Translations under genes and position numbers: made by a program | From: a virus | Virus record (IMG/VR): IMGVR_UViG_3300022918_000015 | Span: 1 to 52,578 of that record | Length of the DNA: 52,578 nt | Direction: 5' to 3' (one strand) | The notes under the pieces: generated by a model | The model's database searches: none | What the model was told of the DNA's origin: nothing | The model's input: the letters and a program-made list of their open reading frames with translations, nothing else | Part shown: piece by piece, positions 1 through 52,578 of the stretch | Numbering within the stretch: position 1 is the stretch's first letter | How the letters are laid out: every line of letters starts with the position of its first letter

Positions 1-810
1 CAACAACCAGTTTTAGTTGGTAAGGAAAATAATTTAAATACAAATAATTTTATTAAAACAATTAAAGTGCCTGGATTAAATCAAGACTTCACTATTAATG
101 AAGATAGTATATTTAACTTGTCTAAAATGTATGAGGATTTTGATTCAGCAACTGATAATCTAAACTCAGAAACTATTGATTTGTTTAAAAAAGAATTAGA
201 AGAAGGAAATTTAAGTGAAAATATAAAAATACAAGGAGATGAAACTTTAGTTAGTGAAGAAGACGAATTGAGTGAACAAGAAACTGCCGACGAAGAGGTA
301 AGAAAACTATTGAAATCAATTGGAGGATTAGACAATAAAAAAGCTAATAAGAAAACAACTAATGAAGAACCGCCTGAAATTAAACCTCCAGGAAATAGTC
401 TGGGAGGGTTATTAGCGGGAGATAGTTTTAATCCTGATTACATTCCTGATTATAATCCAAAGCAAAATAAAATACAAAATTTAATGATAGACAATACTGA
501 AGACGAAATGGATGATAGCTCTAGTAATAATTATGTAGAAACTTTATCACATACAGATGAAGACGAAATACTTGATAATAAAAGCATATTAGATTCCAGA
601 TTGAAAAGATATGTTGAAAAACTAGAGTCTGGAAAACTATCTAAGGAAAAAATAAAATCAAGTTTTGACGATTTTAATGCTAACACTTATGAGAAATTAA
701 TACAATTAATAAATATTCTTTATAGTGATAATTTAGATAATGCAAATAAATTTATTACATTTGCAAATAAAATTTACAATAAACCAGAAGATAATAATAA
801 AAACTGTTAA
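1..810 (+). CDS. Acidic protein of unknown function, 5' end cut off by the window
   Basis: The reading frame is open from base 1, so the gene starts upstream of the window; the GTG at 67 is only an internal valine codon. The visible 269 residues are strongly acidic, with clusters such as EEDELSEQ and DEDEI, lysine-rich patches, and no recognisable catalytic motif or membrane segment. Its stop overlaps the start of the virion RNA polymerase gene by one base (TAATG), so the two are translationally coupled. By position it is probably a late, virion-associated or cargo protein. That role is inferred from its neighbours only. Confidence 0.8.
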   Translation, partial: QQPVLVGKENNLNTNNFIKTIKVPGLNQDFTINEDSIFNLSKMYEDFDSATDNLNSETIDLFKKELEEGNLSENIKIQGDETLVSEEDELSEQETADEEVRKLLKSIGGLDNKKANKKTTNEEPPEIKPPGNSLGGLLAGDSFNPDYIPDYNPKQNKIQNLMIDNTEDEMDDSSSNNYVETLSHTDEDEILDNKSILDSRLKRYVEKLESGKLSKEKIKSSFDDFNANTYEKLIQLINILYSDNLDNANKFITFANKIYNKPEDNNKNC

Positions 811-3800
811 TGGCACAAATACACTGTAAAGGAAGTTTTCCACAAGGAAGATTAGAAATAGACAAAGAATCAATACTACATAGTAAATTATTAGAATTAT
901 TTCCTCAGCAAAATAAAAAAAATAAAGAAGGAGGAAGTATATTATATGATAGTTTATTTTCTGACTCTTTTAAAGTTTTCATTGGAGGAGACTGGACTAA
1001 TAAAGATCCTAAATCTAAAGATTATAAATACTTTGAAGCTAATCCTGGGTTATTAAATACTCAGGATGAGCCAAAGTTAATTTCTATGTCTGGTAGTCAT
1101 TATTTCGTTAATGCAAAGCAAGAAAGATATTTTATTAATCAAAGAACATTATCTGCCACAGATAAGATAGAAACAATTAATTCATTATCTCTTAAATATA
1201 TTCAGAAAACACAAAATGAAAAAGATTCAGTTGAATTAAAAGCATTTGTTATAAAAGAGCTTGAAGAAAGATATGCAACTATGGATAGTGCTTATAATCA
1301 ATTAGAATCTGATTTAGAAGATGAAATAGATGATTTAGAGGAAGATGAAATCTTAATTAGAGAAAATCAATTAAGAGTTCTTAAAAAATCTATGAAATCT
1401 ATTAAAAAAGACATTTTAGATAATAAAAAATCTCTTGACGGAATAATTAAAATTATACAAAACAATTTAAACGATTTTAATTTAAAGTATATAGATGAAG
1501 CTGATGTAAAAGAAGATGATGATGAAATAAATACTAACAGCGAAATAGGTAATTTTACTAAAGAAGGATCTGAAGTGCGAGACACAAATAATATAGACGC
1601 TGAATTAAAATCTATATTAGCTTCTATTCCAGATTACATAGTAGATGTAGATAATACAGAAACGCCTAAAACAAGTAAACTTTTAATGCTTCCTATGGCT
1701 AGACCAGCCAATGAAGTTAAAAACAGAATAGTAGAAACTCTCAGCAATATAATAGAACTTGAATTAACTGAATCTAATTATATTCAAGATCCATATGATT
1801 TGATGATTGCTAAACTTCAAGAAACATCAAATGAAAATGACGATTCTATTTCGAGAGATTTCTTAGCTAAAATAGAAAGAATATATAATTCAAAAAAAAC
1901 TAAGCTAGATAAGGAGGCTTTTAAAACTAAATTTGTAACAAGTTTTTATAAAGCTCAAAATGTATTTACTATAAGTGAAATAAACGAAAAAGACGGTAAA
2001 TTAACTTTACGTCATATTGATCCAGCTAGCTCTCAAGACAAAGAAGCTTTTATTGGTAATGAATTTGTACGCAATATTTTTAACAAATTTGATTATTCTT
2101 CAGATAATATAAAAAACTCAGAAGACTACAAAGAAGCTAGAAAACTATTGGTAAACTTTAAAACTAAAAACGATATAGTAAAAGGACTTGCAAAACTTGA
2201 TATAAATTTAAACTACAAAACAGTAAATCAATTATATAACAATAGAGAAAATGTTTTTTATAAAATAAGATTAGATAAAAACTTGTCATTACAAGACCTA
2301 TTTAAAAGCATTTTTGAGCAAGAAATTAAATTTAATGATAACGAAGCTGCTGATGATAAGAAAGTCTCTTCAAAGGGCTTAAAATCGATTATAGAGGCAT
2401 ATTCTAAAAGCGATAATGGAACACAAAAAAACATAGTAAGAGCATTGCTTGATAAAGATTTATTTACGCCTTTTAATATTATTGCAAAATATGAGGCTAT
2501 AAATAAAACTGATTTAAGTGATAGTAGTTTGTTTGTTGGTAATAAGCAACGCTGGATGTACAGTTTAGTTTCTGGATTAAATAAAGAAATATTAAATTGG
2601 AAATCTGGTAATTTAACTAGTTTAAAAAATAAATCACATAAAAATCTAATATTTGTTGATTATCTTCTAGATTTAGATAATGTCAAAAAAGGACTGTACG
2701 CTGAGAATTCAAATAAAAATATAGCTGAAAGAAATAGGAGAATATCTAACTTAAAATTAATTATAAATTCAGAACTTAAGTCAACAGGAGATGCCAATCC
2801 TATTCAACACAAAGAAATAGGTGAAGCTGATTTAAATATGGATATCTTCTTTAAGATGTTTAATGATAGAGATGAAATATATACTACTCTAGAAAAAAGT
2901 CAGAATTCACAAAAACAAGAGGCTCTTTCAAGTGATATGAAAGTAATATTTCCTTATTTATTTAGTGCTGATAAATCTGGTAGTTACAGTATGAAAGGAT
3001 TTAGTTCTTTTGAAAATTCAGTTATATTAGACTCAAACGATGAATTAACTTCTTTAGGAGAGGGAAATCAAAAAGTAATTAAAAATTATTTACTTGGAGA
3101 ATTTGAAGTACTAAAAAGAAATAGTGATTTAATTCAAGGATATTTAAATAAAACTACAGCTAAGCAAAAGCAAGATTATTTAATGAAGTATCTGATTCCT
3201 GATTTCCATTACGCAACTAAGTTTAAAAACACAAACGGCAACACTTTAACTTATAACGTAGAAAATGATACTATAACGGAAACCGATAAAGATGATAATT
3301 TTATATCAGAGACTAAAGCAAAAGGATTGAATTCTAATTTTATTAATTCTGGTTCTTGGAATCGTTGGGGATTTTTTAATAGCATATATGAAAAAAATAG
3401 ATCCGAATTTGATTTACTATATAAATTTCAAGAAGGAGTTAAATTAGCAGATCCTAGTCAAGAATCTCATATTGAAGATGTATTATTTAAACTAGCTGAA
3501 GAAGAATTTATGGATGTAGCTAGAGAAAATAAATCATATTTTGATTCAATGATCATTGTCGATAAATTTGGAAACAAAAAATCACTATTTGAAGTAGATA
3601 CTAACATAGAAACATCTAGATTAAAAACAACTCCGTATAATTATGCGATTGCAAGTATTTTTAATAATCTTGAAATGTTTAATTTATTTAATGGAGATTT
3701 AGCATTTTATAAACAAAAAGGAGATAAACTCTCTATGGAAGATGCTTTAAAACGTGGTCCTGCAATTCTAACAGATGGTTTATATATACGTCAAGCATCA

Positions 3801-6800
3801 GTTCCTAATAATCAAAAATATACTACTTTTAATAAAGAAATATTAATTGTAGATAAAAATAGATATGCCACAACAGCAGTTTTAAATGTTCTTGAAAATG
3901 ACATTAGTAAATTTGCTGAACAAATAAAAAAAGGAACTGGTAATAATACTTTAAATTATGGACATGAAATAGCAGATGCTCAAGGTTATATTACTCTTGA
4001 TTTCTATAAAAGAATTATATCTGGAACATACGGTTGGTCAAGCAAAGATAACGCTATATTTGAACGATTAAAAGATAAATCACATAAATATACCGATGAG
4101 GATATTAAATGGCTTAAATCGGCTGGTAGAAGCTTACAAGCCCTTAAATTAACTGGATTCAACCTCGAAGATATTCTAGACGAAAAAGATAATGTTATTG
4201 GTCAATTTCCAGTATATTTAAAATACTCAACAGCAGTATTAGCTCCAGCTATTATTGGAGGAACTGATTTAGAGAAATTAGTTAATCAAATGCAGATTCA
4301 AAATGTTGATCAGGTATTGTTTAAGTCAGGCTCTAAAGCATCTAACAAGCCAGCCACCACTATTTTCAATAAAGATGAAAATGGAATATTTACTGGCCTT
4401 AAAGATGATATGAATTTAAATCCATTTTTATTTAATTTATCAGGATTAAAACTACAAGTAGAATTACCAACTAAATTTGATCATGATGGAGTATTAGGTA
4501 ATCAGCATTTAAAAAACTTAATTGCTAATTTAGACTTAACTGATACAACTACTAAATATAAATGGAGAGATCAAGAATTTACAGCTAGTGAATTACAGAA
4601 TGAATATGATAACACCGTTAAAACAAATCTTCAATATCAATTAAATAATTTTATTGAAAAAATACAAATTAAAGATAAAACATTTGACCAAACTAAATTA
4701 AGAGAATTAATAGTAGATCAACTTGATGAAACAGCAGATGAAGATTTAATTGATATTTTACTAGATACAAGTTTACCACTTGAAACTATACCGGGTATAG
4801 CTCAAAGAGCTTTTCCCATTATATCTAGTTATATACATAAACACGTAGGAAAAGTTAGAACTAATGCTGGTTCTGCTATTCAAGTAGCTAATATAGGTTT
4901 TGACAGAATAGATAGTCCAGATGCCAATCAAATAGTATATCTTACAGAAGATAAAGAACTAAGACCTCCATTGTTAGTTACTAATACAGATGGTTCTAAG
5001 TCTATATCTAAAGCAAGAATCATGATGCCTTTTAGTTCTATTTACGAACAAACAGGTATGAGTTACGAAGATTTTAGAAAAGCATTTGCTTCAGGCAAAA
5101 TAGATAAAAGAATATTTGAAAACATTATAGGTTATCGTATTCCAAATCAAAGTATTTCATCTAATGACAGTATTGAAGTAGTTGGAATATTACCTCCAAG
5201 TATGGGAGATACGGCAATTGTGTATCATGAGATTACGGCTAAAACAGGTAGTGACTTTGATATCGATAAGATGTACTTGATGATGCCTAATTTCAAAATA
5301 GAAGAAAATGGTGAAATCAATTATATTGATGATGTTGAAACGCATAAAGGTCAACAGAATAAATTAATAGAATTGATGTCTAGTATTTTAACTAACACTA
5401 AAACATATGACGATTTAATCTCGCCGCTAGATAGCGATATACAAAAAGATGCGATTAATGAAGTCTTATACATTAAATCTATTTTAAATACAGAAGATTT
5501 TGAAGAGGAATTTAATAAATTTAAATCATTAAAAGGAAAATATAAAACTAAGTTTTTAAAATCATTCTCAGAAAAAAGAAAACTAGATCCTATTAGACAA
5601 TTATCACCAATGGGATTAGTTAAATCCAGAGTAGACATGTTGCAAGCTAAAAAACTAGTAGCAACTATGGCAAATCATATGACTGATATTCCTATGAGTC
5701 AAATAACAAATCAAGTATTTAAATATGATCTTAAAATAGATAGTTTTGAATTTAATAAAATGTTTACTTTAGGGCATGAAAATAACAATGAATACAAACT
5801 AACCAAAATAGTCAGTTACTTGATGAATGCTGCGGTGGATGCTGCGAAAGATAATTATATAATTGAGGGTAATTTCAATAGCTATACAGCTAACGGAGCT
5901 ATGCTAATGATTAGACTTGGTATAGAACCGGTAAATGTATTTAAAGTATTACTTAACGATGACGTATTAAAGCTTTCTAAAATGAAACAAATGCAGACTC
6001 AGAAAGTGGCTAGAATACAAGTAGATGATTACAAACAATCTTTACTTAATGAGTATTCAAGAGAATTAGTTAGTAATTTGCAAGAAAACAAAATAAACTT
6101 TAATGATTTCATACAAAAAAATGAAGATTTTAATTCTAAATTAGTATTAGGATTTTGGAATATAATTCAACTTGCAGGTAAAGAATTAAATAATGACATC
6201 GTCAGCTCTAAGAGTGATAGTAATGGAGCTGGTAAGAATATAGCTGAACATTCTACTCTGTATAATAGAATGGAAAGATTGTCTAAAGAATCAATTGGAA
6301 GTAATATAAATGAAAATTTTGTAAGAGGTAGAAAATTATTCAAATCAGGATTAGATTTAAATAATATAGAATTTAGACCTGAAATTACAGATGATATGAC
6401 ATTCTTAGGGGCTATGATGAATAATAGTTTATTCTTGACTAACTTTATAGCTAAAGAAATGTTTGTTGAAGCTACAGATAATTATAGATACATAGTAAAT
6501 AGAATATCAAACCAACTAGGTGAGCCTTTGCCAATTGCTGCTGACAATATAAAGTTAATAAGCAATCATGTCTATCCATATGTAATGTCTCAATCAGGAC
6601 ATGCATTATATAACATAGAAGAAGATCAAGTTGATTATATGACTAAAGAATTTTTATCTGAAGTAATAAGCAAAAAAGCTGCATTTCCAGATAACCTTAT
6701 GTTAAAGCAATTGTACGTAGATGCAAGTACTAATTTAATATCATTTCCAAATTATAAATATTTCGATACTAACTCTAAAATATTACTTAGAGAAGCAATG

Positions 6801-7637
6801 GAAGAGTTATATAATCAAAAAGATTTAAAAGGCAATCCAACGGGAGTAGAATTTATTCATAAACTAGTTCAATATGCCTTTTTAACTACTGGTTTTAAAC
6901 CAACTTATTTTAACATGAATGAGTTTTTACCGAAGAGTTATTTTTTAAATACTGGTCATGGTTATTTTATGAATAATTTGATAAACAGAATGAACGATGG
7001 ATATAGTGAGTTTATAGAAGATGAAAGTATTGAGAAAATGATGACATTCATGAGTATCAACAATGAGTCTAATTATAAAATAGTAGCTAATATAGAGAAA
7101 CCAGAGGGATTAATTTCAAACAAACCTATCACTAATCAGAAAATGGTTGGTAAGGTAACAATAACTGACACTAATAATTTCTATCCATTCTTTAAAAATA
7201 CTGTTTATAAAAATAATAAGATTAAAGAAAATTTATATATGCTAACTAATATATCTGATGAATTAAATGCAAAAAAAGAATTAATCAGGGTTCCTACTTA
7301 TTCTTTAATTAACTCTAATTCAGAAGAAGTGGATACAGAGAGAAACAATAAGTTAAGAAAGAAAACTAAAGTAAAGCTATTTGATTTAAATACAATAAGA
7401 CCAGAAAACTTATTTAGAGGAGAATCTCGAAATAAAAAGCTATATTTGCAATCTGAAATAGAATATACTTCAGAATTGGCTAATATATTTAAAGATAATA
7501 ACTGGACTGTATTAAATGACGATCTAGATTTACAAAAAGCAAAAAATATGCAAGAAGATAATTTCTACGGAAGAACTGAAGAAGAATGGAATGCTCTATC
7601 TAAAAAACAACAAGATAAAATAAAAGAATGTAACTAA
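810..7637 (+). CDS. crAss-like virion RNA polymerase (giant DFDID protein)
   Basis: This 2,275-residue protein carries the motif GSDFDIDKM, with D1482, D1484 and D1486 forming the DFDID signature. In crAss-like phages (Cellulophaga phage phi14:2 gp66) this motif binds the catalytic Mg2+ in the double-psi beta-barrel core of a single-chain RNA polymerase packaged in the virion and injected to transcribe early genes. The length is close to that family's, at roughly 2,200 residues. The rest is rich in Lys, Asn, Glu and Asp with no membrane segments. The start is fixed by TAATG overlaps with the genes on both sides. The motif and size are seen directly; function and injection are inferred from the family. 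Confidence 0.9.
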   Translation: MAQIHCKGSFPQGRLEIDKESILHSKLLELFPQQNKKNKEGGSILYDSLFSDSFKVFIGGDWTNKDPKSKDYKYFEANPGLLNTQDEPKLISMSGSHYFVNAKQERYFINQRTLSATDKIETINSLSLKYIQKTQNEKDSVELKAFVIKELEERYATMDSAYNQLESDLEDEIDDLEEDEILIRENQLRVLKKSMKSIKKDILDNKKSLDGIIKIIQNNLNDFNLKYIDEADVKEDDDEINTNSEIGNFTKEGSEVRDTNNIDAELKSILASIPDYIVDVDNTETPKTSKLLMLPMARPANEVKNRIVETLSNIIELELTESNYIQDPYDLMIAKLQETSNENDDSISRDFLAKIERIYNSKKTKLDKEAFKTKFVTSFYKAQNVFTISEINEKDGKLTLRHIDPASSQDKEAFIGNEFVRNIFNKFDYSSDNIKNSEDYKEARKLLVNFKTKNDIVKGLAKLDINLNYKTVNQLYNNRENVFYKIRLDKNLSLQDLFKSIFEQEIKFNDNEAADDKKVSSKGLKSIIEAYSKSDNGTQKNIVRALLDKDLFTPFNIIAKYEAINKTDLSDSSLFVGNKQRWMYSLVSGLNKEILNWKSGNLTSLKNKSHKNLIFVDYLLDLDNVKKGLYAENSNKNIAERNRRISNLKLIINSELKSTGDANPIQHKEIGEADLNMDIFFKMFNDRDEIYTTLEKSQNSQKQEALSSDMKVIFPYLFSADKSGSYSMKGFSSFENSVILDSNDELTSLGEGNQKVIKNYLLGEFEVLKRNSDLIQGYLNKTTAKQKQDYLMKYLIPDFHYATKFKNTNGNTLTYNVENDTITETDKDDNFISETKAKGLNSNFINSGSWNRWGFFNSIYEKNRSEFDLLYKFQEGVKLADPSQESHIEDVLFKLAEEEFMDVARENKSYFDSMIIVDKFGNKKSLFEVDTNIETSRLKTTPYNYAIASIFNNLEMFNLFNGDLAFYKQKGDKLSMEDALKRGPAILTDGLYIRQASVPNNQKYTTFNKEILIVDKNRYATTAVLNVLENDISKFAEQIKKGTGNNTLNYGHEIADAQGYITLDFYKRIISGTYGWSSKDNAIFERLKDKSHKYTDEDIKWLKSAGRSLQALKLTGFNLEDILDEKDNVIGQFPVYLKYSTAVLAPAIIGGTDLEKLVNQMQIQNVDQVLFKSGSKASNKPATTIFNKDENGIFTGLKDDMNLNPFLFNLSGLKLQVELPTKFDHDGVLGNQHLKNLIANLDLTDTTTKYKWRDQEFTASELQNEYDNTVKTNLQYQLNNFIEKIQIKDKTFDQTKLRELIVDQLDETADEDLIDILLDTSLPLETIPGIAQRAFPIISSYIHKHVGKVRTNAGSAIQVANIGFDRIDSPDANQIVYLTEDKELRPPLLVTNTDGSKSISKARIMMPFSSIYEQTGMSYEDFRKAFASGKIDKRIFENIIGYRIPNQSISSNDSIEVVGILPPSMGDTAIVYHEITAKTGSDFDIDKMYLMMPNFKIEENGEINYIDDVETHKGQQNKLIELMSSILTNTKTYDDLISPLDSDIQKDAINEVLYIKSILNTEDFEEEFNKFKSLKGKYKTKFLKSFSEKRKLDPIRQLSPMGLVKSRVDMLQAKKLVATMANHMTDIPMSQITNQVFKYDLKIDSFEFNKMFTLGHENNNEYKLTKIVSYLMNAAVDAAKDNYIIEGNFNSYTANGAMLMIRLGIEPVNVFKVLLNDDVLKLSKMKQMQTQKVARIQVDDYKQSLLNEYSRELVSNLQENKINFNDFIQKNEDFNSKLVLGFWNIIQLAGKELNNDIVSSKSDSNGAGKNIAEHSTLYNRMERLSKESIGSNINENFVRGRKLFKSGLDLNNIEFRPEITDDMTFLGAMMNNSLFLTNFIAKEMFVEATDNYRYIVNRISNQLGEPLPIAADNIKLISNHVYPYVMSQSGHALYNIEEDQVDYMTKEFLSEVISKKAAFPDNLMLKQLYVDASTNLISFPNYKYFDTNSKILLREAMEELYNQKDLKGNPTGVEFIHKLVQYAFLTTGFKPTYFNMNEFLPKSYFLNTGHGYFMNNLINRMNDGYSEFIEDESIEKMMTFMSINNESNYKIVANIEKPEGLISNKPITNQKMVGKVTITDTNNFYPFFKNTVYKNNKIKENLYMLTNISDELNAKKELIRVPTYSLINSNSEEVDTERNNKLRKKTKVKLFDLNTIRPENLFRGESRNKKLYLQSEIEYTSELANIFKDNNWTVLNDDLDLQKAKNMQEDNFYGRTEEEWNALSKKQQDKIKECN

Positions 7638-10600
7638 TGGCAGGAACATGTGTAAATAAATCAAGTGCTGAATTCATAGCATTAAAAGAACAAACAGGAA
7701 TAGATGAAGTTTTATTGGCAGCAAATGTTAGTATTTGGCAAGACGAAAACGGAATAGATAAATTTCCTACAGAAGAAGAGTTAAATAGTTTTTCTACAGA
7801 AGATGAAATATTATTCAATCAATATACTTCTACAGAAGATGCTATACAAAAATTCTATTCAACTAAAAGCGATAATAATACTTTATCTAGAAAACTTAAT
7901 TTAAATCTATCTGACAGAAGTGAAGATAGTATTAATATTACAGAACGCAAAATAGAAATATTAAAACAATCTTTAAATGCTGAGGTTTTAATAGATGCCA
8001 GTATTCCAGATTCAGGTCAGTTATTACCGGCTAATCATCCATTATCAAAAAGATATGGAAAACCTGTTATTGTAATAAATCCAAACAAGCTATTTTCAGA
8101 CACTGTAATTCACGAATTTGGACATTTGTATATTGACTTACTTAAAGAAGACGATGGTGTCTTAAATCAAGCGTATGGCTTGCTACGCAACACCGAATTC
8201 TACAGTAATATAGCAGCAGAATATCCAGAGTTAAGTTTAGTTGATTTAGATAAAGAGGTGTTAGCTACTGCAATAGGAATTGAGGGAGATAGAATATTTA
8301 ATAGAGATTTGCAGGATTTGTCTAATTGGCAAAAATTGAAAAACTGGATTTTAAATAAACTATCTTCTATATTCTCTGTTCAACCAAATGCTATTGAAAA
8401 ACTAGCAACTGAATTGCTTTCAAATCAAGTTAGAGTTTCCGGTGTTGAAAATTATAATACCATTATTACTCAAAGATCTAAATATAAAATAGATTCTGCT
8501 AGTTCTAATAAACAGCAAGATGTATTAGATTTATTTAAAAAATTAACTAAAGATTTTACAAAACAAACTGTTGATAATGAAAATATCTATATTGACAAAG
8601 AAGGAAATATTCACAATAATTCAGTAACCAAGAATATTAAACAATATCAAAGACGTTTTAACTCAAAAGATAAGGGTGATTATGAAATGGTATTTGACAG
8701 AACCTTATTTAATGTAGATAACATTGAATTTCAGTTAAATCAACCTAGAGTTCCAATGGCATTAACACGTGCGTTGAATGACTTTATGAATGAAAGAATA
8801 GTTTCTATTAGTTTTACTAAAGATGTTTCTGATAAAAACTGGTACGATGCTTATACAAGAGAAATTATAGAAGATGCAACTGGTGAAGTAGATGAAGTTC
8901 AACAAATGGAAGCTAATTTACTTTCTTCTCAAACAGGAGGAGCTATAACATTTAAAGCTAATATATTAAAACATTTAGATTTAATTTTAAATAGAGCTGA
9001 AGAATATCAGTTATCAGCTAATCAAAGACCTATTGTTGGACAGATAATTCACAATGCTTTAGAGAATTACATTAACGAAGAAACTCCATTTCCAAGCAAT
9101 ATATCAGATGAAGATAATGCATTATTAAATTCTATTAAAAATATAATAGATACAGGTATAGCTAATGGTAGTAGATTTGTTACTGAACAAATATTATATT
9201 CAGAAAATAAACAGATTCCAGGAACAGCAGATTTAATTGAAATAACAAAATCTGGTGAAGCTATTATTTATGATTTCAAAACAGTTAATAGTTTCTCAGG
9301 AAAAGATAAAGGAAATGAATATGAGAAAAAACCTCAATCACTTTATTTTGATAAAGGCTATATTCATCAACTACTTTCTTATGGAGCTATATTAAATCAA
9401 TACGATATTAATCTGGCAGATGATCCATATCATATTTTAATGGCTGAAGTTAAGTACTCTAACATAGAAGATTTAGATTCTACTATAACAATAGGTGAAG
9501 TTAGAAATACTTCAATGAGTTCTAAAGAATTATTACCTTTATTAAACTCAGCTAAAACAGCTATATTTAATGAATTTGCAACTAGTTCAGAACTAGAACA
9601 TATTAATATTAAGCCAGATATTCAGAATTTAAATGACTTATCTGAAAAAATTAATAGTGTTATTTCTATATATAAAAGACGAACTAGAAATATAGCAAGT
9701 AATCTTGACACGAGAGACATTGATCAAATACAAAAAGATTTAATTAAAAATCAAGATATAGAAGCAGATATTAATAAATACATTGCAAAAAATAACGAAG
9801 TAATTATTAACTCTTATGTAGATAACTTGTACAATTCATTATCTATTTTAGAACAACAAAAAGAATATATAGGAGAAGTTCCTACACCTGAATTTTTACA
9901 AAGCTTAAATTATGTATTACAATCTACTGAAGCTTTAGAAGATATAAAGAAAATACTTAGTGAAAATATTCCTTTTGAAGATAAAGATAAGTTATTAAAA
10001 ACCATAAATAAAACATTAAAAATAGTTGAAGAAAACAAAAAATACTATAAACAAAAACTACAACGTTTATCTATATCTCAACTTACTGAGAATAGTAATT
10101 TAATGCAAGGGTTATATGCTGAAAAATATCAAAGAGAAGCTAAAAAATTAGGAAAGAAAACTAAAGAAGAAATAACACTATATATAGAGCAAGAGTTAAA
10201 GAAAAATGAAACCATAATAAAAGTAAAAGAAATTCAATATTGGACCAAACAATATGAGGACGGATTTGCTGACTTAAGATTTCTTGAATACTTAATAGCG
10301 GATCCAGGTATGTCTAAATCTCAATTCGTTCAGTTAACTAAAAATATTTTAGATAAAGCAGATCAATCTACCAGAAATAAAATGATGGATGTTATTCCAG
10401 ATATAGCAAACTGGTACAATAATATTTCTTACGAAAAAACTGGAGATCCAAGAAAAGTGTGGGATAGGTTTCTAGAGAAAAATGCTAAAAACGACAATAA
10501 ACCAACAGGAGCGGTTATACCTGAATTTACAAGTAAATTTAGAGAAATGTTTCTTCAATATAGTTATCAATTAAAAGCACTATATAGAGAACTTAATAAA

Positions 10601-12874
10601 TTAAAAAATGCTCCTAAAACAGAATCTAATCAAAAATTAATTGAAGCTAAAAACGAACAAATTAAAGTATTAAAAAAAGAAAGACAGAAAACTATAAAAG
10701 AAAGAACCAGAGATGAAGATGATTTCAGAGATAGTTATATTCATCCTGATTTTGATAAATTAAACGATAAAGAAAAGGAAGATTTAAGATTTATACATAA
10801 AAATCTAACTGATGCAGATAATAGATTATATACAATACCTGAAAAGAAATTAACTCAAGAACTTGAAGACGGAACAATAATTTATAATCTTCCGAAAGAT
10901 AGAATGAGTGGTATTGAAGCAACTTATAAAGCAGGAGGAATTATTGGTACATTTAAGTCTAAGTTTGAAGACTTATTAAGACCGCCAGCAGATGAAGATA
11001 GTGAAAATATAACTAACCAAGAATATGGTTCAGAAAGTAAATTCGGAACTAATGAATTGGATGGATATGGGAATGAAGTATTTTCAGTTCCTGTTTACTA
11101 TAGAAATGATTTAGAAAATGATGAATTACAATCCTATGATATTCCTAGCTTACTAGCAATGAATCACGATACCACTATCACTTATGAAGAAAACAAACTA
11201 GTTGAAGCAGATTTATTTGTTATTGCAGAAAGTTTAAGTTCTAAAAACAATGACAAAATACTTAAAACAGATAGCTTTATTAACAGAAAAATACAAAACG
11301 CTGTTGGAAATAACTTTCAAAAATCTGATCAAAACTTAGTTTATCAAGCTGTAAAATCAAGTATAGATAACAGACTGTATAAACGTGCTTATAATGGAGT
11401 TTATTCAAAACAAAACTACCAGTTAATTAAAGGAGCTGAAGCAGTAAGTAAATATGCAAGTACTCTAGTTCTAGCTGGAAACTTTATGTCTGCTTTGTCT
11501 ACATTTACTCAAGGTAGTATTTATAGATTATTAGAGGCAAGTGTTGGAGAACATTTTACAATTACTGATTGGCAAAATGGAACTAAAAAAGCTTGGTTAG
11601 ATTTTCCAAACATGTTAAAAGATTCTCAAAAATATACTCCCGAAAGCAAAAGTGCATTATTGATTAAGAAATTTGGACTTGAAACACAATCACATGCTTT
11701 GACTAATAAATTTGTTCAGGATAATTTTGTAAAAAAACAATTAGACTCAGGTACTTTATTTTCAGTTACAAGTATGGCAGAAGCGGTTGTTACAAGTAAC
11801 TTGATGTACTCATTATTAAGCAACGTAAAGGTCACAAATGATAAAGGCGAATATATTAATCAAGAGGGAGAGAAAGTGTCTAAAAACGATGCTATGAGCC
11901 TTGACGAAGCATATACCGTAGTAGATGGTAAACTTGAATTAAATAAATTTGTAAAATACACAAGTTTTAATATTACAAGCAAATATAATGACGGTCAAAA
12001 TAAAGATAATACAATTGCAGCTACTGAGATATCAAGATACATAAGAAGCGTCTATGCTGATTTATATGGTCAATATAATCAAGATATGAAATCTGTTATG
12101 CAAAGAAATATTGCCGGTAAATTAATAATGAGTTTGAGGGGATGGTTGCCAAGAGGGGTTAACAGACGTTGGAGAGGTATTACGGATGCTATTGGTAAAG
12201 ATTTCATGAGTTTTGATGAATTAAGAGATGAAGCTAATATAGATAAAAGATTTTATTCTCAAGATCAAAAACAATTTCAAGAAGGACATTATACTACTAC
12301 TATTAGATTTATAAAGAGTTTAAGAAAACTAATGAAACAAAATCAAGAAGGATTATCTGCAAATAGAAAAACCTTAAGAGAATCTATGACAGATCATGAA
12401 ATAGCTAACTTAAAACGTACTCAGTACGAAATGGCTACGATGTTAATAATGATGGCTATGGCTATGTTGCTACGCACTATAGCAATGAGTTCTGAAGGAG
12501 ATGACAAGGATAAAGAAAAAATATATTTTGCAGCTTATTTAGCTTATAGAGTCCAAACAGAATTATCTACGTTTATATCACCTCCTGCTATGATGGAAAT
12601 GTTAACTAATCCAGCAGCAAGTATAAGTGTAGTGCAAAGAGTATTTGATTGGATGTGGCAATTAACTGGAGTAGCTTATTCTAAAGAAGAAGGTTGGGGA
12701 GTTAACATAAATGATGTTTATGATAAAGGAGATAAACAAGATGAAAGCAAAGCTTTACTTAAATCATATGGATTAGTTCCCTTTTATGTTAAAACAAACC
12801 AAATGAAAAGTATTCTAGGATTAGAAAGTAAAAATCCGATATCAGATTCATTTCAATACTCAATAAGTAAATAA
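7637..12874 (+). CDS. Giant virion protein with zincin-like and Cas4/RecB-like nuclease motifs
   Basis: The protein has 1,745 residues. An HEFGH zinc-protease motif lies at 159-163, with a downstream KEVLATAIG segment that could supply a third ligand. A PD-(D/E)XK-type nuclease signature follows: GQIIHNALE (H472), GTADLI (D532) and YDFKT (D546, K548). The middle is charged and helical. The C-terminal third holds hydrophobic stretches, notably about 1600-1617 (MLIMMAMAMLLRTIAM), which could insert in a membrane. Its place directly after the RNA polymerase fits the large cargo proteins of crAss-like virions, so it may be ejected with the polymerase to process host or phage molecules. The enzymatic roles are inferred from short motifs. 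Confidence 0.75.
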   Translation: MAGTCVNKSSAEFIALKEQTGIDEVLLAANVSIWQDENGIDKFPTEEELNSFSTEDEILFNQYTSTEDAIQKFYSTKSDNNTLSRKLNLNLSDRSEDSINITERKIEILKQSLNAEVLIDASIPDSGQLLPANHPLSKRYGKPVIVINPNKLFSDTVIHEFGHLYIDLLKEDDGVLNQAYGLLRNTEFYSNIAAEYPELSLVDLDKEVLATAIGIEGDRIFNRDLQDLSNWQKLKNWILNKLSSIFSVQPNAIEKLATELLSNQVRVSGVENYNTIITQRSKYKIDSASSNKQQDVLDLFKKLTKDFTKQTVDNENIYIDKEGNIHNNSVTKNIKQYQRRFNSKDKGDYEMVFDRTLFNVDNIEFQLNQPRVPMALTRALNDFMNERIVSISFTKDVSDKNWYDAYTREIIEDATGEVDEVQQMEANLLSSQTGGAITFKANILKHLDLILNRAEEYQLSANQRPIVGQIIHNALENYINEETPFPSNISDEDNALLNSIKNIIDTGIANGSRFVTEQILYSENKQIPGTADLIEITKSGEAIIYDFKTVNSFSGKDKGNEYEKKPQSLYFDKGYIHQLLSYGAILNQYDINLADDPYHILMAEVKYSNIEDLDSTITIGEVRNTSMSSKELLPLLNSAKTAIFNEFATSSELEHINIKPDIQNLNDLSEKINSVISIYKRRTRNIASNLDTRDIDQIQKDLIKNQDIEADINKYIAKNNEVIINSYVDNLYNSLSILEQQKEYIGEVPTPEFLQSLNYVLQSTEALEDIKKILSENIPFEDKDKLLKTINKTLKIVEENKKYYKQKLQRLSISQLTENSNLMQGLYAEKYQREAKKLGKKTKEEITLYIEQELKKNETIIKVKEIQYWTKQYEDGFADLRFLEYLIADPGMSKSQFVQLTKNILDKADQSTRNKMMDVIPDIANWYNNISYEKTGDPRKVWDRFLEKNAKNDNKPTGAVIPEFTSKFREMFLQYSYQLKALYRELNKLKNAPKTESNQKLIEAKNEQIKVLKKERQKTIKERTRDEDDFRDSYIHPDFDKLNDKEKEDLRFIHKNLTDADNRLYTIPEKKLTQELEDGTIIYNLPKDRMSGIEATYKAGGIIGTFKSKFEDLLRPPADEDSENITNQEYGSESKFGTNELDGYGNEVFSVPVYYRNDLENDELQSYDIPSLLAMNHDTTITYEENKLVEADLFVIAESLSSKNNDKILKTDSFINRKIQNAVGNNFQKSDQNLVYQAVKSSIDNRLYKRAYNGVYSKQNYQLIKGAEAVSKYASTLVLAGNFMSALSTFTQGSIYRLLEASVGEHFTITDWQNGTKKAWLDFPNMLKDSQKYTPESKSALLIKKFGLETQSHALTNKFVQDNFVKKQLDSGTLFSVTSMAEAVVTSNLMYSLLSNVKVTNDKGEYINQEGEKVSKNDAMSLDEAYTVVDGKLELNKFVKYTSFNITSKYNDGQNKDNTIAATEISRYIRSVYADLYGQYNQDMKSVMQRNIAGKLIMSLRGWLPRGVNRRWRGITDAIGKDFMSFDELRDEANIDKRFYSQDQKQFQEGHYTTTIRFIKSLRKLMKQNQEGLSANRKTLRESMTDHEIANLKRTQYEMATMLIMMAMAMLLRTIAMSSEGDDKDKEKIYFAAYLAYRVQTELSTFISPPAMMEMLTNPAASISVVQRVFDWMWQLTGVAYSKEEGWGVNINDVYDKGDKQDESKALLKSYGLVPFYVKTNQMKSILGLESKNPISDSFQYSISK

Positions 12875-12905
12875 CCAATTAAAGTAAAATTTTTTCAAAA
12901 ACAAT

Positions 12906-12937
12906 AAACCCTAAGAAGTTAATTCATCTTAGGGTTT
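12906..12937. terminator. Bidirectional intrinsic terminator between convergent blocks
   Basis: A perfect 11-bp stem (AAACCCTAAGA with TCTTAGGGTTT) closes a 10-base loop. T-rich sequence follows on the right and A-rich sequence lies on the left. It sits between the last + strand gene (stop at 12874) and the last - strand gene (stop at 12942), where both transcription blocks must end. Confidence 0.9.
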
Positions 12938-12941
12938 TTAT

Positions 12942-13145
12942 TTATTTTTCAATCATTGGATTTTCTGGAGTAATTATAAATCTCCCTTTTTCCCAATCAA
13001 AACCAGAATTAACTGATTTTACTGCCGTCATACCTCTTGGACCCATTGATGGTTTGTTGTTTAAAATTGTTACATCTTCATCTTCTCCATCTTTAAGTCT
13101 AGATACTCTGGAATCTACCCTTTCTTTTAATTCTCTAAGTGTCAT
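12942..13145 (-). CDS. Small conserved-looking protein, function unknown
   Basis: This 67-residue protein has a charged helical N-terminus (TLRELKERVDSRVSRL) followed by an acidic turn (GEDEDV) and a glycine/proline-rich stretch (PSMGPRGM) ending in ITPENPMIEK. It has no membrane segment or known motif. It is the last gene of the leftward block, 5 bases from the terminator stem. The mixed helix plus ordered tail suggests a folded protein rather than a chance frame. Confidence 0.65.
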   Translation of the reverse strand: MTLRELKERVDSRVSRLKDGEDEDVTILNNKPSMGPRGMTAVKSVNSGFDWEKGRFIITPENPMIEK

Positions 13146-13158
13146 AATATATTATATT

Positions 13159-13236
13159 TTAATCTCTTGAAACGCACCAAATTATAAAGCAAACCATTGC
13201 AAAATATCCTAACACTAAAATTGTTCCATCTTCCAT
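13159..13236 (-). CDS. 25-residue single-pass membrane micropeptide
   Basis: A short frame encodes MEDGTILVLGYFAMVCFIIW, then CVSRD. The acidic N-terminus precedes a hydrophobic span of about 17 residues, which looks like one transmembrane helix. Its ATG overlaps the stop of the upstream 72-residue gene as TAATG, the same coupling used elsewhere here, which supports it being translated. It fills most of an otherwise empty spacer. Function unknown. Confidence 0.5.
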   Translation of the reverse strand: MEDGTILVLGYFAMVCFIIWCVSRD

Positions 13237-13454
13237 TATTTCTGATTTTCTAAATTATTTAATATTGTATCTATTTTAAGTATTTTACTAGGATGTTTAG
13301 CCCCTTGGTTTTTCCATTTATCTTCTACTGTAGCCATTACTTTATTTATTTTAGTAATTTTACCTTGTTCTAATTCAGTACTAGATCCATAACTAGTAGC
13401 AATAATAACCACATTATCACCTACTCTTAATTCTTGTCCTAAAAAATCTTTCAT
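13236..13454 (-). CDS. Small SH3/KOW-like beta-barrel protein
   Basis: The 72 residues begin KDFLGQELRVGDNVVI and continue with a GKITKI turn, a pattern typical of small SH3- or KOW-like barrels in which a VGD turn is followed by alternating strands. The 83-residue protein at 15769-16020 has the same layout (LNQEVNIGDWVAF, then VGIIKSF), so the two are probable paralogs. It is joined to both neighbours by TAATG overlaps. Binding partner and role are unknown. Confidence 0.65.
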   Translation of the reverse strand: MKDFLGQELRVGDNVVIIATSYGSSTELEQGKITKINKVMATVEDKWKNQGAKHPSKILKIDTILNNLENQK

Positions 13455-13825
13455 TATTCTTTATAAATATATTTTTTAAATTCCTCTATTGTTACTTCTT
13501 GGTAATCTCTTGGCAAATTTTTACCAAATGATTGATTTTCAACTATATCTTCTTTACAAAAATATCCGTTAAACAATATATATTGATCATAATTCTTACT
13601 AGACCAGTAGTGGTCAAATTTTTTATTCAAAATTGGATGTAAAAAATCACCACCCTCTTCATTACCGGCTTTTATTCCCCATTTAGTAGACAGTATAAAT
13701 TCTTCTTTAATTTCATAATTACCAGAAACATCAATAAAATCTTCATCTTTTAAAGAATAAGAATTATCTAGTTTTTCTTGAAGTATTTTAACTAAATTTA
13801 TTAAATCCTTTTTTCTAACTTTCAT
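13454..13825 (-). CDS. Member of a three-gene tandem paralog set, function unknown
   Basis: A 123-residue protein. It shares its beginning (M-K-x-x-K-K-D-L followed by a leucine-rich helix) and its end (LPRDYQEVTIEEFKKYI) with the next two upstream genes at 13837 and 14249. The middle is aromatic-rich and varies between the copies. There is no membrane segment or catalytic motif. Tandem duplication of a small phage protein is the simplest reading; the role is unknown. Confidence 0.7.
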   Translation of the reverse strand: MKVRKKDLINLVKILQEKLDNSYSLKDEDFIDVSGNYEIKEEFILSTKWGIKAGNEEGGDFLHPILNKKFDHYWSSKNYDQYILFNGYFCKEDIVENQSFGKNLPRDYQEVTIEEFKKYIYKE

Positions 13826-13836
13826 TTATTTTTATT

Positions 13837-14259
13837 TTAAAAAGGTAATTTCTTTATATAATCTTCATTATCCAAATAAGGTTGAACTATGTATTTTTCA
13901 AATTGCTCGTCTGTAATAATTTGATAATCATTTAAAAGATGTTCTTGACCTCCATTTATTCCCATTCCATATGAAGAATCTCTATACGGCTCCATTGTAT
14001 AATATTGATTATCAAAAAATTCATAACCTTTTTTAAAAACTATTTTATTATGTGTATTAGAATACCAATCTATTGAACTTAATAATTTTTGATTTTCCTT
14101 AGTAGCCAATATGCACCATCTTTCAGGAAGTTTAAATTCATCTTGAACTTCATTTAAATTAAAAGCATTTGATATGTCAATAACTTCGTCTTTATTTTCA
14201 TGTAATATATTGCTTAATGTAATTAATAAATTTTCTAAATCTTTTCTTTTAATCTTCAT
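13837..14259 (-). CDS. Second member of the tandem paralog set
   Basis: A 140-residue protein that starts MKIKRKDLENLLITL and has a conserved block LLNDYQIITDEQFEKYI, matching the flanking copies. It contains a long aromatic middle region (KGYEFFDNQYYTMEPYRD) and extends about 13 residues past the shared end (ending YIKKLPF). It overlaps the upstream copy by 11 bases, which suggests coupled translation. Function unknown. Confidence 0.7.
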   Translation of the reverse strand: MKIKRKDLENLLITLSNILHENKDEVIDISNAFNLNEVQDEFKLPERWCILATKENQKLLSSIDWYSNTHNKIVFKKGYEFFDNQYYTMEPYRDSSYGMGINGGQEHLLNDYQIITDEQFEKYIVQPYLDNEDYIKKLPF

Positions 14260-14632
14260 CTTTATTTACTATATATTTTTCAAAATCTTCAAATGATAAT
14301 AATTCATAATTAGGATCTATATCATTATATCCAATATACTCATCTGAGCCACTCCTAATGTGTAAATGATGACTTGAGGCGAAATCGTGTTCCCAGTGAT
14401 GATTAAAGAATTTTTTATGATTTTTCATAAATTTAAAAATCTCCAGCATTTCATATTCATCATAAGTTTTATTTAAATAATAATTTTTATTATAATCAAA
14501 TTCTTTTTTAAAATCTTCTTTTTTAATTAAAGAAATAGAACTAAAATCTAACTTATCTAAATCAGACATTTCATCGTATTTTTCTTGAAGAGTCTTTAAT
14601 ATTTTGCCTAAACTTTCTTTGTTTATATACAT
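14249..14632 (-). CDS. Third member of the tandem paralog set
   Basis: The frame could start at 14656, but that would overlap the ligase gene by 23 bases. The ATG at 14632, one base past the ligase stop, gives MYINKESLGKILKTL. This lines up with the first residues of both downstream paralogs, so it is the preferred start, giving 127 residues. The C-terminus (YELLSFEDFEKYIV) matches the family. The centre carries a His-rich patch (NHHWEHDFASSHHLH) not seen in the other copies; metal binding is possible but unproven. Confidence 0.7.
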   Translation of the reverse strand: MYINKESLGKILKTLQEKYDEMSDLDKLDFSSISLIKKEDFKKEFDYNKNYYLNKTYDEYEMLEIFKFMKNHKKFFNHHWEHDFASSHHLHIRSGSDEYIGYNDIDPNYELLSFEDFEKYIVNKDED

Positions 14633-14633
14633 T

Positions 14634-15782
14634 TTAACGGTCTTCATGAATACCAACCATTACTGGAAATCTAGGAATACCAGTATTGCTTAATTCAAAA
14701 TACCTGATATTAGCTGTTTTTCCAATATATTGATCAGCATTTATTAATAATTCTTTTCTTGATTCATGTGACATTTTAGTTCCACATGCAAATTGTTTAC
14801 CACTCCACTCTACAACAGGTCTTCCCCATTCTGGTCTTTTTTCGGCAGGTCCAATAGAAATTATTTTACAATCAATATCTAAAAAATCTTTATATTTTAA
14901 TAAGTCAGAACTTCTTCCATTTACTTTATATAATCCAGAACCTCTACGAATCATAGTGCCTTCATAACCCATTGCAAGATAAGCTTCATGAGCTGATTTA
15001 AGCATGTTTTCTGACGTTATCTGATAATCCTTAATAAACTCTAAAGATTCTAATTTTAAGCCCTTAGAAAGCCCTGAAATGTATTGTAAACCTAATCTAC
15101 GATTTTCCCACATTTCTCCAGGATTAATTTTATCGTAAATATTAAATTGAATACGTTCTGTAAGTCCTTTTCTATATTTTTTAATAAACTCCATATTAGT
15201 TTGAAAATCTTCACCATGAACATATAGTTCTCCATCTAAAATATGAGGGAAAGTTTTATTATTTAAATATGGAATTAATCTCATTAAATCAATTTCGATA
15301 TGCATCATATTTGAGATTATTTTGCCGTCACGAGATACCAATTTAATTTCAGGAACTCCATAATTATTAATTGTAATATGAGCAAGACATCTCATTCCGT
15401 CTAATTTAGGCTGAACAAATAATTGACAATTAAATATATCGTCATAATCTAATTTATGTTTTTCATCTTTATAAGATTTAGCTAACATAGGTAATATTAC
15501 TTCTTCAGTTTCAGCTTCTTCAATAGTTTCAAAATAACCTTTAGTTAATTTATCTTTTATTAAAGCTTCAAGTTCAATAATAGATTGTTGAGCCAGACTA
15601 GTTTCGTTTTTCTTACCTATATTTTTTTGTTTACAAATCTTAGTATGAATTATTGGATTTTTACTTTCAACTATACCGGAAGTTTGAGTTAATATTCCGT
15701 CTTCAGGAAAATTACTTTCTACTTTTAAAAATCTAATTTTTCCCTTTGTATCTTTTTTATAAATTGTTTTACTGTAACTCAT
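14634..15782 (-). CDS. ATP-dependent DNA ligase
   Basis: This 382-residue protein should seal nicks in DNA using ATP. The adenylation motif is KLDGMR, with K126 as the nucleotidylated lysine. Downstream are ILDGELY (motif III-like), EGTMIRR (motif IV-like) and DLLKYKDF (motif V). The first roughly 90 residues resemble a WGR-like domain (KNIGKKNETS, then QQ and acidic helices), an arrangement met in ligases of phages and Bacteroidota. The C-terminal part (CKIISIG... GKTANIRYFE) fits an OB fold. It probably works with the phage replication genes upstream in the same transcript. Confidence 0.92.
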   Translation of the reverse strand: MSYSKTIYKKDTKGKIRFLKVESNFPEDGILTQTSGIVESKNPIIHTKICKQKNIGKKNETSLAQQSIIELEALIKDKLTKGYFETIEEAETEEVILPMLAKSYKDEKHKLDYDDIFNCQLFVQPKLDGMRCLAHITINNYGVPEIKLVSRDGKIISNMMHIEIDLMRLIPYLNNKTFPHILDGELYVHGEDFQTNMEFIKKYRKGLTERIQFNIYDKINPGEMWENRRLGLQYISGLSKGLKLESLEFIKDYQITSENMLKSAHEAYLAMGYEGTMIRRGSGLYKVNGRSSDLLKYKDFLDIDCKIISIGPAEKRPEWGRPVVEWSGKQFACGTKMSHESRKELLINADQYIGKTANIRYFELSNTGIPRFPVMVGIHEDR

Positions 15783-16020
15783 ATTTTTTTTCCATTTCTT
15801 TTGTTGGTATAATTTTCATAAACATAGATACTGATTTTGATCCTTCATATTTATAATTAGGAGTAATCAGATCTTTTGGTTTATGGTAATTTAATTGAAC
15901 TTTTGGGCTGCCTGTTTTATTAAAAGATTTAATAATACCAACTTTCATTTCAGCATGACCTGTTACAAACGCAACCCAATCTCCAATATTTACTTCTTGA
16001 TTTAATCTATCTTTTGTCAT
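15769..16020 (-). CDS. Small SH3/KOW-like protein, paralog of the 13236 gene
   Basis: This 83-residue protein starts TKDRLNQEVNIGDWVAFVTG and continues with KVGIIKSF and PKVQLNYHKP, a strand-turn-strand pattern like the 72-residue protein at 13236-13454. Its last 14 bases overlap the start of the ligase gene. It could be a small nucleic-acid or protein-binding barrel; no catalytic residues are apparent. Confidence 0.65.
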   Translation of the reverse strand: MTKDRLNQEVNIGDWVAFVTGHAEMKVGIIKSFNKTGSPKVQLNYHKPKDLITPNYKYEGSKSVSMFMKIIPTKEMEKKYELQ

Positions 16021-16349
16021 TTTGCCATATTTAATTCTGAAGATAATATTGCATTCACAATAAAACTTTCGTTAATCTTCATTTTCGTTCGATGTAATAC
16101 TTTTGGAATATTTAAACATCTTTTGAAATACTCTTCGTTATTACTCATTTTAGCCATTTTAAGCATGTTTTTAGGAACTATTATGCCATTTCCACTAGAA
16201 TGTGTAATACAATAATAAACGCCTCTAAAACATATCCCTAAATGGCTAAATTTATCTCCTTCTCCAAAACAATTAGAGAAAAGAGATAATGTTAACCATC
16301 TGGGGAATTTCTGCTTTTTTTTACGATTAGGATTTTTCAGGTTCTCCAT
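16017..16349 (-). CDS. Unknown protein, basic N-terminus and Cys/His-containing middle
   Basis: A start at 16376 is possible, but it overlaps the upstream gene by 50 bases; the ATG at 16349 cuts this to 23 and is preferred (110 residues). The N-terminus is very basic (NLKNPNRKKKQKFPRW). It is followed by FSHLGICFRGVYYCITHSSG, which has two Cys and two His residues at irregular spacing. It could bind nucleic acid. No family is recognised. Confidence 0.55.
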   Translation of the reverse strand: MENLKNPNRKKKQKFPRWLTLSLFSNCFGEGDKFSHLGICFRGVYYCITHSSGNGIIVPKNMLKMAKMSNNEEYFKRCLNIPKVLHRTKMKINESFIVNAILSSELNMAK

Positions 16350-16593
16350 TTGATTCTTCTGCTTTCGGTTCTTCAAATTGAGACATTACAAATTCTTTTA
16401 ATTCTTCTTTAGTTTGAAAAACATCGGTTGAATTAAGTTTTGTTGTTTGACTCTTTGAATTCTTTAAAGAATATGATACTTCAGCTTTATCTGTAATGTT
16501 TATATAAACATCCTGTACAGTATATTCTTCTATTTTGTTTAGAAACATACAAAATACTGTTGTTCCTTTTTTATGATAATCTACGTTTAACAT
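16327..16593 (-). CDS. Small unknown protein with acidic tail
   Basis: An 88-residue protein. The N-terminal half alternates hydrophobic and polar residues (TTVFCMFLNKIEEYTVQDVYINIT), which suggests beta strands. The last 20 residues are acidic and probably disordered (EEPKAEESNGEPEKS). It overlaps the upstream gene by 7 bases. No family is recognised. Confidence 0.6.
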   Translation of the reverse strand: MLNVDYHKKGTTVFCMFLNKIEEYTVQDVYINITDKAEVSYSLKNSKSQTTKLNSTDVFQTKEELKEFVMSQFEEPKAEESNGEPEKS

Positions 16594-17072
16594 GTTTCTA
16601 AAGTTATTTTTATTTCGTTAATATTTTCTTTTTTAAATAATTCAGTTATTTTATAATAATTAATATTTATTTTCTCTATTTTATGAAAAAAACTTAAATC
16701 GAAAAAAGTATTGTTTTGTTCTCTCCATCCATAAGTATTAACATTTGTTATATAAGAATAATCATAAAATTTGTTTTTTACAAACCAATCTTTTGTAATT
16801 TTAATATAGATTAATTCATGCAAAAAAATAAATTCTTCTCCATCATCATCGTTTTTCAAATGCCTACACTCAATATATGCTATATCATCTAAAAAATAAT
16901 GAAATTCTTTATCAATATGAAGATTTTTTACTTTTATTCCATTATTATAAATATTGTTTTTTCTTTCATAATATTGATATTTTCTAGACAAAGCTCTTTC
17001 GCTCGGAACATAATCGTTATTATTTCTAAACAAATTACTTCTTAATAAATCCTTCTTGTTATTGTATTTCAT
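16587..17072 (-). CDS. Unknown protein, aromatic-rich
   Basis: A 161-residue protein with many Tyr, Asn and Lys residues. The N-terminus (NNDYVPSERALSRKYQYYERK) is basic, and a middle segment reads HYFLDDIAYIECRHLK followed by a GEEFIFLHELIYIKI strand pair. No catalytic motif or membrane helix is seen. It overlaps the upstream gene by 4 bases. Confidence 0.6.
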   Translation of the reverse strand: MKYNNKKDLLRSNLFRNNNDYVPSERALSRKYQYYERKNNIYNNGIKVKNLHIDKEFHYFLDDIAYIECRHLKNDDDGEEFIFLHELIYIKITKDWFVKNKFYDYSYITNVNTYGWREQNNTFFDLSFFHKIEKININYYKITELFKKENINEIKITLETC

Positions 17073-17698
17073 TCAAAATAATTAATAAACATTTTATCTT
17101 TGTTATACTTAATTTTTTCTGATTTAACAGGTTTAGGTGACACTACAAATCCTTCTTTAACATTTTTGTCATTTGCAAGAATTACATCATACATATTTGT
17201 TTCAGCTTTATCGGATTTATATATATTAGCTACCATATAATCTTGTACATCTGGATGATTGAATAATTCTTCAGCTGACAATCCTGAATATTTAGCTACT
17301 TCTCTTTCGTGCTCTTCTTTATTATCAGATATTTTAAATAATCCACGAACAAACATAAGCTCTAGAATAGAATGTACAGGGCTATTTTCTTTTTTATTAA
17401 CCGTTCTAACAAGACTCTTCATCATCATTTCACCAACATCAGAATGTAACATTTCAGTATTTAAAGGAGTTAATCCTAAATTACCATCTTCAGTCAACAC
17501 AACAACTGTACTAAAACCAATATCATTGTTATTTACAGCAAATTCTCTAAAATAGCTAATAGTTTTTTCTGTTATACTCTTTAATTGTTTAGGCGATTTA
17601 GATTCTTTTATATCTACATCACTAAATTTATTTTTTAAAATCTCTTCAAAAACATTTACAGCTTTATTCTCTGCTTTATTATCATTATTTTTTGTCAT
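17069..17698 (-). CDS. Unknown soluble protein
   Basis: A 209-residue protein with a charged N-terminal helix (ENKAVNVFEEILKNKF), a beta-like segment (GFSTVVVLTEDGNLGLTPL), a helical block around SVGEM-like residues (HSDVGEMMMKSLVRTV), and a C-terminus ending KDKMFINYFE. It is soluble and without recognisable catalytic residues. Its stop overlaps the next start by 4 bases and its start is coupled to the upstream gene by TAATG, so it belongs to the same transcript. Confidence 0.65.
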   Translation of the reverse strand: MTKNNDNKAENKAVNVFEEILKNKFSDVDIKESKSPKQLKSITEKTISYFREFAVNNNDIGFSTVVVLTEDGNLGLTPLNTEMLHSDVGEMMMKSLVRTVNKKENSPVHSILELMFVRGLFKISDNKEEHEREVAKYSGLSAEELFNHPDVQDYMVANIYKSDKAETNMYDVILANDKNVKEGFVVSPKPVKSEKIKYNKDKMFINYFE

Positions 17699-18111
17699 TA
17701 TTTCATATGTTTTATATGTTCAGCTATATCATCTATAGTTAAATTATTATTTTTATATTCTATTAATTTATCTATCAATTTAAAATCTATTTTATTGAAA
17801 TCTTTCTGAAGATCAATTTTTCTTTTATAAAACTCAGTTTCACCTATTATAGCGTAGGTTAGGTAATTAATATTGTTTGAATCTTTTATACAAAAGAAAT
17901 TGTATCTAACATTATCATCAGTAGAATATAATCTTTTCTCATTTTCTTTTATAAAAGGAATCCAATTATACACATTACATTCTAGAATAGATAATTTAGT
18001 AATTAAATCAAAATCAATAATACTTTGATCATTTATATTTTCAAGCTCTATGTATGAATTCTTTAATATAGAATTAATCATAGCTTGTCTAGTTTCTTTA
18101 TTTTCAGTCAT
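17698..18111 (-). CDS. Unknown protein
   Basis: A 137-residue, mostly helical protein with a central aromatic segment (YNFFCIKDSNNINYLTYAIIG) and a C-terminal helix ending EHIKHMK. There is no membrane segment. It overlaps the upstream frame by 8 bases. No family is recognised. Confidence 0.6.
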   Translation of the reverse strand: MTENKETRQAMINSILKNSYIELENINDQSIIDFDLITKLSILECNVYNWIPFIKENEKRLYSTDDNVRYNFFCIKDSNNINYLTYAIIGETEFYKRKIDLQKDFNKIDFKLIDKLIEYKNNNLTIDDIAEHIKHMK

Positions 18112-18397
18112 ATTTATTTATATATTCTTTTATTATTTCCTCCACTTCTAATCTTTGGTTATATATAAGACCTCCGGTAGCAGTATTTATTCTTTTTAGA
18201 AATGAAAAAATAATTACTAATTCTATAAAGTTTTTATTACCAGACTTATAAAACTTTAACAGTGACTCTGTTTTATTATAAAATAAAACTATTTCAGTTT
18301 TTTCATACCATCTTCTGTAGATAATGATTTGACTAGAATAATATTCATATGCCTCTTGAATTTCTTTAGGCAAATCTCTTAACATAATTAGTCCCAT
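18104..18397 (-). CDS. Unknown small helical protein
   Basis: A 97-residue frame; the second Met (at 18385, giving MLRDLPKEIQEAYEYYSSQ) is an equally good start. The helical, aromatic N-terminus is followed by a hydrophobic middle (FIELVIIFSFLKRI) too short and charged to be a clear membrane span. A 29-base spacer separates it from the upstream gene. Confidence 0.55.
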   Translation of the reverse strand: MGLIMLRDLPKEIQEAYEYYSSQIIIYRRWYEKTEIVLFYNKTESLLKFYKSGNKNFIELVIIFSFLKRINTATGGLIYNQRLEVEEIIKEYINKYD

Positions 18398-18426
18398 TAA
18401 TTTCTATTTTTTCTTATAAATTTTGT

Positions 18427-18816
18427 TTACCACAACTGATTTTTGACTTTATAAGCATATAACACTTCTAAATCTGTTTTAATATCTTCTAAATTAGTTT
18501 CTTCACTAAATAGTTTACGTAATATCTCTAATTCATCATAAGTTAAAGCATCAGATTCCTCATAAATATCTTTAAATAATCCTCTTTTAATTCTTCTGGA
18601 GTTTTTGCCTTTTGATTTATAGTAAATATAATTGCAATTGCAAGCTATACGGTCTATTGCGTCCGCATCACGTAATGCAGCTGAATTGGGATTTTCTCTA
18701 GGATTAAAAACTGTATCTAGAATACTTAATATATCATAGATCTCAAGCCTTAATAAAAAGTTTACATTTATATGTCGATCTGATAATATTTTTTTTAATA
18801 ATTGTTTATTCGTCAT
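18427..18816 (-). CDS. Unknown protein downstream of a structured spacer
   Basis: A 129-residue protein with a helical N-terminus, a small cysteine pair (IACNCNYIYY), a basic patch (KSKGKNSRRIKRG) and an acidic C-terminal helix. The basic patch could contact nucleic acid. It is the first gene after the hairpin spacer at 18834-18906, so that RNA element lies in its leader. No family is recognised. Confidence 0.6.
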   Translation of the reverse strand: MTNKQLLKKILSDRHINVNFLLRLEIYDILSILDTVFNPRENPNSAALRDADAIDRIACNCNYIYYKSKGKNSRRIKRGLFKDIYEESDALTYDELEILRKLFSEETNLEDIKTDLEVLYAYKVKNQLW

Positions 18817-18833
18817 TATTTATTATCTATTAA

Positions 18834-18906
18834 AATAATAAGAGAAGATTTCACATGTGCTGACACTTATTTCCGCAGACAACTAGTTAATTTCTTCTCT
18901 ATTATT
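18834..18906 (-). ncRNA. Intergenic hairpin element between the DnaA-C-like gene and the next gene
   Basis: Bases 18834-18848 pair with 18893-18906 to form two 7-bp helices separated by one bulged A (18841). They enclose a 44-base interior with smaller stems such as GTG-CTGA-CAC. It starts at the stop codon of the upstream gene and ends 18 bases before the next start. It could be a processing site, a translation-control leader or a weak terminator. The pairing is seen; the function is not known. Confidence 0.5.
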
Positions 18907-19337
18907 TATGCATTTTGTTTACCTTTAATCTTTATAAGATTTGTAACTTCATTTATAAATCCATCTATATTCTTGTCAGTCTGTCTATCGTACGAGATAG
19001 ATTCACACGCATACTTAACGATGCCAAGTTTTTTATTGAAGAATTTACAAAGATCATTCATTGACATTTTAATTGTTTTTCTATTACTAGAAAAAAGAAA
19101 AAAGCAAATATATCTTGGTATTATCAAACTTCTTTTTCTAGATGAACTAAGTAACTCTTTTTTAGAAACATTAAATTCATCACACACTTTATCTATTATT
19201 AAATCTTGATAAGATTTATTTATATCTAAATGAGCATTAAATACAATCTTAGAAACTAATGTTCTAAACTCTCTATTATTTATTAGTATTTCCGCCTGAT
19301 CTTCAGTTAGTTCAAAGTTATTATCTACAGTATTCAT
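18906..19337 (-). CDS. DnaA C-terminal-domain-like DNA-binding protein
   Basis: In this 143-residue protein, residues about 50-115 match the pattern of the DnaA domain IV helix-turn-helix (Bac_DnaA_C). VCDEFNVSKKELLSSSRKRS resembles the 'ffnv...dLlsksRkr' entry helix, IIPRYICFFLF resembles the 'vrPRqiamyL' helix, and KKLGIVKYACESI sits where DnaA has the signature 'hTTVlyACkkI'. The AAA+ ATPase domain of DnaA is absent. It could bind a phage origin, recruit or block host initiation, or act as a regulator. The similarity is read by eye over a short domain. Confidence 0.65.
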   Translation of the reverse strand: MNTVDNNFELTEDQAEILINNREFRTLVSKIVFNAHLDINKSYQDLIIDKVCDEFNVSKKELLSSSRKRSLIIPRYICFFLFSSNRKTIKMSMNDLCKFFNKKLGIVKYACESISYDRQTDKNIDGFINEVTNLIKIKGKQNA

Positions 19338-19343
19338 AATTAA

Positions 19344-19748
19344 TTATTTTAATTTATTTTCATTTTCAACTTCCTTTATCATTTCAAACAGATCTATTTG
19401 ATTGTTTAATTGTTTTGGTATTTCTACAAATTTAGTATACTCTTTTTTATTTTCTTCATTTTTACCTTCTAAATTCAATCTAGTTTTGTTGTAACATTCA
19501 AATACTTTAACCCAAGCGTCATATTCATTTAACTTTAATCTGTTTTGAAATGATGCTGGAATAGTTGTATTTATCCTCATGTAACTAACATCCTTGTATC
19601 TACTAGGCTTGTATTTTACGATATAGCATTTTTCAGTTTCGGAATCTACTTTTTGTATGCAAAAAGCAATATCTCTTTGAATACAAAATCTAGAATTATC
19701 TAAATCTGTATCTGTTGGAAAGTATTTCTTAGACTCTTTTTTAGCCAT
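19344..19748 (-). CDS. Unknown soluble protein
   Basis: A 134-residue protein starting AKKESKKYFPTDTDLDNSRF. It has a beta-rich middle (CYIVKYKPSRYKDVSYMRI), a helical segment (EYDAWVKVFECYNKTR) and a charged C-terminus. It lies 6 bases upstream of the DnaA-C-like gene and directly abuts the upstream gene. No motif is recognised. Confidence 0.6.
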   Translation of the reverse strand: MAKKESKKYFPTDTDLDNSRFCIQRDIAFCIQKVDSETEKCYIVKYKPSRYKDVSYMRINTTIPASFQNRLKLNEYDAWVKVFECYNKTRLNLEGKNEENKKEYTKFVEIPKQLNNQIDLFEMIKEVENENKLK

Positions 19749-20051
19749 TTAAACCATCTGTATCAATTTACCATCAGAATCTAACAAATATTGAATATTA
19801 TAATATCCGTCTAATATTTGATATATTTGCTCCAAATCCATTTCTGCCGAAGCATATTCTTGAGTGATAGGATGAAAATATTCGTTAACTGCTTTTAAAA
19901 ACAATCTTTCAAATTGATTTTGAGATAACACATTTTTATTAGTAGTATGATTTAAATAAAAATAATAAGCAGGGAGCGTTGGATACTCCCTGTTTACTAA
20001 ATTACTTAAATAAATTCGTCTAAATTGATCAAACTCCTTTATTTGTGACAT
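19749..20051 (-). CDS. Unknown small protein
   Basis: A 100-residue protein, aromatic and helical (REYPTLPAYYFYLNHTTN; NQFERLFLKAVNEYFHP). There are no membrane spans or catalytic motifs. It overlaps the upstream gene by 23 bases. Function unknown. Confidence 0.6.
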   Translation of the reverse strand: MSQIKEFDQFRRIYLSNLVNREYPTLPAYYFYLNHTTNKNVLSQNQFERLFLKAVNEYFHPITQEYASAEMDLEQIYQILDGYYNIQYLLDSDGKLIQMV

Positions 20052-20238
20052 TTTGTTCTTCTTTTGTTTTAATTGTATTTTTTACAACAATATCATCTAA
20101 ATCCTTCATAGATGAAGAATCGCCTTTAGTTTCTACTAATTCTTTAACATCAAATATAACATTTGTCATTTGAATGTCAAGTGGTAATCCTATACTATTG
20201 CAAAGTCTACAAAATATTATTTTTTCTTTTTCAGTCAT
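20029..20238 (-). CDS. Unknown small protein
   Basis: A 69-residue protein with a helical N-terminus (TEKEKIIFCRLCNSIGLPLDI) containing a C-x-x-C pair, then an acidic, probably disordered C-terminal half. It overlaps neighbours at both ends (8 and 23 bases). A zinc-ribbon half-site is conceivable, but there is no second Cys pair. Confidence 0.5.
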   Translation of the reverse strand: MTEKEKIIFCRLCNSIGLPLDIQMTNVIFDVKELVETKGDSSSMKDLDDIVVKNTIKTKEEQNVTNKGV

Positions 20239-20416
20239 TTTTTAATTTTTTTATTTCAAATCCAATATACAACATAGCTGCAAATATTGAATTATACAAG
20301 ATTTCATTTGTTATTTGTTTTTCAAAAAAACATATCTGTACTATAGTTATAATAAAAATTATCAATATAGACATTTGGAAAATTAATCCAATTAAATTAT
20401 ATACATCTTTATTCAT
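20231..20416 (-). CDS. Small two-pass membrane protein
   Basis: A 61-residue protein with two hydrophobic spans: about residues 8-28 (IGLIFQMSILIIFIITIVQI) and about 38-54 (EILYNSIFAAMLYIGFEI). The C-terminus is basic (KKLKND). It lies 3 bases after the dUTPase gene. A role in the host inner membrane is likely; nothing more specific can be said. Confidence 0.6.
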   Translation of the reverse strand: MNKDVYNLIGLIFQMSILIIFIITIVQICFFEKQITNEILYNSIFAAMLYIGFEIKKLKND

Positions 20417-20419
20417 GAT

Positions 20420-20893
20420 TTATTTATTATTAGTACTTCCAAATCCTCCAAGCCCTCTTTCTGTTTCAACAAGTTCTTCAACTTCTTCAAATTCTACTTT
20501 AGGATAAGGCATTATAATCATTTGAGCAATTCTATCTCCAACTTCATAATATTTGCTAAAAGAAGATGCTGTAATTATAGCCAAATCCGTACTAGTATCA
20601 TGATCGGTTGGATTGAGAATTCTTTTAAATCTTATTTTAATAGGACCTCTATATCCGGAATCAACAACTCCAACTGAATTGGACATAATTAAATCTTGAT
20701 TAGAATTACTACTTCTTGGATAAATTAAACCAACATGACCTTCTGGTATTTCAAATGATAATCCAGTATTATATTCTATATAATCTCCAACATGCTTAAT
20801 TGATATTGCTGTTAAATCTAATCCAGCATCACCTGGTTTGGAATAATGTGGTATTACTGCTTTTTGATCTAATTTCTTTATTTTTATCTTCAT
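20420..20893 (-). CDS. dut: Deoxyuridine triphosphatase (dUTPase)
   Basis: The enzyme hydrolyses dUTP to dUMP and pyrophosphate, keeping uracil out of phage DNA and supplying dUMP for dTMP. All five motifs of the trimeric dUTPase family are present in order: DAGLDL (22-27), PRSS (59-62), GVVDSGYRG (75-83, with catalytic D78), RIAQ (121-124) and RGLGGFGST (146-154). The length of 157 residues is typical. The upstream gene's frame runs 65 bases into its start. It sits within the replication and recombination gene chain. Confidence 0.95.
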   Translation of the reverse strand: MKIKIKKLDQKAVIPHYSKPGDAGLDLTAISIKHVGDYIEYNTGLSFEIPEGHVGLIYPRSSNSNQDLIMSNSVGVVDSGYRGPIKIRFKRILNPTDHDTSTDLAIITASSFSKYYEVGDRIAQMIIMPYPKVEFEEVEELVETERGLGGFGSTNNK

Positions 20894-21170
20894 TAATATT
20901 TATTTGAATTTGACATAAATTATATGTTATATCTTGTTGTTGAAATTTACCTGTATAAACCTTACTTTCTACAGTTAGTAAATTTTTCTTTAATTGTTCC
21001 GTGGTGTATAACGCTAAATTAGCATCATTGAGTTTAATTAAGATTCGTTTATTATTCTCAATAACGTCTTGCATTACCCAACTCGGTATTTTAACTATAT
21101 TCTTATTATATAAAGACTTAGTGTTGTAAACTACAAAATCAGTCCTTATTAATATATTCTTTTTCGTCAT
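20829..21170 (-). CDS. Unknown protein overlapping the dUTPase start
   Basis: A 113-residue protein starting TKKNILIRTDFVVYNTKSLY and containing IPSWVMQDVIENNKRILIKL, which looks like a small alpha/beta fold. Its last 65 bases overlap the dUTPase frame, and its first 32 bases overlap the upstream gene. The long overlap makes the exact C-terminus less certain, but the non-overlapping part is too ordered to be a chance frame. Confidence 0.55.
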   Translation of the reverse strand: MTKKNILIRTDFVVYNTKSLYNKNIVKIPSWVMQDVIENNKRILIKLNDANLALYTTEQLKKNLLTVESKVYTGKFQQQDITYNLCQIQININEDKNKEIRSKSSNTTLFQTR

Positions 21171-21684
21171 CTTTAATGTATTTAAAATTTTCGCATTCTA
21201 AATCAGGAAGTGACGAGAGATCCATTCCTTCGGGAATTTTGATATTTAAGTTTTCTTCTATTTCATGTTTTAATCTAATATCCCTGTTTATTATTTTTAT
21301 TATCTTGTGATCATTGGTTAGTTCAAAATTCTTTTTTAAAAAATTTATTAATAATTCTTTATTAGGAAGGTAGCTGTACTTACCTGATACATATAAATCA
21401 ACAGTCTCAAATAACTCATCTGGTATATCAAAAATATATAATACCTCTTTTTTATTTATGTCAACTGTTCCTTTATAATATTTGTTATTTTCTAATTCTC
21501 TTTCATATTCTGTAAATTCTTTCTTACCTGAATATTCATATCTTAAACAAAAGGCATATTCATTATTATAAAATAAATAAGTATTATTTAATTTTGCTAT
21601 ATACTTAATTTTTATATACTGATTTATATAAGCCAATAAATATGACTTACTTTTATTAAGTTTATTACTTTGGCTTTCAGCCAT
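21139..21684 (-). CDS. Unknown protein
   Basis: A 181-residue protein with a Lys-, Tyr- and Asn-rich N-terminal half, a beta-like stretch (KKEVLYIFDIPDELFETVDLY), and a C-terminal block (NLNIKIPEGMDLSSLPDLEC) that looks ordered and potentially conserved. It has no membrane segment or catalytic motif. It sits between the PD-(D/E)XK nuclease and dUTPase genes, so a replication-linked role is possible but only inferred. Confidence 0.6.
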   Translation of the reverse strand: MAESQSNKLNKSKSYLLAYINQYIKIKYIAKLNNTYLFYNNEYAFCLRYEYSGKKEFTEYERELENNKYYKGTVDINKKEVLYIFDIPDELFETVDLYVSGKYSYLPNKELLINFLKKNFELTNDHKIIKIINRDIRLKHEIEENLNIKIPEGMDLSSLPDLECENFKYIKDDEKEYINKD

Positions 21685-21726
21685 ATTATAAATTGTTTAT
21701 TTAAAAACAATTGTCATCATTCTTTA

Positions 21727-22716
21727 TTACTTTTTCTTGTAATAATTGTATTCATTTAAAAGAGTATGAACTCCTTTTCTTGGCTTTTTAACAAAAGTTC
21801 CATCCTCTTGTTTTTCTGTTACTTCCCATCCGTTTAATGCAATATGATGCATAGTTTTTGGAACTATAAATTCGCAATGAGAACCATCCATCCTGCTTAC
21901 ATAAACAAATTTAAAAGGATCTACTCTATAATTTTTATATATTGGATGTTTCTTAATTTCTTCTTTAAATAGTTCATAATATAAGGCAGATTGAATATAA
22001 TAATTCCATCCTAAATATCCATTATTTAAAAATTCAGTTGCTGGATAACTACCTGTTTTTAAGTCATAAGGGGTTATGGTTTCACTAATATCGTCTATTA
22101 CGACAAAATCTAACATACCTTTTACCTGACACTTGTTTACTTCTCCTAGCAACTTAACTTGAGCAATTACTTTATTGCCACCAAATCCATCAATAATATA
22201 TGGATATACATCTCTAATTATTTTAACACATTGTTTCGCTTGATAATATAAATAATCACTTATTATAAAGCTATCTTCCGGACTATTTATTAAAACATTA
22301 TAATAATCTTGATAATTTTTTAATCCATCTATGCGCTTTACGCTTCTAGATCCGGAATTATATTTAATTGTATCACAACACTTGTTTATTAAATCATGAT
22401 TATCAGGATGTAATAATTCAGTTTTATTAGGATGATACTGTCTTGTTTTTGCAAGCACTCTTAAAATATCTTTTGCCTTACCTGTAGGTTTCTTTTTTAC
22501 TACATAAAAATTATCTGGAAGCTTATTTTCGGTTAATAAATTATCAACCAACTTTCCAACCATAACTCCATCAAGTTCATTTATATCTGTATTTCTAACG
22601 CCATCAATAGCGCTAGAACCTACCTTACTCATATCTGATAATAAACTATAACTAGGATAAGGTAATTCTCGATATTCTAATTCACTTATTTGCAATCCTA
22701 TAGTGTTTTCATCCAT
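21727..22716 (-). CDS. PD-(D/E)XK nuclease, Cas4/RecE-like exonuclease
   Basis: A 329-residue protein with a RecB/Cas4-type active site: VKGMLDFVVID (D203) followed by YDLKTG (D218, K220) and a preceding helix around E/K-rich GKLVDNLL. This matches the 'GxxD... DxK' signature of phage exonucleases of the RecE/DUF3799 type, which resect double-stranded ends for recombination. It lies next to a RusA-like resolvase and near a Sak4-like ATPase and an SSB-like gene, which together would make a phage recombination module. The family is seen from motifs; the polarity of digestion is not known. Confidence 0.82.
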   Translation of the reverse strand: MDENTIGLQISELEYRELPYPSYSLLSDMSKVGSSAIDGVRNTDINELDGVMVGKLVDNLLTENKLPDNFYVVKKKPTGKAKDILRVLAKTRQYHPNKTELLHPDNHDLINKCCDTIKYNSGSRSVKRIDGLKNYQDYYNVLINSPEDSFIISDYLYYQAKQCVKIIRDVYPYIIDGFGGNKVIAQVKLLGEVNKCQVKGMLDFVVIDDISETITPYDLKTGSYPATEFLNNGYLGWNYYIQSALYYELFKEEIKKHPIYKNYRVDPFKFVYVSRMDGSHCEFIVPKTMHHIALNGWEVTEKQEDGTFVKKPRKGVHTLLNEYNYYKKK

Positions 22717-22739
22717 TATAGTATTTTTAAGAATTATTA

Positions 22740-23213
22740 TTAATAATCAATAATAATTTCTATTTTTCTATTTGTTATATCCTGAACTTCAATAAATTCA
22801 TAAGATATTTTTTTTAATACATCAACATTATCATCTATAATAATACCGTTTAATACTAATGTATCATTCCCAACTTTAATCCACAAAGAAGCTAAATTTT
22901 CAATATCCCAACTAGCTTTATAAGACTTAGTAACGGGTTTCCAACATAATTTACCAGATCTCATAGATATACTTCCATGATTTTTAACGGTATATATTTT
23001 ATAGGTAATTTGTTTAACTACAGTTATATTATGACCAACATATGGAATCATATAACTTGTTAAATACTTATGCAAATCATCTACTATTTTAGCTCTTGTA
23101 AATCTATGTATAGAACCAGAGTATATTCCCTGATTATTTATTTTCTGATATTTATTAGCTGATTTATTACAATGAGTCCAAAATTCAGGTATTTCAATTA
23201 TGATTTTACTCAT
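22740..23213 (-). CDS. RusA-like Holliday junction resolvase
   Basis: The ATG at 23213 is preferred over 23222 because it overlaps the upstream stop as TAATG (157 residues). The C-terminal half carries the RusA pattern: SWDIENLASLW (the 'PDiDNl' aspartate helix), then a short linker, GIIIDDNVDVL (the paired aspartates) and a closing strand EIIID. RusA enzymes cleave four-way DNA junctions during recombination and before packaging. It sits directly after the small genes that follow the primase, and next to the exonuclease gene. Confidence 0.78.
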   Translation of the reverse strand: MSKIIIEIPEFWTHCNKSANKYQKINNQGIYSGSIHRFTRAKIVDDLHKYLTSYMIPYVGHNITVVKQITYKIYTVKNHGSISMRSGKLCWKPVTKSYKASWDIENLASLWIKVGNDTLVLNGIIIDDNVDVLKKISYEFIEVQDITNRKIEIIIDY

Positions 23214-23518
23214 TAAAAACATTCACCAAATGCACCGCCAAACAATTTAACAACTACATCATATTCTTCTTTTGTTATTTCACTAATTTTTAAAGTTGAA
23301 ATATAATCATTTTCATTTTCAAATTCTACAGCTTCATTGGAACCGAAATAAATTTCCATAGGAAAATCACCTCGCTCGCCAATAAGATTTTGTACGAGTT
23401 CTTTTTTTAATTTTTCTTCTGATTCTGCTTCTTGAATCCAAAAACCTTCCAAATCAAATTCATCAGCATAATTGGTTTCTTGCTCTACCAAATAATATTT
23501 TTTATTCTCCATCTTCAT
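23213..23518 (-). CDS. Unknown small acidic protein
   Basis: A 101-residue protein starting MKMENKKYYLVEQETNYADE, with a strongly acidic helical middle and a C-terminus ending in a glycine/phenylalanine motif (KLFGGAFGECF). Starts at 23518 or 23512 are both possible. Its stop is coupled to the RusA-like gene by TAATG. No family is recognised. Confidence 0.6.
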   Translation of the reverse strand: MKMENKKYYLVEQETNYADEFDLEGFWIQEAESEEKLKKELVQNLIGERGDFPMEIYFGSNEAVEFENENDYISTLKISEITKEEYDVVVKLFGGAFGECF

Positions 23519-23708
23519 TATATTCTTTTAGATATAAATCTATTAAAAATTTTGTTTTCTCAAGATCTTCTTTAAATAATCCTTTCTTACGACATCTTAT
23601 AATTCTTTTTAAAATATCGAATTCCCAAGCATTTAAATCATGATCTTCAGCAAATTTATATAAACTTCCTTTTTCGTTATTGTAGTATTCAGGTTCATTC
23701 TGACTCAT
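23502..23708 (-). CDS. DUF3310-like small protein
   Basis: A 68-residue protein whose core (LNAWEFDILKRIIRCRKKG, then DLEKTKFLIDLYL) resembles the DUF3310 helical domain, where a 'GNv.KYl.RagkKg....DL.KA..YL' pattern is conserved. DUF3310 proteins are common in phages and are sometimes called nucleotide kinases without proof. It sits in the replication gene chain, overlapping neighbours by 14-17 bases. Confidence 0.65.
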   Translation of the reverse strand: MSQNEPEYYNNEKGSLYKFAEDHDLNAWEFDILKRIIRCRKKGLFKEDLEKTKFLIDLYLKEYNEDGE

Positions 23709-24072
23709 CTAAATAAGTTATTTCTATTTTTACTTTTCTTTTGTTATAAGTGCCATAATAAACATTATTTTCTTGTTTTTCAATCATAAATTCTTTAGGT
23801 CCTTTATAATCCCAAAAATCTAATACTTCTTGAGAAATAATTACTTCCTCTCCTTGATATAATTCACTCCACATAGTATCTGCATCAGCATATACTGACA
23901 TCTCTAATGATTTATTCCAAGTAAAAGCTGTGTTTATATCTATAAAACCATGAGAATTATTTTCACCTGAAGAAGTTTTACCTAATTGGCTTTTCATATT
24001 TCTATAAACAGCTGATTTTATTGGTTCTGGCAAACACTCTATATTTGATCCAGTTTCTAATCTTATTTTCAT
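23695..24072 (-). CDS. Unknown protein
   Basis: A 125-residue protein with a mixed alpha/beta layout. Features include PEPIKSAVYRNMKSQLG near the N-terminus, a SGENNSHGFIDINTAFTW segment, and a C-terminal strand pair (NNVYYGTYNKRKVKIEITYL). It overlaps the primase stop by 4 bases. No motif is recognised. Confidence 0.6.
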   Translation of the reverse strand: MKIRLETGSNIECLPEPIKSAVYRNMKSQLGKTSSGENNSHGFIDINTAFTWNKSLEMSVYADADTMWSELYQGEEVIISQEVLDFWDYKGPKEFMIEKQENNVYYGTYNKRKVKIEITYLDESE

Positions 24073-25085
24073 TCTATTAATTCATTTAATACTTTTCTAC
24101 CTTTCTCCTTTCCTCTGTATTTTACTAAATCTGAAAAATCTTTTGCTTTATGTAGATCATCTATTTTAATATTTATCAATTCAGGATATTTTAAACAAAG
24201 CTTTTCAGCCATTTTCTGACCATTATTCTGTTCTTTATGAGTATCATTATCATAAAGTAAATAAACTCTCTTAAAACGCTTTAAAATAGCTTTTAAAACC
24301 ACTTCTTTAGGCATTATACTTTCGGCTTGAAATGAAACACTCGGAATTCCAGAAACATTGATTATGGCTAAAGCATCTTTTCTGCTAGAAGTAATAATTA
24401 ATTTATCTCCAGTTTCAGGTAAGGTGTTCCATAATTCCCATACAGAATAATCGTTTCCAGATATAAACTTTTTGTATTTACTAAAAGGTTGATATATCTT
24501 ATACGTTACCTTATTGTCTTTTTTTTCTATATAAGCATAAGCATATCTATCTGCTCTATAACAAATATCATTAATAAAGAAATAAGATATAGCAACTATA
24601 GTTCCTAATTTTAAATGATCTATATCTACTCCATAACTATTCCAATATTCTAAATCATCAGAATTGAATTCTCTTGATTTTATTTGTATTTTAGAATATC
24701 CTGTAGATAATGTTTTACTTGGATTTCTATATTTTGCTTTTTTAGTTTGTATAAAATAATTTATAGTAGCTATTTCAAATTCACTTCTTAAATTAAAATC
24801 AGTAACAATTTGTATTAAGCACTCATTAAAATTGATATTATATAATTGTTTAACAAAATTAAAACAATTACCTGTATCGCCTGTAGCAAAATCTTTATAT
24901 CTAAAATACCTATTACTTCCACCGATAATAAAACTAGGTTGATTGTCAACCCTGAATGGAGAACTAAATGGTACATTAAATTTAAAATTCTTAGGTAAAT
25001 ACATTTTATAAATATCTTCTTCTGAAATATAACTTAATATATTCTTAACATTTAATTCTTTTAATTCTTTTATTATCAATGTCAT
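24069..25085 (-). CDS. DnaG-type primase with an altered TOPRIM motif
   Basis: The frame could begin at 25124, but those 13 extra codons lie inside an RNA hairpin; the ATG at 25085 (MTLIIKELKEL) is preferred, giving 338 residues. The N-terminal third looks like a CHC2-type primase domain that has lost its zinc cysteines (SPFRVDNQPSF, then DFATGDTGNCFNFVKQ). The TOPRIM part has the metal-binding LLYDND, but the expected acidic residue of the first motif is Ser (LIITSSRKDALAI). It should make RNA primers for the DnaB-like helicase encoded at 29777-30889. Confidence 0.82.
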   Translation of the reverse strand: MTLIIKELKELNVKNILSYISEEDIYKMYLPKNFKFNVPFSSPFRVDNQPSFIIGGSNRYFRYKDFATGDTGNCFNFVKQLYNINFNECLIQIVTDFNLRSEFEIATINYFIQTKKAKYRNPSKTLSTGYSKIQIKSREFNSDDLEYWNSYGVDIDHLKLGTIVAISYFFINDICYRADRYAYAYIEKKDNKVTYKIYQPFSKYKKFISGNDYSVWELWNTLPETGDKLIITSSRKDALAIINVSGIPSVSFQAESIMPKEVVLKAILKRFKRVYLLYDNDTHKEQNNGQKMAEKLCLKYPELINIKIDDLHKAKDFSDLVKYRGKEKGRKVLNELIE

Positions 25086-25094
25086 TAAAATAAA

Positions 25095-25174
25095 AATAAT
25101 TAGGCTGTCTAGTGCATTTACCAAGGCTAATCCTATAACTGTATTTCAAGCTACTTCCAAAGCACCTAATTATT
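25095..25174 (-). ncRNA. Structured leader RNA directly upstream of the primase
   Basis: A perfect 10-bp stem (AATAATTAGG at 25095-25104 with CCTAATTATT at 25165-25174) closes a 60-base interior that has a possible further TGC/GCA helix and short hairpins. It ends 9 bases before the preferred primase ATG, a position suited to control of translation or to RNA processing. No known riboswitch consensus is recognised. Confidence 0.5.
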
Positions 25175-25190
25175 AATTTATTTATTTGTT

Positions 25191-25292
25191 ATAAACAACA
25201 TATTTAATTTATATTTTTCCTGGGTAATCTTTGCGGATTGCTATCTTTATTCAAGTCCCTGCAAGCAAATAATTTTAAAATATGTTGTTTAT
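25191..25292 (-). ncRNA. Long-stem RNA element after the SSB-like gene
   Basis: A perfect 15-bp stem (25191-25205 with 25278-25292, ATAAACAACATATTT and its complement) encloses about 70 bases containing a further TTGC...GCAA pairing. It begins 3 bases after the stop of the SSB-like gene and ends 16 bases before the neighbouring element at 25095-25174. It may protect or process the 3' end of the upstream message. Terminator function is doubtful because no T-run follows on the - strand. Confidence 0.5.
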
Positions 25293-25295
25293 TTA

Positions 25296-26168
25296 TTAGA
25301 AAGGCAGATCGTCGTGATCTTCTTCGTTGAATGTAGTATCATCTGGTTTAGGAGAAGAATTTACATCATATTTTTTATATGACAAGTTATCTAGATTAAA
25401 TATAGTATTAGCATAACGTCCATTGTCTTGAGACTCTTTAACGGCTTTTACAATATATTCATTAGAAGAATCATTTCCTACCATGTATTTTCTAAGCGGA
25501 TATTCTTTATACATATCTTGATAAACCTTACCAGAGTCTGCATTTCTAGCTCCCAACAAGAATCCTACATTAGCATCTGGATTACTCATAATAATATTTC
25601 TAATATCTTTGAAATCTCCTTTAAACATTTTTTGTAAGTCAGCTTCGTCAAATTCAGTAATATATTTATCTTTATCTTCTTGAGTTGACTTCATTGTAAT
25701 TTTACTGAAATTTCTCAAAGCTCTGATAAAGTTTACTAAATCTTTTTCACCTCTTTTCATTGGTTTAATACCTTCGTTAACAAACCATTCCATGTTGCTA
25801 GGCATTGTTTTAGCATCAATATGAGATTTTTCCAACCAAGTGTCTGAACCATATTTATTTATAACCGCTAACTTACCTGATGAAGATTCCTGAACGTTAT
25901 CAACAATAGTGTAAGTTACTCTATCTACAATATCAAAATTACTAGGACTTTGTAGATAAACAGTAATATTTGCAAGTTTATAATTAATACCATTAATTTC
26001 ACGTTCTCCAGTATAAACCGGTTCGTCTTCTGGTACAAATTGATTTAATTCTTTTAATTTAGCTTTATCAGGATTAACTGCAACTACTCTATAGTTAGCT
26101 TTACCTTGATAAACTTCTTTAGGAATAAAGTTCCCACCTCTTTCTTCATTTTCATTTGATATGTTCAT
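25296..26168 (-). CDS. Single-stranded DNA-binding protein (acidic-tail type)
   Basis: A 290-residue protein. The clearest clue is the C-terminus, NEEDHDDLPF, an acidic tip ending in Leu-Pro-Phe like the partner-binding tails of SSB and phage gp2.5/gp32-type proteins. The N-terminal half has alternating strands (ANYRVVAVNP; YKLANITVYLQSP) compatible with an OB fold. It sits directly upstream of the primase and downstream of recombination genes, as expected for a replisome SSB. The fold itself is inferred. Confidence 0.72.
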   Translation of the reverse strand: MNISNENEERGGNFIPKEVYQGKANYRVVAVNPDKAKLKELNQFVPEDEPVYTGEREINGINYKLANITVYLQSPSNFDIVDRVTYTIVDNVQESSSGKLAVINKYGSDTWLEKSHIDAKTMPSNMEWFVNEGIKPMKRGEKDLVNFIRALRNFSKITMKSTQEDKDKYITEFDEADLQKMFKGDFKDIRNIIMSNPDANVGFLLGARNADSGKVYQDMYKEYPLRKYMVGNDSSNEYIVKAVKESQDNGRYANTIFNLDNLSYKKYDVNSSPKPDDTTFNEEDHDDLPF

Positions 26169-26192
26169 ATCTTTCTTTCTCTTTATTTATTA

Positions 26193-26780
26193 TTAGGCGT
26201 TTAAATTATCTTTCATTAATTCTGGATTGACGTAATTAACTTCATTAACTACCATTTCCATTCCAGTCTCATAACCATGTTCATCAGCTTCTTTTTGCTC
26301 TTCTTCATCTAGTATATTTGATACTTCTGCGTCAGAATTTTTAAAATCCTCTGTTATTTTTTGATCTTCAGTTTCATTCATCATTTGTAATTCATAAACA
26401 CTATTACCATTAAACTTCTGTTCTGTTTCAACAAAAAATAATTCTAATGTATCGGCATCAGTTAAACCATATTGTCTGGTTTTGATATAACTATAATGTT
26501 TTTTATCAGCAAATCCTTGAGTAGTTTTACCTACTTTTAATCCCGATGTTCCTATACTACCAGAAGTATTTACAATAAATGTTCTACTTCCTGAAAAACT
26601 AAAACTAATCTGATTACTTGCATCAGTTAGATTTAATAACTCAAGAGCTTTGTCATTTAAAATCATTTTTCTACCACCACCTTCTTTCTCTACTGGTAAA
26701 AATGTAATTACTCCCTGATCAGGATATTTTTCTTCTTTTTTAATTCTTAAATTTGGTACACCAAAATTCATGTTATTCAT
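26193..26780 (-). CDS. Unknown protein encoded next to the SSB-like gene
   Basis: A 195-residue protein. The first 120 residues are beta-rich (GVITFLPVEKEGGGRKMILN; SFSFSGSRTFIVNTSGS) and the remainder is an acidic, probably flexible tail (DAEVSNILDEEEQKEADEHG). A folded N-terminal domain plus acidic tail, and its place between the Sak4-like and SSB-like genes, suggest a replication or recombination accessory factor. No family is recognised. Confidence 0.62.
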   Translation of the reverse strand: MNNMNFGVPNLRIKKEEKYPDQGVITFLPVEKEGGGRKMILNDKALELLNLTDASNQISFSFSGSRTFIVNTSGSIGTSGLKVGKTTQGFADKKHYSYIKTRQYGLTDADTLELFFVETEQKFNGNSVYELQMMNETEDQKITEDFKNSDAEVSNILDEEEQKEADEHGYETGMEMVVNEVNYVNPELMKDNLNA

Positions 26781-26849
26781 TTATATATTTTATATTTCTA
26801 TATAATCTTTGTCAAAAGTGTTTATACTCACTCCCTGAGTTGATATTAT

Positions 26850-27494
26850 TTATTTTACATATTCTTCAATACATTCTTGTACAAATGCACAATCATTATC
26901 AAATTTTGTTTTAGCCATTGGAATTAAATCAGGTGGACATTTACTGGACGAACCTTCTAAAGCGCTATCAAACCATGCTTCGGTTAATCCTTTTTCATTT
27001 TGTTTTCTATCCGAATACAATACAATTGTGAATTCTTTTTCAATCACACCTTCCCATTCTTTTCCTTTAACTTTAACACGCTTTTCTGGAGCGCCTTCAG
27101 GACTTAATATTTCATAATGTGCAGTCATATATACTTCTTTAGGAACTCTCTTAATCATATTAAGAAGATTACCTATTTCTTCGGCATATAAATTCCACAC
27201 ATCAAATCCTTTTTTTGTTTTTCTACATTCATATAAGAGTAAATCTACATAAGCAGAAAAACTATCAAAAAATATTACTTTAATATCAGGATTTTTAGCA
27301 TATTCAATCAACGCTTTAAATGCTTCCTGATAAGTATTACAACGTGTATGATATTTAAATTGACCCTTAAAAGGTAGAGGTTTATTTTCTACATTAATAA
27401 ATCCTGTCGTTTCTCTATCTAAATTTCTTGCAGAATAGGTTTTACCCTTTCCTGATTGTGATACAAGTAATACTTTATAAAAATCTCTTTGCAT
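26850..27494 (-). CDS. RecA-like phage ATPase of the Sak4/AAA_24 type
   Basis: A 214-residue protein. Walker A is SQSGKGKT (K18) right at the N-terminus. Walker B is KVIFFDS (D77). A conserved-looking block MTAHYEILSPEG with a C-terminal strand ITIVLYSD-like segment (FTIVLYSDRKQ) follows. This is the architecture of short RecA-core proteins used by phages for strand annealing or exchange (Sak4) together with an SSB. An SSB-like gene lies two genes downstream, in keeping with that partnership. Confidence 0.78.
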   Translation of the reverse strand: MQRDFYKVLLVSQSGKGKTYSARNLDRETTGFINVENKPLPFKGQFKYHTRCNTYQEAFKALIEYAKNPDIKVIFFDSFSAYVDLLLYECRKTKKGFDVWNLYAEEIGNLLNMIKRVPKEVYMTAHYEILSPEGAPEKRVKVKGKEWEGVIEKEFTIVLYSDRKQNEKGLTEAWFDSALEGSSSKCPPDLIPMAKTKFDNDCAFVQECIEEYVK

Positions 27495-27518
27495 TTTATT
27501 CTTTCAATAAAAATTCTT

Positions 27519-27701
27519 TTATTGTTTTGATAATTGTTCTAAATTATCATAATATAATTCTTCGATATATTTATTTTGAGCATCAATATCATAGCTTGTT
27601 TCAGTTAAAAACTGAGTTTTATCAATAGAAAAAGATAAGCATTCTATATATATTTTATCTTTTTTAAAAACTAATTTCTTCTTAAACTCTTCATAAGTCA
27701 T
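27519..27701 (-). CDS. Unknown small protein
   Basis: A 60-residue, charged and aromatic protein (MTYEEFKKKLVFKKDKIYIE; IEELYYDNLEQLSKQ) with no membrane segment. It is flanked upstream by the RNA element at 27718-27803. Function unknown. Confidence 0.5.
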   Translation of the reverse strand: MTYEEFKKKLVFKKDKIYIECLSFSIDKTQFLTETSYDIDAQNKYIEELYYDNLEQLSKQ

Positions 27702-27717
27702 TATATTAATTTATTAA

Positions 27718-27803
27718 AAAATAGTTAGCAGTTACTGATATTTACAATTAAGTAAAACTATCCCTCCTACCTTAGACTCTTCTCCCTCACTACTAACTAT
27801 TTT
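27718..27803 (-). ncRNA. Long-stem intergenic RNA with purine-rich interior
   Basis: An 11-bp helix (AAAATAGTTAG at 27718-27728 with CTAACTATTTT at 27793-27803) continues across one mismatch (C27729/A27792) for three more pairs. The interior, read on the - strand, contains a long unpaired purine-rich tract (GAGGGAGAAGAG and GGTAGGAGGGA) and a small TTTAC...GTAAA hairpin. It lies between two small genes. The purine tract resembles anti-Shine-Dalgarno complement and could bind ribosomes or a protein; that is speculative. Confidence 0.5.
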
Positions 27804-27815
27804 AATTACTAACCT

Positions 27816-27980
27816 TTAATCTTCAGATTCTTCACTTTCTTCGGGTGGAAGATTAAAAACAACTTCTTCATCTGTTTCTGATTCTATAGTACAATTTCCC
27901 ATTTCCACATCTTCTTTAATCATAGCCGCAAAAGCATTAGCTTCGTCATGATCGTGAAATTTTAATACAATTCTTTTCAT
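27816..27980 (-). CDS. Small acidic-tailed protein, unknown
   Basis: A 54-residue frame begins MKRIVLKFHDHDEANAFAAM, is followed by a strand-like TIESETDEEVVFNL, and ends in an acidic tail (PPEESEESED). Its ATG directly follows... the stop codon of its downstream neighbour's partner frame leaves no gap: its end at 27980 abuts the 131-residue gene's stop at 27981. The ordered alpha/beta start plus acidic tail supports it as a real gene. Function unknown. Confidence 0.6.
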   Translation of the reverse strand: MKRIVLKFHDHDEANAFAAMIKEDVEMGNCTIESETDEEVVFNLPPEESEESED

Positions 27981-28376
27981 TTATTTATATTTAGTTATTT
28001 CATATTTCCATTTGTAAAGTTCGGTTCTTTGCAATTTATTAGCTTGTTTTTTATTCCAATGACGATATAGTGTTACTTTATTTAAACCATTTCTATCAGC
28101 TAGTTGATTTAAGTTTGCAGCATAATCTATTTCTTTGCCATCCAGCTTCAAAACAAATACTTCATCTTCACAACCATCACATTTAGAAATAGCTTGTAAT
28201 TTAGCTTTCTCTAAATCTAGTTCCTGAAGATCTTCATCTTTTTTTATAGAATCAACAGGTCCAATATATTCATAATTTTCTCTTTCCCACTTTTCTTGTT
28301 CACAAGATTGGTCTTTATTAGCTTTTTCTATGTTATTAAATATTAAATTAAATAACCAATTAAAAAAAATTCTCAT
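27981..28376 (-). CDS. Protein with membrane-proximal N-terminus and helix-turn-helix-like segment
   Basis: A 131-residue protein. The N-terminus (MRIFFNWLFNLIFNNIEK) is an aromatic amphipathic or short membrane helix. The C-terminal half has LNQLADRNGLNKVTLYRHWN, which looks like a helix-turn-helix, and a C-x-x-C pair (KCDGCED) lies between. This could be a membrane-associated DNA-binding factor. The assignment rests on pattern alone. Confidence 0.5.
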   Translation of the reverse strand: MRIFFNWLFNLIFNNIEKANKDQSCEQEKWERENYEYIGPVDSIKKDEDLQELDLEKAKLQAISKCDGCEDEVFVLKLDGKEIDYAANLNQLADRNGLNKVTLYRHWNKKQANKLQRTELYKWKYEITKYK

Positions 28377-28393
28377 ATTTGTTTAGTTTTAAA

Positions 28394-29368
28394 TTATTGT
28401 TTTTTTACTATATCTAACATTTTAGCTAATATTTCATCACGTTTTTCAGCAGGAACTCTCATAAGTTCTTCTTTAGCAGCTTTATCACCATACTTCAAAT
28501 ATATATCTTTGATTTTCTCAAATGTAATATCCTCAGATTTATCTTCTTTTTTACCAACAAGTTTACTTTCAAGTTCTTTAATGTTTTCCATTATTTTCTT
28601 TTCAACTTCTTTTTTATGATCTTGTTGACTAGTAGCTCCAAGCATATCTCGTTTCTCTTCAGCTTCTTCAATGATATCCCTCATCTTCTCCATATCACCT
28701 TTAAGGTCTAATAATTCAGATGTGGTCATATTTTTTAGAACATCCATATTATTCATATAGACTTTACCTAAAGCCTCGCCAATACTATCATTTTCAGTAA
28801 TAGCACCAGCTGGACAACTACCACTTCTTGAATTAACCGGATCAGGAGTTAAGACGTTTAAGTCAATAACTTCAAGCTTGTTATTATCATATATGGACAA
28901 TGTATGAGCATCTAAAGCCTTTTGATCTCCATTAAAATAATCAAGTCCATTTTTATTATATAATTCAGTTAATGACTTAATTAAGTAAGGTAAAGCTTTA
29001 GTTGGAAACCCTAACGATAATCCATTACATAAATTTAATGTGTGATTTTCAAAAGTTTCATCACTACATAGAATGATAGGCTGCTCAACACGCTTATGTC
29101 CGGTAATTTCATCTATAACAGTAGCTGTCTTGAATTTATTATCAATCTCTTTTTTATCAAGTGAATTAATCAAATCTTGAGCAACTTGATCTAATATTTC
29201 TTGTTCAGCTTTAGTTTTTTTCTTTTTTTTTGCCATTTCTTTATTATTAATATTTTGTTCTTTATTTTTATTTCGGTTATTAATAGATTTTTTAATAGTA
29301 AAAACTTTAATTAAAAAGTATATAGCTAATAATAAAAATATTAATGAAATAATATTTCCTACTGACAT
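28394..29368 (-). CDS. Unknown protein with N-terminal membrane anchor and coiled coil
   Basis: A 324-residue frame. Residues 4-25 (GNIISLIFLLLAIYFLIKVF) form one membrane span, followed by a basic linker. An internal Met at 29236 (MAKKKKKTKAEQEI) could start a soluble 280-residue form. The middle contains a segment with SRSGSCPAGAI and CNGLSLGFPTKALPYL; the end is a long charged coiled coil. The start overlaps the small gene at 29359-29502 by 10 bases. Unknown function, possibly anchoring replication factors at the membrane. Confidence 0.6.
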   Translation of the reverse strand: MSVGNIISLIFLLLAIYFLIKVFTIKKSINNRNKNKEQNINNKEMAKKKKKTKAEQEILDQVAQDLINSLDKKEIDNKFKTATVIDEITGHKRVEQPIILCSDETFENHTLNLCNGLSLGFPTKALPYLIKSLTELYNKNGLDYFNGDQKALDAHTLSIYDNNKLEVIDLNVLTPDPVNSRSGSCPAGAITENDSIGEALGKVYMNNMDVLKNMTTSELLDLKGDMEKMRDIIEEAEEKRDMLGATSQQDHKKEVEKKIMENIKELESKLVGKKEDKSEDITFEKIKDIYLKYGDKAAKEELMRVPAEKRDEILAKMLDIVKKQ

Positions 29369-29502
29369 ACTTTAGCGTTTAAACCTCTTGATCTTTTGGT
29401 AAATCTACCAAAACCAACCTTAATTCCATTATCTAACTTGTCACCTTTGCCGCCAATTGATGCGTAAATTGTTTTCTTTCCTGTATTTTTTTCTCCTGCC
29501 AT
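29359..29502 (-). CDS. 47-residue basic protein, unknown
   Basis: A short frame starts MAGEKNTGKKTIYASIGG and continues KGDKLDNGIKVGFGRF to a TAG stop. It is glycine- and lysine-rich with a patterned middle, unlike a chance frame, and it overlaps the next gene start by 10 bases while lying one base from the upstream stop. It could be a small nucleic-acid-binding or structural peptide. Confidence 0.55.
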   Translation of the reverse strand: MAGEKNTGKKTIYASIGGKGDKLDNGIKVGFGRFTKRSRGLNAKVCQ

Positions 29503-29503
29503 T

Positions 29504-29776
29504 TTAATTTGGTTTTTTAATTATTTTATATTTAAAATTTACTCTTATTGTTTCTTCACAACAAAATAATTCTCCGCTTTTTAATTGTAACATGAATCCT
29601 GGATTACTATCACTATTCCAACAAACATTTTGAGGTACTGTTATAAATAAATCTCCAATTATATATTGATAATAAAAATTAGGATTATTTTTAATCTCAG
29701 TTATTTCTATTATTGTTCCTGGATTTAAATCTCTTATTGGAAATTCATCATTCCATTTTTCTTTCAAAAAAGGCAT
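29504..29776 (-). CDS. Member of the 'PGTIIEI' small beta-protein family
   Basis: A 90-residue protein with the family pattern: an N-terminal LNPGTIIEITEI strand-turn, a central hydrophobic strand (YIIGDLFITVPQNVCWN), a GxL/F turn (LKSGELFCC) and a C-terminal YKIIKK. At least eight other genes in the window share this layout; this copy stands apart from the 35.9-38.4 kb cluster, immediately upstream of the DnaB-like gene. Role unknown. Confidence 0.65.
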   Translation of the reverse strand: MPFLKEKWNDEFPIRDLNPGTIIEITEIKNNPNFYYQYIIGDLFITVPQNVCWNSDSNPGFMLQLKSGELFCCEETIRVNFKYKIIKKPN

Positions 29777-30889
29777 TTATTTTTCTTTTAATAATTTATA
29801 ATATTCCTTCATCTTAACATTGTAGTCTTTATCTTTCGGAGTAGGCAATTCTTTAAATATATTATGTTTTCCGTCAAAATATAAAGGAAGAGTTACGTTA
29901 GGCATTCCAAATCTTGATTTTAATATAGTTATACTTCTAAAACTATCTCCAAATGATTCTGGAGTATTATTATCAATATCAAATCCTTTAAACGTTTCTA
30001 ATCCAAATCTTTCAGGAGCAAATAATCCTATAACTATTTGATCATCTCTTACAACTATTTTATTATCAGCAACACCGTCTAGAGTAGGTAATATTTTAGC
30101 TAAAATACTATCTCCTTTTGAAGTAAATTGTTGTTTATCTGATTCTAAAGCTTGCTGTTGAATATTTAATACAGTCCATCTCCATTTTTTTGTAATTATT
30201 TTTCTGGCTATTTTAGTATGCCATTTGGATATAGTCTTATGATGATTCAAGAAAGCATCAGTTTCCTTATCATATTGTTCTTCAAGAAGGCTTATATGAT
30301 CACACACAACTAACACAACCTGACTTGGATCATTTGCTATATATTCTTCTTCATTGGTAACTGAATTAATTTCAAACTTACCCATTTTAGAAGCAAATAA
30401 TTTACATTTATTAAATATAGAATCTGGAGTATAACAATTATCAACAACCTTTATATAAGTCATTATTAAACTAACCTCTTTCTGAGCCATTTTAAGCGCA
30501 TCTAAGACAGTTTGATCTAAAGGTGTTGTCTGCATACCCTGAAGTTGAAATATATCAACAGAGACGTTGTATTTACGTTTTAAGATATGAATAAACAATC
30601 CATCTATAAACTCTTGTTCAGATTCTTCTAAAGCAAAATAAATAACCTGAAAATTAATTCCGTATTTAATTGCATAAAATATAGGCTGATATATAAAAGC
30701 ATATTTACTAAAATTAGTTTTGGCTGCCCCAGTACCAGATGTTACTTTATACATTAAACCAGGTATAATTCCAGGTATATATTTTGTCAATCTAGGTAAT
30801 CCAAAAAACGGAATAGGTTTTATTTTTCCTGATATAATATCAGATCTACGTTGCTCGTAGTATTGTATGCGTTTTTCAACTGAATTCAA
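29777..30889 (-). CDS. DnaB-like replicative helicase
   Basis: A 370-residue SF4 RecA-core protein that should unwind DNA at the phage fork. The P-loop is SGTGAAKT (K57), with alanine where the usual glycine precedes Lys. FALEESEQEF provides the post-Walker-A acidic residue, VVLVVCDHISLL is Walker B (D197), and a late FGMPN... block is typical of the core's end. It lacks the large N-terminal DnaB domain, so it is a minimal helicase. It abuts the metallophosphatase gene and lies 4.7 kb upstream of the primase in the same transcript direction. Confidence 0.85.
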   Translation of the reverse strand: MNSVEKRIQYYEQRRSDIISGKIKPIPFFGLPRLTKYIPGIIPGLMYKVTSGTGAAKTNFSKYAFIYQPIFYAIKYGINFQVIYFALEESEQEFIDGLFIHILKRKYNVSVDIFQLQGMQTTPLDQTVLDALKMAQKEVSLIMTYIKVVDNCYTPDSIFNKCKLFASKMGKFEINSVTNEEEYIANDPSQVVLVVCDHISLLEEQYDKETDAFLNHHKTISKWHTKIARKIITKKWRWTVLNIQQQALESDKQQFTSKGDSILAKILPTLDGVADNKIVVRDDQIVIGLFAPERFGLETFKGFDIDNNTPESFGDSFRSITILKSRFGMPNVTLPLYFDGKHNIFKELPTPKDKDYNVKMKEYYKLLKEK

Positions 30890-31675
30890 TTAACTTCTTC
30901 CTTTAAACTCTGGATACAATATATTTCCATTGTCTGATTGCCAAAATTGTTTAGTATCAATATCCATAATAGAAATCTTACCGTGCCAACCACCTCCAGT
31001 GTCTAAATTCCAGATATTAGCAGCATTCATTGGTTCGTCTTTCTTCCAAAATTGAGTACTTGTATGACCTATATAAATTTCATTAAAATCTTCAACCATA
31101 TTAAATTTATCTCCAGGTTTTCTACCCGATTCAAAACTTAATGCTTGCTTCCATAAATCTCTATCCCACCAGAAATTAAATTCTGATTGTTCTTCAAGTT
31201 TATAGTTTCTATCAAATCCTCCGTGAATAAATAAATTATTCTTATCATCTATATAATATGGTATTTGATTTTTAAAAAATTCAATATGAGAATCTGAAAT
31301 ATCATTAGTTCTTATAGATTCAGTAAAGTGTTCACCTCCTCCCGGAGTAAATTGTAATCCATACCAAGAAGTTCCTGGTCTTGAATGATTTAAATAACTT
31401 AATCCAGTTGCCTTTTGACCTTGTTGCCAATTACTAGGATTGTCACCTGTTTCTAACCAAGTATTAAACCAATCATCATGATTACCTTTTACAGCTACTA
31501 AATTCTTTATTTTAAGCAATTCTTCAACTACTTCGAATGATTCACTATGACCATCAACAACATCCCCAAGAGATATTAACGTGTCATTATTATTATCAAA
31601 TCCACATCTTTCTAAAACTTGAACTAATCCTTTATGATTTCCATGTATATCACCTATTACTAGATTTCTCTTCAT
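30890..31675 (-). CDS. Calcineurin-like metallophosphatase
   Basis: A 261-residue protein with the three hallmark motifs of the PPP/ApaH-type phosphoesterases: GDIHG (8-12), GDVVDG (37-42) and GNHDD (64-68), plus later histidines (FIHGG; YIGHTS). Such phage enzymes (lambda-type protein phosphatase, ApaH-like) remove phosphate from proteins or hydrolyse dinucleoside polyphosphates. The substrate cannot be read from sequence. It abuts the DnaB-like gene. Confidence 0.9.
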   Translation of the reverse strand: MKRNLVIGDIHGNHKGLVQVLERCGFDNNNDTLISLGDVVDGHSESFEVVEELLKIKNLVAVKGNHDDWFNTWLETGDNPSNWQQGQKATGLSYLNHSRPGTSWYGLQFTPGGGEHFTESIRTNDISDSHIEFFKNQIPYYIDDKNNLFIHGGFDRNYKLEEQSEFNFWWDRDLWKQALSFESGRKPGDKFNMVEDFNEIYIGHTSTQFWKKDEPMNAANIWNLDTGGGWHGKISIMDIDTKQFWQSDNGNILYPEFKGRS

Positions 31676-31838
31676 GTTCTTTAATTTTTTCTTTAAGTAA
31701 AGAAATAGGAAAAGTAGCTAGTTGATATTCTCCATCAGCAGTATCAAAACAAACTTTATCACCAATTAATTTCAAACTATGATCTCTAAAATAAGTATCA
31801 TCATCTCCCTTTTCAAAATATACTTCAGTTACATCCAT
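31650..31838 (-). CDS. Unknown small acidic protein
   Basis: A 62-residue protein (MDVTEVYFEKGDDDTYFRD; VCFDTADGEYQLATF) that appears beta-rich with a charged C-terminal helix. It overlaps both neighbours (26 bases with the phosphatase start, 10 bases with the upstream gene). Function unknown. Confidence 0.55.
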   Translation of the reverse strand: MDVTEVYFEKGDDDTYFRDHSLKLIGDKVCFDTADGEYQLATFPISLLKEKIKEHEEKSSNR

Positions 31839-32377
31839 TTCTCTTTATTTATCTCTTTGTTATTATCTTCAAGTAGATATGCATATTTCTCGAAATTAGC
31901 TTGATTAAGCCACGTTTCTGAAGCATTCATATATTCTATGTTTCCAGTTTTTTTACGCCATTTAATCTCAGCATTTAAAACATCAATAGCATTCTTTTGA
32001 AGATTTTCTTTGTTTCTAAATAAGCTATCCCACTTTTTTCTAAGTTTATCTACAGCCATTCCTTTATATTCTCCTCCACTTCCAGAAGGCGATAAATATC
32101 TACCGTTAGGTGTTTTAATGGGAAAAGTGCTTAAAAACGTATAGAATAAATCTTTTGGTAAAAACATATCTATAGCCTTAGATCTAAGTATAATAGCATC
32201 TTCAGTTATTTTTATAAATCCTCTTTCCTGAAGAGAATCTTCGTTAATATTTTCTATTAACTTATATAGATTTTTTATTTTATTATCTTCTCCAACAAAT
32301 AAGTTTCTTAAATATAGATATTCACTTATTGTTAAATTGTTTTTGAATATATCATCTATATTCATTGAAATATCCAT
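31829..32377 (-). CDS. Unknown protein, possible helicase-loader or replisome-organiser like
   Basis: A 182-residue frame; starts at 32377 or 32365 are both possible. The middle holds FPIKTPNGRYLSPSGSGGEY and the C-terminal part reads NAIDVLNAEIKWRKKTG... ASETWLNQANFEKY. The 'TWLNQ..(F/W)E' segment resembles the C-terminal region of phage replisome organisers, and the gene lies two genes upstream of the DnaB-like helicase. The role is therefore a weak inference from one segment and position. Confidence 0.55.
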   Translation of the reverse strand: MDISMNIDDIFKNNLTISEYLYLRNLFVGEDNKIKNLYKLIENINEDSLQERGFIKITEDAIILRSKAIDMFLPKDLFYTFLSTFPIKTPNGRYLSPSGSGGEYKGMAVDKLRKKWDSLFRNKENLQKNAIDVLNAEIKWRKKTGNIEYMNASETWLNQANFEKYAYLLEDNNKEINKEKWM

Positions 32378-32528
32378 AGTTTTCTATTTTTCTACTTTCT
32401 ATTTCTAATTCTGTTAAATCTAAAAATACTTCTTTAGATTTTTTATATTCTTTTTTATTTCTTAATTTAAAAACAGGCTTAGTTTTATTTCTTTTTTCTA
32501 AACCTGTTTTTATTTTTAATCTAATCAT
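32352..32528 (-). CDS. 58-residue basic protein
   Basis: A short frame (MIRLKIKTGLEKRNKTKPVF ... ESRKIENYGYFNEYR), strongly basic in its first 35 residues. Its start overlaps the upstream stop as ATGA and its end overlaps the downstream gene, so it fills a 147-base spacer between mapped genes. The coupling supports translation; the function is unknown. Confidence 0.5.
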   Translation of the reverse strand: MIRLKIKTGLEKRNKTKPVFKLRNKKEYKKSKEVFLDLTELEIESRKIENYGYFNEYR

Positions 32529-32758
32529 TTATTTAAGTCAGTTCTTAATTCAATCAAACTGTTAATAACATCATCTAAATGTTCTATTGGAATTGCAATA
32601 GAAAGATGACTTGTTATGTCATTCATTTTTGGATTTATAGATTCAATTTTTATACAATCTCTAGGATATTCTACTTTAGAAAATGAAATTCCAGATTGAT
32701 TTGGACTTTTACTCATAGCTTCAGAAAAAACAACTCTGTTATATTTTACTATTCCCAT
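32525..32758 (-). CDS. Unknown small protein
   Basis: A 77-residue protein with a beta-like N-terminus (IVKYNRVVFSEAMSKS) and a helical C-terminus (IEHLDDVINSLIELRTDL). It lies 2 bases downstream of the VWA gene, which suggests it is co-translated with the VWA/MoxR pair. Unknown role. Confidence 0.6.
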   Translation of the reverse strand: MGIVKYNRVVFSEAMSKSPNQSGISFSKVEYPRDCIKIESINPKMNDITSHLSIAIPIEHLDDVINSLIELRTDLNK

Positions 32759-32760
32759 AA

Positions 32761-34116
32761 TTAATATCTATTATACATTTGTTCAACAACATACCAACCA
32801 CCAGAAGAAGCACAAAGCTCTTTTAGTCCAGGATTTTCTGTACCAAAGCATAATGCGTTAATTTTAACTCCCTTAGATTTGACCTCTTTAGGATTAACAT
32901 GATCATCTCCATCTAGCATGATTACAATCTCAGGATCGTGAAATGTAGTATCAGTAGCAATCTCATCAATAGTTTCTTGTAAACAATAACCAATATGAGT
33001 ACCACCACCACTAGGTCTTCTCAAGCTTATATCTTTAAATAAATCCTGAGCTTCTTTAAGGGTTTTAACTTCTTTATATCCATATCGTTTAGACTCATAT
33101 AAATAAAAGTTAAGTTTAGCCTTACCTTGCATTACTCCTTCGAGGTAATTCAATAAAGTAGCTCTAACATAAGATTGTTTTTGAATACTTCCCATTGAAC
33201 CAGAATCATCAAGCATTAATGTTACAACTTGCTTTCTTGTTTCAGGTAGTACCTTTTCTTTGATAGTTAATTCTTTTTTTGCAAGCTTATCATCAAAATT
33301 AGGCAATACCATTTGAGTCTTACTAGCCTTCATTACTTGACTATAACTAGACATATTTTTGATACGTTTCTTATTAGATTTATTGTTTTCAACTAACTTT
33401 GTTTCCAAAGAAGTTTCCATTCCAATTTTTTCTTCTAAATAAGTCTTAACTTTAATATCTCTTAATATACCAGGATTAATTGGCATATCAGGAACCTTCT
33501 CAGCAGCATATATATTAGCAATAGTTGGAGATAAATCATAAAGAAAATCTCTAACACATGAAATAACATCTTTTGATAAAGCTTGGTTAGAAGGTTTAGA
33601 TGAACTATCACCTCCATTATCATCAGGAACTCCTTTACTCATCTCTTTAATCAAATCAGATAATGATTGAGGATCTAAAGTAGTTTTACCGTTTCCTTTT
33701 GGATTTTGTTGAGCAGAATTAGTTTCATTAGACTTACTTAAATGCACCATGTACATCAAAGTATTTAATGTTTTATCCATTGGTGAATAACCTGGGCATT
33801 CTGGATAATTTAAACCTTCAAGAAACTTTAAAGTATATCCATAATAAGCTTTTTCAGACTCAGTCAATTCTCTATTCAATACCTCTTTACAAGTATCTAG
33901 TGAAAATACATGATTTTTAAAATCAAAATCAATACTTTCTTCTCTTTCTTGAGTAAATAAATAATATAAATCTTCTATGATTGGTGGGACTTTAATAAAG
34001 CCACCACCAAATTCATAGTTTTTATCACGAGCTAACTCGTTTATATAATCTAACTCAGGCAAAGTAATTGTATTAGTAAGGTTTATAGTAAACCCTTCTG
34101 TTCTTCCATTACTCAT
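32761..34116 (-). CDS. VWA-domain protein partner of the MoxR ATPase
   Basis: A 451-residue protein. The C-terminal domain (about 295-451) is a von Willebrand A domain with the MIDAS sequence DDSGS (D303-x-S305-x-S307), a GGGTHIG loop providing the threonine, and a later MLDGDD strand. The N-terminal 290 residues are helical with a Ser/Asn-rich linker. VWA proteins partner with MoxR-type AAA+ ATPases, here encoded 9 bases upstream, to remodel or assemble other complexes with metal-dependent binding. The target is unknown. Confidence 0.85.
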   Translation of the reverse strand: MSNGRTEGFTINLTNTITLPELDYINELARDKNYEFGGGFIKVPPIIEDLYYLFTQEREESIDFDFKNHVFSLDTCKEVLNRELTESEKAYYGYTLKFLEGLNYPECPGYSPMDKTLNTLMYMVHLSKSNETNSAQQNPKGNGKTTLDPQSLSDLIKEMSKGVPDDNGGDSSSKPSNQALSKDVISCVRDFLYDLSPTIANIYAAEKVPDMPINPGILRDIKVKTYLEEKIGMETSLETKLVENNKSNKKRIKNMSSYSQVMKASKTQMVLPNFDDKLAKKELTIKEKVLPETRKQVVTLMLDDSGSMGSIQKQSYVRATLLNYLEGVMQGKAKLNFYLYESKRYGYKEVKTLKEAQDLFKDISLRRPSGGGTHIGYCLQETIDEIATDTTFHDPEIVIMLDGDDHVNPKEVKSKGVKINALCFGTENPGLKELCASSGGWYVVEQMYNRY

Positions 34117-34125
34117 ATTTTCTTT

Positions 34126-35433
34126 TTATTTCTTTAATTGTTCAATTATTTCTTTAACTTCAGTCTTTTTCTTACCTGCTCTGTCCATATTTTTGGCAGA
34201 CCATTTATGAATATCCATCAATGAAACAACATATTTAAGCTTGTCCATTTTGATTGCAGCAGAAGTTTCATCAATCTCTACCTTAACATCTTCTCCTGTT
34301 CTTGATTTATGTTCTCCAATAATCAAGTCAAGCAATTTTGCATTAGTATCGATTTCTCCTAAATTATTATTTTTAACATAATCAGCAATCATTCTGAACA
34401 TTTCTTCATCAGCCGTTTCTTGTTCTTTATCTTTATTTTCTTTATAATACTTATTCAATATTTCTTTGTCAATATCATAAATATATTTCAAATCTCCACC
34501 ATCACAGTATAATTTTGCAGCGTGAATAGCCGTTCTCGGAGAAACAAAATGTGATTTATCATTCATTCCGTTATTGATAGATAAAATTTCAGATAACTCA
34601 ATAAGTTTACCTTTATTTCTATTGAAGAACGTATCTCCAAATACTTTTTTAAATAAACTTGTAAAATTATTTTTGCTATAAGAATCCCATTCTACTTTCA
34701 AAGTCAATGGAAAACGTTGTGCTAAGGCTTCTAAACTATCATCCTCAGAAAAATCTTCTTTAGACTTATTTGTAAGACCAATAAATATTTTAGTCTTACA
34801 AGGGTGTACTTGATTACCTTTTCTAGCTTTTTTAGATGTCATAACATCTTTAAGAGCCAATAGAACTTGTGGTGGAGCATCAAAGATTTCTTCAAATACA
34901 ACAACCTCATGTTCTAAAAAGCTATTTTTAAATAGATATTCTAATTCACCCGTATCTTTAAATTTCTTAATATTGATGCCGCCAAACAATCCTTCTTCAG
35001 TTAAACCGTCTCCACAAGTTAATACAAATGGTTCTTCTGTAATTAATCCTTCTTTTTTCATTAAGTTAAGAATCAATTCAGTACCTTCTGATTTATTATG
35101 ACCACCACGACCATACAAGATAACATTTTGATTAAGTCTCACACCTCTTGTAAGGGCATCTGCCATATCTTCCATGAATATAGATGATTTACATACTTCT
35201 GCAAGAATTTTTGCGTGAGTTGGATCGTAATTAGCTCCAGTGGCTACTTCAATCAAGTCTTTACTAATCTGAAAAGGATCTACCTTGAAATAACCTTGCT
35301 TTTGAATTTTTTCATATTCACTATCTGGAATAACTAAACTTAAGCCTTCAAGTAATTTATAATCTTGTTCTTCAATAACAGGAAATATTTGTTTTAAATC
35401 TACACTTTCAATACTTTTAAATACTATTTTCAT
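34126..35433 (-). CDS. MoxR-like AAA+ ATPase
   Basis: A 435-residue protein. The nucleotide-binding loop reads GRGGHNKS (108-115), with Asn in place of the usual Gly before Lys114. VVVFEE (177-182) is Walker B, a sensor-1-like IFIGLTNKS follows, and an arginine-finger-like ALAQRFP comes later. The order and the adjacent VWA gene identify the MoxR/CobS group. Such pairs act as chaperones or remodellers, for example in metal insertion or complex maturation. A conserved but altered P-loop raises the question of ATPase activity. Confidence 0.82.
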   Translation of the reverse strand: MKIVFKSIESVDLKQIFPVIEEQDYKLLEGLSLVIPDSEYEKIQKQGYFKVDPFQISKDLIEVATGANYDPTHAKILAEVCKSSIFMEDMADALTRGVRLNQNVILYGRGGHNKSEGTELILNLMKKEGLITEEPFVLTCGDGLTEEGLFGGINIKKFKDTGELEYLFKNSFLEHEVVVFEEIFDAPPQVLLALKDVMTSKKARKGNQVHPCKTKIFIGLTNKSKEDFSEDDSLEALAQRFPLTLKVEWDSYSKNNFTSLFKKVFGDTFFNRNKGKLIELSEILSINNGMNDKSHFVSPRTAIHAAKLYCDGGDLKYIYDIDKEILNKYYKENKDKEQETADEEMFRMIADYVKNNNLGEIDTNAKLLDLIIGEHKSRTGEDVKVEIDETSAAIKMDKLKYVVSLMDIHKWSAKNMDRAGKKKTEVKEIIEQLKK

Positions 35434-35492
35434 TTTATATAATTTTCTTCTTTTATTATTTATTTTATTTAACTTTATTTCTTATTATTTGA

Positions 35493-35936
35493 TTATAATA
35501 ATCCAGCTTTAATTGTATTAATCAACATATGGGTATCGGTTATATCAATTTGAGCTATTGTAATATCATCTATTACTTTTTGCATCTCTCTTGGCATACT
35601 TTCCCAATCTGAATTTTTAATATGGTAAATTGGTTTAATAGATTTAATTCTTAAATCAACAAGTTCTTTATTAATTTTATTATTAATTATTTCATCTTTA
35701 CTTGATACAGTAAAACCTACTTTTGTTTCGTATTTTGAACCAAACTCAACTTTCAATAACTTTTCAATCTCAGCCTTAACCTTTAAAGTTGGATCTTGAG
35801 ATTTAATTTTTTCTACTTCATCTTGATAGACCTTAGAGTTAATTATTGATTTATTGTATTTTTCATTAACTTCGTTCACTTCTTCAAGTATTCTTTTAGC
35901 TAACGTAACGATCTCTGTTCTATTTAATTTTTTCAT
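35493..35936 (-). CDS. Unknown coiled-coil protein
   Basis: A 147-residue protein: charged helices with heptad-like spacing in the first 70 residues (RILEEVNEVNEKYNKSII; EIEKLLKVEFGSKY), then a mixed segment and a hydrophobic C-terminal helix (THMLINTIKAGLL). It lies 59 bases upstream of the MoxR gene, so it may be its client or adaptor; this is inferred from position only. Confidence 0.6.
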   Translation of the reverse strand: MKKLNRTEIVTLAKRILEEVNEVNEKYNKSIINSKVYQDEVEKIKSQDPTLKVKAEIEKLLKVEFGSKYETKVGFTVSSKDEIINNKINKELVDLRIKSIKPIYHIKNSDWESMPREMQKVIDDITIAQIDITDTHMLINTIKAGLL

Positions 35937-35954
35937 TCTTTAATTATTATTTTG

Positions 35955-36218
35955 TTAAATGACTTTTTTCATTATTTTATAATTCATGCCTCTAGGCATA
36001 GCTCTTTTAAATGTTTCTCCGGTTTTTAAGCAAACAAATTCACTTCTGTCAGTATTCATTACTAATCTACCATTACGATTTAATTTATCACTTTCTTTAT
36101 AAATTAATTCTATAATAGTCCCAGGAAATAAAGAGCTCATTGAAAAATAATTATCATTTTGATTACCATAATTATTGTGATATTCTTTCTTTAATTTTAA
36201 ATCCTCATATCTATTCAT
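35955..36218 (-). CDS. Member of the 'PGTIIEI' small beta-protein family
   Basis: An 87-residue protein with LFPGTIIELIYKES, then GRLVMNTDRSEFVCLKTGE and MNYKIMKKVI, matching the strand-turn, 'C-L-K-T-G' and terminal Y-K-I pattern of the family. It overlaps the upstream copy by 4 bases. First of a near-continuous run of paralogs. Confidence 0.65.
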   Translation of the reverse strand: MNRYEDLKLKKEYHNNYGNQNDNYFSMSSLFPGTIIELIYKESDKLNRNGRLVMNTDRSEFVCLKTGETFKRAMPRGMNYKIMKKVI

Positions 36219-36463
36219 TTTATTTCTTTTATTATTTCATAAGTATAACCTTCTAGAAGATTTCCCCAAAATGTTCCGACATCAAAATCTTCTTTAGAAA
36301 AAATACAGACTCCGACTCTAGTCAAGTCTCCATCATCCTGTACCCTCATTATATATGGATTTAGTGTCACGCTGGTAATTTTAATTACAGATCCTAATTT
36401 CATTTTGTAAAAATAATTATCTATATCGTTATGAGTATTATTTTTAACCACAATCCCAGTCAT
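36215..36463 (-). CDS. Member of the 'PGTIIEI' family (divergent)
   Basis: An 82-residue protein with MKLGSVIKITSVTLN as the motif strand, a central GDLTRVGVCIFSKED, and YTYEIIKEIK at the end. The first 15 residues before the motif are unlike the other copies. It overlaps the upstream unrelated gene by 20 bases. Confidence 0.6.
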   Translation of the reverse strand: MTGIVVKNNTHNDIDNYFYKMKLGSVIKITSVTLNPYIMRVQDDGDLTRVGVCIFSKEDFDVGTFWGNLLEGYTYEIIKEIK

Positions 36464-36986
36464 AATTCATATTTTTTATAGCTTTAAATATATTATATTC
36501 ACTAAAATATTCTTCATATCTATTTATAAAGCAAGTATGATCTTTCTTGTTATCGAATAAATACATACCATATATATCCAAAACTTCTTTCATATTTACT
36601 AATCTATGATCATAAATTGTTACATTTCTAGATTTAATAATTCTATTTATAAAACTATTATTTTTAAAATCAACAAATTCATTTTTAAAAATCATTTCTA
36701 ATTTTTTACGAGTATAGGCTGTTCCTGTATTGATACTAGTGCTTGATGTTAATGGATGATATAATAATTCGGTTTGAATATTTTCTGACTTGCAATTGTT
36801 GACTATACTAAGTAAATTTTTATTGAAATCTTTGTAATTTTCATCACATATTAATGGTACTTCAAGACTAAATATTCTATTATATTTAATATTTATATTC
36901 GAATATATTAAATAAAGTAATCTAATTTGCCATTCCCCTTTAGCTGAAATAATAATGTTCTGACTAAAATCCGGTTGTATATTCAT
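36444..36986 (-). CDS. Unknown protein inside the paralog cluster
   Basis: A 180-residue protein unlike its neighbours: an N-terminal SQNIIISAKGEWQIRLLYLI, a middle with several Asn, Tyr and Ile strands, and a C-terminal aromatic helix (INRYEEYFSEYNIFKAI). No motif is recognised. It interrupts the run of small beta proteins and overlaps both neighbours by about 20 bases. Confidence 0.58.
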   Translation of the reverse strand: MNIQPDFSQNIIISAKGEWQIRLLYLIYSNINIKYNRIFSLEVPLICDENYKDFNKNLLSIVNNCKSENIQTELLYHPLTSSTSINTGTAYTRKKLEMIFKNEFVDFKNNSFINRIIKSRNVTIYDHRLVNMKEVLDIYGMYLFDNKKDHTCFINRYEEYFSEYNIFKAIKNMNYDWDCG

Positions 36987-37200
36987 CTCTTCTTTTTATT
37001 ATTTCAACTGATATTAAATGAGAGTCGTTTAAAGCTGGAGAATCATCATCATAAAGTTGAAAATCATTTATATTTACTAACCAATATTGAATTTCATCTA
37101 AAACAATAAAAACATCTTCATGTATATTGTTAAACCAAGAAAATTTTATTCTTAATATATCGCCTGCTTCATAATCTGATTTATTCAATTTATTAGCCAT
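36964..37200 (-). CDS. Member of the 'PGTIIEI' family
   Basis: A 78-residue protein with DYEAGDILRIKFSWF as the motif strand, a VFIVLDEIQYWLVNI middle, and a C-terminus containing ISVEIIKRR. The Gly and alternating hydrophobic pattern match the family. It is coupled to the next copy by an 8-base overlap. Confidence 0.6.
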   Translation of the reverse strand: MANKLNKSDYEAGDILRIKFSWFNNIHEDVFIVLDEIQYWLVNINDFQLYDDDSPALNDSHLISVEIIKRRDEYTTGF

Positions 37201-37414
37201 TTTTTAACCCTCCTCTCATTACTTCAATAACAGTATCCTCTTTTGTATAAAAACTGCTTCTGCAAAATTTTGCGGTAGTTAAATTAATAGCTTGAGCATA
37301 AGTATCTTGAACCTTTACAGGAACTGCAAAAACTAAGTATAATTTATCCTCAACACCTGGTGCTGATATTTTTATTATACTTCCAGCAATATAATCATCC
37401 CATTCTATTTTCAT
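37193..37414 (-). CDS. Member of the 'PGTIIEI' family
   Basis: A 73-residue protein: YIAGSIIKISAPGVEDKLYL, then AQAINLTTAKFC and TVIEVMRGG. This follows the family layout of an early G-S/T-I-I-K/E-I strand, a central N-L-x-T strand and a terminal I-E-V strand. One-base overlap with the upstream gene. Confidence 0.62.
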   Translation of the reverse strand: MKIEWDDYIAGSIIKISAPGVEDKLYLVFAVPVKVQDTYAQAINLTTAKFCRSSFYTKEDTVIEVMRGGLKNG

Positions 37415-37620
37415 TAACTGCCCATATTATAGTATTTTCCTTGAATAAATTGACAATCTTCATCATCAACTGTATTTAAAGCATCTGATCTTCTAACTCT
37501 AGCATTCTCAAATGAGAATTTTCTAAGTTTATTTATTGAATTAGTAACAGCTGCTTTTGTGGCGGTTGTTATATTCTTGTTTTTAGTATTATCTTGACCT
37601 ATATTCATCTTATTGTTCAT
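37414..37620 (-). CDS. Small basic protein, not in the paralog family
   Basis: A 68-residue protein with a Thr/Asn-rich N-terminus and a central basic helix (INKLRKFSFENARVRRSDAL), then an acidic turn (DDEDC). It could bind nucleic acid. Its place within the paralog run and TAATG coupling suggest the cluster is one transcript. Unknown function. Confidence 0.55.
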   Translation of the reverse strand: MNNKMNIGQDNTKNKNITTATKAAVTNSINKLRKFSFENARVRRSDALNTVDDEDCQFIQGKYYNMGS

Positions 37621-37939
37621 TTAAAATTTCAATATCAATTAATGTTGTATTGTTTCCATCTTTTGTTTTTAAATATAAAGAAGAGCCAATTAATTGACCT
37701 CTTGTAATATTTACAATGAAAGATGAATTAGAATTTTTAAATCTTGGGTCTGAAGTGTTATTTATAGAAACAAATATATCACCTTCATCTACTACACTAC
37801 TAATTGAAATATTGCTATACAATAGATTTCTATTATAAGCAGTGTCTGATAATTTAAATACAGTTCCCTGTTTTAAATTATTAAAACTAATTTGAAGTAT
37901 TTTCTTTTCTTTCATTATTCTTTTATTTTTCAATATCAT
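37610..37939 (-). CDS. Member of the 'PGTIIEI' family (longest copy)
   Basis: A 109-residue protein with FNNLKQGTVFKLSDTAYN as the motif strand, then GDIFVSINNTSD and a C-terminal LIDIEILNEQ. An insert of about 20 residues (SNSSFIVNITRGQLIG) makes it longer than the others. It lies 3 bases downstream of another copy. Confidence 0.62.
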   Translation of the reverse strand: MILKNKRIMKEKKILQISFNNLKQGTVFKLSDTAYNRNLLYSNISISSVVDEGDIFVSINNTSDPRFKNSNSSFIVNITRGQLIGSSLYLKTKDGNNTTLIDIEILNEQ

Positions 37940-37942
37940 ATC

Positions 37943-38179
37943 TTATCCGTATCTATATATTATAAACTCAAATTCATCTAAATTGTTAGAAAATTCCAAA
38001 TCTCCTGTTTTTAGATTTACACAATAATTATTAGCATTGTTTCTAATTTCAATGCCTTTTATTCTTATATATAGTTTATTATTATATAAGCATTTAAATA
38101 TGGAGCCAATAGGAATATTTAAAATCCTACATTTAACTATTTCATTTTCTTTATTATAATCTTTGCTTAGTTTACTCAT
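37943..38179 (-). CDS. Member of the 'PGTIIEI' family
   Basis: A 78-residue protein: ILNIPIGSIFKCLYNNKLYI, then NNYCVNLKTGDLEF and FEFIIYRYG. The N-L-K-T-G turn is almost identical to the one in the 35955 copy, which makes the common origin visible by eye. Overlaps the upstream copy by 8 bases. Confidence 0.65.
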   Translation of the reverse strand: MSKLSKDYNKENEIVKCRILNIPIGSIFKCLYNNKLYIRIKGIEIRNNANNYCVNLKTGDLEFSNNLDEFEFIIYRYG

Positions 38180-38420
38180 AAGGTAGTCTCATAATTTTAA
38201 AATCAAATCTATATTCTGAAACCGTCCATAGATCAGTTCTACCTGTTTTTACATCAACACCACAACACGTTTGATGTTTATTTCTTTTATAATCTGTGAT
38301 CAAATATAAATCTTTAGGCTTTAATTGTGAATGAGGCGCATCAATAATCTCTATAATAGTACCAGCAGGAAGATTAATAGCCTCGATACTGGTACTTTTA
38401 AAAACATCTCCTTCAGACAC
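38172..38420 (-). CDS. Member of the 'PGTIIEI' family
   Basis: An 82-residue protein: INLPAGTIIEIIDAPHSQL, then CCGVDVKTGRTDL and RFDFKIMRL. This is the clearest copy and, with the 29504 protein, gives the name used here. It is the most upstream member of the main run and lies 2 bases below an unrelated gene. Confidence 0.68.
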   Translation of the reverse strand: MSEGDVFKSTSIEAINLPAGTIIEIIDAPHSQLKPKDLYLITDYKRNKHQTCCGVDVKTGRTDLWTVSEYRFDFKIMRLPYE

Positions 38421-38422
38421 GT

Positions 38423-38740
38423 TTACAATGCGTTTAAGCTATTAAAAAATACTTTTCTAACATCTTCTGAAGGTTTTACTTTTCTAATCAACACAGGGCT
38501 TTCTATAGCTCTCTGTAATGCAATTTGTCTACCTACTTTCTTAACAAAATGGTCTTTACTTCCACAAACAGCAATACCAAAAGAAATTACATTATCTTTT
38601 ATTACAGCAGCATATGTTTTGCGCTTTTGATTTTTTGGTTTTCGATTCGGATTATAATCTGTATGTCTAACAAAAGTTCTTTCTGCTTGACTTGTAGTAA
38701 TTACATTCTGTTCTGATTCTGAATTGTTTTTAGTTTTCAT
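38423..38740 (-). CDS. Unknown basic protein
   Basis: A 105-residue protein with a basic, probably flexible N-terminus (YNPNRKPKNQKRKTY) and a folded part (IKDNVISFGIAVCGSKDHFV; KVGRQIALQRAIESPVL). The C-terminal pattern K-K-x-G-R-x-x-A-x-x-R-A looks like a nucleic-acid-binding helix. No family is recognised. Confidence 0.58.
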   Translation of the reverse strand: MKTKNNSESEQNVITTSQAERTFVRHTDYNPNRKPKNQKRKTYAAVIKDNVISFGIAVCGSKDHFVKKVGRQIALQRAIESPVLIRKVKPSEDVRKVFFNSLNAL

Positions 38741-38766
38741 AATATAATAATTAATTGTTATTTTTT

Positions 38767-39069
38767 TTATTCTTGTTGTTGTTGTTTTATTTTCTTTTCT
38801 AATACTTCTTTAAATGAAGTAGATGCTGCTTCAAAACCATCATCTATACCATGTTTATAGCCTTCTTCATATCCATTTAAATTAGCGCTTTCTATTGGTT
38901 TAACTTGTATCATAATGAATGCTACAACAAGTAATATCCAACCAAATGCACCAATTAAATTTTCACATTTAAAACTAAAGGGATTAAATGTAATTTTGGT
39001 ATCAGCTATATAAAAGAAAAATACTATAAAAGCTAATACCCATAACATCGTTGTTATCATTTTATTCAT
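38767..39069 (-). CDS. Two-pass membrane protein with charged cytoplasmic tail
   Basis: A 100-residue protein: hydrophobic spans at about 4-21 (MITTMLWVLAFIVFFFYI) and about 38-58 (LIGAFGWILLVVAFIMI). It is followed by a Glu/Gly-rich repeat (GYEEGYKHGIDDGFEAA) and a coiled tail ending in QQQQE. Probable inner-membrane protein made during infection; function unknown. Confidence 0.6.
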   Translation of the reverse strand: MNKMITTMLWVLAFIVFFFYIADTKITFNPFSFKCENLIGAFGWILLVVAFIMIQVKPIESANLNGYEEGYKHGIDDGFEAASTSFKEVLEKKIKQQQQE

Positions 39070-39418
39070 TTTTTAATTGATTTATTATTTTCTTTAATGT
39101 ATCATAATTTATTTCTCTATCTTCATCTTTAATTTCATATTTTTGTTTCATAGCGATTCCATCTCTCGTTAAATCATTCACATAAGTCACACCAGCTCTT
39201 CTATCTGCGATTACTTTTTCTAATAAATATTTATTATCAATATGAAATATATTATCACCAGACGCCCAAGTTATATCTAAAAAATCAATAACTTCACATA
39301 ATTCATTCATTTCTATTTCATTTGTGAAAGTAAAATAATGATATTTATTTTTAAACACATTTAACAATCTTTTTTTTAAGTAATTTAAATCATCTAATTC
39401 ATTCACATCCATTTTCAA
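39062..39418 (-). CDS. Member of the 'LDFLDxxW' paralog family
   Basis: A 118-residue protein; starts at 39418 or 39412. Its core MNELCEVIDFLDITWASGDNI followed by FHIDNKYLLEKVIAD resembles three other genes (40840, 41172, 49329), each with an E-x-x-x-(V/I)-L-x-(F/Y)-L/F-x-(F/Y)-x-W block. No catalytic motif is visible. Overlaps the upstream and downstream genes by 20 and 8 bases. Confidence 0.6.
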   Translation of the reverse strand: MKMDVNELDDLNYLKKRLLNVFKNKYHYFTFTNEIEMNELCEVIDFLDITWASGDNIFHIDNKYLLEKVIADRRAGVTYVNDLTRDGIAMKQKYEIKDEDREINYDTLKKIINQLKNE

Positions 39419-39797
39419 TAATTATTTTTTGTATATCACTAAAATTTAATATAATTTTATCTAAATTTTCAATTGATGTCTTGTTTTCATACCAAACAAA
39501 TTGTTCTGGGACTAGATATCTTGGTGATTTATAAGCCTTACTTAAACGATATACAATTTTTTCATCTGTTTTATAAGGTGGCAACTGTAACATATAAAAT
39601 ATTTTATCTATTTTTTCAGCAACAATTTCGCTATCGATATATATTACATATTGTTCTGATGTTAATATATTAATCATAATCTCAACAGGAGTCATGTATT
39701 CAATTTTTTCCCAATCAGCTCTATATACATTTGCGTAATAACTGACATCGGAATAACTTTTTCCATTCTTTATAAAAATAAAGTCTTCGTCGTACAC
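39399..39797 (-). CDS. Tandem paralog whose N-terminus extends upstream of any start codon
   Basis: The best start codon is GTG at 39797 (132 residues), but the frame stays open upstream for 23 more codons to a TAG at 39867-39869, which is the stop of the neighbouring gene in the same frame. Those 23 codons (NKYCWIYISSGDITNFKLNE and flanks) align with the N-terminus of that neighbour (MKYKCTKQGGYGYYKQDE). The C-termini also match (ILNFSDIQKII versus ILNFSDIISDI). The protein is therefore either N-terminally truncated, started at a non-standard codon, or made by TAG readthrough. Confidence 0.6.
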   Translation of the reverse strand: MYDEDFIFIKNGKSYSDVSYYANVYRADWEKIEYMTPVEIMINILTSEQYVIYIDSEIVAEKIDKIFYMLQLPPYKTDEKIVYRLSKAYKSPRYLVPEQFVWYENKTSIENLDKIILNFSDIQKIIIENGCE

Positions 39798-39866
39798 TTC
39801 ATTTAATTTGAAATTAGTTATATCACCTGAAGATATATATATCCAGCAGTATTTATTAGTTTGTAC

Positions 39867-40343
39867 CTATTCTTCATAATATATTCTTTTTATATCAGAA
39901 ATAATATCAGAAAAATTAAGAATATTATCAAAACGATCAATAATAGATAAATTCATAAAAGCATAATTATGATTTTCCCCATAATTAGCAATTAGCAACA
40001 ATCCTTCTGGAATAGAATTTGTGAATTCTTCCATCTTACATAAGGGTTGATTTTCATGAAAATTTAAACACAATTCAACTAATATTTTATGCATTAGAAC
40101 ATACTCATCAGGTTTACAAATAAAATTATATTTTTTAGATAATAATTTATGTTTAAAATCATTTATCTTATCGTTCAATAAATCTTGCTTTTCATAAATA
40201 ATTTCCCATCTATCAGGATGATATAATGCAATTTGTCTTGGACTTGAAATATTTGGGAAATTTATATCTTTATGGTCTGGATCATATATTTCATCTTGTT
40301 TATAATACCCATATCCTCCTTGTTTTGTACACTTATATTTCAT
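39867..40343 (-). CDS. Unknown protein, upstream member of a same-frame paralog pair
   Basis: A 158-residue protein: N-terminal YYKQDEIYDPDHKD and ALYHPDRWEIIYEKQ, a helical middle, and a C-terminus ending FSDIISDIKRIYYEE before TAG. The next gene in the same frame is its paralog over nearly the whole length. Overlaps the upstream gene by 11 bases. Function unknown. Confidence 0.62.
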   Translation of the reverse strand: MKYKCTKQGGYGYYKQDEIYDPDHKDINFPNISSPRQIALYHPDRWEIIYEKQDLLNDKINDFKHKLLSKKYNFICKPDEYVLMHKILVELCLNFHENQPLCKMEEFTNSIPEGLLLIANYGENHNYAFMNLSIIDRFDNILNFSDIISDIKRIYYEE

Positions 40344-40704
40344 TGTAAATATCTATTATAGGTTGAATTAAATCTTTAAACAGAATCAATTTAGATTTAT
40401 TTGCAATAAAAGAATTTAAATTTTCATAAAAAAATCCATAATACTCTACTGAAGTATCACTACCATATATTCCCCAACAATCCCAAACATCATCTCTACC
40501 TGATTTGTTAATATAATAACTTTCACCCCAAGCTAATCCAGATATTTCAAATTTTTTTTTCAAAAATTCATCATTTTCAACTATAGAAACTAGTTTATTA
40601 TATTCTTCAATTGATTCTATTTTTACCTTGTAATATTTAGATTTTAATATGTCATAAATTTTAATCAACTCTACCTCTATTCTATATTCTTTACTACCTT
40701 TCAT
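40333..40704 (-). CDS. Unknown protein
   Basis: A 123-residue protein with a basic N-terminal helix, an aromatic middle with several Trp and Gly (GLAWGESYYIN; DDVWDCWGIYG) and a C-terminal hydrophobic helix (ILFKDLIQPIIDIYN). Its ATG overlaps the stop of the 49-residue gene as ATGA. No family is recognised. Confidence 0.6.
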   Translation of the reverse strand: MKGSKEYRIEVELIKIYDILKSKYYKVKIESIEEYNKLVSIVENDEFLKKKFEISGLAWGESYYINKSGRDDVWDCWGIYGSDTSVEYYGFFYENLNSFIANKSKLILFKDLIQPIIDIYNEI

Positions 40705-40850
40705 GTCATTCCAAGCTTATCAAAATCAGGTTTTATAGAACCATAAATGTGATCAAACCATAAATTTATTTTGGCATTTTCTTTTTCTCGATCAGTAAGT
40801 TTTTTATCTCTTACAATTTTCATTTTCTGTTTATAATAGTTAGATTCCAT
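40701..40850 (-). CDS. 49-residue small protein
   Basis: A short frame, MESNYYKQKMKIVRDKKLTD ... FDHIYGSIKPDFDKLGMT, which is charged and helical. It overlaps the downstream start as ATGA and the upstream stop by 11 bases, filling a spacer that would otherwise look empty. Real translation is likely from the coupling; the function is unknown. Confidence 0.52.
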   Translation of the reverse strand: MESNYYKQKMKIVRDKKLTDREKENAKINLWFDHIYGSIKPDFDKLGMT

Positions 40851-41175
40851 ATTTTATTTTGTATTGTTCTTTTACTAATTCTGTAAATCCTTTTATATTT
40901 ATAACAATTCTTTCTCGTGGATTTCTATAGCTAATTAATCTGTCTCCAAATAAGTATCTAATTGGTTCACCAACACCAGATTGAATTTCTCTTGTTAAAG
41001 AAAATTGTTCAAATGTAAAACGCCTACAGTCATTATGCCAGTGATAATTTAAAAAAACTAAAACGTCATTTATCTCTTCAATATATGGTAAATCTTCTTT
41101 GTCGTTACAAAATTTAATAGCAATATTTGGATTTTTAAATTCTTCAAGAAACACACTTAGAAATTCAACGTTCAT
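40840..41175 (-). CDS. Member of the 'LDFLDxxW' paralog family
   Basis: A 111-residue protein: IEEINDVLVFLNYHWHNDCRRF followed by FSLTREIQSG and a terminal IKGFTELVKEQYKIKYG. The block E-I-N-D-V-L-x-F-L-N-Y-x-W matches the other three members. Overlaps the next upstream copy by 4 bases, consistent with local duplication. Confidence 0.6.
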   Translation of the reverse strand: MNVEFLSVFLEEFKNPNIAIKFCNDKEDLPYIEEINDVLVFLNYHWHNDCRRFTFEQFSLTREIQSGVGEPIRYLFGDRLISYRNPRERIVINIKGFTELVKEQYKIKYGI

Positions 41176-41474
41176 TTGTATTTATTTTTTAACATATCAA
41201 AAAATGTTTTAGTATCTATAATGGTTCTATCTACACATTCTATTCGAAGAGCAATATCCATTTCATCTCCACAGAAACATATTAAAGAAGGATAAGAATT
41301 TAATATTCGAGACAAAGATTGATCAGAAAAACCTACCGTTTTATTATACCATTTATAATCAAAATGAATTAAAATATCATTTAACTCGTTTCTAGTTTCT
41401 TCGTCACTAATATCAAAAGCATATTTATCACTTAACAACGCATTAAATAGTTCGTCATGTAGATCAGCATTCAT
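41172..41474 (-). CDS. Member of the 'LDFLDxxW' paralog family
   Basis: A 100-residue protein: RNELNDILIHFDYKWYNKTVGF, then SDQSLSRIL and a final TFFDMLKNKYK. It shares the core pattern with the 40840 copy directly downstream. It lies 5 bases from the AAA ATPase gene. Confidence 0.6.
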   Translation of the reverse strand: MNADLHDELFNALLSDKYAFDISDEETRNELNDILIHFDYKWYNKTVGFSDQSLSRILNSYPSLICFCGDEMDIALRIECVDRTIIDTKTFFDMLKNKYK

Positions 41475-41479
41475 AATTC

Positions 41480-42277
41480 TTATAAATTTCCTAAAAACAT
41501 ATTAATAATAGATTGATGACCATTTCCTAAACTTGTTAATGATTTAACATTGTTAGAAGCATCTTTATACATAATATCTGAATTTGCATAATCCATAGTT
41601 ATATCAGCTATTTCTAAATTAAATCCATCAAATTTATTTATCATTTCATTTAATTTAGGCAATTCTCCTAACTTTAAACTAGGTTGAGATATAATACCTG
41701 AGTCTATTTTGCGAAATAATAATTCCATGTAAATTATATCATATATTCTATACATATCACATAATTTTTTAAGCTCATCTTCAGTGAATTTACTCATATC
41801 ATTAGAAATACCTAAAGCCTTCTTAAACTTTAAGTAAGCAACAATATTTGTAAACAATCTGATATTAGTACTCATAAATTGAGGTTGACCAGTTGGCTGT
41901 AAATTAGAATTATAAGTACTAATACAGTCTATGATATCTCCTTTCAGCATCTTAATTAATAAAGTACTACCACATTCAAATTCAAAATGAATATCTCCTG
42001 TAATATCTTGATTGGTAAAAGTGTTATCTAATATAAACTTAGCCATTTTAATATCATCACGAACTGGTATTTTGTGAACATCTGATATAATAATATTATT
42101 TAATATTGTACTTAATGCCCAAGTTAGTTTTAATATCAAACTTTTTCCTGATCCGTTATGACCAACTAAAATTATGAGACTATTAAAATCCATATCCAGA
42201 TTTTTAAATTGCTCTAACATGCCTGGACCAGTGTTAGATATCTTCATGTGTTTTACATGTCCTAATGTTTTACTCAT
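41480..42277 (-). CDS. SMC/ABC-type ATPase lacking an obvious Walker B
   Basis: A 265-residue protein. Walker A is GHNGSGKS (K45). The C-terminal end has SLTSLGNGHQSII, an ABC-signature-like sequence. The protein stops about 10 residues after the signature, so the Walker B and D-loop that normally follow are missing. It may be a truncated or regulatory ATPase, or depend on a partner for the second half of the site. The RNA element at 42291-42354 lies 13 bases upstream of its start. Confidence 0.62.
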   Translation of the reverse strand: MSKTLGHVKHMKISNTGPGMLEQFKNLDMDFNSLIILVGHNGSGKSLILKLTWALSTILNNIIISDVHKIPVRDDIKMAKFILDNTFTNQDITGDIHFEFECGSTLLIKMLKGDIIDCISTYNSNLQPTGQPQFMSTNIRLFTNIVAYLKFKKALGISNDMSKFTEDELKKLCDMYRIYDIIYMELLFRKIDSGIISQPSLKLGELPKLNEMINKFDGFNLEIADITMDYANSDIMYKDASNNVKSLTSLGNGHQSIINMFLGNL

Positions 42278-42290
42278 AATTATTTTATTA

Positions 42291-42354
42291 AAAGTGTTGA
42301 TCTGACCTTTAACCAGATAGTACCACGGCTTAGAGCTGTCGGTAGCAACACTTT
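42291..42354 (-). ncRNA. Three-way-junction RNA, copy A
   Basis: A closing helix of 9 bp (AAAGTGTTG at 42291-42299 with CAACACTTT at 42346-42354) encloses two arms. One is ATCTG...CAGAT (42300-42304 with 42314-42318). The other is TACC...GGTA (42321-42324 with 42341-42344), extended by ACGGC...GCTGT. Single-base (G42345) and two-base (AG 42319-42320) junction linkers remain. A second copy at 44741-44801 has the same arms and linkers with different stem sequence. Located between the ABC ATPase and the AAA ATPase genes. Confidence 0.72.
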
Positions 42355-42359
42355 ATTAT

Positions 42360-43172
42360 TTAACTTCTTAATATATCTTCTCTAATTTTCTTAGACAATT
42401 CTAAATGCTTTTCACCAAAATGCTCCCAAGCTAATCCCATAGCTTTTAAATCATAATGAGATATTATAGTGCTAACTTGATCTTCGGGATTTTCATGTCC
42501 TAAAATATAAATACTATCAGCTAAATTAACAGCTAAGTTAATATCATGAGTTGAAAATATAACTGTATTTAAATCATTAGTTTGAGAAATATGTTCAAAG
42601 CTTTCTTTAAGTTTCTCTATATTACCTACATCTAAACCTGAAGCTGGTTCATCAAAAACAATATACTTCTTTGAAGTAAATAATTGTTCTAGAATAGCAG
42701 TTCTTTGACGTTGACCTCCAGATAGCTCATTTGGATATTGATCCTTTTGAGACAGCAATTTCCATTCATTTAAAGCATCTACAATCATAGTATGTTTTTC
42801 TGCATTAGATAATTTTTGTTTTCTTAATGCAAACTTTAAACATTCATAAACAGTCTTATGTCTAAATAAAGTATAAGCTTGATCAACAAATCCAGCATCC
42901 CCTTCTGATATTATTTTACAGCTATTAGCATTATAATCATCAGATACTAATATTTGACCAGAAATTGGCTTAATTAATCCAGCTAAAGCTTTAAATAATG
43001 TACTTTTACCTCTACCTGATCTACCTAATATTGCAATACATTGACCAGTTATTTTATCTGTTCTGGTAATATTCTTTTCCTCAAGACTAATATCTTTCAG
43101 AATAATTTTATTACCATATCCAATATTTACCTTATCAAGATATAATATTGTATTTTCTAATTTATATTCCAT
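42360..43172 (-). CDS. ABC transporter ATP-binding protein (nitrate/sulfonate/taurine-type)
   Basis: A 270-residue protein with every motif of an importer ATPase: Walker A GRSGRGKS (50-57), Q-loop glutamine (Q98 in FVDQAYTLF), signature LSGGQRQR (150-157), Walker B IVFDE (171-175) and H-loop FSTHD (H209). The order and length resemble SsuB/TauB/ThiZ-type subunits. It lies 2 bases below a small membrane gene and 4 genes below the solute-binding protein. It would energise import of a small anion or vitamin precursor. Phage-encoded importers are rare. Confidence 0.92.
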   Translation of the reverse strand: MEYKLENTILYLDKVNIGYGNKIILKDISLEEKNITRTDKITGQCIAILGRSGRGKSTLFKALAGLIKPISGQILVSDDYNANSCKIISEGDAGFVDQAYTLFRHKTVYECLKFALRKQKLSNAEKHTMIVDALNEWKLLSQKDQYPNELSGGQRQRTAILEQLFTSKKYIVFDEPASGLDVGNIEKLKESFEHISQTNDLNTVIFSTHDINLAVNLADSIYILGHENPEDQVSTIISHYDLKAMGLAWEHFGEKHLELSKKIREDILRS

Positions 43173-43174
43173 AA

Positions 43175-43384
43175 TTAATTAAAATAAGTATATAAATTTC
43201 TACCAAATATTAGCCAAATAATTCCATCAATTAAAAAGAAACCAGTTAGATAATAAAGTACTACAACAAAATACAAAAAACTATAAATTAAAATCATAGT
43301 TATAAAACTTAAACAAAATATTATTCTTTCCTTAAAATTACTTGGCCTACTATCCCAGTAATTACAAAACTCATTTACTGACAT
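43175..43384 (-). CDS. Small single- or double-pass membrane protein within the ABC operon
   Basis: A 69-residue protein with a continuous hydrophobic region from about residue 20 to 60 (IIFCLSFITMILIYSFLYF; VVLYYLTGFFLIDGIIWLI). Two spans with a short turn are likely. It lies 2 bases from both the permease and ATPase genes, so it may be a subunit or regulator of the transporter. Confidence 0.65.
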   Translation of the reverse strand: MSVNEFCNYWDSRPSNFKERIIFCLSFITMILIYSFLYFVVVLYYLTGFFLIDGIIWLIFGRNLYTYFN

Positions 43385-43386
43385 AA

Positions 43387-44166
43387 TTAAAAATTTGAAT
43401 ATCTAAAAAACAACCTTCTTAAACTTATTAAACTATAATCTATAGATTTTCCAATCATTAATATTATAATTTGCAAAGCTATTACTTCACCTTGAGAACC
43501 ATTCTTTTGATTGGTACCAATTAAATAACCTAATCCACCACTAGCAGTATTAATTAATTCTATTACTACAAGCATATTAAATATAATAGCAAGGTTTTGT
43601 CTTACAGCTTCAATAACAAAATCAAAACGACCCTTTATCATTACTTCAAGTATTATCTCCCAACGAGAACACCCTATACTTTTAGCATGATTAATTTCAT
43701 TTTCAATCGATTTCTTTGACAGACTCTGCAATAAACTTGTTATTAAAAATAAACTCATAAATATTACTAATACTGTTACCTGTATATTTCTTGCATTATG
43801 AATTATAATACTAATATATAAACTAATACCAACTAATGGCAAAAATCTAAACGTACTAATTAAATCACAAAATGGCTTAATAACAGGTAGAGGACTTAGG
43901 TATACTACTATACAAGAGATTATAACGCTATATAAACTAGCTTGTAAAAATAATAAGATCGAACTGGAAATATGGGTCATTAACCCTAAATTCCAGGCAC
44001 TAACAAAACCATTAAATACTTGCGTAATTGTTGGAAATAAATGTGTAGTGCCTACAAAACTAGAAATTACCCACCATCCCAGAATAAAAGTTAACCACAA
44101 GAGTATAACTAAATTATTCTGAGATTTGGATAACTCCTCAAAAGGTCTAAATAATTTATTTAGCAT
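43387..44166 (-). CDS. ABC transporter permease (nitrate/sulfonate/taurine-type)
   Basis: A 259-residue protein with about six hydrophobic spans (first at about 20-38, LVILLWLTFILGWWVISSF). The cytoplasmic ATPase-contact loop is visible at about 155-173 (ENEINHAKSIGCSRWEIIL), where a Gly at 165 matches the conserved EAA loop glycine. Late GGLGYLIG and a final span complete the BPD_transp_1 layout of SsuC/TauC-type permeases. It lies 15 bases downstream of the outer-membrane-like gene. Confidence 0.88.
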   Translation of the reverse strand: MLNKLFRPFEELSKSQNNLVILLWLTFILGWWVISSFVGTTHLFPTITQVFNGFVSAWNLGLMTHISSSILLFLQASLYSVIISCIVVYLSPLPVIKPFCDLISTFRFLPLVGISLYISIIIHNARNIQVTVLVIFMSLFLITSLLQSLSKKSIENEINHAKSIGCSRWEIILEVMIKGRFDFVIEAVRQNLAIIFNMLVVIELINTASGGLGYLIGTNQKNGSQGEVIALQIIILMIGKSIDYSLISLRRLFFRYSNF

Positions 44167-44181
44167 TTTTGAGATAACTAA

Positions 44182-44679
44182 TTAAAAACTATAACTAATA
44201 CTAGGAGACAAGTAATTAACTTCATCCCAGTTACTAAAACTAAGACCTATACTCACGTTTTCATGCGTATAACCAATTCCAACTCCAACTTCTGTAAAAT
44301 AATCATCAGATCCAAAATATCCGCCTGCACCTGCAATTAGGCTACCAGTTAAATTTCCCACTAATTTATAATTTGGTGAAATTTTAGCTTCCCAGAAATA
44401 ATTAGTAATCTGATCTTTGTCAAAAACATCAACTAGATTACTTCTTCCAAATACAGCTCCATAAGAGATGTTATTGCAAGTAACACCACCTTCTACTGTG
44501 GCATATGAATTTTCTTGCCAATCTCCTTGAAGATGCATAGATAATCCAAGACTCACATAATGAGTAAGTGTATTTACAGATTTAGTTTCTACAACATCCA
44601 CTTGAGGTTGTTCAATTGTTTGAGCATTCATGCTCATTGCTCCTAAGAACAACATTCCTACGATTAAGAATTTTTTCAT
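44182..44679 (-). CDS. Secreted putative outer-membrane barrel protein
   Basis: A 165-residue protein with a Bacteroidota-type signal peptide (MKKFLIVGMLFLGAMSMNAQ, cut after NAQ). The mature part has alternating strands (SNLVDVFDKDQITNYFWEAK; YVSLGLSMHLQGDW; VGIGYTHENVSIGLSF) and ends in aromatic ISYSF, a typical outer-membrane barrel end. At about 145 residues, it could be a small barrel. It is the first gene of the permease-ATPase part, so it might be the outer-membrane entry point of the importer. Confidence 0.72.
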   Translation of the reverse strand: MKKFLIVGMLFLGAMSMNAQTIEQPQVDVVETKSVNTLTHYVSLGLSMHLQGDWQENSYATVEGGVTCNNISYGAVFGRSNLVDVFDKDQITNYFWEAKISPNYKLVGNLTGSLIAGAGGYFGSDDYFTEVGVGIGYTHENVSIGLSFSNWDEVNYLSPSISYSF

Positions 44680-44699
44680 TTTTTTTGTTTTGTGTTTTA

Positions 44700-44712
44700 A
44701 GTGCTATGCACT
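44700..44712 (-). other. Short perfect palindrome in the barrel-gene leader
   Basis: AGTGC-TAT-GCACT lies 20 bases upstream of the barrel protein start. It could be an operator for a dimeric repressor or a small hairpin in the message. No known consensus is recognised. Confidence 0.35.
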
Positions 44713-44740
44713 ATTAATATTAAATTTAATTAAAAAAAAT

Positions 44741-44801
44741 AAGATATTGATCTGACTTGTTTAAACAGATAGTACGACTTGCAAGAACGTAGCAATAGCT
44801 T
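44741..44801 (-). ncRNA. Three-way-junction RNA, copy B
   Basis: The same fold as 42291-42354. The closing helix is AAGATATTG (44741-44749) with CAATAGCTT (44793-44801, one mismatch). The invariant arm is ATCTG...CAGAT (44750-44754 with 44766-44770) and the second arm TACG...CGTA (44773-44776 with 44788-44791). Linkers are again AG and G. Relative to copy A, the second arm's inner pair changes from C-G to G-C and the closing stem differs, yet pairing is kept, which argues for selection on structure. It lies 61 bases upstream of the barrel gene. Confidence 0.72.
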
Positions 44802-44803
44802 AT

Positions 44804-44853
44804 AAAAGTAAAATGGAAGAGATCGAGAGTTTCCAGTATGCTATTTTACTTTT
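44804..44853 (-). ncRNA. Hairpin next to three-way-junction copy B
   Basis: An 11-bp stem (AAAAGTAAAAT at 44804-44814 with ATTTTACTTTT at 44843-44853) closes 28 bases with an inner GGAA...TTCC pair. It directly precedes copy B on the - strand. It may be part of a two-domain leader, for example a partial terminator or processing signal before the barrel-permease-ATPase genes. Confidence 0.5.
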
Positions 44854-44887
44854 TTATTTTAAAAGAGTTAATTGACTTTATCGCTCT

Positions 44888-45163
44888 TTATAATTTATAA
44901 TGTAATTTATTATTGATAAAATAATTATAATTATCTAATAGAAATCTTTTTCTACATTTAACAGTAGTAGCTTTATAATTTCCAAGATACCAATTACCAT
45001 TTTTATCTAGAATAGCTTTGCTTACATGGTTAAAACATAAATTATTATTAAATATATAAAAATCTTTTTCATTAAAATAAGAAGATTCTCTAAATTTAAA
45101 ATTATGTTCTTTATGATGTAAATAATATAATACTAATCCTGTTATAATAATAAATATATACAT
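44888..45163 (-). CDS. Small single-pass membrane protein
   Basis: A 91-residue protein: one N-terminal span (MYIFIIITGLVLYYLH) and then a soluble, basic, aromatic part (FYIFNNNLCFNHVSKAILD; ATTVKCRKRFLLDNYNYF). Its start is coupled to the stop of the solute-binding-OmpA gene by a 1-base overlap. It is the last gene before the RNA-containing spacer at 44680-44887. Function unknown. Confidence 0.6.
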   Translation of the reverse strand: MYIFIIITGLVLYYLHHKEHNFKFRESSYFNEKDFYIFNNNLCFNHVSKAILDKNGNWYLGNYKATTVKCRKRFLLDNYNYFINNKLHYKL

Positions 45164-47001
45164 TATTTTAAAAGAGTTACTTGAACCCTTCTGTTTTTAT
45201 ACCTACCTTCAGCTGTATTATTATTGCCAATAGGTTTTTTATCTCCCAATCCTTCTACAGATTCAACTGCTTGGAATGGTAAACCTTGATTTTGCAAATA
45301 CTCTAGTACAGCGTTAGCTCTAGATTTAGATAAAATTTGATTTTGATCAGGATTACCGGTATTATCAGTATGGCCTTCAATAATGATTTTAGTTCCCTCA
45401 GCTTGAACAATTAAATTGTATAATTCTTTAAGTTGTTTATCGCTTGAATGCAATATCTCCGAACTACCTGAATTAAAATTGATTTGCCAGCTTCCAGATG
45501 CCATTACAGACGTTAACTTTTTAGAATAGTCTACTTGTTTCACTTCACCTGAATTAATACCTGAAATCGCTTGTAATGACGTCAAATCAACTGCTTTATC
45601 ATAAGGAGTAACTTTTTTAACAGCATCACTGAATCCATTTGGATTAAGATCTGTCAAATAATTAGCAACTTGTTCATAAACAGATTTGTATCTATTAATT
45701 CCATCATCACCTAATCCATAATATTGCAAAGCATCTGCATGATTCATAATTCTAGTACCACCAGCAATTTGACCATTACTTAAAGTTTTACCTTTAAACA
45801 TTTCATACCAATATTGAGGAGATTGATAACCGTAAGTTTTAGCAACACATTGTGAAGCTTTAACTCTCCAATCATCATATAACTTCATTTGATTAGCAGC
45901 AGTATAAGTAGCTTTCAAAATATTAACAACCACGTCTGGGTTAGCATCAGACCATTCTTTTAAGACTATTAAAGTTGTAGTCATTTGATTAGGAAAATCT
46001 TTAGTAGAAGATATAGTTACTGCGTGAGGAACTTTATCAAATATCATTTTATCTCCAGGCAACCAAGTACTACATAAATCAATTTTTCTAGATACAGTCT
46101 TACCTGTTGGCTTACCATCTTTAAGTTCTTTCATGTCATAAACCTTTCCATTTAATTGAGATGCAATATAATCATTTGCACATTCAATAATATTTGGATT
46201 ATGAATAAAGTTTACAGCTTCTGGATCATACGTACCGATGTTTGGATTTACTTTAATACCTTTATTAGCAAATATATAATTCAATGCTACAACCCAGTCA
46301 CCGTCTCCTACAGCAGTTACGATAACAGCTCCTTTAAGATTAGCCGGATTATCAATATATTTTTTATCTCCAATAAGTTTATCTTCTCCATAACTAGCTC
46401 CATAACAAGCCTTAACTACAGCGTGATATTTATCTTCACCAAATTTATCGTCAAGCATTTTATTTAATGTTGATATAAAATAAGGAGCGCCATCACCCAT
46501 AATACTTACTCCGAATGCACTAGTATTGCTTTGTGGATTTAAATTCCCTGAATCAAATTCAGCAGTAAAATTAACCATAGCAGCTTGTAATAGACTAAAA
46601 TCATCCTGACGTCCTATATTAAGATTTACACCATATTTTTCCATTAAACTATTTTCAGAAGTTTGAGGACCGCCATTAGCTACAATCATAGTACTATTAC
46701 CATTCCAAGTATACTCAAGTAAATTATACTTAGTTTTACTTTTTACTTTAGTTGATAAACTGTTTCCTGGCAAATCGATTTTATCTGCTTTAGAAGCGTT
46801 ATCAATTACGGTTCCATCAATTTCCAAATCATTACCTGTAGTAGATTTTAGAAAGTTCATTCCGGGGGCAAAAAAGGCTACTGCTAAATAAGCTATAACG
46901 ATAATAGCTATTACACCCAATACTTTAAGTGTATTACGACCTTTGGGAGTTAGGTTATCCCACCAACTTGTTTTTGTTTGATTTTGATTAAAATTTTCCA
47001 T
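45163..47001 (-). CDS. Membrane-anchored solute-binding protein fused to a C-terminal OmpA domain
   Basis: A 612-residue protein. Residues 26-46 (KVLGVIAIIVIAYLAVAFFA) form an N-terminal membrane anchor. Residues about 70-490 look like a periplasmic solute-binding domain of the NMT1/PstS/nitrate type (MIVANGGPQTSENSLMEKYG, then QAAMVNFTAEF; AVIVTAVGDGDW; TTTLIVLKEW). Residues 497-612 are an OmpA/MotB peptidoglycan-binding domain: FNSGSSEIL, GHTDNTG (543-549) and GRYKNRRV (599-606). This would fix a captured-solute receptor between inner membrane and cell wall, serving the permease and ATPase encoded below. Confidence 0.85.
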   Translation of the reverse strand: MENFNQNQTKTSWWDNLTPKGRNTLKVLGVIAIIVIAYLAVAFFAPGMNFLKSTTGNDLEIDGTVIDNASKADKIDLPGNSLSTKVKSKTKYNLLEYTWNGNSTMIVANGGPQTSENSLMEKYGVNLNIGRQDDFSLLQAAMVNFTAEFDSGNLNPQSNTSAFGVSIMGDGAPYFISTLNKMLDDKFGEDKYHAVVKACYGASYGEDKLIGDKKYIDNPANLKGAVIVTAVGDGDWVVALNYIFANKGIKVNPNIGTYDPEAVNFIHNPNIIECANDYIASQLNGKVYDMKELKDGKPTGKTVSRKIDLCSTWLPGDKMIFDKVPHAVTISSTKDFPNQMTTTLIVLKEWSDANPDVVVNILKATYTAANQMKLYDDWRVKASQCVAKTYGYQSPQYWYEMFKGKTLSNGQIAGGTRIMNHADALQYYGLGDDGINRYKSVYEQVANYLTDLNPNGFSDAVKKVTPYDKAVDLTSLQAISGINSGEVKQVDYSKKLTSVMASGSWQINFNSGSSEILHSSDKQLKELYNLIVQAEGTKIIIEGHTDNTGNPDQNQILSKSRANAVLEYLQNQGLPFQAVESVEGLGDKKPIGNNNTAEGRYKNRRVQVTLLK

Positions 47002-47032
47002 TTGTTTTTAATTATAGTTTTTAAATTAATTA

Positions 47033-48154
47033 TTAAAATATTCCTCCAATTCCACCTGTAGCGTCTTTTTCTTCAGCCGTAAGTTTCAAATCAGGATTAT
47101 TAAATCGTTTAGCACTAGGAATAATATCAGTACCAGCTTTAATATTGGCTACTAATTTATCCAATTGATTGAAAGACTTACTAGGGTCACCAATATTGAT
47201 ATTACCCATAGCGTCTTTAATATCTTGTAAGTTGTTTTTAGTTGTAGCAATATTATTTGCAATAGCACCTAACACTACTTCAGAAGCGAATTGAACTTCC
47301 CATTTATCATTAAAGTTTAATACATTTTTAACAGCATCTGTTCCAGCTCTCATTGCGCTAGTAGCTTCAAAATCATTCTTAAGTATCTGAACTGTTGAGT
47401 CAAAATTCTTAACACGATTTTTGAGATAACTAACAAAATATTTATACTGAGTCTCAAACTTAGTAAATACACTAGCTCTGGTTCCGAATTGAGTAATCAG
47501 ATCTTTAGCTTGTTCATAGTTCATTTCAACACGTTGATATTCCATAGCCAAATCATTTCGTTGAATACACAAATCAGCATACTCAGGATCTTCTTTAGAT
47601 TCTTCTGTAGTAAACTTTTCTATTTCTGTATTTAATTTAACAGCTTCTTCAGATATTTCAATTAATCTATCTTGATATTTTTTAGCGTCAAGTTGATTTT
47701 TAGTAGCATTAGATTTCATAGTCTCTTTACTTTGAGATATAATAGTACCAGCTCCAACAGCATCTTCATATTGTTGTACCAATTCTACTCTTTGTTCTCT
47801 AAATGCTCCAAAAGGATCATTAGTTATCCAAAATTCATGAAACTTACGAATCATAGACTTTACAATACCTTTTAATGGTTTTCTACAAGCATAGATTAAT
47901 AGAATGCTACCAACTATTGCCACAACTTGTCCAATTAGATAAAATCCTGCTGCCAATCCAGCTATAAAAGGTAATAAGATAGTCCATACAACATATCCAA
48001 TACCAATTAATCCAAGTATTCGTACTATGTTAAATACAGGTTTTTCACCTTTTTTCCATTCTTGCGGTATTAATTGTATTTCACTACTGTCAATACCGTT
48101 AAACAAAGGTAATCTACTTATCTTTGTTTGTGCGATCTGTTTAAAGTCACTCAT
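47033..48154 (-). CDS. Two-pass membrane protein with long coiled coil
   Basis: A 373-residue protein. Membrane spans lie at about 42-66 (FNIVRILGLIGIGYVVWTIL) and about 68-90 (AAGFYLIGQVVAIVGSILLI). A long coiled coil follows, about 140-310, and the C-terminus is glycine-rich (EKDATGGIGGIF). The coiled-coil part resembles PspA/toxic-anion-resistance-type proteins in amino-acid texture only. It lies 31 bases upstream of the solute-binding-OmpA gene and probably acts with it at the inner membrane. Confidence 0.65.
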   Translation of the reverse strand: MSDFKQIAQTKISRLPLFNGIDSSEIQLIPQEWKKGEKPVFNIVRILGLIGIGYVVWTILLPFIAGLAAGFYLIGQVVAIVGSILLIYACRKPLKGIVKSMIRKFHEFWITNDPFGAFREQRVELVQQYEDAVGAGTIISQSKETMKSNATKNQLDAKKYQDRLIEISEEAVKLNTEIEKFTTEESKEDPEYADLCIQRNDLAMEYQRVEMNYEQAKDLITQFGTRASVFTKFETQYKYFVSYLKNRVKNFDSTVQILKNDFEATSAMRAGTDAVKNVLNFNDKWEVQFASEVVLGAIANNIATTKNNLQDIKDAMGNINIGDPSKSFNQLDKLVANIKAGTDIIPSAKRFNNPDLKLTAEEKDATGGIGGIF

Positions 48155-48183
48155 TTTAATTATTTGTTATAGTTGTTAATTAA

Positions 48184-48396
48184 TTATTTTTCGTCTTTTT
48201 TATTGTAAAACAATGTATGCATTAATGCTGCAAACATTATCATCAATCCAATCCAACTAAGTATTGTCATAACTACAGTCGTTCTTTTGTCTTGAGGTTC
48301 ATGTGCATCTACGTGGTTTCTAAGTAAAGCACATATTACAAACATTACTGCGCATCCGGTTAAATAACACCAGAATAAATCAAATAAGCTTATCAT
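48184..48396 (-). CDS. Small two-pass membrane protein
   Basis: A 70-residue protein: spans at about 5-24 (FDLFWCYLTGCAVMFVICAL) and about 40-60 (TVVMTILSWIGLMIMFAALM), linked by a His/Asp-rich turn (RNHVDAHEPQDKR). The C-terminus is basic. It sits between the two coiled-coil genes, 4 and 29 bases from its neighbours, so is probably part of the same membrane assembly. Confidence 0.62.
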   Translation of the reverse strand: MISLFDLFWCYLTGCAVMFVICALLRNHVDAHEPQDKRTTVVMTILSWIGLMIMFAALMHTLFYNKKDEK

Positions 48397-48400
48397 ATTT

Positions 48401-49102
48401 TTATAAATTGTTTTTAATATTATTTTGAACTTTGTTTATTTTATCCATTAATTCACTATATGCTATTTGATTGGCTCCTGATTTAAGTTTAATTTCTCTA
48501 ACTTGAGGATCAAATTTCTCATTAATAGTTGTTAATTGTAATTCTGCTTCAGATATTTTTCTTTTTAATTCACTAATAGTAGCAATTAATGAAGATTCTG
48601 TACTAGACCATTGTGACTTAACTTGTTCAAGTTTGTTTTCTCCTTGCTTTTTAAGTTGATTAAAATTATCCATTAAGGTCTTAGCATACTGATTTGCTTG
48701 AGTATCTAATACTTCTTTAGTAAGATTACCAGAAGTCATTGACAAAGCCATTTTAAGAGCTTCTGCTGATTCTAAATTACCAAACTTACTTAGACCTTGA
48801 AATATCTCAAAGAAGTCTACATCGGGCTTATTTAGCTTTGTAAACTGATCATTATAGGCTTTTCTAAGTTGATCTAAATAAGGATTAATTTCATCTTTAA
48901 AACCTTGAGATTCTTGTTTAAAATCAATAGCTGGTTCTGGAAATCCCATTATCTTAGACTCTTCTTTAGATTCGGGATCAAAAAAAGTAGGCGCTGGATT
49001 TCTTGAAGGGAAAGTTGTTTTTGGATTTTCAACAAAAGGTTTATTTTCTTGAGTTGTTTCATCTGGTTTAACAAAACCCATATTTTGTAAAAAACTTTTC
49101 AT
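48401..49102 (-). CDS. Soluble coiled-coil protein of the envelope block
   Basis: A 233-residue protein. The first 70 residues are proline-rich and flexible (NPKTTFPSRNPAPTFFDPE); the rest is helical, with a coiled coil from about 140 to 230 (QYAKTLMDNFNQLKKQGENK; ELKRKISEAELQLTTINEK). It lies 4 bases above the two-pass membrane gene. It may bind the membrane coiled-coil protein encoded just downstream, by analogy in length and composition. Confidence 0.62.
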   Translation of the reverse strand: MKSFLQNMGFVKPDETTQENKPFVENPKTTFPSRNPAPTFFDPESKEESKIMGFPEPAIDFKQESQGFKDEINPYLDQLRKAYNDQFTKLNKPDVDFFEIFQGLSKFGNLESAEALKMALSMTSGNLTKEVLDTQANQYAKTLMDNFNQLKKQGENKLEQVKSQWSSTESSLIATISELKRKISEAELQLTTINEKFDPQVREIKLKSGANQIAYSELMDKINKVQNNIKNNL

Positions 49103-49332
49103 ATAAATAGTCTATTTTTAGGTAACTCATACCCATTTTTTGTTAAATATTCAGTTATATTTTCTTTCCAATTTTCTTTAGGTTTTTCAATAAAACACTT
49201 ATAATCTTCAGACATTAAATCTTTAGCTTCAGCTATTTTCCAGCCCTCACTATGTGTTTGATCAACGAATAAATCAGATATTTCATTTAATTCTTCTCTT
49301 GTTAATTCTGTTAATTTTTTTAATTTATTCAT
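49099..49332 (-). CDS. Unknown small protein
   Basis: A 77-residue, acidic, helical protein (LTELTREELNEISDLFVDQ; ENWKENITEYLTKNGYEL). Overlaps neighbours by 4 bases at both ends. It contains no motif; it may be a small regulator. Confidence 0.55.
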   Translation of the reverse strand: MNKLKKLTELTREELNEISDLFVDQTHSEGWKIAEAKDLMSEDYKCFIEKPKENWKENITEYLTKNGYELPKNRLFI

Positions 49333-49631
49333 ATTTTTTCATTTATAATTTTTTCAAATAGATCATCTACATCAATTATTTTAGCCTCAATAGGTAGTTC
49401 TCCTGAAGAATACATACAAGAATTAATTGCTCTATAATATGTTCTATTGCATCCAAATAGTTCTCTCATCATTTCAGGTTTGATTTTGTGATAATCACTA
49501 AGTTCGTTATTCCAAGTAAATCCTAAATAATCTAAAACTTCGCAAAATCTATCTATATTATTATCATTTACTTTAAAGAAATAATAAGGTTGTTTTAAAT
49601 AGTCAATTACTCTTTGTTCAAAATCATTCAT
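49329..49631 (-). CDS. Member of the 'LDFLDxxW' paralog family
   Basis: A 100-residue protein: NNIDRFCEVLDYLGFTWNNEL followed by KIKPEMMRELFG. The pattern matches the copies at 39062, 40840 and 41172, even though this gene lies 8 kb away beyond the envelope block. Overlaps the upstream frame by 8 bases. Confidence 0.6.
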   Translation of the reverse strand: MNDFEQRVIDYLKQPYYFFKVNDNNIDRFCEVLDYLGFTWNNELSDYHKIKPEMMRELFGCNRTYYRAINSCMYSSGELPIEAKIIDVDDLFEKIINEKI

Positions 49632-49857
49632 ATTGACATCTTCTTATTATTTTTACTTTATTCTTTTCTAAGCAATTTGATGTAGACTCAAATATTGTAT
49701 TATAATCATGACCAGAAACTCTATTTATTGAAATGACTCCATTTAATCTTCTTTGATATATTTTACCAATATCTTCTTTTTGATGCCATTCTACTGTTTC
49801 AAATAAATCCCCATCGTTTACATACTTTAAACTTATTACCTCTTCATTATCATTCAT
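49624..49857 (-). CDS. Outlying member of the 'PGTIIEI' family
   Basis: The open frame extends to 49911, but that part lies over a tRNA gene; the ATG at 49857 (MNDNEEVISLKYVNDGDLFE) is preferred, giving 77 residues. The motif strand VNDGDLFETV, central NGVISINRVSG and terminal KVKIIRR fit the family layout. It is the most distant copy from the main cluster. Confidence 0.58.
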   Translation of the reverse strand: MNDNEEVISLKYVNDGDLFETVEWHQKEDIGKIYQRRLNGVISINRVSGHDYNTIFESTSNCLEKNKVKIIRRCQYE

Positions 49858-49880
49858 TTTAACTCTAATTTTAGTTATAG

Positions 49881-49963
49881 CTCCCAGGGAGGGATTCGAA
49901 CCCACACACAAGTGATTGTACTACCTTCACAGATAGCTTGTCTACCAATTTCAACACCCGGGA
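49881..49963 (-). tRNA. Class II tRNA, anticodon uncertain (possibly GTG)
   Basis: The acceptor pairs TCCCGGG (49957-49963) with CCTGGGA. The D-arm has the conserved ATTGGTAGA loop, the T-arm is GTGGG-TTCGAAT-CCCTC with one mismatch, and a long variable arm ACAA-TCAC-TTGT makes it class II. The anticodon loop is only 6 bases (TGTGAA) between CTATC and GGTAG; the best reading is GTG, which would be His, but a class II arm would suit Leu, Ser or Tyr. Discriminator is G. Identity is therefore open. Confidence 0.7.
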
Positions 49964-49982
49964 ATTTTAATTTATTTCGTAG

Positions 49983-50024
49983 AACGCAAAACATACTAAC
50001 TGATCAGGTTTTCAATTTTGCGTT
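49983..50024 (-). other. Hairpin between tRNA genes
   Basis: A 9-bp perfect stem (AACGCAAAA at 49983-49991 with TTTTGCGTT at 50016-50024) closes a 24-base loop. A T-run follows only on the + strand, so terminator use would be for rightward transcripts. On the - strand it may aid processing of the tRNA precursor. Confidence 0.45.
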
Positions 50025-50140
50025 TTTATTACAAAACTACGACACTTTTTTATTTTGGACACTACTGGTCGAAAAGTATAAACGACCTCACGCATAGTAT
50101 AACTCTACAAGAATCACCAAGCTTTATTATCTAACTGTCG
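50025..50140. other. Spacer between tRNA genes with two weak helices
   Basis: No gene is seen. A 6-bp helix (ACGACA with TGTCGT) could close most of the spacer, around a 5-bp hairpin GGTCG...CGACC with an 11-base loop. The loop is too large for a T-arm, so it is not scored as a tRNA. Degenerate tRNA or processing RNA remain possible. Confidence 0.3.
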
Positions 50141-50218
50141 TGGACTTAGAGAGACTCGAACTCTCATGTAACCAAATTACGCTTTCTATTGGTTATGAGC
50201 CAAAGGCGATATAAGTCC
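50141..50218 (-). tRNA. Unusual tRNA-like gene with a CAT anticodon loop
   Basis: The acceptor stem is perfect (GGACTTA with TAAGTCC, discriminator A) and the T-arm is perfect (GAGAG-TTCGAGT-CTCTC). A CTCATAA loop between TTGG and CCAA gives anticodon CAT (Met). Between acceptor and anticodon arms only 8 bases remain, so the D-arm seems missing. About 22 bases including GTAA...TTAC sit where the variable region should be. TTGG can instead pair farther away, so an alternative fold (TAACCAA...TTGGTTA) is available. Functional status is uncertain. Confidence 0.55.
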
Positions 50219-50227
50219 GATAATTAG

Positions 50228-50311
50228 TACCGAGAACCAGATTTGAACTGGCACGAGCTATTAAGCTCACGGAATTTTAAGTCCCGCATGTCTGCATTCC
50301 ATCACCTCGGC
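50228..50311 (-). tRNA. tRNA-Leu, anticodon TAA
   Basis: A class II tRNA of 84 bases. Acceptor GCCGAGG pairs with TCTCGGT (two G-T pairs), the anticodon arm is CGGGA-CTTAAAA-TTCCG, the variable arm is GAGCT-TAAT-AGCTC, and the T-arm GCCAG-TTCAAAT-CTGGT. UUA is a favoured leucine codon in this AT-rich sequence, so the tRNA would support phage translation. CCA is not encoded. Confidence 0.9.
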
Positions 50312-50425
50312 ATTGAGGTGTAAATATAAATATCTACACCAATTTTATTCAGTCGTTTAAAGTACGAGCCTAGCATATCATTGCTTTCTCAATCTGTTTA
50401 ATTCCCTCTTCTTGTGGAACCTGAA
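50312..50425 (-). other. Spacer upstream of the tRNA-Leu gene
   Basis: No gene is seen. A 6-bp hairpin (GGTGTA at 50317-50322 with TACACC at 50335-50340) lies directly upstream of the tRNA on the - strand. The remainder shows no clear structure or promoter. Confidence 0.35.
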
Positions 50426-50590
50426 TTAATTCTTCTTAAATATTCTCTTAACAATAAAGGAATTTAAATCCTTATGTAAATTAGTTAAGTTAAAAAACTT
50501 AGCAATACTATCTTCTTGCTTGTTTTGCTCTTCAATTTTGCCTTTTAAATAATCCTGATAATCTGCTTGATCTTGTGCACTAAATTTCAT
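50426..50590 (-). CDS. 54-residue helical protein
   Basis: A short frame, MKFSAQDQADYQDYLKGKIE ... NSFIVKRIFKKN, which is charged with two likely helices. It lies 21 bases downstream of the 192-residue gene in the same direction, with an AT-rich leader like other genes here. Unknown function. Confidence 0.55.
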   Translation of the reverse strand: MKFSAQDQADYQDYLKGKIEEQNKQEDSIAKFFNLTNLHKDLNSFIVKRIFKKN

Positions 50591-50611
50591 AATATTATAT
50601 TTATTTTTTTT

Positions 50612-51190
50612 TTAATTTATAGTTTGATACTCTGCAACTTTTATATACTCAGAATCTTCTTCTGGATTACATTCAGCTTCCCATTCAACATTAGTAATCC
50701 ATTTTGTATTAGGATGTTGATTCATTTCTAAATAACCTAATTCACCTTCTTCAAAAATATTAGGATTACTAGATTCGTATATTTCATCATTATCATCTAA
50801 TACATCCATTTGTTTTTTAGATAACTTTGGAGCATAACACCATCCTCCATCTCCACCAACACAATATAAATGATTATTTAATGGATTTAAATATATTTCA
50901 TTATAATCATGACCATAATAAAATTTAGCTATTTTTTGAAGTTCTATAATATTATTTTTTAAAATAGATAAATCTGCTTTATACAGCTTAGTACTTTTAC
51001 TCCATTTAGAATCTATAGTAAATACACTTATATAATCATTATTTTTATCTTTAAAAACTCTTATTGAACCTTCAATTAAATTAAACTTAGTTACTCTTTT
51101 CCAATCAGAAACATAATATTCTGAATTAATTAAATCAATACAATCTCTTGTAGATAAAACTTTAACTTTTTTGTATATAAAATCATTCAT
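50612..51190 (-). CDS. Unknown protein
   Basis: A 192-residue protein: N-terminal YKKVKVLSTRDCIDLIN, a middle with a Gly/Trp/Cys block (NHLYCVGGDGGWCYAPKL) and an acidic C-terminal region (WEAECNPEEDSEYIKVAEY). The two cysteines and aromatic turn suggest a folded domain, but no family is recognised. Confidence 0.6.
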   Translation of the reverse strand: MNDFIYKKVKVLSTRDCIDLINSEYYVSDWKRVTKFNLIEGSIRVFKDKNNDYISVFTIDSKWSKSTKLYKADLSILKNNIIELQKIAKFYYGHDYNEIYLNPLNNHLYCVGGDGGWCYAPKLSKKQMDVLDDNDEIYESSNPNIFEEGELGYLEMNQHPNTKWITNVEWEAECNPEEDSEYIKVAEYQTIN

Positions 51191-51195
51191 AAATT

Positions 51196-51492
51196 TTAAT
51201 TATATAATTGTAATTTACATACATATCCAAGGCTATAATTACCTTGATATTGATTAAAAGTAAAATTTATTGATTGTTTTTTGCCTTCAAATTCGCTAAC
51301 TAATTCTCTGTTAGAATCAATCATTTCGTAATTATGACCCACTTTTGATTTTGATTTCACATCTATTGCGTGAGCGTGTAGCTTCAATCTCTCTTCTTGA
51401 TAACCCACAGGATTTAATCTCAAAGTTTCTTTCCAATCACGTTTTGCGTCTTTAATTTCTTTTCTTCTTTTTAATTGTTCTTTAGTTGCCAT
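51196..51492 (-). CDS. Unknown small protein
   Basis: A 98-residue protein with a basic helical N-terminus (KEQLKRRKEIKDAKRDWKET) and a beta-like C-terminus (QSINFTFNQYQGNYSLGYV). It lies 5 bases upstream of its neighbour and 14 bases below the T9SS-type gene. Unknown function. Confidence 0.58.
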   Translation of the reverse strand: MATKEQLKRRKEIKDAKRDWKETLRLNPVGYQEERLKLHAHAIDVKSKSKVGHNYEMIDSNRELVSEFEGKKQSINFTFNQYQGNYSLGYVCKLQLYN

Positions 51493-51506
51493 AATTATTT
51501 TTTTAT

Positions 51507-52578
51507 TTATTCTTTATAGATTTTTAGAGTATACTTTTCTTCTTTATTGTAAATCTTAATTATATAAATACCTTTTGGTAAGTTAGATAAATCGTGATTA
51601 TTTTTATTTAATTCTTGACCTAATATATTATAAACATTAAATTCATAATCTCTTATATTAGATATAATTAACTGATCATTATATATAAATGCTTTAACTG
51701 TCAAGTTGTTGATAATAACTGTTTGATTTAAATTATTATAACCTGTACTTTCTTCCCAAGTATTTTCATTAGCACATCTAATTGAATAAATAGGATTTGT
51801 AGGTATATCAATATCAGGTAAGTTTAAATATAATCTATAGTTTCCATTAGGTAAATTATTGTTAATAACATGATAAATTAAGCTACCGTTTACAACATCG
51901 CATTGCCAAAAGTTAGGATCTGTATTTAGTAATATGCTAAATTCCTGACCAGTTGCAATATTTTTATAAACAATATAAGCCTTTCTATCATTAACAAGAT
52001 TACCAAATCCTTTATTCTCTAGAGTAATAGAAATAGCATTGTTATTTATATAACTATTAAGTAATACAAATCTATATCCTAATCTATTAATTATCTCGCT
52101 TTTACAGTTATTTACTTGCCAATTATTCCAAACATCAGGATGATAAGACATATTTAAATAATTAAAATGAAATCTTTCCAATGTTAATAAAGCATTACTA
52201 CAATCTGTGCTTGGTGATATTAATCCACATGATTCTCCACCAGCAATAGTAAATCTCGTTTGACTATCTAAATATGAATATTCATTTGTTGTATTAGTAA
52301 ATCCTTCCCAACCTGTTCTTAAGAAACAATCATTATGATAACTCATCCTAGAAGCATTACTATTATTATACGCCTGTTCATTTGTTATAGCATTATTTCC
52401 TGTAATACTTCTCATTATACTTGGAGTTCTAAAAGCTATATTTCTTTTAGGACATAATTCAAATATTTTATTACCAATTTCAATTCTATTAGCTAATTGT
52501 GTAGCAGTTAAATTATCAGTATTGCCATAATTTGAACTATCATACCACTCACCATACTCACCTATAAATCCAGCTTCT
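51507..52578 (-). CDS. DUF4832-like secreted protein with T9SS C-terminal domain, 5' end cut off
   Basis: The frame is open to the right edge, so the start lies beyond the window; the ATG at 52415 is internal. The edge segment contains GFIGEYGEWYDSSNYG, recalling DUF4832/DUF4874 proteins (putative TIM-barrel glycoside-hydrolase-like). A beta-sandwich-like region follows, and the last 75 residues form a type IX secretion sorting domain (YNILGQEL, then LSNLPKGIYIIKIYN). In Bacteroidota such domains direct export across the outer membrane. In a phage it suggests a secreted carbohydrate-active or surface-modifying protein; the enzyme activity is inferred. Confidence 0.75.
   Translation of the reverse strand, partial: EAGFIGEYGEWYDSSNYGNTDNLTATQLANRIEIGNKIFELCPKRNIAFRTPSIMRSITGNNAITNEQAYNNSNASRMSYHNDCFLRTGWEGFTNTTNEYSYLDSQTRFTIAGGESCGLISPSTDCSNALLTLERFHFNYLNMSYHPDVWNNWQVNNCKSEIINRLGYRFVLLNSYINNNAISITLENKGFGNLVNDRKAYIVYKNIATGQEFSILLNTDPNFWQCDVVNGSLIYHVINNNLPNGNYRLYLNLPDIDIPTNPIYSIRCANENTWEESTGYNNLNQTVIINNLTVKAFIYNDQLIISNIRDYEFNVYNILGQELNKNNHDLSNLPKGIYIIKIYNKEEKYTLKIYKE

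What the first reader, a model, noticed from the sequence alone, without database searches (positions are those of the whole stretch)
29504..49857. Nine-member family of small beta-strand proteins
Genes at 29504, 35955, 36215, 36964, 37193, 37610, 37943, 38172 and 49624 share an early G-T/S-I/V-I/F-E/K strand, a central strand with a turn (often L-K-T-G) and a terminal Y-K-I-I strand. Six lie in a nearly unbroken run. Expansion of one small fold in a phage suggests variable host-factor inhibitors or anti-defence proteins.
Basis: partly seen in the sequence, partly recalled or inferred. Interest (0 to 1): 0.75.

Follow-up and report, generated by a model that had tools for sequence, protein, structure and literature searches.

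The report
Tandem-duplicated small beta-strand phage proteins
A divergent crAss-like phage carries a small, ancient family of about seven or eight tiny beta-strand proteins, most made by duplication of neighbouring genes; they look like accessory proteins used on the host cell, but what they bind is unknown.

Summary
The window is a 52.6-kb fragment of a divergent crAss-like phage. All nine genes exist at the stated places, but only part of the claimed family survives testing. Seven (29504, 35955, 36215, 37193, 37610, 37943, 38172) beat shuffled controls in leave-one-out profile tests: summed score 73.8 bits, against maxima of 28 (plain shuffles) and 36 (shuffles keeping the hydrophobic pattern). 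36964 is borderline and is carried by its neighbour 37193. 49624 is not supported. Physically adjacent members resemble each other more than chance (32 of 5040 orderings), so the array looks like old tandem duplication. No Pfam, PDB or PADLOC family matches, and no relative appears in 48 other crAss-like records. The only outside link is weak: phrog_7832, which includes early protein gp7 of Pseudomonas phage LUZ24. Most likely these are lineage-specific cytoplasmic binding modules with diversified surfaces (pI 4.4 to 9.6). Host modulation or anti-defence is plausible but untested. Blocks of short orphan genes of suspected anti-defence role are already described for crAss-like phages, so this is a new family of a known kind.

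The parts
29504..29776 (-). family member, 90 aa, outlying copy next to the DnaB-like helicase gene
   Evidence: LOO 16.8 bits, 0/60 in both shuffles; best pair 37610
35955..36218 (-). family member, 87 aa, LFPGTIIEL / FVCLKTGE / MNYKIMKK
   Evidence: LOO 8.7 bits, 0/60 and 1/60
36215..36463 (-). family member, 82 aa, overlaps 35955 by 4 bp
   Evidence: LOO 6.9 bits, 1/60 and 0/60; neighbour pair with 35955
36964..37200 (-). probable family member, 78 aa, borderline by sequence
   Evidence: LOO 4.0 bits, 5/60 in both shuffles; best BLAST partner is its neighbour 37193
37193..37414 (-). family member, 73 aa
   Evidence: LOO 9.3 bits, 0/60 in both shuffles
37610..37939 (-). family member, 109 aa, with a longer C-terminal part
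   Evidence: LOO 9.2 bits, 0/60 and 1/60; phrog_7832 E=0.0025
37943..38179 (-). family member, 78 aa, compact form (IPIGSIFKC / LYIR / YCVNLKTGDLEF)
   Evidence: LOO 6.8 bits, 2/60 and 5/60; phrog_7832 E=0.0005
38172..38420 (-). family member, 82 aa, GTG start, overlaps 37943 by 8 bp
   Evidence: LOO 10.4 bits, 0/60 in both shuffles
49624..49857 (-). claimed ninth member, 77 aa from ATG at 49857; membership not supported
   Evidence: LOO 1.7 bits, 26/60 and 42/60 shuffles as good; absent from unbiased clusters of the core
36444..36986 (-). unrelated 180-aa gene inside the run, overlapping both neighbours
   Evidence: not recovered by family HMM; no Pfam match
37414..37620 (-). unrelated 68-aa gene inside the run
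   Evidence: not recovered by family HMM; no Pfam or PHROG match

Best explanation
A single small beta-strand protein gene was duplicated in tandem in the ancestry of this crAss-like phage. Seven, probably eight, strongly diverged copies remain, most of them in a block of overlapping, co-directional genes of the minus-strand (non-structural) module. SHOWN: relatedness of seven members above shuffled controls, greater likeness of physical neighbours, gene overlap, absence of detectable relatives in other crAss-like records. INFERRED: a shared compact beta fold (possibly an SH3-like barrel) built from a G-T/S-I-I strand, a Y/F strand, a V-N-L-K-T-G hairpin and a last strand; early expression; and action as cytoplasmic protein-binding modules whose surfaces have diverged to engage different host proteins, possibly including defence proteins.
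For: Leave-one-out profiles rank held-out members above nearly all other window ORFs. Unbiased clustering recovers the core. Summed LOO score 73.8 bits against a maximum of 27.7 (plain) and 36.2 (hydrophobic-pattern-preserving) in 60 shuffles each. Adjacent members in the run are more alike than in all but 32 of 5040 orderings, which counts for tandem duplication. Coding overlaps of up to 23 bp. Strand propensities fall in the expected places. pI 4.4-9.6 and net charge -8 to +6, so no common charged face. Two members hit the same PHROG (7832) at E=0.0005 and 0.0025, while reversed controls reach only 0.12. Yutin et al. 2021 (PMC7886860) describe blocks of short orphan genes in crAss-like phages and suspect anti-defence roles.
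Against: No structure could be predicted. Pairwise identities are only about 20-30%. The link to LUZ24 gp7 is weak: a profile of six gp7 sequences does not recover the window proteins. No functional assay or annotated homologue. The next-door MoxR-vWA pair has been proposed as a virion-assembly chaperone in other phages (PMC7824862), so the neighbourhood is not clearly host-takeover.
Confidence: 0.45

Rival explanations
1. The proteins are subunits of one hetero-oligomer (for example a ring or filament of small beta-barrels, Sm-like in spirit) made in fixed ratio from overlapping genes, rather than independent effectors.
For: Seven or eight paralogues, most in one translationally overlapping block; one presumed small beta fold; different charges could mark complementary interfaces.
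Against: 29504 lies 6 kb away from the run; two unrelated genes interrupt it; lengths vary from 73 to 109 aa; no Sm/Lsm profile match in Pfam; no structure available.
Confidence: 0.12
2. They are nucleic-acid- or RNA-polymerase-binding accessory factors (KOW/SH3-like) of the phage transcription or replication machinery.
For: The phage encodes its own RNA polymerase (810-12874); the 29504 copy adjoins the DnaB-like helicase; other small proteins of the window (13236, 15769) share a PHROG with each other and weakly match KOW/SH3 models.
Against: The family members themselves match no KOW/SH3 model in Pfam; no conserved basic face, with three of the seven core members net acidic.
Confidence: 0.18
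3. The likeness is convergence: tiny AT-rich-coded proteins with alternating hydrophobic residues look alike without common descent.
For: Low identities; 49624 and 36964 show how easily the motif is seen by eye; VNLKTG alone occurs in unrelated proteins.
Against: Shuffles that keep the hydrophobic pattern of every protein reach at most 36 bits against 73.8 observed; neighbours are most alike; same-size sets from other phages rarely give such clusters.
Confidence: 0.1
4. They are direct anti-defence proteins (anti-CRISPR-like inhibitors), each against a different host system.
For: Small orphan proteins in a gene block, as Yutin et al. expected for crAss-like phages (PMC7886860); diversified charges.
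Against: No match to any known inhibitor was found; in the same study an anti-CRISPR predictor gave no confident hit in such blocks; no data on this host or its defences.
Confidence: 0.15

Closest known systems
PHROG 7832: LUZ24 gp7 / phage Delta p64 / PA11 early-region protein (77-80 aa, unknown function)
   Same: Length; order L..x..F, Y-strand, V-N-L-K-T-G hairpin; phrog profile matches 37943 (E=0.0005) and 37610 (E=0.0025); small early-region gene among other small genes
   Different: Pseudomonas podoviruses, one match in Delta; conserved C-terminus EL.C.EV is absent here; a six-sequence gp7 profile does not recover the window proteins
Blocks of short orphan genes in crAss-like phages (Yutin et al. 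2021, PMC7886860)
   Same: Short, co-directional, homologue-poor genes in a crAss-like genome
   Different: Here the genes are recognisable paralogues of one another; in eight other crAss-like or related records small-protein paralogue groups were rare and of other kinds
Repeated G-x-F...W-A-E-I-I domains of long proteins in a related phage (L036:9156-11708, L037:2987-4627)
   Same: Same general strand pattern with a G-T start and a hydrophobic last strand; best window hits of its profile are 37610 and 37943
   Different: Not significant (E 0.11 and 0.25); domains of long proteins, not separate genes

Membership tests
One nine-member paralogous family | Held-out member recovered by a profile of the others better than shuffled sequences | tested here: not met
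   Met for seven (at most 5/60 in either null); borderline for 36964 (5/60 in both); not met for 49624 (26/60, 42/60)
One nine-member paralogous family | Same predicted fold | not testable with these tools
Tandem gene array | Neighbouring copies more alike than distant ones | tested here: met
   32 of 5040 orderings score as high
PHROG 7832 (LUZ24 gp7-like) | Profile match above noise | tested here: inconclusive
   E=0.0005 and 0.0025 for two members, reversed controls best 0.12; gp7-only profile gives nothing
PHROG 7832 (LUZ24 gp7-like) | Conserved C-terminal EL.C.EV | tested here: not met
   Present in Delta, LUZ24, PaP3, PhiCHU, JB8, only partly in PA11; absent in all window members
SH3/KOW-like small barrel | Match to an SH3/KOW profile or PDB chain | tested here: not met
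   No Pfam match; PDB search of alignment A4 gives only E=1.4 to an unrelated chain
Anti-defence / host-takeover protein | Inhibits a host factor or defence system | not testable with these tools
   No homologue of tested function; LUZ24 screen names only gp4, gp6, gp9, gp11 as inhibitory (PMC4635203)

The most novel reading that the evidence does not exclude
A phage-specific repertoire of one small beta-fold binding module, expanded by tandem duplication and diversified in surface charge, in which each copy neutralises a different host protein or defence, or the copies build one heteromeric complex.
Probability: 0.15. Interest if true: 0.7.

Novelty: new member of a known kind. Interest (0 to 1): 0.36.

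Why it matters
Phage genomes are full of short orphan genes. A set of paralogues in one genome lets one ask directly whether such genes arise by tandem duplication of a single fold with surface diversification, and gives seven related proteins to screen against the same host. If the copies have different targets, the family would be a natural binding scaffold; if they co-assemble, a new small phage complex.

Tried and rejected
49624 as a member: rejected on sequence. Extra members elsewhere in the window: none (top non-member is a chance piece of the primase). Homologues by tblastn in 50,697 phage records for 29504, 35955, 36964, 37610, 37943, 38172: only chance hits; three of these were inspected and lie in or beside unrelated genes. 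Family profiles in 20 Sak4-related records and 48 RNA-polymerase-related crAss-like records: none. Orthologous region in the closest relative G048 (RNAP 65-69% identical): its contig stops at the equivalent of about window 23.7 kb. Anchors MoxR (twice), helicase (viral and genome collections) and the helicase Walker motif found no syntenic relative. VNLKTG as a diagnostic string: rejected. Profile of the repeats of a related phage: not significant. DNA-level repeats between the copies: none of note among the repeats listed.

Full report
SOURCE. The window is an IMG/VR virus record of 52,578 bases, 27% GC. Its two large plus-strand genes (810-7637, 7637-12874) match the RNA polymerase genes of Cellulophaga phage phi14:2 (Crassvirales, Steigviridae) and other crAss-like phages at 22-31% identity, with a G-S-D-F-D-I-D-K motif. 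One IMG/VR contig (G048) is 65-69% identical there. Nearly everything from 12.9 kb on is on the minus strand and non-structural: ligase, dUTPase, primase, Sak4-like annealing protein, DnaB-like helicase (ligase and dUTPase named from their sequences).

OBSERVATION. The nine genes are real reading frames. Plain BLAST among the nine gives a few weak links (29504-37610, 37610-37943, 35955-36215). Because the set was picked by eye, I tested it in three ways. (a) Leave-one-out HMMs searched against all 157 window ORFs. (b) A seed-by-seed clustering of all 40 small window proteins without using the finding, against random sets of the same size from related phages; it recovered 29504, 35955, 36215, 37610, 37943 and 38172. 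It also found a second paralogue group (39062, 40840, 41172, 49329, perhaps 40333). Four control sets scored high; these are probably sets that held near-identical copies of the same gene from related records. (c) Two null models of 60 shuffles each, one fully permuted and one keeping each protein's pattern of hydrophobic, polar and G/P positions. The summed score is 73.8 bits observed against 12.0 (max 27.7) and 19.1 (max 36.2). Seven members pass individually, 37943 least clearly; 36964 is borderline; 49624 fails.

ORIGIN. In the run 35955-38420 the order of genes carries information: the sum of similarity between adjacent copies is reached by only 32 of 5040 orderings. The neighbour pairs 35955/36215, 36964/37193, 37610/37943 and 37943/38172 contribute. 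With the overlapping reading frames this is what old tandem duplication would leave. There is no notable DNA similarity left between the copies, so the duplications are old or the genes evolve fast.

ANATOMY. The best alignment (A4) shows: a short variable N-terminus; L/Y-x-x-G-[T/S/D]-[I/V]-[I/F/L]-x-I; a strand around L-Y-L/I; a V-[N/D/C]-[L/V]-K-[T/S]-G hairpin in the clearer members; and a last strand ending [Y/F/V]-x-[K/E/I]-I-[I/M]. Crude propensities put strands in these places.

RELATIVES. tblastn in the phage collection found nothing reliable for six members. PHROG 7832 matches 37943 (E=0.0005) and 37610 (E=0.0025), while reversed versions of the nine reach at best 0.12. PHROG 7832 is found in Pseudomonas phage Delta (p64), whose LUZ24 counterpart is gp7, in the early region, and at lower score in PA11. 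The order of strands and the VNLKTG hairpin agree by eye, but a profile of six gp7 sequences does not recover the window proteins, so I treat this as a lead. No relative appears in 48 other crAss-like records; the profile is built from few, divergent rows, so an empty answer there is weak evidence of absence.

FUNCTION. The LUZ24 early-gene screen (PMC4635203) reports inhibition only for gp4, gp6, gp9 and gp11. Yutin et al. (PMC7886860) describe blocks of short orphan genes in crAss-like phages, suspect anti-defence roles, and found no confident anti-CRISPR prediction. The copies here range from pI 4.4 to 9.6, which argues against one shared nucleic-acid or DNA-mimic role and fits diversified protein binding. 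The gene block is followed in transcription order by a MoxR ATPase and a vWA protein (34126, 32761; bpMoxR match), a pair proposed elsewhere to assist virion assembly (PMC7824862). My best reading is a lineage-specific family of small cytoplasmic binding modules; the target is open.

VERDICT. The family is real but smaller than claimed (seven firm, one probable, one rejected). It is a new family of a kind already described in general terms. Interest is moderate, and rests mainly on the chance to test how one fold is diversified within one phage.

Noticed in passing
42360-47001: A whole ABC importer in a phage: ATPase (42360-43172, PF00005), permease (43387-44166, PF00528), a 612-aa protein that looks like a substrate-binding domain fused to OmpA (45163-47001, PF00691), and a possible outer-membrane barrel with signal peptide (44182-44679).
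   Followed up: partly
39062-41474 and 49329-49631: A second, independent family of small paralogues (39062, 40840, 41172, 49329, perhaps 40333, 39399, 39867) recovered by the unbiased clustering.
   Followed up: partly
42278-42359 and 44747-44810 (minus strand): Two intergenic stretches around the ABC genes share G-T-A-C-T-A-T-C-T-G-x-T-T-A-A-A...G-T-C-A-G-A-T-C-A-A by eye; the first folds well (z -2.25), the stretch tried for the second does not (z 0.44); no Rfam match.
   Followed up: partly
32761-35433: MoxR-type AAA ATPase (bpMoxR PF20030, 47 bits) beside a vWA protein, as in phage virion-assembly chaperone pairs or conflict systems.
   Followed up: partly
41480-42277: A 265-aa SMC/OLD-type ATPase N-terminal part, ending early, with weak matches to PtuA and other defence ATPases.
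   Followed up: no
50141-50218: A tRNA found by Rfam but missed by ARAGORN, between the two that ARAGORN lists.
   Followed up: no
30890-31675: A calcineurin-like phosphoesterase 65% identical to one in another crAss-like record (G053) whose other window matches are at most about 42% identical, which suggests transfer.
   Followed up: no

What the first reader, a model, noticed from the sequence alone, without database searches (positions are those of the whole stretch)
41480..49102. A phage genome that appears to carry a complete ABC importer with a cell-wall-anchored receptor
Seen: all ATPase motifs (42360-43172), a permease with EAA-like loop (43387-44166), a solute-binding protein with N-terminal anchor and C-terminal OmpA domain (45163-47001), a signal-peptide barrel protein (44182-44679), and several small membrane proteins, all on one strand with 2-31 base spacing over most of the block. 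Known: phages seldom encode full importers. Inference: a trans-envelope uptake system made during infection, perhaps for a phosphate-, sulfonate- or thiamine-like solute.
Basis: partly seen in the sequence, partly recalled or inferred. Interest (0 to 1): 0.88.

Follow-up and report, generated by a model that had tools for sequence, protein, structure and literature searches.

The report
Wall-anchored importer carried by huge phages
Many giant viruses of Bacteroidota bacteria, including some of the largest known, carry the same five-gene membrane machine: a nutrient-pump-like ABC transporter whose receptor is bolted to the host cell wall; it is also found on some host chromosomes, and I found no published description of it in phages.

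Summary
The window is a phage fragment carrying an intact ABC ATPase, a NitT/TauT-type permease and a 612-aa solute-binding protein (SBP) with an N-terminal membrane helix and a C-terminal OmpA peptidoglycan-binding domain. The AlphaFold model of the SBP matches TauA (Z 25.2) and CmpA (Z 23.2). It is not mis-joined host DNA. The three genes belong to a five-gene module with two coiled-coil proteins (47033-48154, two membrane helices; 48401-49102, cytosolic). The order CC, TMCC, SBP-OmpA, permease, ATPase is kept in 65 of 76 phage-side loci, including Lak-A2 (541 kb), LR756500 (462 kb), LR756501 (735 kb) and contigs over 200 kb. The same operon lies on chromosomes of a minority of Bacteroidota, in two SBP subtypes; none was found in 310 sampled genomes of two other phyla. 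All five genes are under purifying selection. Best reading: a peptidoglycan-tethered importer with two extra scaffold or regulatory subunits, exchanged between huge phages and Bacteroidota. The substrate is unknown; conserved cleft-loop residues are mainly acidic, which speaks against a simple anion. A non-importing envelope device is the main rival. The 265-aa ATPase (41480-42277) and most small ORFs are not part of it.

The parts
48401..49102 (-). CC: 233-aa cytosolic coiled-coil protein, first gene of the conserved module
   Evidence: No hydrophobic helix; no Pfam family among 21 relatives above chance; 30% identity to LR756500 homologue, E 1.5e-16; present at the same place in most phage and bacterial loci
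47033..48154 (-). TMCC: 373-aa protein, two N-terminal membrane helices (46-64, 69-87) then a long helical hairpin
   Evidence: helices; AlphaFold pLDDT 77.5 with helices 116-179 and 190-279; 30% identity to LR756500 homologue, E 1.4e-51; no Pfam family
45163..47001 (-). SBP-OmpA: 612-aa solute-binding protein, N-terminal membrane anchor, C-terminal peptidoglycan-binding OmpA domain
   Evidence: OmpA 4.1e-21; NMT1 in homologues, best 1.2e-13; model pLDDT 88.3, pTM 0.85; TauA Z 25.2, CmpA Z 23.2, SsuA Z 23.0; OmpA motif in 73 of 73 members
43387..44166 (-). PERM: 259-aa NitT/TauT-type ABC permease
   Evidence: BPD_transp_1 2.6e-8; SaoP/TauC-like in NCBIfam; profile matches CmpB 1.2e-17 and NrtB 2.1e-14 in PDB; six hydrophobic helices
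42360..43172 (-). ATP: 270-aa ABC ATPase
   Evidence: ABC_tran 7.3e-25; invariant LSGG-Q-R, DE, D-loop and H209 over 28 relatives; 58% identity to LR756500 homologue
44182..44679 (-). Optional accessory: 165-aa protein with signal-peptide-like N-terminus, between SBP and permease
   Evidence: Homologues in 8 to 9 related phages, often in the same gap; no family
43175..43384 (-). 69-aa one-helix protein between permease and ATPase; not conserved
   Evidence: (no homologues)
44888..45163 (-). 91-aa protein just downstream of SBP-OmpA; not conserved, no membrane helix found
48184..48396 (-). 70-aa two-helix protein between CC and TMCC; not conserved
41480..42277 (-). 265-aa P-loop ATPase, neighbour but not part of the module
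   Evidence: Only sub-threshold AAA_21/ABC hits; no homologue in module-bearing phages

Best explanation
A phage-borne, peptidoglycan-tethered ABC importer of the NitT/TauT class with two additional coiled-coil subunits. The SBP is held in the inner membrane by one N-terminal helix and gripped to the cell wall by its OmpA domain, so it is fixed at the periplasmic mouth of a permease homodimer driven by an ATPase homodimer (inferred from class). The two coiled-coil proteins, one membrane-embedded and one cytosolic, are proposed to scaffold or gate the pump on the cytosolic side. During infection of a Bacteroidota host the phage would make this pump to draw in a small, probably cationic or zwitterionic (or metal-bound) solute. 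Shown: genes, folds, motifs, conserved order, purifying selection, chromosomal counterparts. Inferred: assembly into one complex, uptake, substrate class, benefit to the phage.
For: ATPase and permease families; permease profile closest to CmpB and NrtB among solved structures; SBP fold TauA Z 25.2, CmpA 23.2, SsuA 23.0, NrtA 21.7; homologues hit NMT1, the bacterial counterpart SsuA_fam 3.5e-21 and urea-type SBP 3.9e-22; conserved residues W99, D133, D170, S203/G205/D207, D233-D235, W313, P315, D317 fall in loops at strand ends or helix starts, where this fold binds ligand (placement in the cleft inferred); catalytic ATPase residues invariant; OmpA motif in 73 of 73; same five genes in order in 65 of 76 phage-side loci and on bacterial chromosomes; one-ORF permease-ATPase in L062; dN/dS well below 1 for all five genes in pairs where dS could be estimated.
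Against: No transport data. Two coiled-coil proteins are not part of textbook NitT/TauT importers, yet are as strictly kept as the pump. In the long SBP subtype (the window's) the short subtype's G-T-x-S-H-T loop is replaced by G-D-G-D-W and large insertions are present, so ligand binding could have changed or been lost. Neither phage nor most bacterial flanks contain a constant metabolic partner that would use a substrate. No outer-membrane channel is encoded with it.
Confidence: 0.6

Rival explanations
1. An ABC-powered envelope device rather than an importer: ATP cycles in the permease are passed through the SBP-like domain to the peptidoglycan grip (as FtsEX or MacB pass force across the envelope), with the coiled-coil proteins as cytosolic levers. 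It would sense or stabilise the inner membrane and cell wall during the long infection of a huge phage, or remodel it.
For: Strict co-conservation of two coiled-coil proteins and the membrane-to-wall tether in all subtypes; MotB/ZorB-like layout of helix plus OmpA; TMCC's weak resemblance to Vipp1/PspA membrane-remodelling proteins; altered ligand loop in the long subtype; no metabolic gene constantly nearby.
Against: Permease is closest to genuine bicarbonate and nitrate importers, not to FtsX/MacB; SBP keeps invariant cleft-loop residues; Vipp1 match is not significant (E 0.022).
Confidence: 0.25
2. A membrane-associated guard against competing phages: the phage-coded complex occupies the inner membrane and wall and blocks or senses entry of a second phage (superinfection exclusion).
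For: Al-Shayeb et al. suggest that membrane proteins of huge phages may alter susceptibility to other phages (PMC7162821); TelA-type sub-membrane proteins have been proposed to prevent phage entry (PMC7824862); ZorB defence protein shares the anchor domain.
Against: Only the OmpA domain matches ZorB and generic ATPase domains match defence ATPases; TelA model found nothing in five genomes of which several carry the module; an ATP-driven permease with a ligand-type SBP is not needed for exclusion.
Confidence: 0.08
3. Host DNA wrongly joined to a phage contig, or a chance assortment of membrane genes.
For: The same operon exists on Bacteroidota chromosomes.
Against: Same order in Lak-A2 (circular), LR756500 and LR756501 and in dozens of viral contigs; huge records carry terminase genes; window flanks code phage primase, ligase and helicase-like proteins; no composition break.
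Confidence: 0.01

Closest known systems
NitT/TauT ABC importers (TauABC, SsuABC, NrtABCD, CmpABCD)
   Same: ATPase, permease and SBP folds; PDB best matches TauA, CmpA, SsuA, NrtA for the SBP and CmpB, NrtB for the permease
   Different: SBP fused to a membrane helix and an OmpA wall-binding domain; two extra coiled-coil subunits always in the operon; encoded by phages; 10-14% identity for the SBP
Chromosomal five-gene operon of Bacteroidota (Tenacibaculum, Aquimarina, Saprospiraceae and others), no published function found
   Same: Same five genes, same order, both short and long SBP subtypes; long-type flavobacterial copies nest within the window's phage clade
   Different: In many bacteria a CbbX-like AAA ATPase, and in some a 2-oxoglutarate dioxygenase, follow; no phage locus has that AAA
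MotB / ZorB / PAL-type peptidoglycan-anchored proteins
   Same: Membrane helix followed by periplasmic region ending in an OmpA domain
   Different: A full solute-binding domain in between; no MotA/ZorA partner in the module
Phage-borne single transporter parts such as cyanophage PstS (own knowledge)
   Same: Phage codes a nutrient-binding protein
   Different: There only the binding protein is usual; here the complete pump plus extra subunits, conserved across the largest phages

Membership tests
NitT/TauT ABC importer | ABC ATPase with Walker A, signature, Walker B, H-loop | tested here: met
   ABC_tran 7.3e-25; catalytic columns invariant or nearly so
NitT/TauT ABC importer | BPD_transp_1 permease of the TauC/NrtB/CmpB type | tested here: met
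NitT/TauT ABC importer | SBP of the TauA/SsuA/NrtA (NMT1) fold | tested here: met
NitT/TauT ABC importer | Free periplasmic or lipid-anchored SBP, no further subunits | tested here: not met
   Membrane helix plus OmpA domain, and two extra conserved genes; hence variant, not plain member
NitT/TauT ABC importer | ATP-driven uptake of a solute | not testable with these tools
   Needs biochemistry
OmpA/MotB peptidoglycan-binding anchor | TD..G....N..S..RA peptidoglycan-binding motif | tested here: met
   73 of 73 members; solved OmpA domains align at Z up to 18.8
MotB/ZorB motor or Zorya defence | MotA/ZorA partner gene | tested here: not met
   None among module genes or recurrent neighbours
TelA/Ter stress system | TelA family (PF05816) protein | tested here: not met
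   Module coiled-coil proteins hit no TelA model; no TelA in five genomes, several of which carry the module
PspA/Vipp1/ESCRT-III | Sequence or fold match of TMCC | tested here: inconclusive
   Two of 27 members hit PspA_IM30 at best 3.4e-4; Foldseek best Vipp1 E 0.022
FtsEX/MacB mechanotransmission ABC | FtsX/MacB-type permease | tested here: not met
   Permease is BPD_transp_1

The most novel reading that the evidence does not exclude
A previously undescribed five-part trans-envelope ABC machine, shared by the largest Bacteroidota phages and passed between them and host chromosomes, in which the wall-gripped SBP and the two coiled-coil proteins make it do mechanical or sensory work on the host envelope and not, or not only, solute uptake.
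Probability: 0.25. Interest if true: 0.9.

Novelty: new variant of a known kind. Interest (0 to 1): 0.76.

Why it matters
It shows that many huge phages, including Lak-A2 and a 735-kb genome, keep a full, selected membrane pump, so some of their large gene budget goes into running or holding the host envelope during infection. The unit exists on chromosomes of bacteria that can be grown, so its function can be tested directly, giving a handle on what huge phages gain from their size and on an uncharacterised Bacteroidota operon.

Tried and rejected
Single-protein scan of viral contigs with the 612-aa protein found nothing; alignments were needed. Phage-only origin of the long SBP subtype, suggested by the first tree, was rejected when long-type operons were found on chromosomes. 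TelA link of the coiled-coil proteins: not met. PspA/ESCRT-III identity of TMCC: inconclusive. Escherichia phage 613R3 hit is an OmpA-only match (yfiB with a diguanylate cyclase gene beside it) next to an integrase. Module outside Bacteroidota: 0 of 249 and 0 of 61 genomes in two other phyla, without a positive control in those phyla; MAG contigs labelled Thiotrichaceae, Fibrobacter, Caldithrix and Nanoarchaeota are probably mis-binned (inference). Promoter and terminator scan uninformative: counts near shuffled expectation. Literature: no description in Al-Shayeb 2020, three Lak papers, the Jug-phage preprint or the jumbo-phage overview, or in further searches; supplements and non-open papers were not searched.
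Full report
OBSERVATION. The window is a 52,578-base virus record whose flanks code a phage primase, ATP-dependent DNA ligase, DnaB-like helicase, exonuclease VIII-like protein and NinI-like phosphatase. Pfam confirms the ATPase (7.3e-25), permease (2.6e-8) and OmpA domain (4.1e-21). The SBP identity is not visible for the window protein alone but is for its homologues (NMT1 in 9 of 29, best 1.2e-13) and for the structure model (pLDDT 88.3, pTM 0.85), which matches TauA at Z 25.2 over 290 residues, CmpA 23.2, SsuA 23.0 and NrtA 21.7.

THE UNIT. Comparing the window with LR756500 (462 kb), Lak-A2 (541 kb, read with TAG as Q) and LR756501 (735 kb) showed the same five genes in the same order: a cytosolic coiled-coil protein (CC), a two-helix membrane protein with a long coiled hairpin (TMCC), SBP-OmpA, permease, ATPase (one search failed and was rerun). 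Scans of viral contigs with profile alignments brought 72 further loci; two pairs of loci are from the same contig. Of 76 phage-side loci, 65 have all five in this order; five lack only a detected CC, four more have part of the module (mostly contig ends), and two (L074, L075) are OmpA-only matches. Twenty of the IMG/VR contigs exceed 200 kb. A terminase family is found in 9 of 15 huge records tested, including Lak-A2, LR756500 and LR756501. Each huge record tested carries one TMCC copy. In L062 permease and ATPase are one 564-aa ORF (TAG as Q). The 165-aa secreted-type protein between SBP and permease recurs in eight to nine related phages. The 265-aa ATPase at 41480 and the other small ORFs do not recur.

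BACTERIAL COUNTERPART. The genome scan found 302 relatives of the SBP domain, the best 80 nearly all in Bacteroidota, with the same operon. Strong TMCC matches (E below 1e-50) occur in 18 of 296 evenly drawn genomes of the phylum of a Tenacibaculum genome. A search with the long SBP subtype found seven chromosomal copies in 395 genomes, in contexts such as beside atpA/atpG or an NtrC-type regulator and histidine kinase. None was found in 249 and 61 genomes of two other phyla, without a positive control there. Flanks are not constant, so the five genes are the unit; but in many short-type operons (Flavobacteriia and others) and in three flavobacterial long-type operons the next gene is a CbbX-like AAA ATPase, and in twelve short-type loci and one long-type locus a 2-oxoglutarate dioxygenase (of different families) lies nearby. 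A four-gene tree, midpoint-rooted, separates a short-SBP clade (Lak, LR756501, many bacteria) from a long-SBP clade (window, LR756500, many phages, a few bacteria); two flavobacterial operons nest inside the window's phage clade (support 0.995 and 0.973), so the module has moved between phages and bacteria.

FUNCTION. Shown: catalytic ATPase residues intact; permease closest to CmpB and NrtB; OmpA motif in all 73 members; dN/dS far below 1 for all five genes in phage pairs where it could be estimated. Conserved SBP residues lie at strand ends and helix starts, where this fold binds ligand, and are mainly acidic in both subtypes: D133, D170, D207, D317, D423, plus E206, D233 and D235 in the long type; the only basic residues conserved are R131 in the long type and position 204 (R) in the short type. 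That suggests a cationic, zwitterionic or metal-bound ligand rather than phosphate or sulfonate (inference, moderate). The short-type G-T-x-S-H-T loop becomes G-D-G-D-W in the long type, so the two may differ in substrate. The layout helix-SBP-OmpA places the receptor between inner membrane and wall (topology inferred from sequence and model). The role of the coiled-coil pair is inferred only.

LIMITS. All evidence is sequence and prediction. Bacterial sampling started from a short-type query. The tree is approximate. Completeness of the window phage is unknown. Novelty rests on an open-access full-text library without supplements.

Noticed in passing
window 51507-52415 (-): 302-aa protein with DUF4832 (3.4e-40) and a C-terminal type IX secretion sorting domain (7.4e-6, just below Pfam's cut-off): a possible phage-coded T9SS cargo, fitting a Bacteroidota host; near the contig end, so its start may be incomplete.
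   Followed up: partly
window 34126-35433 (-): MoxR-type AAA ATPase of the bpMoxR family (1.6e-12), next to a 451-aa protein (32761-34116) without family.
   Followed up: no
window 810-12874 (+): Two very large adjacent ORFs (2275 and 1745 aa) on the opposite strand from nearly all other genes.
   Followed up: no
window 49880-49963 and 50227-50311 (-): Two tRNA genes just upstream of the module, one with an unusual four-base anticodon reading (gtga) by ARAGORN.
   Followed up: no
L115 12267-15077, L170 4225-6371: In bacteria the module is often followed by a CbbX/SpoVK-like AAA ATPase; a 2-oxoglutarate dioxygenase also lies nearby in twelve short-type loci and one long-type locus, from different dioxygenase families.
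   Followed up: partly
L062 9705-11399; L175 11576-13024: Permease and ATPase in one ORF (L062, 564 aa with TAG read as Q); in L175 a 482-aa ATPase ORF with no separate permease suggests the same.
   Followed up: partly
L003, L007, L050, L051, L055, L061, L062, L063, L074, L075: Loci whose open frames lengthen clearly when TAG is read as glutamine, so the module occurs in recoded and standard-code phages.
   Followed up: partly
L011 8757-9570: ATPase gene split into two ORFs (192 and 94 aa): frameshift or sequencing error.
   Followed up: no
L119 (JAUSIT010000016.1), L145, L134, L092: Contigs binned as Nanoarchaeota, Caldithrix, Fibrobacter and Thiotrichaceae that carry Bacteroidota-like module genes; probably mis-binned.
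   Followed up: partly
L006, L018, L029 and others: A recurrent ~217-aa GIY-YIG-like homing-endonuclease-type ORF lies near the module in 11 phage loci (family judged by eye only).
   Followed up: no

What the first reader, a model, noticed from the sequence alone, without database searches (positions are those of the whole stretch)
42291..44801. Two copies of a three-way-junction RNA with compensatory changes
42291-42354 and 44741-44801 share ATCTG...CAGAT, TAC(C/G)...(G/C)GTA and identical linkers, while closing-stem sequences differ but still pair. This is the classic signature of a conserved RNA. They flank the barrel-permease-ATPase genes. No known riboswitch consensus was matched; it may be a new regulatory RNA or processing element.
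Basis: seen in the sequence. Interest (0 to 1): 0.85.

Follow-up and report, generated by a model that had tools for sequence, protein, structure and literature searches.

The report
New small structured RNA in phages
Two copies of a previously unnamed, tRNA-sized, three-armed RNA sit in this viral genome, and relatives of it, many placed right beside tRNA genes and carrying a loop that could pair with a second copy of itself, occur in large uncultured phages, which makes it a new phage RNA whose job is still unknown.

Summary
A covariance model built here finds about 60 distinct relatives in uncultured phage contigs (up to 434 kb). The helices covary far above controls. No Rfam family matches. 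BLAST finds no copy in 50,697 named phage records, and no convincing copy was found in bacterial genomes. Relatives are usually single-copy; 34 of 58 have a same-strand tRNA (relaxed detection) within 40 nt behind them, and many abut a stop codon in front. The same slot before tRNA-Cys is empty in some related phages. In the large-phage class the loop of one arm carries a 6-nt palindrome that changes sequence but stays self-complementary (8 different hexamers; 17 of 18 distinct loop cores against 2.9 in shuffles), which points to a kissing-loop homodimer. Best reading: a small, probably trans-acting, self-associating RNA cassette made together with tRNAs. Transcription, dimerisation and function are inferred. 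GOLLD and ROOL are the closest analogues in habit, not shown to be relatives.

The parts
42290..42355 (-). Copy 1 (w1) of the RNA, 66 nt with 10-nt P1 arms
   Evidence: Model R2 45.3 bits, E 7.6e-10, filters off (a member of the training set)
42346..42355 (-). w1 P1 5' arm; pairs with 42290-42299
   Evidence: 9 uninterrupted pairs; P1 covaries across homologues
42321..42344 (-). w1 P3 arm, UACC...GGUA; its loop holds only a 4-nt palindrome, AGCU
42300..42318 (-). w1 P2 arm, AUCUG-GUUAAAGGU-CAGAU
44740..44802 (-). Copy 2 (w2) of the RNA, 63 nt with 10-nt P1 arms
   Evidence: Model R2 40.7 bits, E 1.4e-8, filters off (a member of the training set)
44793..44802 (-). w2 P1 5' arm; pairs with 44740-44749 with one mismatch
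44773..44791 (-). w2 P3 arm; its loop holds the 8-nt palindrome CUUGCAAG at 44778-44785
   Evidence: shuffle probability 0.007
44750..44770 (-). w2 P2 arm, AUCUG-UUUAAACAAGU-CAGAU
42360..43172 (-). Gene before w1: ABC transporter ATPase; its stop codon ends 4 nt before the 10-nt P1 arm. Context only
   Evidence: PF00005, E 7e-25; distance
41480..42277 (-). Gene after w1: AAA-type ATPase-like protein starting 12 nt after the RNA. Context only
   Evidence: PF13304 below its cut-off
44182..44679 (-). Context only

Best explanation
A new small structured RNA (mostly 57-78 nt, rarely longer) of uncultured phages, many of them large. Shown by comparison: three helices around a tight junction (P1, C, P3, CU, P2, with P2 directly followed by the 3' strand of P1), on the gene strand, with a conserved core (CUA, GUAC, CUG, GUCAG). 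In the large-phage class P3 ends in a loop with a self-complementary hexamer that is kept while its letters change. The RNA behaves as an independent cassette: usually one copy per record, beside different genes in different phages, often squeezed between a stop codon and a tRNA, and missing from the same slot in some related phages. Inferred: it is transcribed with the neighbouring gene and tRNA, its 3' end is freed when RNase P trims the adjacent tRNA, two copies join by a kissing loop, and the RNA or its dimer acts in trans by binding an unknown partner through the conserved junction and P2.
For: Covariation: 91.0% of cells paired against 76.5% in shuffles, 13 of 19 pairs changed on both sides, 0 of 500 shuffles reach any measure. 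Strand: G.U 14 against A.C 2. Palindrome in 17 of 18 distinct loop cores, 8 hexamers. One copy in 23 of the 24 positive records of 27 searched. 34 of 58 with a tRNA within 40 nt behind. Empty sites in L138, L151, L165, L172, L174. 28 of 78 loci chosen by a neighbouring protein rather than by this RNA's sequence carry it.
Against: No expression data. Dimerisation is inferred from sequence; outside the large-phage class the palindrome is weak or absent (w1, L046, L108, L274), so it cannot be essential to the whole family as defined. The window has two copies and G006 two, so single copy is not strict. The close fit to stop codons (15 of 62 within -6..+3 nt) also suits a cis role. 24 of 58 show no tRNA close behind.
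Confidence: 0.45

Rival explanations
1. A cis-acting intercistronic element: it protects the 3' end of the upstream message, or marks a cut between a coding message and the following tRNA or gene. After RNase P trims the tRNA, the message would end in this compact structure with only a few bases of tail.
For: Stop codons of ORFs of 100 or more codons end within -6..+3 nt of the element in 15 of 62, against about 0.9 per 10 nt further upstream; tRNAs mostly start 0-8 nt behind the 10-nt arm; window copy 1 lies 4 nt behind a stop and 12 nt before a start.
Against: Usually one copy in phages of 63-434 kb, although arrays hold many gene-tRNA borders; a plain hairpin would suffice, yet a core and a changing palindrome are conserved; many elements are not next to a long ORF's stop.
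Confidence: 0.27
2. A self-cleaving ribozyme that separates transcripts.
For: Compact three-way junction with conserved core letters, placed at borders between genes and tRNAs.
Against: No Rfam ribozyme model matches; the junction linkers are only 0-2 nt, leaving few conserved unpaired bases.
Confidence: 0.08
3. A riboswitch, attenuator or antitermination element acting on the downstream genes.
For: w2 lies in the 5' leader of the barrel gene and w1 12 nt before a start codon; antitermination could help untranslated tRNA arrays.
Against: Downstream neighbours are different tRNAs or unrelated genes; a T-rich tail follows P1 in only 4 of 62. Alternative pairings were not specifically sought.
Confidence: 0.08
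4. A tRNA mimic or decoy, for example against host nucleases that attack tRNAs.
For: tRNA-like size and place; P2 follows directly on the 3' strand of P1, as the T arm does on the acceptor stem (recalled topology).
Against: No tRNA-model match on the element at permissive thresholds; no T-loop sequence; P1 length varies from 6 to 10 or more pairs.
Confidence: 0.07

Closest known systems
GOLLD and ROOL RNAs (PMC12286853: abstract and passages seen)
   Same: Non-coding RNAs of phages and prophages, often near tRNA islands; self-association through kissing loops (shown for them, predicted here).
   Different: They are several hundred nt long and form cages; this RNA is mostly 57-78 nt with one three-way junction. 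No Rfam match.
Retroviral DIS-type kissing loop (recalled)
   Same: Loop of the form A-A-palindrome-A in one variant (AA-AGCGCU-A), other palindromes in others.
   Different: Only the loop is alike; different RNA, genome and context. Dimerisation not tested.
phi29 packaging RNA (recalled)
   Same: Phage RNA with a three-way junction and intermolecular loops.
   Different: There the two interlocking loops differ from each other; here a single self-complementary loop. Not tested further.
RAGATH-30 (RF03055)
   Same: Weak Rfam hit lying over w2: 13.6 bits, E 2.9.
   Different: It is on the + strand, far below the gathering score of 59.5, and w1 gives no hit at E 10: taken as chance.

Membership tests
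Any Rfam 15 family (4227 models) | Model match at or near the gathering score | tested here: not met
   Window; both regions at E 10; 8 loci at gathering score; 7 loci at E 5: no match lies on the element except weak chance-level ones over w2
tRNA (RF00005) or tmRNA | Cloverleaf or tmRNA model match on the element itself | tested here: not met
   ARAGORN and cmscan call neighbouring tRNAs, not the element
Intrinsic terminator | Run of T directly behind the stem | tested here: not met
   6 or more T in the 8 nt after P1 in 4 of 62
GOLLD / ROOL | Covariance-model match | tested here: not met
   No hit
GOLLD / ROOL | Homo-oligomer through kissing loops | not testable with these tools
   Only the sequence sign was tested: a palindrome in 17 of 18 loop cores of one class
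Self-cleaving ribozyme | Cleavage in Mg2+ | not testable with these tools
   Needs a bench test
Riboswitch | Recurring downstream gene and an expression platform | tested here: not met
   Downstream neighbours vary and T-rich tails are rare; alternative pairings were not sought
The new family defined here (models R1, R2) | Full-length model match with P1 of 6 bp or more | tested here: met
   w1 59.4 and w2 53.5 bits with R1, both in its training set; w1 has 9 bp, w2 5 bp then a mismatch and 4 bp

The most novel reading that the evidence does not exclude
tRNA arrays of large phages hold interchangeable slots for small self-associating RNAs, of which this three-way-junction RNA is the first family described. 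It works as a homodimer held by a fast-changing palindromic kissing loop, a tRNA-sized counterpart to the GOLLD and ROOL assemblies, perhaps protecting translation or tRNAs during infection. In other phages the same slot holds a permuted-tRNA-like sequence (L134, L135, L163) or an unrelated stem-closed sequence with the palindrome UGCAUGCA (L173).
Probability: 0.2. Interest if true: 0.85.

Novelty: new variant of a known kind. Interest (0 to 1): 0.62.

Why it matters
It adds a well-supported RNA family to large-phage biology, where tRNA arrays are common and usually explained by codon supply or tRNA-directed defence (recalled). The anatomy (usually one copy, tRNA slot, changing palindrome, empty sites) makes sharp predictions: a synthetic RNA of about 66 nt should dimerise, and swapping palindromes between variants should break and restore pairing. 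It also shows that a structure spotted by eye in two copies can be genuine while its strand is misread.

Tried and rejected
Known family: rejected. Hammerhead: compared only by eye with its recalled core; the linkers here are far too short. Intrinsic terminator: 4 of 62 with a T-rich tail. DNA-level element: the G.U against A.C asymmetry favours RNA of one strand. Bacterial origin: 14 pattern matches among 84,980 species genomes, none with a closing stem above 3 bp; whole-genome model searches of 2 genomes and of 296 drawn from the phylum of one of them found nothing, but they scored only some of the first-look candidates (150 and 18 per genome) and had no positive control, so they are weak. 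Named phages: three BLAST searches with elements gave only chance hits, and one with a 1501-base stretch of L159 gave none over the element judged by its query ranges; a diverged copy would be missed. Close relatives of the window: none through its substrate-binding protein in IMG/VR or its MoxR protein in named phages.

Rows dropped: of the 19 stretches I kept 11; of the 73 new loci (L211-L283) I dropped 11 as chance (L215, L217, L224, L234, L239, L246, L248, L254, L270, L271, L273); of the 80 loci I searched 78, leaving out two near-duplicates (L132, L133). Control: of 134 loci set aside as chance, L070 (30.2 bits) proved to be a real member and L095 (28.3 bits) is coding; the others score 21 or less. 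Scores near or below 30 bits therefore prove nothing alone, which affects L274 (29.5), the second L087 copy (20.6) and L154 (19.6; supported by L333). L213 stood 5 nt out of register and was shifted. The palindrome test covers the large-phage class only; the 8 elements outside it were looked at. One search printed nothing because of a faulty motif and was redone.

Papers: looked for this RNA or its kind; I read listings (titles and abstract starts) only, plus passages of PMC12286853, and saw no description of it. One search concerned permuted tRNAs. Most subscription papers are not held; one search asked for one that is not.

Full report
Check of the observation. The two copies are present at the stated coordinates. 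The shared pattern occurs exactly twice in the window and never in shuffles. No Rfam family reaches its threshold there, and permissive searches give nothing for copy 1 and only weak, unrelated hits for copy 2. By folding energy alone copy 1 looks significant on the + strand (z -3.87; -2.06 on the minus strand) and copy 2 on neither, so homologues were needed.

Homologues. A loose pattern scan of IMG/VR gave 118 loci, mostly chance. Screening for a closing stem and a tighter scan (19 stretches, 11 kept) left eight distinct kinds of relative besides the window's. Model R1 was built from seven sequences. It finds L046, L087 and L040, which were not in its training set but had been chosen by pattern, at E 7e-7 to 9e-6. 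To escape the bias of pattern choice I collected 80 loci through an HNH endonuclease that neighbours the RNA and searched 78 of them: 28 carry it, 27 at E 0.001 or better and L154 at 0.3. They show core variants that the patterns had excluded: GUCUG/CAGGC in P2, GUAA, and a re-paired P2 behind GUACA. A wider pattern brought 73 new loci, 62 kept and 11 dropped, and a variant pattern 11 stretches, some in records already seen.

Structure. On 57 distinct aligned sequences the three-helix structure pairs in 91.0% of cells, against 76.5% in shuffles and 29-34% when slid. Thirteen of 19 pairs change on both sides, and none of 500 shuffles reaches any of the five measures. The alignment was fitted to the model, so these counts lean towards it. 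All ten P1 pairs covary. In P3 three pairs never vary and the fourth covaries. One P2 pair is U.G in 35 of 57. In the inner six P1 pairs of 62 sequences, G.U cells outnumber A.C cells 14 to 2, and 58 of 62 have an unbroken P1 of 6 bp or more. This fixes the strand and indicates that the constraint acts on RNA.

Palindromic loop. In the class found in large phages, P3 continues through a small internal loop to an apical loop that holds a 6-nt palindrome: CGATCG, AGCGCT, CTGCAG, CGGCCG, ACCGGT, GGCGCC, CACGTG or CGCGCG. Of 18 distinct loop cores 17 hold one; shuffles of the same letters gave 2.9 on average and 10 at most in 5000 rounds. The exception is L223 (GACGUA). CTGCAG and CGGCCG occur in otherwise similar sequences, so both halves of the palindrome changed together. 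The simplest reading is a kissing loop between two copies of the same RNA. Outside this class the sign is weak: copy 2 of the window has CUUGCAAG (shuffle probability 0.007), copy 1 only AGCU, and most others 4 nt or less. Related loops are not independent, so the number of distinct hexamers (8) is the safer figure.

Context. Among 58 distinct elements, 34 have a tRNA starting within 40 nt behind (relaxed ARAGORN setting), mostly 0-8 nt behind the 10-nt arm, and the tRNA differs: Cys mostly, also His, Pro, Val, Asn, Asp and Phe. At the default setting all tRNAs found in these loci are on the RNA's strand. Stop codons of ORFs of 100 or more codons end within -6..+3 nt of the element in 15 of 62, against about 0.9 per 10 nt further upstream. 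Copy 1 of the window fits this: the ATPase stop is 4 nt before it and the next start codon 12 nt after. Copy 2 lies 85 nt behind a small ORF and 60 nt before the barrel gene. Searches of 27 large records, most of them chosen because they carry it, found it in 24: once in 23, twice in one; three have none. This shows copy number, not prevalence. Behind the HNH gene the slot before tRNA-Cys is empty in L138, L151, L165, L172 and L174, holds this RNA in many loci, and holds other folded sequences in L134, L135, L163 and L173.

Distribution. The strict pattern in 84,980 bacterial and archaeal species genomes gave 14 matches, none with a closing stem above 3 bp. BLAST of three elements against 50,697 named phages gave only chance hits. 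Close relatives of the window itself were not found through two of its proteins. Hosts are unknown; the secretion signals of some neighbouring proteins resemble those of Bacteroidota (inference from recalled knowledge).

Control. Model R2 was run on 134 loci set aside as chance, most of which share the core letters by selection. All but two score 21 bits or less. L070 at 30.2 bits proved to be a real member, with a 9-bp P1 and a tRNA-like sequence right behind it (read by eye). L095 at 28.3 bits lies in an open reading frame. Scores near or below 30 bits therefore need other support.

Mechanism. Shown by comparison: structure, strand, core, palindrome, position, copy number and empty sites. 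Inferred: expression with the neighbouring gene and tRNA, release of the 3' end by RNase P, dimerisation, action in trans. I prefer a trans-acting RNA to a cis element because copies are usually single and neighbours vary; the tight fit to stop codons keeps the cis reading alive at somewhat more than half that weight.

Comparison. GOLLD and ROOL are encoded in phages and prophages, often near tRNA islands, and form RNA-only oligomers with kissing loops (passages of PMC12286853). This RNA resembles them in habit and in its predicted self-association, not in size or model match, so it is not filed as a member.

Noticed in passing
42360-47001: Phage-borne ABC transporter set on the minus strand: a protein of 612 aa with a C-terminal OmpA domain (45163-47001), which I take for the substrate-binding part, a permease related to TauC/SsuC (43387-44166) and an ATPase (42360-43172).
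   Followed up: partly
32761-35433: MoxR-type AAA ATPase (34126-35433; bpMoxR) beside a protein of 451 aa with weak VWA-like hits (32761-34116).
   Followed up: partly
810-12874: Two giant adjacent ORFs of 2275 and 1745 aa on the + strand, opposite to most other genes.
   Followed up: no
49880-50311: Small tRNA group; one member has a four-letter anticodon call (gtga) from ARAGORN and another is seen only by Rfam (50141-50218).
   Followed up: no
44804-44853: Long AT-rich hairpin (AAAGTAAAAT...ATTTTACTTT) directly in front of copy 2 in the direction of transcription, read by eye.
   Followed up: no
L134:4555-4640 (also L135, L163): In the slot before tRNA-Cys, a sequence with a T-arm half first and a D-arm half second, closed by an 8-bp stem: possibly a circularly permuted tRNA, though its acceptor pairs imperfectly.
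   Followed up: partly
L173:4558-4620: In the same slot, an unrelated stem-closed RNA candidate with the palindrome TGCATGCA.
   Followed up: no
L298:1422-1493: A tRNA directly behind the element scores best, below threshold, with the tRNA-Sec model (37.6 bits).
   Followed up: no
L046:6336-6671: A tmRNA gene in the same phage contig as the element.
   Followed up: no

What the first reader, a model, noticed from the sequence alone, without database searches (positions are those of the whole stretch)
45163..47001. Fusion of a solute receptor to an OmpA peptidoglycan-binding domain
The receptor has its own membrane helix and a wall-binding end with GHTDNTG and GRYKNRRV motifs. A receptor bridging membrane and wall may act as a sensor or a scaffold rather than a simple importer component. 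The protein is the longest in the envelope block.
Basis: partly seen in the sequence, partly recalled or inferred. Interest (0 to 1): 0.7.

Follow-up and report, generated by a model that had tools for sequence, protein, structure and literature searches.

The report
Huge-phage envelope transporter with PspA-like partner
A very large bacterial virus carries a five-gene set that appears to build, in the infected cell's envelope, an ABC transporter whose receptor is tied to the cell wall and travels with a membrane-repair-like (PspA/ESCRT-III-like) protein; bacteria have the same set, and distantly related giant phages keep it together.

Summary
In detail: the 612-aa protein (45163-47001, minus) is a membrane-anchored, two-lobed NitT/TauT-type solute receptor fused to an OmpA peptidoglycan-binding domain (pLDDT 91.3; TauA Z 25.1; OmpA domain Z 19.2). 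It is one of five genes kept in one order: coiled-coil protein, membrane-anchored coiled-coil protein (TMC), SBP-OmpA, ABC permease, ABC ATPase. The full block is in 64 of 70 IMG/VR contigs with differing flanks, in two Lak genomes read, in the 735-kb and 462-kb huge phages, and rearranged in Bacillus phage G. Bacteroidota and Spirochaetota carry it on chromosomes. TMC is a remote PspA/Vipp1 (ESCRT-III superfamily) homologue: reciprocal profile hits, hhalign 96% against 6% for a coiled-coil control, but below Pfam's cut-off. The bacterial operon is in print (Ravi et al. 2024, PMC11237479); I found no account of the phage version. Best reading: a phage-borne envelope machine in which a wall-tethered receptor and ABC importer work with a PspA-like membrane polymer, probably to keep or remodel the inner membrane of the infected cell. 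Ligand and function are untested; plain nutrient import is the main rival. New variant of a known kind.

The parts
45163..47001 (-). SBP-OmpA receptor, 612 aa: membrane helix about 19-45, disordered link 45-68, two-lobed NitT/TauT-like binding protein 89-478, OmpA peptidoglycan-binding domain 498-612
   Evidence: ORF; PF00691; model; fold matches; hydropathy
47033..48154 (-). TMC, 373 aa: two membrane helices (46-64, 69-87) then long helical hairpin (cytoplasmic by inference); remote PspA/Vipp1 (ESCRT-III superfamily) homologue by way of its relatives
48401..49102 (-). COI, 233 aa: soluble coiled-coil protein, first gene of the block, no known family
43387..44166 (-). ABC permease, 259 aa, BPD_transp_1 (TauC/SsuC-like), six predicted membrane helices
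42360..43172 (-). ABC ATPase, 270 aa, Walker A, signature, Walker B, D-loop and H-loop all present
44182..44679 (-). 165-aa protein with signal-like start and beta-barrel-like look (by eye), inserted between receptor and permease; relatives in five other loci, in or just upstream of the block. Accessory, only in close relatives
   Evidence: cluster f26
48184..48396 (-). 70-aa ORF with two hydrophobic stretches (by eye) between COI and TMC; no counterpart sought, gene status unsure

Best explanation
It is the phage-borne version of a bacterial five-gene envelope operon. SHOWN by sequence or model: a receptor with a membrane helix, a two-lobed NitT/TauT-type binding domain and a peptidoglycan-binding end; a matching type I ABC permease and ATPase with intact motifs; a membrane-anchored protein remotely homologous to PspA/Vipp1; a soluble coiled-coil protein; all five kept in one order. 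INFERRED: the receptor sits in the inner membrane and holds the wall; ligand binding (or wall strain) sets the ATPase cycle of the permease; the PspA-like protein polymerises on the inner face of the membrane beside the transporter, with the coiled-coil protein as regulator or adaptor; the whole keeps the inner membrane tight, or reshapes it, in a cell that makes a giant phage. Import of the (unknown) ligand and membrane upkeep would be coupled, as Ravi et al. 2024 suggest for the bacterial operon.
For: Five-gene block in the same order and strand in 64 of 70 distinct IMG/VR contigs, with flanking genes that differ between groups (three of the six exceptions end at a contig edge), in L001-L003 and L007, and on 46 of 80 bacterial loci. 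TMC profile hits Vipp1/PspA in the PDB at E about 1e-5 starting at its one nearly invariant motif, DP; PF04012 is the family matched by most TMC members, 8 of 44, best E 1.1e-4. Reciprocal whole-genome hits: the TMC profile finds canonical PspA in three genomes at E about 1e-8, and PF04012 finds TMC in four genomes. hhalign TMC against 31 PspA rows 96.3% (E 1.7e-9, 192 columns), COI control 6.2%. OmpA Asp/Arg pair D546/R561 and receptor motifs S203, G205, D207, P315, D317 kept in 99-100% of 103 rows. dN/dS 0.01-0.45 over eight phage pairs and five genes. Bacterial operon reported by Ravi et al. (PMC11237479, section 18 read).
Against: No function, ligand, expression or interaction has been tested. 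TMC never passes Pfam's PspA cut-off in what I saw (33.1 bits against 33.9 at best), the window-clade TMC rows alone do not match PspA (4.4%), a designed coiled coil scores as well as Vipp1 in the PDB search (8qae), and the fold searches of its model are not decisive. The phage loci lack the AAA+ ATPase that goes with the bacterial operon (0 of 77 viral loci), so polymer turnover would need a host ATPase or none. A normal importer is not excluded.
Confidence: 0.5

Rival explanations
1. Auxiliary metabolic importer: the block simply imports a small solute (sulfonate, nitrate/bicarbonate-like anion, pyrimidine or another NitT/TauT ligand) that limits phage production; wall tether and coiled coils only position it.
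For: Nearest folds are TauA, CmpA, SsuA, NrtA, HMP/thiamine-type binding proteins; permease nearest SaoP/TauC/SsuC models; ATPase and receptor motifs intact.
Against: A plain importer of this family needs no PspA-like and coiled-coil partners, yet these are kept with it in 64 of 70 contigs; no gene family beyond the five recurs beside the block across the phage groups.
Confidence: 0.3
2. Superinfection exclusion or counter-defence: the membrane-wall bridge and PspA-like coat guard the inner membrane against DNA entry or holins of rival phages, or against abortive defences that depolarise the membrane.
For: Al-Shayeb et al. 2020 note that huge phages encode membrane and surface proteins that may affect susceptibility to other phages (one passage seen). 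OmpA part resembles ZorB/MotB-type domains in PADLOC, as any such domain would.
Against: The same block sits in bacterial genomes beside genes such as an AAA+ ATPase and a 2OG-Fe dioxygenase; no PADLOC family beyond shared domains.
Confidence: 0.12
3. Passenger host operon picked up by chance, or host contamination of viral contigs, with no role for the phage.
For: The bacterial operon exists and is 50-62% identical in the receptor domain to some viral copies; the labels need at least three changes by starred branches.
Against: Many phage groups with different flanks keep all five genes; strong purifying selection; the window lies in a 32-row all-phage clade; receptor present in all 15 Lak records and in isolated phage G.
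Confidence: 0.05

Closest known systems
Bacterial operons of PspA / Snf7-with-TM plus AAA+ ATPase, ABC ATPase, permease and PBPB-OmpA protein (Ravi et al. 2024, PMC11237479, section 18 read in full)
   Same: Receptor-OmpA fusion, ABC permease and ATPase, membrane-anchored PspA/Snf7-like coiled coil; in my bacterial sample also the same gene order (46 of 80 loci).
   Different: Theirs are bacterial (the words virus and bacteriophage do not occur). The phage loci lack the AAA+ ATPase (0 of 77); the window clade has a larger receptor (about 600-614 aa against mostly 500-555 in bacteria).
NitT/TauT-type ABC importers (TauABC, SsuABC, CmpABCD, NrtABCD)
   Same: Receptor fold, permease family, ATPase family.
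   Different: Known receptors are free, lipid-anchored or, in CmpC/NrtC, a like domain is fused to the ATPase (partly recalled); none in the hits has a membrane helix plus OmpA domain.
Phage shock / PspA-Vipp1 (ESCRT-III) systems
   Same: Long helical hairpin in the model, beginning near a DP motif; profile-level homology.
   Different: Membrane helices precede the hairpin; partner set is a transporter, not PspBC/PspF (recalled); below Pfam cut-off.
pspA-like gene beside terD in Jug huge phages (PMC12363816, one passage seen)
   Same: A PspA-like gene in a huge gut phage of Bacteroidota.
   Different: No transporter or OmpA named in that text (find: transporter 0, OmpA 0).
Inner-membrane proteins with OmpA-type wall anchors (MotB, long TssL)
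   Same: One membrane helix plus a C-terminal wall-binding domain (profile hits).
   Different: They carry no solute-binding domain and drive motors or secretion (recalled).

Membership tests
OmpA C-terminal peptidoglycan-binding domain (PF00691) | Profile score above the curated cut-off | tested here: met
   75.6 bits against 27.2
OmpA C-terminal peptidoglycan-binding domain (PF00691) | Asp/Arg pair 15 residues apart that holds diaminopimelate (positions recalled from A. baumannii OmpA) | tested here: met
   D546 and R561 in the window; 0.99 and 1.0 of 103 rows
NitT/TauT (NMT1-like) solute-binding proteins | Two-lobed fold of TauA/SsuA/CmpA | tested here: met
   TauA Z 25.1, rmsd 3.9, 291 aligned; CmpA Z 23.6, rmsd 4.0, 336 aligned; SsuA Z 23.0, rmsd 3.1, 285 aligned
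NitT/TauT (NMT1-like) solute-binding proteins | Pfam NMT1/NMT1_2 score above cut-off | tested here: not met
   No hit for the window protein; met by relatives L003, L005, L054. I describe it by fold and kinship, not as a member of this profile
NitT/TauT (NMT1-like) solute-binding proteins | Binds a small solute in the cleft | not testable with these tools
   No assay; motif conservation only
Type I ABC importer | BPD_transp_1 permease and ABC_tran ATPase above cut-offs, ATPase motifs intact | tested here: met
   34.3 against 26.4 and 88.6 against 25 bits; all five motifs in the window, each in 53-60 of 60 phage rows by regular expression
PspA/IM30 family (PF04012) | Pfam score above the curated cut-off (33.9 bits) | tested here: not met
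   8 of 44 members match at E up to 0.05, best 1.1e-4; best genome hit 33.1 bits; window's own protein has no hit
PspA/Vipp1/ESCRT-III superfamily | Remote sequence homology over the hairpin and beyond | tested here: met
   Reciprocal profile hits, hhalign 96.3% against COI control 6.2%; window-clade rows linked by way of other TMC rows (99.7%)
PspA/Vipp1/ESCRT-III superfamily | Hairpin alpha1-alpha2/3 with solved-structure match | tested here: inconclusive
   Model has helices 116-179, 190-279, 285-317 (pLDDT 77.6, pTM 0.53); Vipp1 7o3w rank 3 at E 0.054, not significant; VIA list filled by generic coiled coils
PspA/Vipp1/ESCRT-III superfamily | Forms membrane-remodelling polymers | not testable with these tools
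   Needs protein
Bacterial PspA/Snf7-TM + ABC + PBPB-OmpA operon (Ravi et al. 2024) | ABC ATPase, permease, PBPB-OmpA, TM-bearing PspA/Snf7-like gene together | tested here: met
   their example OGG56892.1 was not compared directly
Bacterial PspA/Snf7-TM + ABC + PBPB-OmpA operon (Ravi et al. 2024) | AAA+ ATPase in the operon | tested here: not met
   AAA+ of the downstream kind found in 25 of 80 bacterial loci and 0 of 77 viral loci; so the phage block works like it but is a variant. Whether this AAA+ is the one Ravi et al. mean was not tested

The most novel reading that the evidence does not exclude
Several lineages of the largest phages carry their own 'phage shock' machine: a PspA/ESCRT-III-like membrane polymer driven or gated by a wall-tethered ABC transporter, which they use to hold together or reshape the inner membrane of the infected cell. 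The kind of system that bacteria switch on under phage-made membrane damage would here be carried by the phage.
Probability: 0.35. Interest if true: 0.85.

Novelty: new variant of a known kind. Interest (0 to 1): 0.62.

Why it matters
A five-gene block that keeps its order while its flanking genes change, in huge phages whose records name hosts as far apart as Prevotella and Bacillus megaterium, points to a shared need of some very large phages that is not replication or packaging. If the PspA-like reading holds, it makes testable how a huge phage keeps its host's membrane alive during infection, and it gives an isolated model (phage G) for a bacterial operon that, as far as I found, has only been described from sequence.

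Tried and rejected
Rejected: host contamination or a chance ORF. Rejected: membership in PF04012 as such (cut-off not met). Tried without gain: a first viral scan with the single protein (nothing confirmed); a first genome scan with the L006 receptor (nothing confirmed); plasmids (108 records, none covering 80% of the query, so no fusion seen there); DNA-level search of window 1-12900 in phages (no match); promoter and terminator scan (65 promoter-like sites against 55.1 expected, 3 terminator-like against 1.9, uninformative); PADLOC (only shared domains); COI against PDB and Pfam (generic coiled coils only). A first hhalign with 14 PspA rows gave 84.7%; the 31-row set gave 96.3%. VIA-align of TMC lists no PspA/Vipp1 among the 50 rows shown, which excludes nothing.

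Against universality: three named records over 630 kb gave no SBP-OmpA hit in the protein searches: LR756502 (642 kb), LR756504 (636 kb), LR745206 (635 kb) (with lengths; nine rows were not listed, but that call counts only three 'uncultured' records and all three are listed; searches list all their hits). So the block is not general to megaphages. Bacterial copies are also rare: TMC in 5 of 148 Bacteroidota genomes drawn (centre included) and 4 of 149 Spirochaetota (centre included).

Literature: searches (one search failed on a sign in the term). The claim that the phage version is not in print rests on these searches of open-access full texts and on 'find' passages in PMC7162821 and PMC8346664; subscription papers were not seen. 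PMC9239133 was seen in passages only.

Full report
WHAT THE WINDOW IS. The window is a whole 52,578-base IMG/VR virus record, 24-31% G+C in 2-kb steps. It encodes phage-type primase, DnaB-like helicase, Sak4-like annealing protein and exonuclease VIII (PHROGs), DNA ligase and dUTPase (Pfam), and a protein ending in a weak (26.6 bits, cut-off 27) Por secretion tail, which hints at a Bacteroidota host. The nearest named relative of the receptor is in LR756500, a 462-kb uncultured phage (49.3% identity over 93% of the protein).

THE PROTEIN. The 612-aa ORF is confirmed. AlphaFold2 on a 52-row alignment (A6) gives pLDDT 91.3 and pTM 0.86: a membrane helix, a disordered link at 45-68, a binding-protein part from about 89 to 478 and a C-terminal OmpA part. 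Foldseek and VIA-align 2 place the middle with TauA, CmpA, SsuA and NrtA and the end with TagL/OmpA peptidoglycan-binding domains. Over 103 rows, S203, G205, D207 and P315 are at 1.0, D317 at 0.99 and W313 at 0.94; in the OmpA part D546 is at 0.99, and G543, G549 and R561 at 1.0. D546 and R561 correspond to the pair that holds diaminopimelate in A. baumannii OmpA (recalled).

THE BLOCK. Profiles of the five proteins were built from four seed loci and iterated over loci fetched with the receptor. The receptor is there by construction; the other four genes are the test. In 64 of 70 distinct IMG/VR contigs the order COI-TMC-SBP-permease-ATPase is complete on one strand (the 70 come from 56 loci and 25, of which 11 repeat a contig). 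The six others: L016, L021 and L063 lie at a contig edge, L154 has no recognised ATPase, L060 and L061 match only by the OmpA part. The flanking genes share few families beyond close relatives. Of these 70 contigs 22 are 200 kb or longer (lengths). Among 50,697 phage records, the receptor of the 735-kb phage finds 20 with at least 80% cover: LR756501 and LR756503, 15 Lak records, two records of Bacillus phage G, and the 38-kb fragment MT835556; LR756500 is added. Gene order was read in L001 (LR756500), L002 and L007 (two of the 15 Lak records) and L003 (LR756501); a TMC relative was found in all 15 Lak records. In phage G the permease is gp243, the ATPase gp245, and two receptors follow (gp249, gp250); gp246 and gp247 look like COI and TMC by start motif, membrane helix and position, but do not reach the profiles, while the equivalents in MT835556 do weakly (E about 1e-5 and 2e-6 in a small set). 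The block is under purifying selection: 40 gene-by-pair estimates of dN/dS run from 0.01 to 0.45.

THE PspA LINK. The only nearly invariant columns of TMC are D113-P114 of the window protein. A TMC profile finds Vipp1 (8qhx, E 1.1e-5) and sll0617 (7o3w, E 2.7e-5) in the PDB, aligned from that DP motif; a designed coiled coil scores as well (8qae, E 1.5e-5), so this alone is not proof. PF04012 is the family matched by most TMC members, 8 of 44, best E 1.1e-4. In 148 Bacteroidota genomes the TMC profile at E 1e-8 finds five genomes with TMC and three more in which the hit is the canonical PspA-family gene (G016, G021, G063). PF04012 in turn hits TMC in G004, G050 and G085 (places overlap) and in G005 (by my coordinate arithmetic with L092). 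hhalign of TMC with 31 PspA-family rows gives 96.3%, the coiled-coil COI control 6.2%; the 13 window-clade rows alone give 4.4%, but match the other TMC rows at 99.7%. Fold searches of the TMC model are not decisive. I read TMC as a remote, membrane-anchored member of the PspA/ESCRT-III superfamily, not as a PF04012 member.

BACTERIA AND HISTORY. A genome scan with the receptor domain gave 365 confirmed loci, of which the best 80 were kept: mostly Bacteroidota, some Spirochaetota and a few MAGs under other names, including Aquimarina and Tenacibaculum isolates on contigs of up to 1.5 Mb. Of these 80, 46 have the full ordered block; many of the rest are short contigs. In 25 of 80 an AAA+ gene (Pfam AAA and AAA_lid_6; CbxX/SpoVK-like by eye) lies in the locus, in 19 cases directly after the ABC ATPase. 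No viral locus has it. In a tree of 103 rows (60 phage, 43 bacterial; 118 rows had all three genes used, 15 bacterial near-copies were dropped, and a list of duplicate or near-identical viral loci before that) the window lies in a 32-row all-phage clade (SH-aLRT 100); phage and bacteria need five label changes, three forced by starred branches. The bacterial rows lie close together, but they were chosen by similarity to one viral subgroup, so direction of transfer cannot be told.

LITERATURE. After the block had been worked out I found that Ravi et al. 2024 (PMC11237479; section 18 read in full, other passages by find) report bacterial operons of PspA and Snf7-with-TM genes with AAA+ ATPase, ABC ATPase, permease and a PBPB-OmpA protein, and suggest a link between membrane remodelling and solute transport. 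Viruses are not mentioned there (find: virus 0, bacteriophage 0). The hairpin as the superfamily's hallmark is from PMC8281802 (passages). A huge gut phage preprint names a pspA-like gene beside terD (PMC12363816, one passage). No paper on a phage-borne block turned up in the searches listed under Tried and rejected.

HOW IT PROBABLY WORKS. See Best explanation for what is shown and what is inferred. The weight is on envelope upkeep coupled to import, because the PspA-like and coiled-coil genes stay with the transporter in 64 of 70 phage contigs while no other gene family recurs beside it across the groups.

VERDICT. Observation confirmed; interpretation partly supported; the bacterial operon is known, the phage version appears unreported in what I could search; function open.

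Noticed in passing
window 44182-44679 (-); relatives in L008, L009, L010, L025, L031: A small secreted, outer-membrane-like protein (by eye) sits between receptor and permease and recurs in or just upstream of the block in five close relatives: a possible sixth part in this clade.
   Followed up: partly
L021: Possible chimeric block: receptor of the window clade (48% identity) with a TMC only 15% identical to the window's, of the bacterial type in the alignment: partners may be swapped.
   Followed up: no
L005 8992-12197: Bacillus phage G has two tandem receptor-OmpA genes (gp249, gp250) for one permease and one ATPase, and its host is Gram-positive.
   Followed up: partly
L001 1238-2377, L002 6195-7331, L007 (f33): A class II aldolase-domain protein lies upstream of the block in LR756500 and directly upstream in the two Lak phages read (L007 by cluster only).
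   Followed up: partly
L002 16195-17331: Lak-A2 encodes a peptide chain release factor (PCRF and RF-1 domains) a few genes after the block, in a stretch whose frames are longer with TAG read as Q.
   Followed up: partly
L036, L049, L060, L061, L152: Further viral contigs whose long-ORF coverage rises by over 12 points when TAG is read as Q.
   Followed up: no
window 32761-35433 (-): A MoxR-type AAA ATPase (PF20030) next to a protein with a DDSGSMGS motif, von Willebrand A-like by eye: a possible MoxR-vWA pair in the phage.
   Followed up: partly
window 810-12874 (+): Two giant proteins (2275 and 1745 aa) with no PHROG or Pfam hit; the first has a GSDFDIDKMY motif that recalls the crAss-like phage RNA polymerase (recalled, not tested).
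   Followed up: partly
window 51507-52577 (-): DUF4832 protein with a weak type IX secretion tail match, cut by the window's end: perhaps a phage protein made for the host's T9SS.
   Followed up: partly
bacterial loci, e.g. L079, L139 permease: Bacterial permeases of the block are often 320-446 aa against about 260 in phages, suggesting an extra domain lost or gained.
   Followed up: no

What the first reader, a model, noticed from the sequence alone, without database searches (positions are those of the whole stretch)
51507..52578. Phage-encoded T9SS-exported protein
The C-terminal sorting domain (YNILGQEL ... LPKGIYIIKIYN) is the export tag of Bacteroidota type IX secretion. A phage gene using the host's T9SS to export a DUF4832-like protein would be unusual: it may change the host surface, block superinfection or digest matrix polysaccharide.
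Basis: partly seen in the sequence, partly recalled or inferred. Interest (0 to 1): 0.75.

Follow-up and report, generated by a model that had tools for sequence, protein, structure and literature searches.

The report
Phage-encoded surface-exported glycoside hydrolase
A crAss-like phage of Bacteroidota carries a gene for a sugar-polymer-cutting enzyme tagged for export by its host's own type IX secretion system. The same kind of gene turns up in about a dozen other phage sequences, so these phages probably make the infected cell strip sugars from its own surface or surroundings.

Summary
Window 51507-52577(-) is the last 356 residues of a DUF4874-DUF4832 protein ending in a T9SS type A sorting domain (TIGR04183 30.8 bits, cut-off 23). 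The 5' end runs off the contig; against a full-length relative, about 143 residues are missing, including any signal peptide. The contig is crAss-like phage (RNA-polymerase-associated protein, crAss-type primase, ligase, helicase). The gene lies 14 bp from the next phage gene, has phage codon usage, and sits near a gene with a relative in a 430-kb phage, so host contamination is unlikely. A profile scan found the family on 23 other IMG/VR viral contigs, in two forms. Thirteen proteins have signal peptide + DUF4874/DUF4832 + C-terminal tail (12 of the tails match TIGR04183). Twelve lack signal peptide and recognisable tail; one is fused to a putative virion-attachment module. Two contigs carry both forms. 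The full-length phage relative folds as a GH5/GH14-like TIM barrel with invariant acidic residues, all kept in the window protein. A DUF4832 protein in Streptococcus is a published Pel-degrading hydrolase. Best reading: a host-derived glycan depolymerase exported through the host T9SS during infection. Phage T9SS cargo was reported in 2019 and 2020; this cargo family and its two-form use appear new. The biological role is inferred.

The parts
51507..52577 (-). 3' part of a gene for a DUF4874-DUF4832-T9SS-tail protein (356 aa, 5' end lost at the contig edge; about 143 residues missing compared with the full-length relative P0008)
52419..52577 (-). C-terminal part of the DUF4874 half of the TIM barrel, with the conserved GEYGEWY motif (E10, invariant; codon about 52548-52550)
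   Evidence: 18.3 bits, below cut-off because truncated
51768..52349 (-). DUF4832 domain (second half of the TIM barrel plus beta-sandwich) with invariant N82-D83 and GGE115
   Evidence: (E 5e-40)
51513..51674 (-). T9SS type A C-terminal sorting domain (YNILGQEL...LPKGIYIIKIYN...YTLKIYK)
   Evidence: TIGR04183 above cut-off; shuffle control; fold match to 8glk_D, 5ag8
51196..51492 (-). next gene downstream, 98 aa, unknown function, 14 bp from the stop of the DUF4832 gene; likely co-transcribed
   Evidence: no relatives found
50612..51190 (-). 192-aa gene of unknown function; 44% identical relative on the 430-kb phage contig G002, which also carries two DUF4832 genes
49881..50311 (-). three tRNA genes (Leu at 50228-50311; two more at 50141-50218 and 49881-49963)
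7637..12874 (+). 1745-aa protein related to the crAss-like RNA-polymerase-associated/structural protein of Cellulophaga phage phi14:2 (25% over 752 aa, E 2e-42): identifies the contig as crAss-like phage
24069..25124 (-). DNA primase of the crAss-like/Cellulophaga phi14:2 type (37-38% identity)

Best explanation
The gene is a phage gene, derived from a Flavobacteriaceae-type chromosomal gene. It encodes a two-domain glycoside-hydrolase-like enzyme (DUF4874+DUF4832: TIM barrel plus beta-sandwich) with a Sec signal peptide (inferred for the window copy, seen in relatives) and a T9SS type A sorting tail. During infection the protein is made in the host, crosses the inner membrane by Sec, and is recognised by its tail and carried over the outer membrane by the host's own T9SS. 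There it is anchored or released and cuts a polysaccharide of the host surface or surrounding matrix (capsule, exopolysaccharide or biofilm polymer). The most likely benefit is to open the matrix around the infected cell so that progeny can leave and are not trapped on debris. Shown here: phage location, domain content, sorting tail, GH-like fold and retained acidic residues, recurrence in other phages. Inferred: the signal peptide of the window copy, actual export, catalytic activity, substrate and benefit.
For: Domains and tail. Tail fold matches the solved T9SS substrate tail 8glk_D (NucA substrate-bound complex). Full-length phage relative P0008 (45% identical in alignment A2) with signal peptide MKKLFLLLLFTTLSFSQ. 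AlphaFold model of P0008 (pLDDT 92.5) is a TIM barrel matching GH5 endoglucanases/mannanases and GH14 beta-amylase (VIA Z 12-13.7; rmsd about 4 for single-domain matches). Invariant E153, N213-D214 and E248 (E248 directly follows strand 7, where clan-A nucleophiles sit), all kept in the window as E10, N82-D83, E115. Signal peptide and tail occur together: 13 viral proteins with both, 12 with neither. Phage context: window crAss-like genes; terminase in the L011, L093, L099, L104 and L106 contigs; portal in L104 and endolysin near the L011 gene. Codon usage of the window gene is phage-like (GC3 0.126, phage genes 0.083-0.200; chromosomal homologues 0.20-0.66). The source lineage is chromosomal in Flavobacterium (between aconitase and an amino-acid permease). 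Function of the family: DUF4832 protein SIR_1591 disrupts Pel aggregates (PMC12345266); DUF4832 genes lie beside pel operons (PMC7112168); DUF4874-DUF4832-dockerin in cellulosomes (PMC7480376).
Against: The signal peptide of the window copy cannot be seen. No hydrolase assay was found for any phage member, and the homology between SIR_1591 and these proteins was not aligned here. The role at the surface is inference; deletion of SIR_1591 in its own host had no aggregation phenotype (PMC12345266). In the window the gene lies in the minus-strand block with replication genes and tRNAs rather than beside tail or lysis genes, which fits an early role at least as well as a late dispersal role.
Confidence: 0.6

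Rival explanations
1. Same exported enzyme, but the benefit is superinfection exclusion or surface remodelling: it removes the capsule or surface glycan that serves as phage receptor, so that the infected cell cannot be adsorbed by competitors.
For: Surface delivery by T9SS fits. In the window the gene lies on the strand of the replication genes, compatible with early expression. The same idea was put forward for Cryophage T9SS cargo (PMC7468147).
Against: In other phages the gene sits beside tail, lysis or packaging genes (L011, L093, L094, L099, L101, L104), suggesting late expression. No receptor data.
Confidence: 0.2
2. Auxiliary metabolic role: the exported hydrolase frees sugars from environmental polysaccharide and feeds the infected host, hence phage yield. 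The ABC-importer-like cassette at 42360-48154 in the same window could be a partner.
For: Bacterial relatives include secreted and cellulosomal proteins (PMC7480376). The phage also encodes ABC-transporter-like genes.
Against: Infected-cell lifetimes are short. No link between the importer-like genes and sugars was found, and a related importer-like block occurs in a phage without DUF4832 (LR756500).
Confidence: 0.1
3. Virion-associated depolymerase: the protein is mainly packed in the phage tail, and signal peptide and tail are leftovers of its bacterial origin.
For: Twelve viral DUF4832 proteins lack signal peptide and recognisable tail. In L094 one such protein starts with a module shared with neighbouring putative tail proteins, and L112 lies directly after a tail-fibre gene. 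So the domain is probably used this way in some phages.
Against: Signal peptide and tail are kept together in 13 viral proteins, including a phage-dominated clade in the tree. Leftovers would be lost, and a signal peptide would draw the protein away from the assembling virion.
Confidence: 0.06
4. Assembly chimera or host contamination at the contig end: the gene belongs to a Flavobacterium chromosome.
For: The closest relatives are Flavobacteriaceae chromosomal genes; the gene lies at the very contig edge.
Against: Gene spacing of 14 bp in the same operon-like array; phage-like codon usage and GC3; a flanking gene with a relative in a 430-kb phage that carries two DUF4832 genes; long branch and at most 49% identity to any bacterial copy; independent phage contigs with terminase, portal or endolysin and the same gene.
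Confidence: 0.04

Closest known systems
Phage-encoded T9SS cargo of Cryophage (endoglucanase, GH39 and PA14 proteins with T9SS tails; PMC7468147, 2020)
   Same: Phage of the Bacteroidota sphere encoding proteins with a T9SS type A sorting domain; carbohydrate-active cargo
   Different: Different cargo family (DUF4874-DUF4832). Here the family recurs across many viral contigs, in a crAss-like phage, and coexists with untagged forms. Sequence relationship to Cryophage genes was not tested
crAss-BACON and neighbouring ORFs with T9SS sorting domains (PMC6949934, 2019)
   Same: crAss-like or gut phages with T9SS-tagged ORFs
   Different: BACON repeats there, no hydrolase verified; DUF4832 not mentioned in the passages read
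SIR_1591 of Streptococcus intermedius (DUF4832 + TIM barrel; PMC12345266)
   Same: Same domain name and layout (TIM barrel + DUF4832 beta-domain), extracellular, active glycoside hydrolase on Pel aggregates
   Different: Membrane-anchored in a Gram-positive host, no T9SS tail, encoded beside a pel operon; not aligned here
Chromosomal DUF4832 proteins with sorting tails in Flavobacterium (e.g. F. luteum L013, F. caeni L015)
   Same: Signal peptide + DUF4874-DUF4832 + C-terminal tail; nearest relatives of the window protein in the tree
   Different: Fixed chromosomal locus between aconitase and an amino-acid permease; higher GC3
DUF4832 protein of Ackermannviridae sp. ctaCq7 (A0A8S5R645, BFVD)
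   Same: Viral protein with DUF4832 and similar fold (E 1e-16)
   Different: 15% identity, 731 aa; sorting tail not checked

Membership tests
T9SS type A cargo | C-terminal sorting domain matching TIGR04183 above its cut-off | tested here: met
   30.8 bits against 23; shuffle control; fold match to solved T9SS substrate tails 8glk_D and 5ag8
T9SS type A cargo | N-terminal Sec signal peptide | tested here: inconclusive
   5' end lies off the contig; present in the 13 tailed viral relatives (12 by a simple rule, L105 by eye with a GTG start)
T9SS type A cargo | Export that depends on the host T9SS (SprA/PorV/GldKLMN) | not testable with these tools
   needs a genetic experiment in a Bacteroidota host
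DUF4832 (PF16116) | match above gathering score | tested here: met
   137.9 bits against 29.2
DUF4874 (PF16173) N-terminal half | match above gathering score | tested here: inconclusive
   18.3 bits over the last 45 of 159 positions because the gene is cut; 129.9 bits in the full-length phage relative P0008
Glycoside hydrolase, clan-A-like TIM barrel | TIM-barrel fold with similarity to GH enzymes | tested here: met
   P0008 model, GH5/GH14 matches, VIA Z 12-13.7; a shared fold does not prove function
Glycoside hydrolase, clan-A-like TIM barrel | two catalytic carboxylates near the ends of strands 4 and 7 | tested here: inconclusive
   E153 (9 residues after strand 4) and E248 (directly after strand 7) are invariant in 46 sequences and kept in the window; geometry and activity not tested
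crAss-like phage (Crassvirales) | crAss-like marker genes (RNA-polymerase-associated giant protein, primase) | tested here: met
   no terminase of phrog_6681 on this fragment, and no capsid or portal gene was identified
Cryophage-type phage T9SS cargo | phage location of a T9SS-tagged carbohydrate-active gene | tested here: met
   same kind of arrangement; sequence relationship to Cryophage cargo not tested

The most novel reading that the evidence does not exclude
Bacteroidota phages deploy one glycan-depolymerase domain by two routes, sometimes in the same genome: an untagged copy on or with the virion (to get in) and a T9SS-tagged copy displayed outside the infected cell through the host's secretion system (to get progeny out, or to keep rivals off). 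Loss and gain of signal peptide and sorting tail would switch a protein between the two routes.
Probability: 0.35. Interest if true: 0.75.

Novelty: new variant of a known kind. Interest (0 to 1): 0.55.

Why it matters
If true, these phages do not only carry depolymerases on their tails; they also make the doomed cell secrete one through its own outer-membrane machine. That gives a concrete, testable function to a DUF (DUF4832/DUF4874) in phages, shows T9SS cargo to be a recurrent phage gene class rather than a single-phage oddity, and offers a handle on how phages of gliding and biofilm-forming Bacteroidota deal with surface polysaccharide.

Tried and rejected
Single-sequence pattern scans of IMG/VR with P0001, P0003 and P0007 and of the GTDB genomes with P0001 found nothing; only the alignment-based scans worked. 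No DUF4832 relative in INPHARED phages by tblastn. No overlapping viral contig that would restore the 5' end (exact 29-mer). No close DNA relative of the right end among phages. PDB sequence search gave no relative of the whole protein and only weak or chance hits for the tail (8glk_D among them at E 0.05). Foldseek on the truncated window model gave mainly beta-sandwich matches because half the barrel is missing, so the full-length relative was used. Searched for DUF4832 in the 462-kb phage LR756500, which shares the 42-48 kb block: absent, but that phage has another signal-peptide + T9SS-tail protein. Checked whether the Flavobacterium relatives nearest the window protein are prophage genes: the three loci with readable flanks (L013-L015) have chromosomal neighbours, so no. 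Host contamination considered and rejected (and rivals).

Full report
What is in the sequence. On the minus strand of the window a single open frame runs from the contig end (52577) to a stop at 51507: 356 residues, 5' end open. The window is the whole IMG/VR record, so the start of the gene is lost. The protein contains DUF4832 (E 5e-40), the last third of DUF4874, and a C-terminal T9SS type A sorting domain (TIGR04183 30.8 bits, cut-off 23). The tail is not a composition artefact: a profile made only from tails of bacterial homologues gives 28.7 bits to the real tail and at most 14.8 bits to 2000 shuffles, and the modelled domain matches the solved T9SS substrate tails 8glk_D and RgpB 5ag8.

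The contig is phage. It carries a primase of the crAss-like/Cellulophaga phi14:2 type, a 1745-aa relative of the crAss-like RNA-polymerase-associated protein of phi14:2 (E 2e-42), a DNA ligase, a DnaB-like helicase and a NinI-like phosphatase. The DUF4832 gene stops 14 bp before the next gene of a continuous minus-strand array. Its codon usage and GC3 (0.126) fall inside the range of the other phage genes (0.083-0.200) and outside that of the four bacterial homologues compared (0.20-0.66). The 192-aa gene two places away has a 44% identical relative on a 430-kb phage contig that itself carries two DUF4832 genes. Host contamination is therefore unlikely, although the contig ends inside the gene and the far flank cannot be seen.

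Relatives. An alignment-based scan of IMG/VR found the family on 23 other contigs, several with undoubted phage genes: terminase in five of them, portal in L104, endolysin beside the L011 gene. The best full-length relative, P0008 in L011 (105-kb phage contig), has a signal peptide, both DUF halves and a tail that aligns with that of the window protein (45% overall), although TIGR04183 itself does not find that tail. Relative to P0008 the window copy lacks residues 1-143.

Two forms. Of the viral DUF4832 proteins, 13 have an N-terminal signal peptide and a C-terminal tail; TIGR04183 matches 12 of these (L097 is cut by its contig end and L098 is below cut-off; L011 is tailed by alignment only). 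Twelve have neither a signal peptide nor a recognisable tail (L113 is cut short at its 3' end, and L106/L107 are the same protein). Two contigs (L094, and the 430-kb contig of L095/L112) carry one of each. In L094 the untagged protein begins with a short module (IGGGEKANLLREISKQFDRLL) resembling the starts of two neighbouring genes (IGFSNEENLLWEISRQLDRAF; IGWSQEANLLYQILKQVTRL), which looks like a virion-attachment module (inference), and L112 directly follows a tail-fibre gene. In several phages the tagged gene directly follows a small conserved gene and lies among tail, lysis or packaging genes.

Origin. In a maximum-likelihood tree of 120 proteins, 20 viral and 7 bacterial rows form a supported clade (SH-aLRT 98). 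The window protein and L011 sit in a six-row subclade with Flavobacteriaceae genes. Of these, the three with readable surroundings are chromosomal, two of them between aconitase and an amino-acid permease or with both close by. The branching suggests at least two transfers from Flavobacteriaceae-type hosts plus a separate, mostly viral radiation; the exact number is not resolved.

What the protein is. AlphaFold2 on P0008 with 46 sequences (pLDDT 92.5, pTM 0.81) gives a TIM barrel, a beta-sandwich and a C-terminal sorting domain. The barrel matches GH5 endoglucanases and mannanases and GH14 beta-amylases (Foldseek to 4e-8; VIA Z 12-13.7, rmsd about 4 A over 220-250 residues for the single-domain matches). 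E153, N213-D214 and E248 are invariant in 46 sequences; E248 follows strand 7 directly, the usual place of the clan-A nucleophile (established knowledge of GH clan A). All are present in the window copy. In the literature a DUF4832/TIM-barrel protein, SIR_1591, is an active glycoside hydrolase that disrupts Pel-dependent aggregates (PMC12345266), DUF4832 genes accompany pel operons (PMC7112168), and DUF4874-DUF4832-dockerin proteins occur in cellulosomes (PMC7480376).

How it most likely works. Shown: phage gene, sorting tail, GH-like fold with kept acidic residues, recurrence with signal peptide in relatives. Inferred: Sec export, T9SS translocation by the host machine, hydrolysis of a surface or matrix polysaccharide, and the benefit. 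Matrix or capsule opening for progeny release is preferred because the family has a matrix-degrading precedent and sits near late genes in other phages; superinfection exclusion is the main rival, and the window's own gene order leaves room for it.

Novelty. Phage-encoded T9SS cargo is known: Cryophage (PMC7468147) and crAss-BACON phages (PMC6949934). The library searched here holds no paper that discusses DUF4832 or DUF4874 in phages, though BFVD lists a DUF4832 protein of an Ackermannviridae metagenomic phage. What appears new is the cargo family, its spread, and the paired tagged and untagged forms. A related 462-kb phage, LR756500, lacks DUF4832 but carries another signal-peptide + T9SS-tail protein, so exporting something through T9SS seems a repeated habit of these phages.

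Noticed in passing
window 42360-48154 (-): ABC-importer-like cassette in a phage: ATPase (PF00005), permease (PF00528), a membrane-anchored protein ending in an OmpA domain whose N-terminal part looks like a substrate-binding protein (by eye), and a helical 373-aa protein. The same genes are conserved in the 462-kb phage LR756500 (30-59% identity), and the OmpA protein weakly in Lak megaphages.
   Followed up: partly
L008:1498-2607 (-) (LR756500 about 36.9-38.0 kb): A second, unrelated signal-peptide + T9SS-tail protein (369 aa, TIGR04183 37.1 bits) in a 462-kb phage that shares the 42-48 kb block with the window.
   Followed up: partly
L094:11894-14509: Three neighbouring genes share a short N-terminal module (like IGGGEKANLLREISKQFDRLL); one carries DUF4832. 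Looks like a virion-attachment module of swappable tail proteins.
   Followed up: partly
L102, L103, L105, L106/L107 (DUF4832 genes of about 1000 aa): Long versions carry some 500 further residues after DUF4832; L106 has a weak Cleaved_Adhesin match in that part.
   Followed up: no
window 49881-50311 (-): Three tRNA genes; ARAGORN sees two, one with an odd four-base anticodon call, and Rfam finds the third.
   Followed up: partly
window 34126-35433 (-): MoxR-type AAA ATPase in the phage (PF20030/PF07728), followed downstream on the same strand by a 451-aa protein of unknown function.
   Followed up: no
L093:13408-14952: Phage-encoded GroEL-like chaperonin (phrog_5725, E 3e-131) a few genes from the DUF4832 gene.
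   Followed up: no
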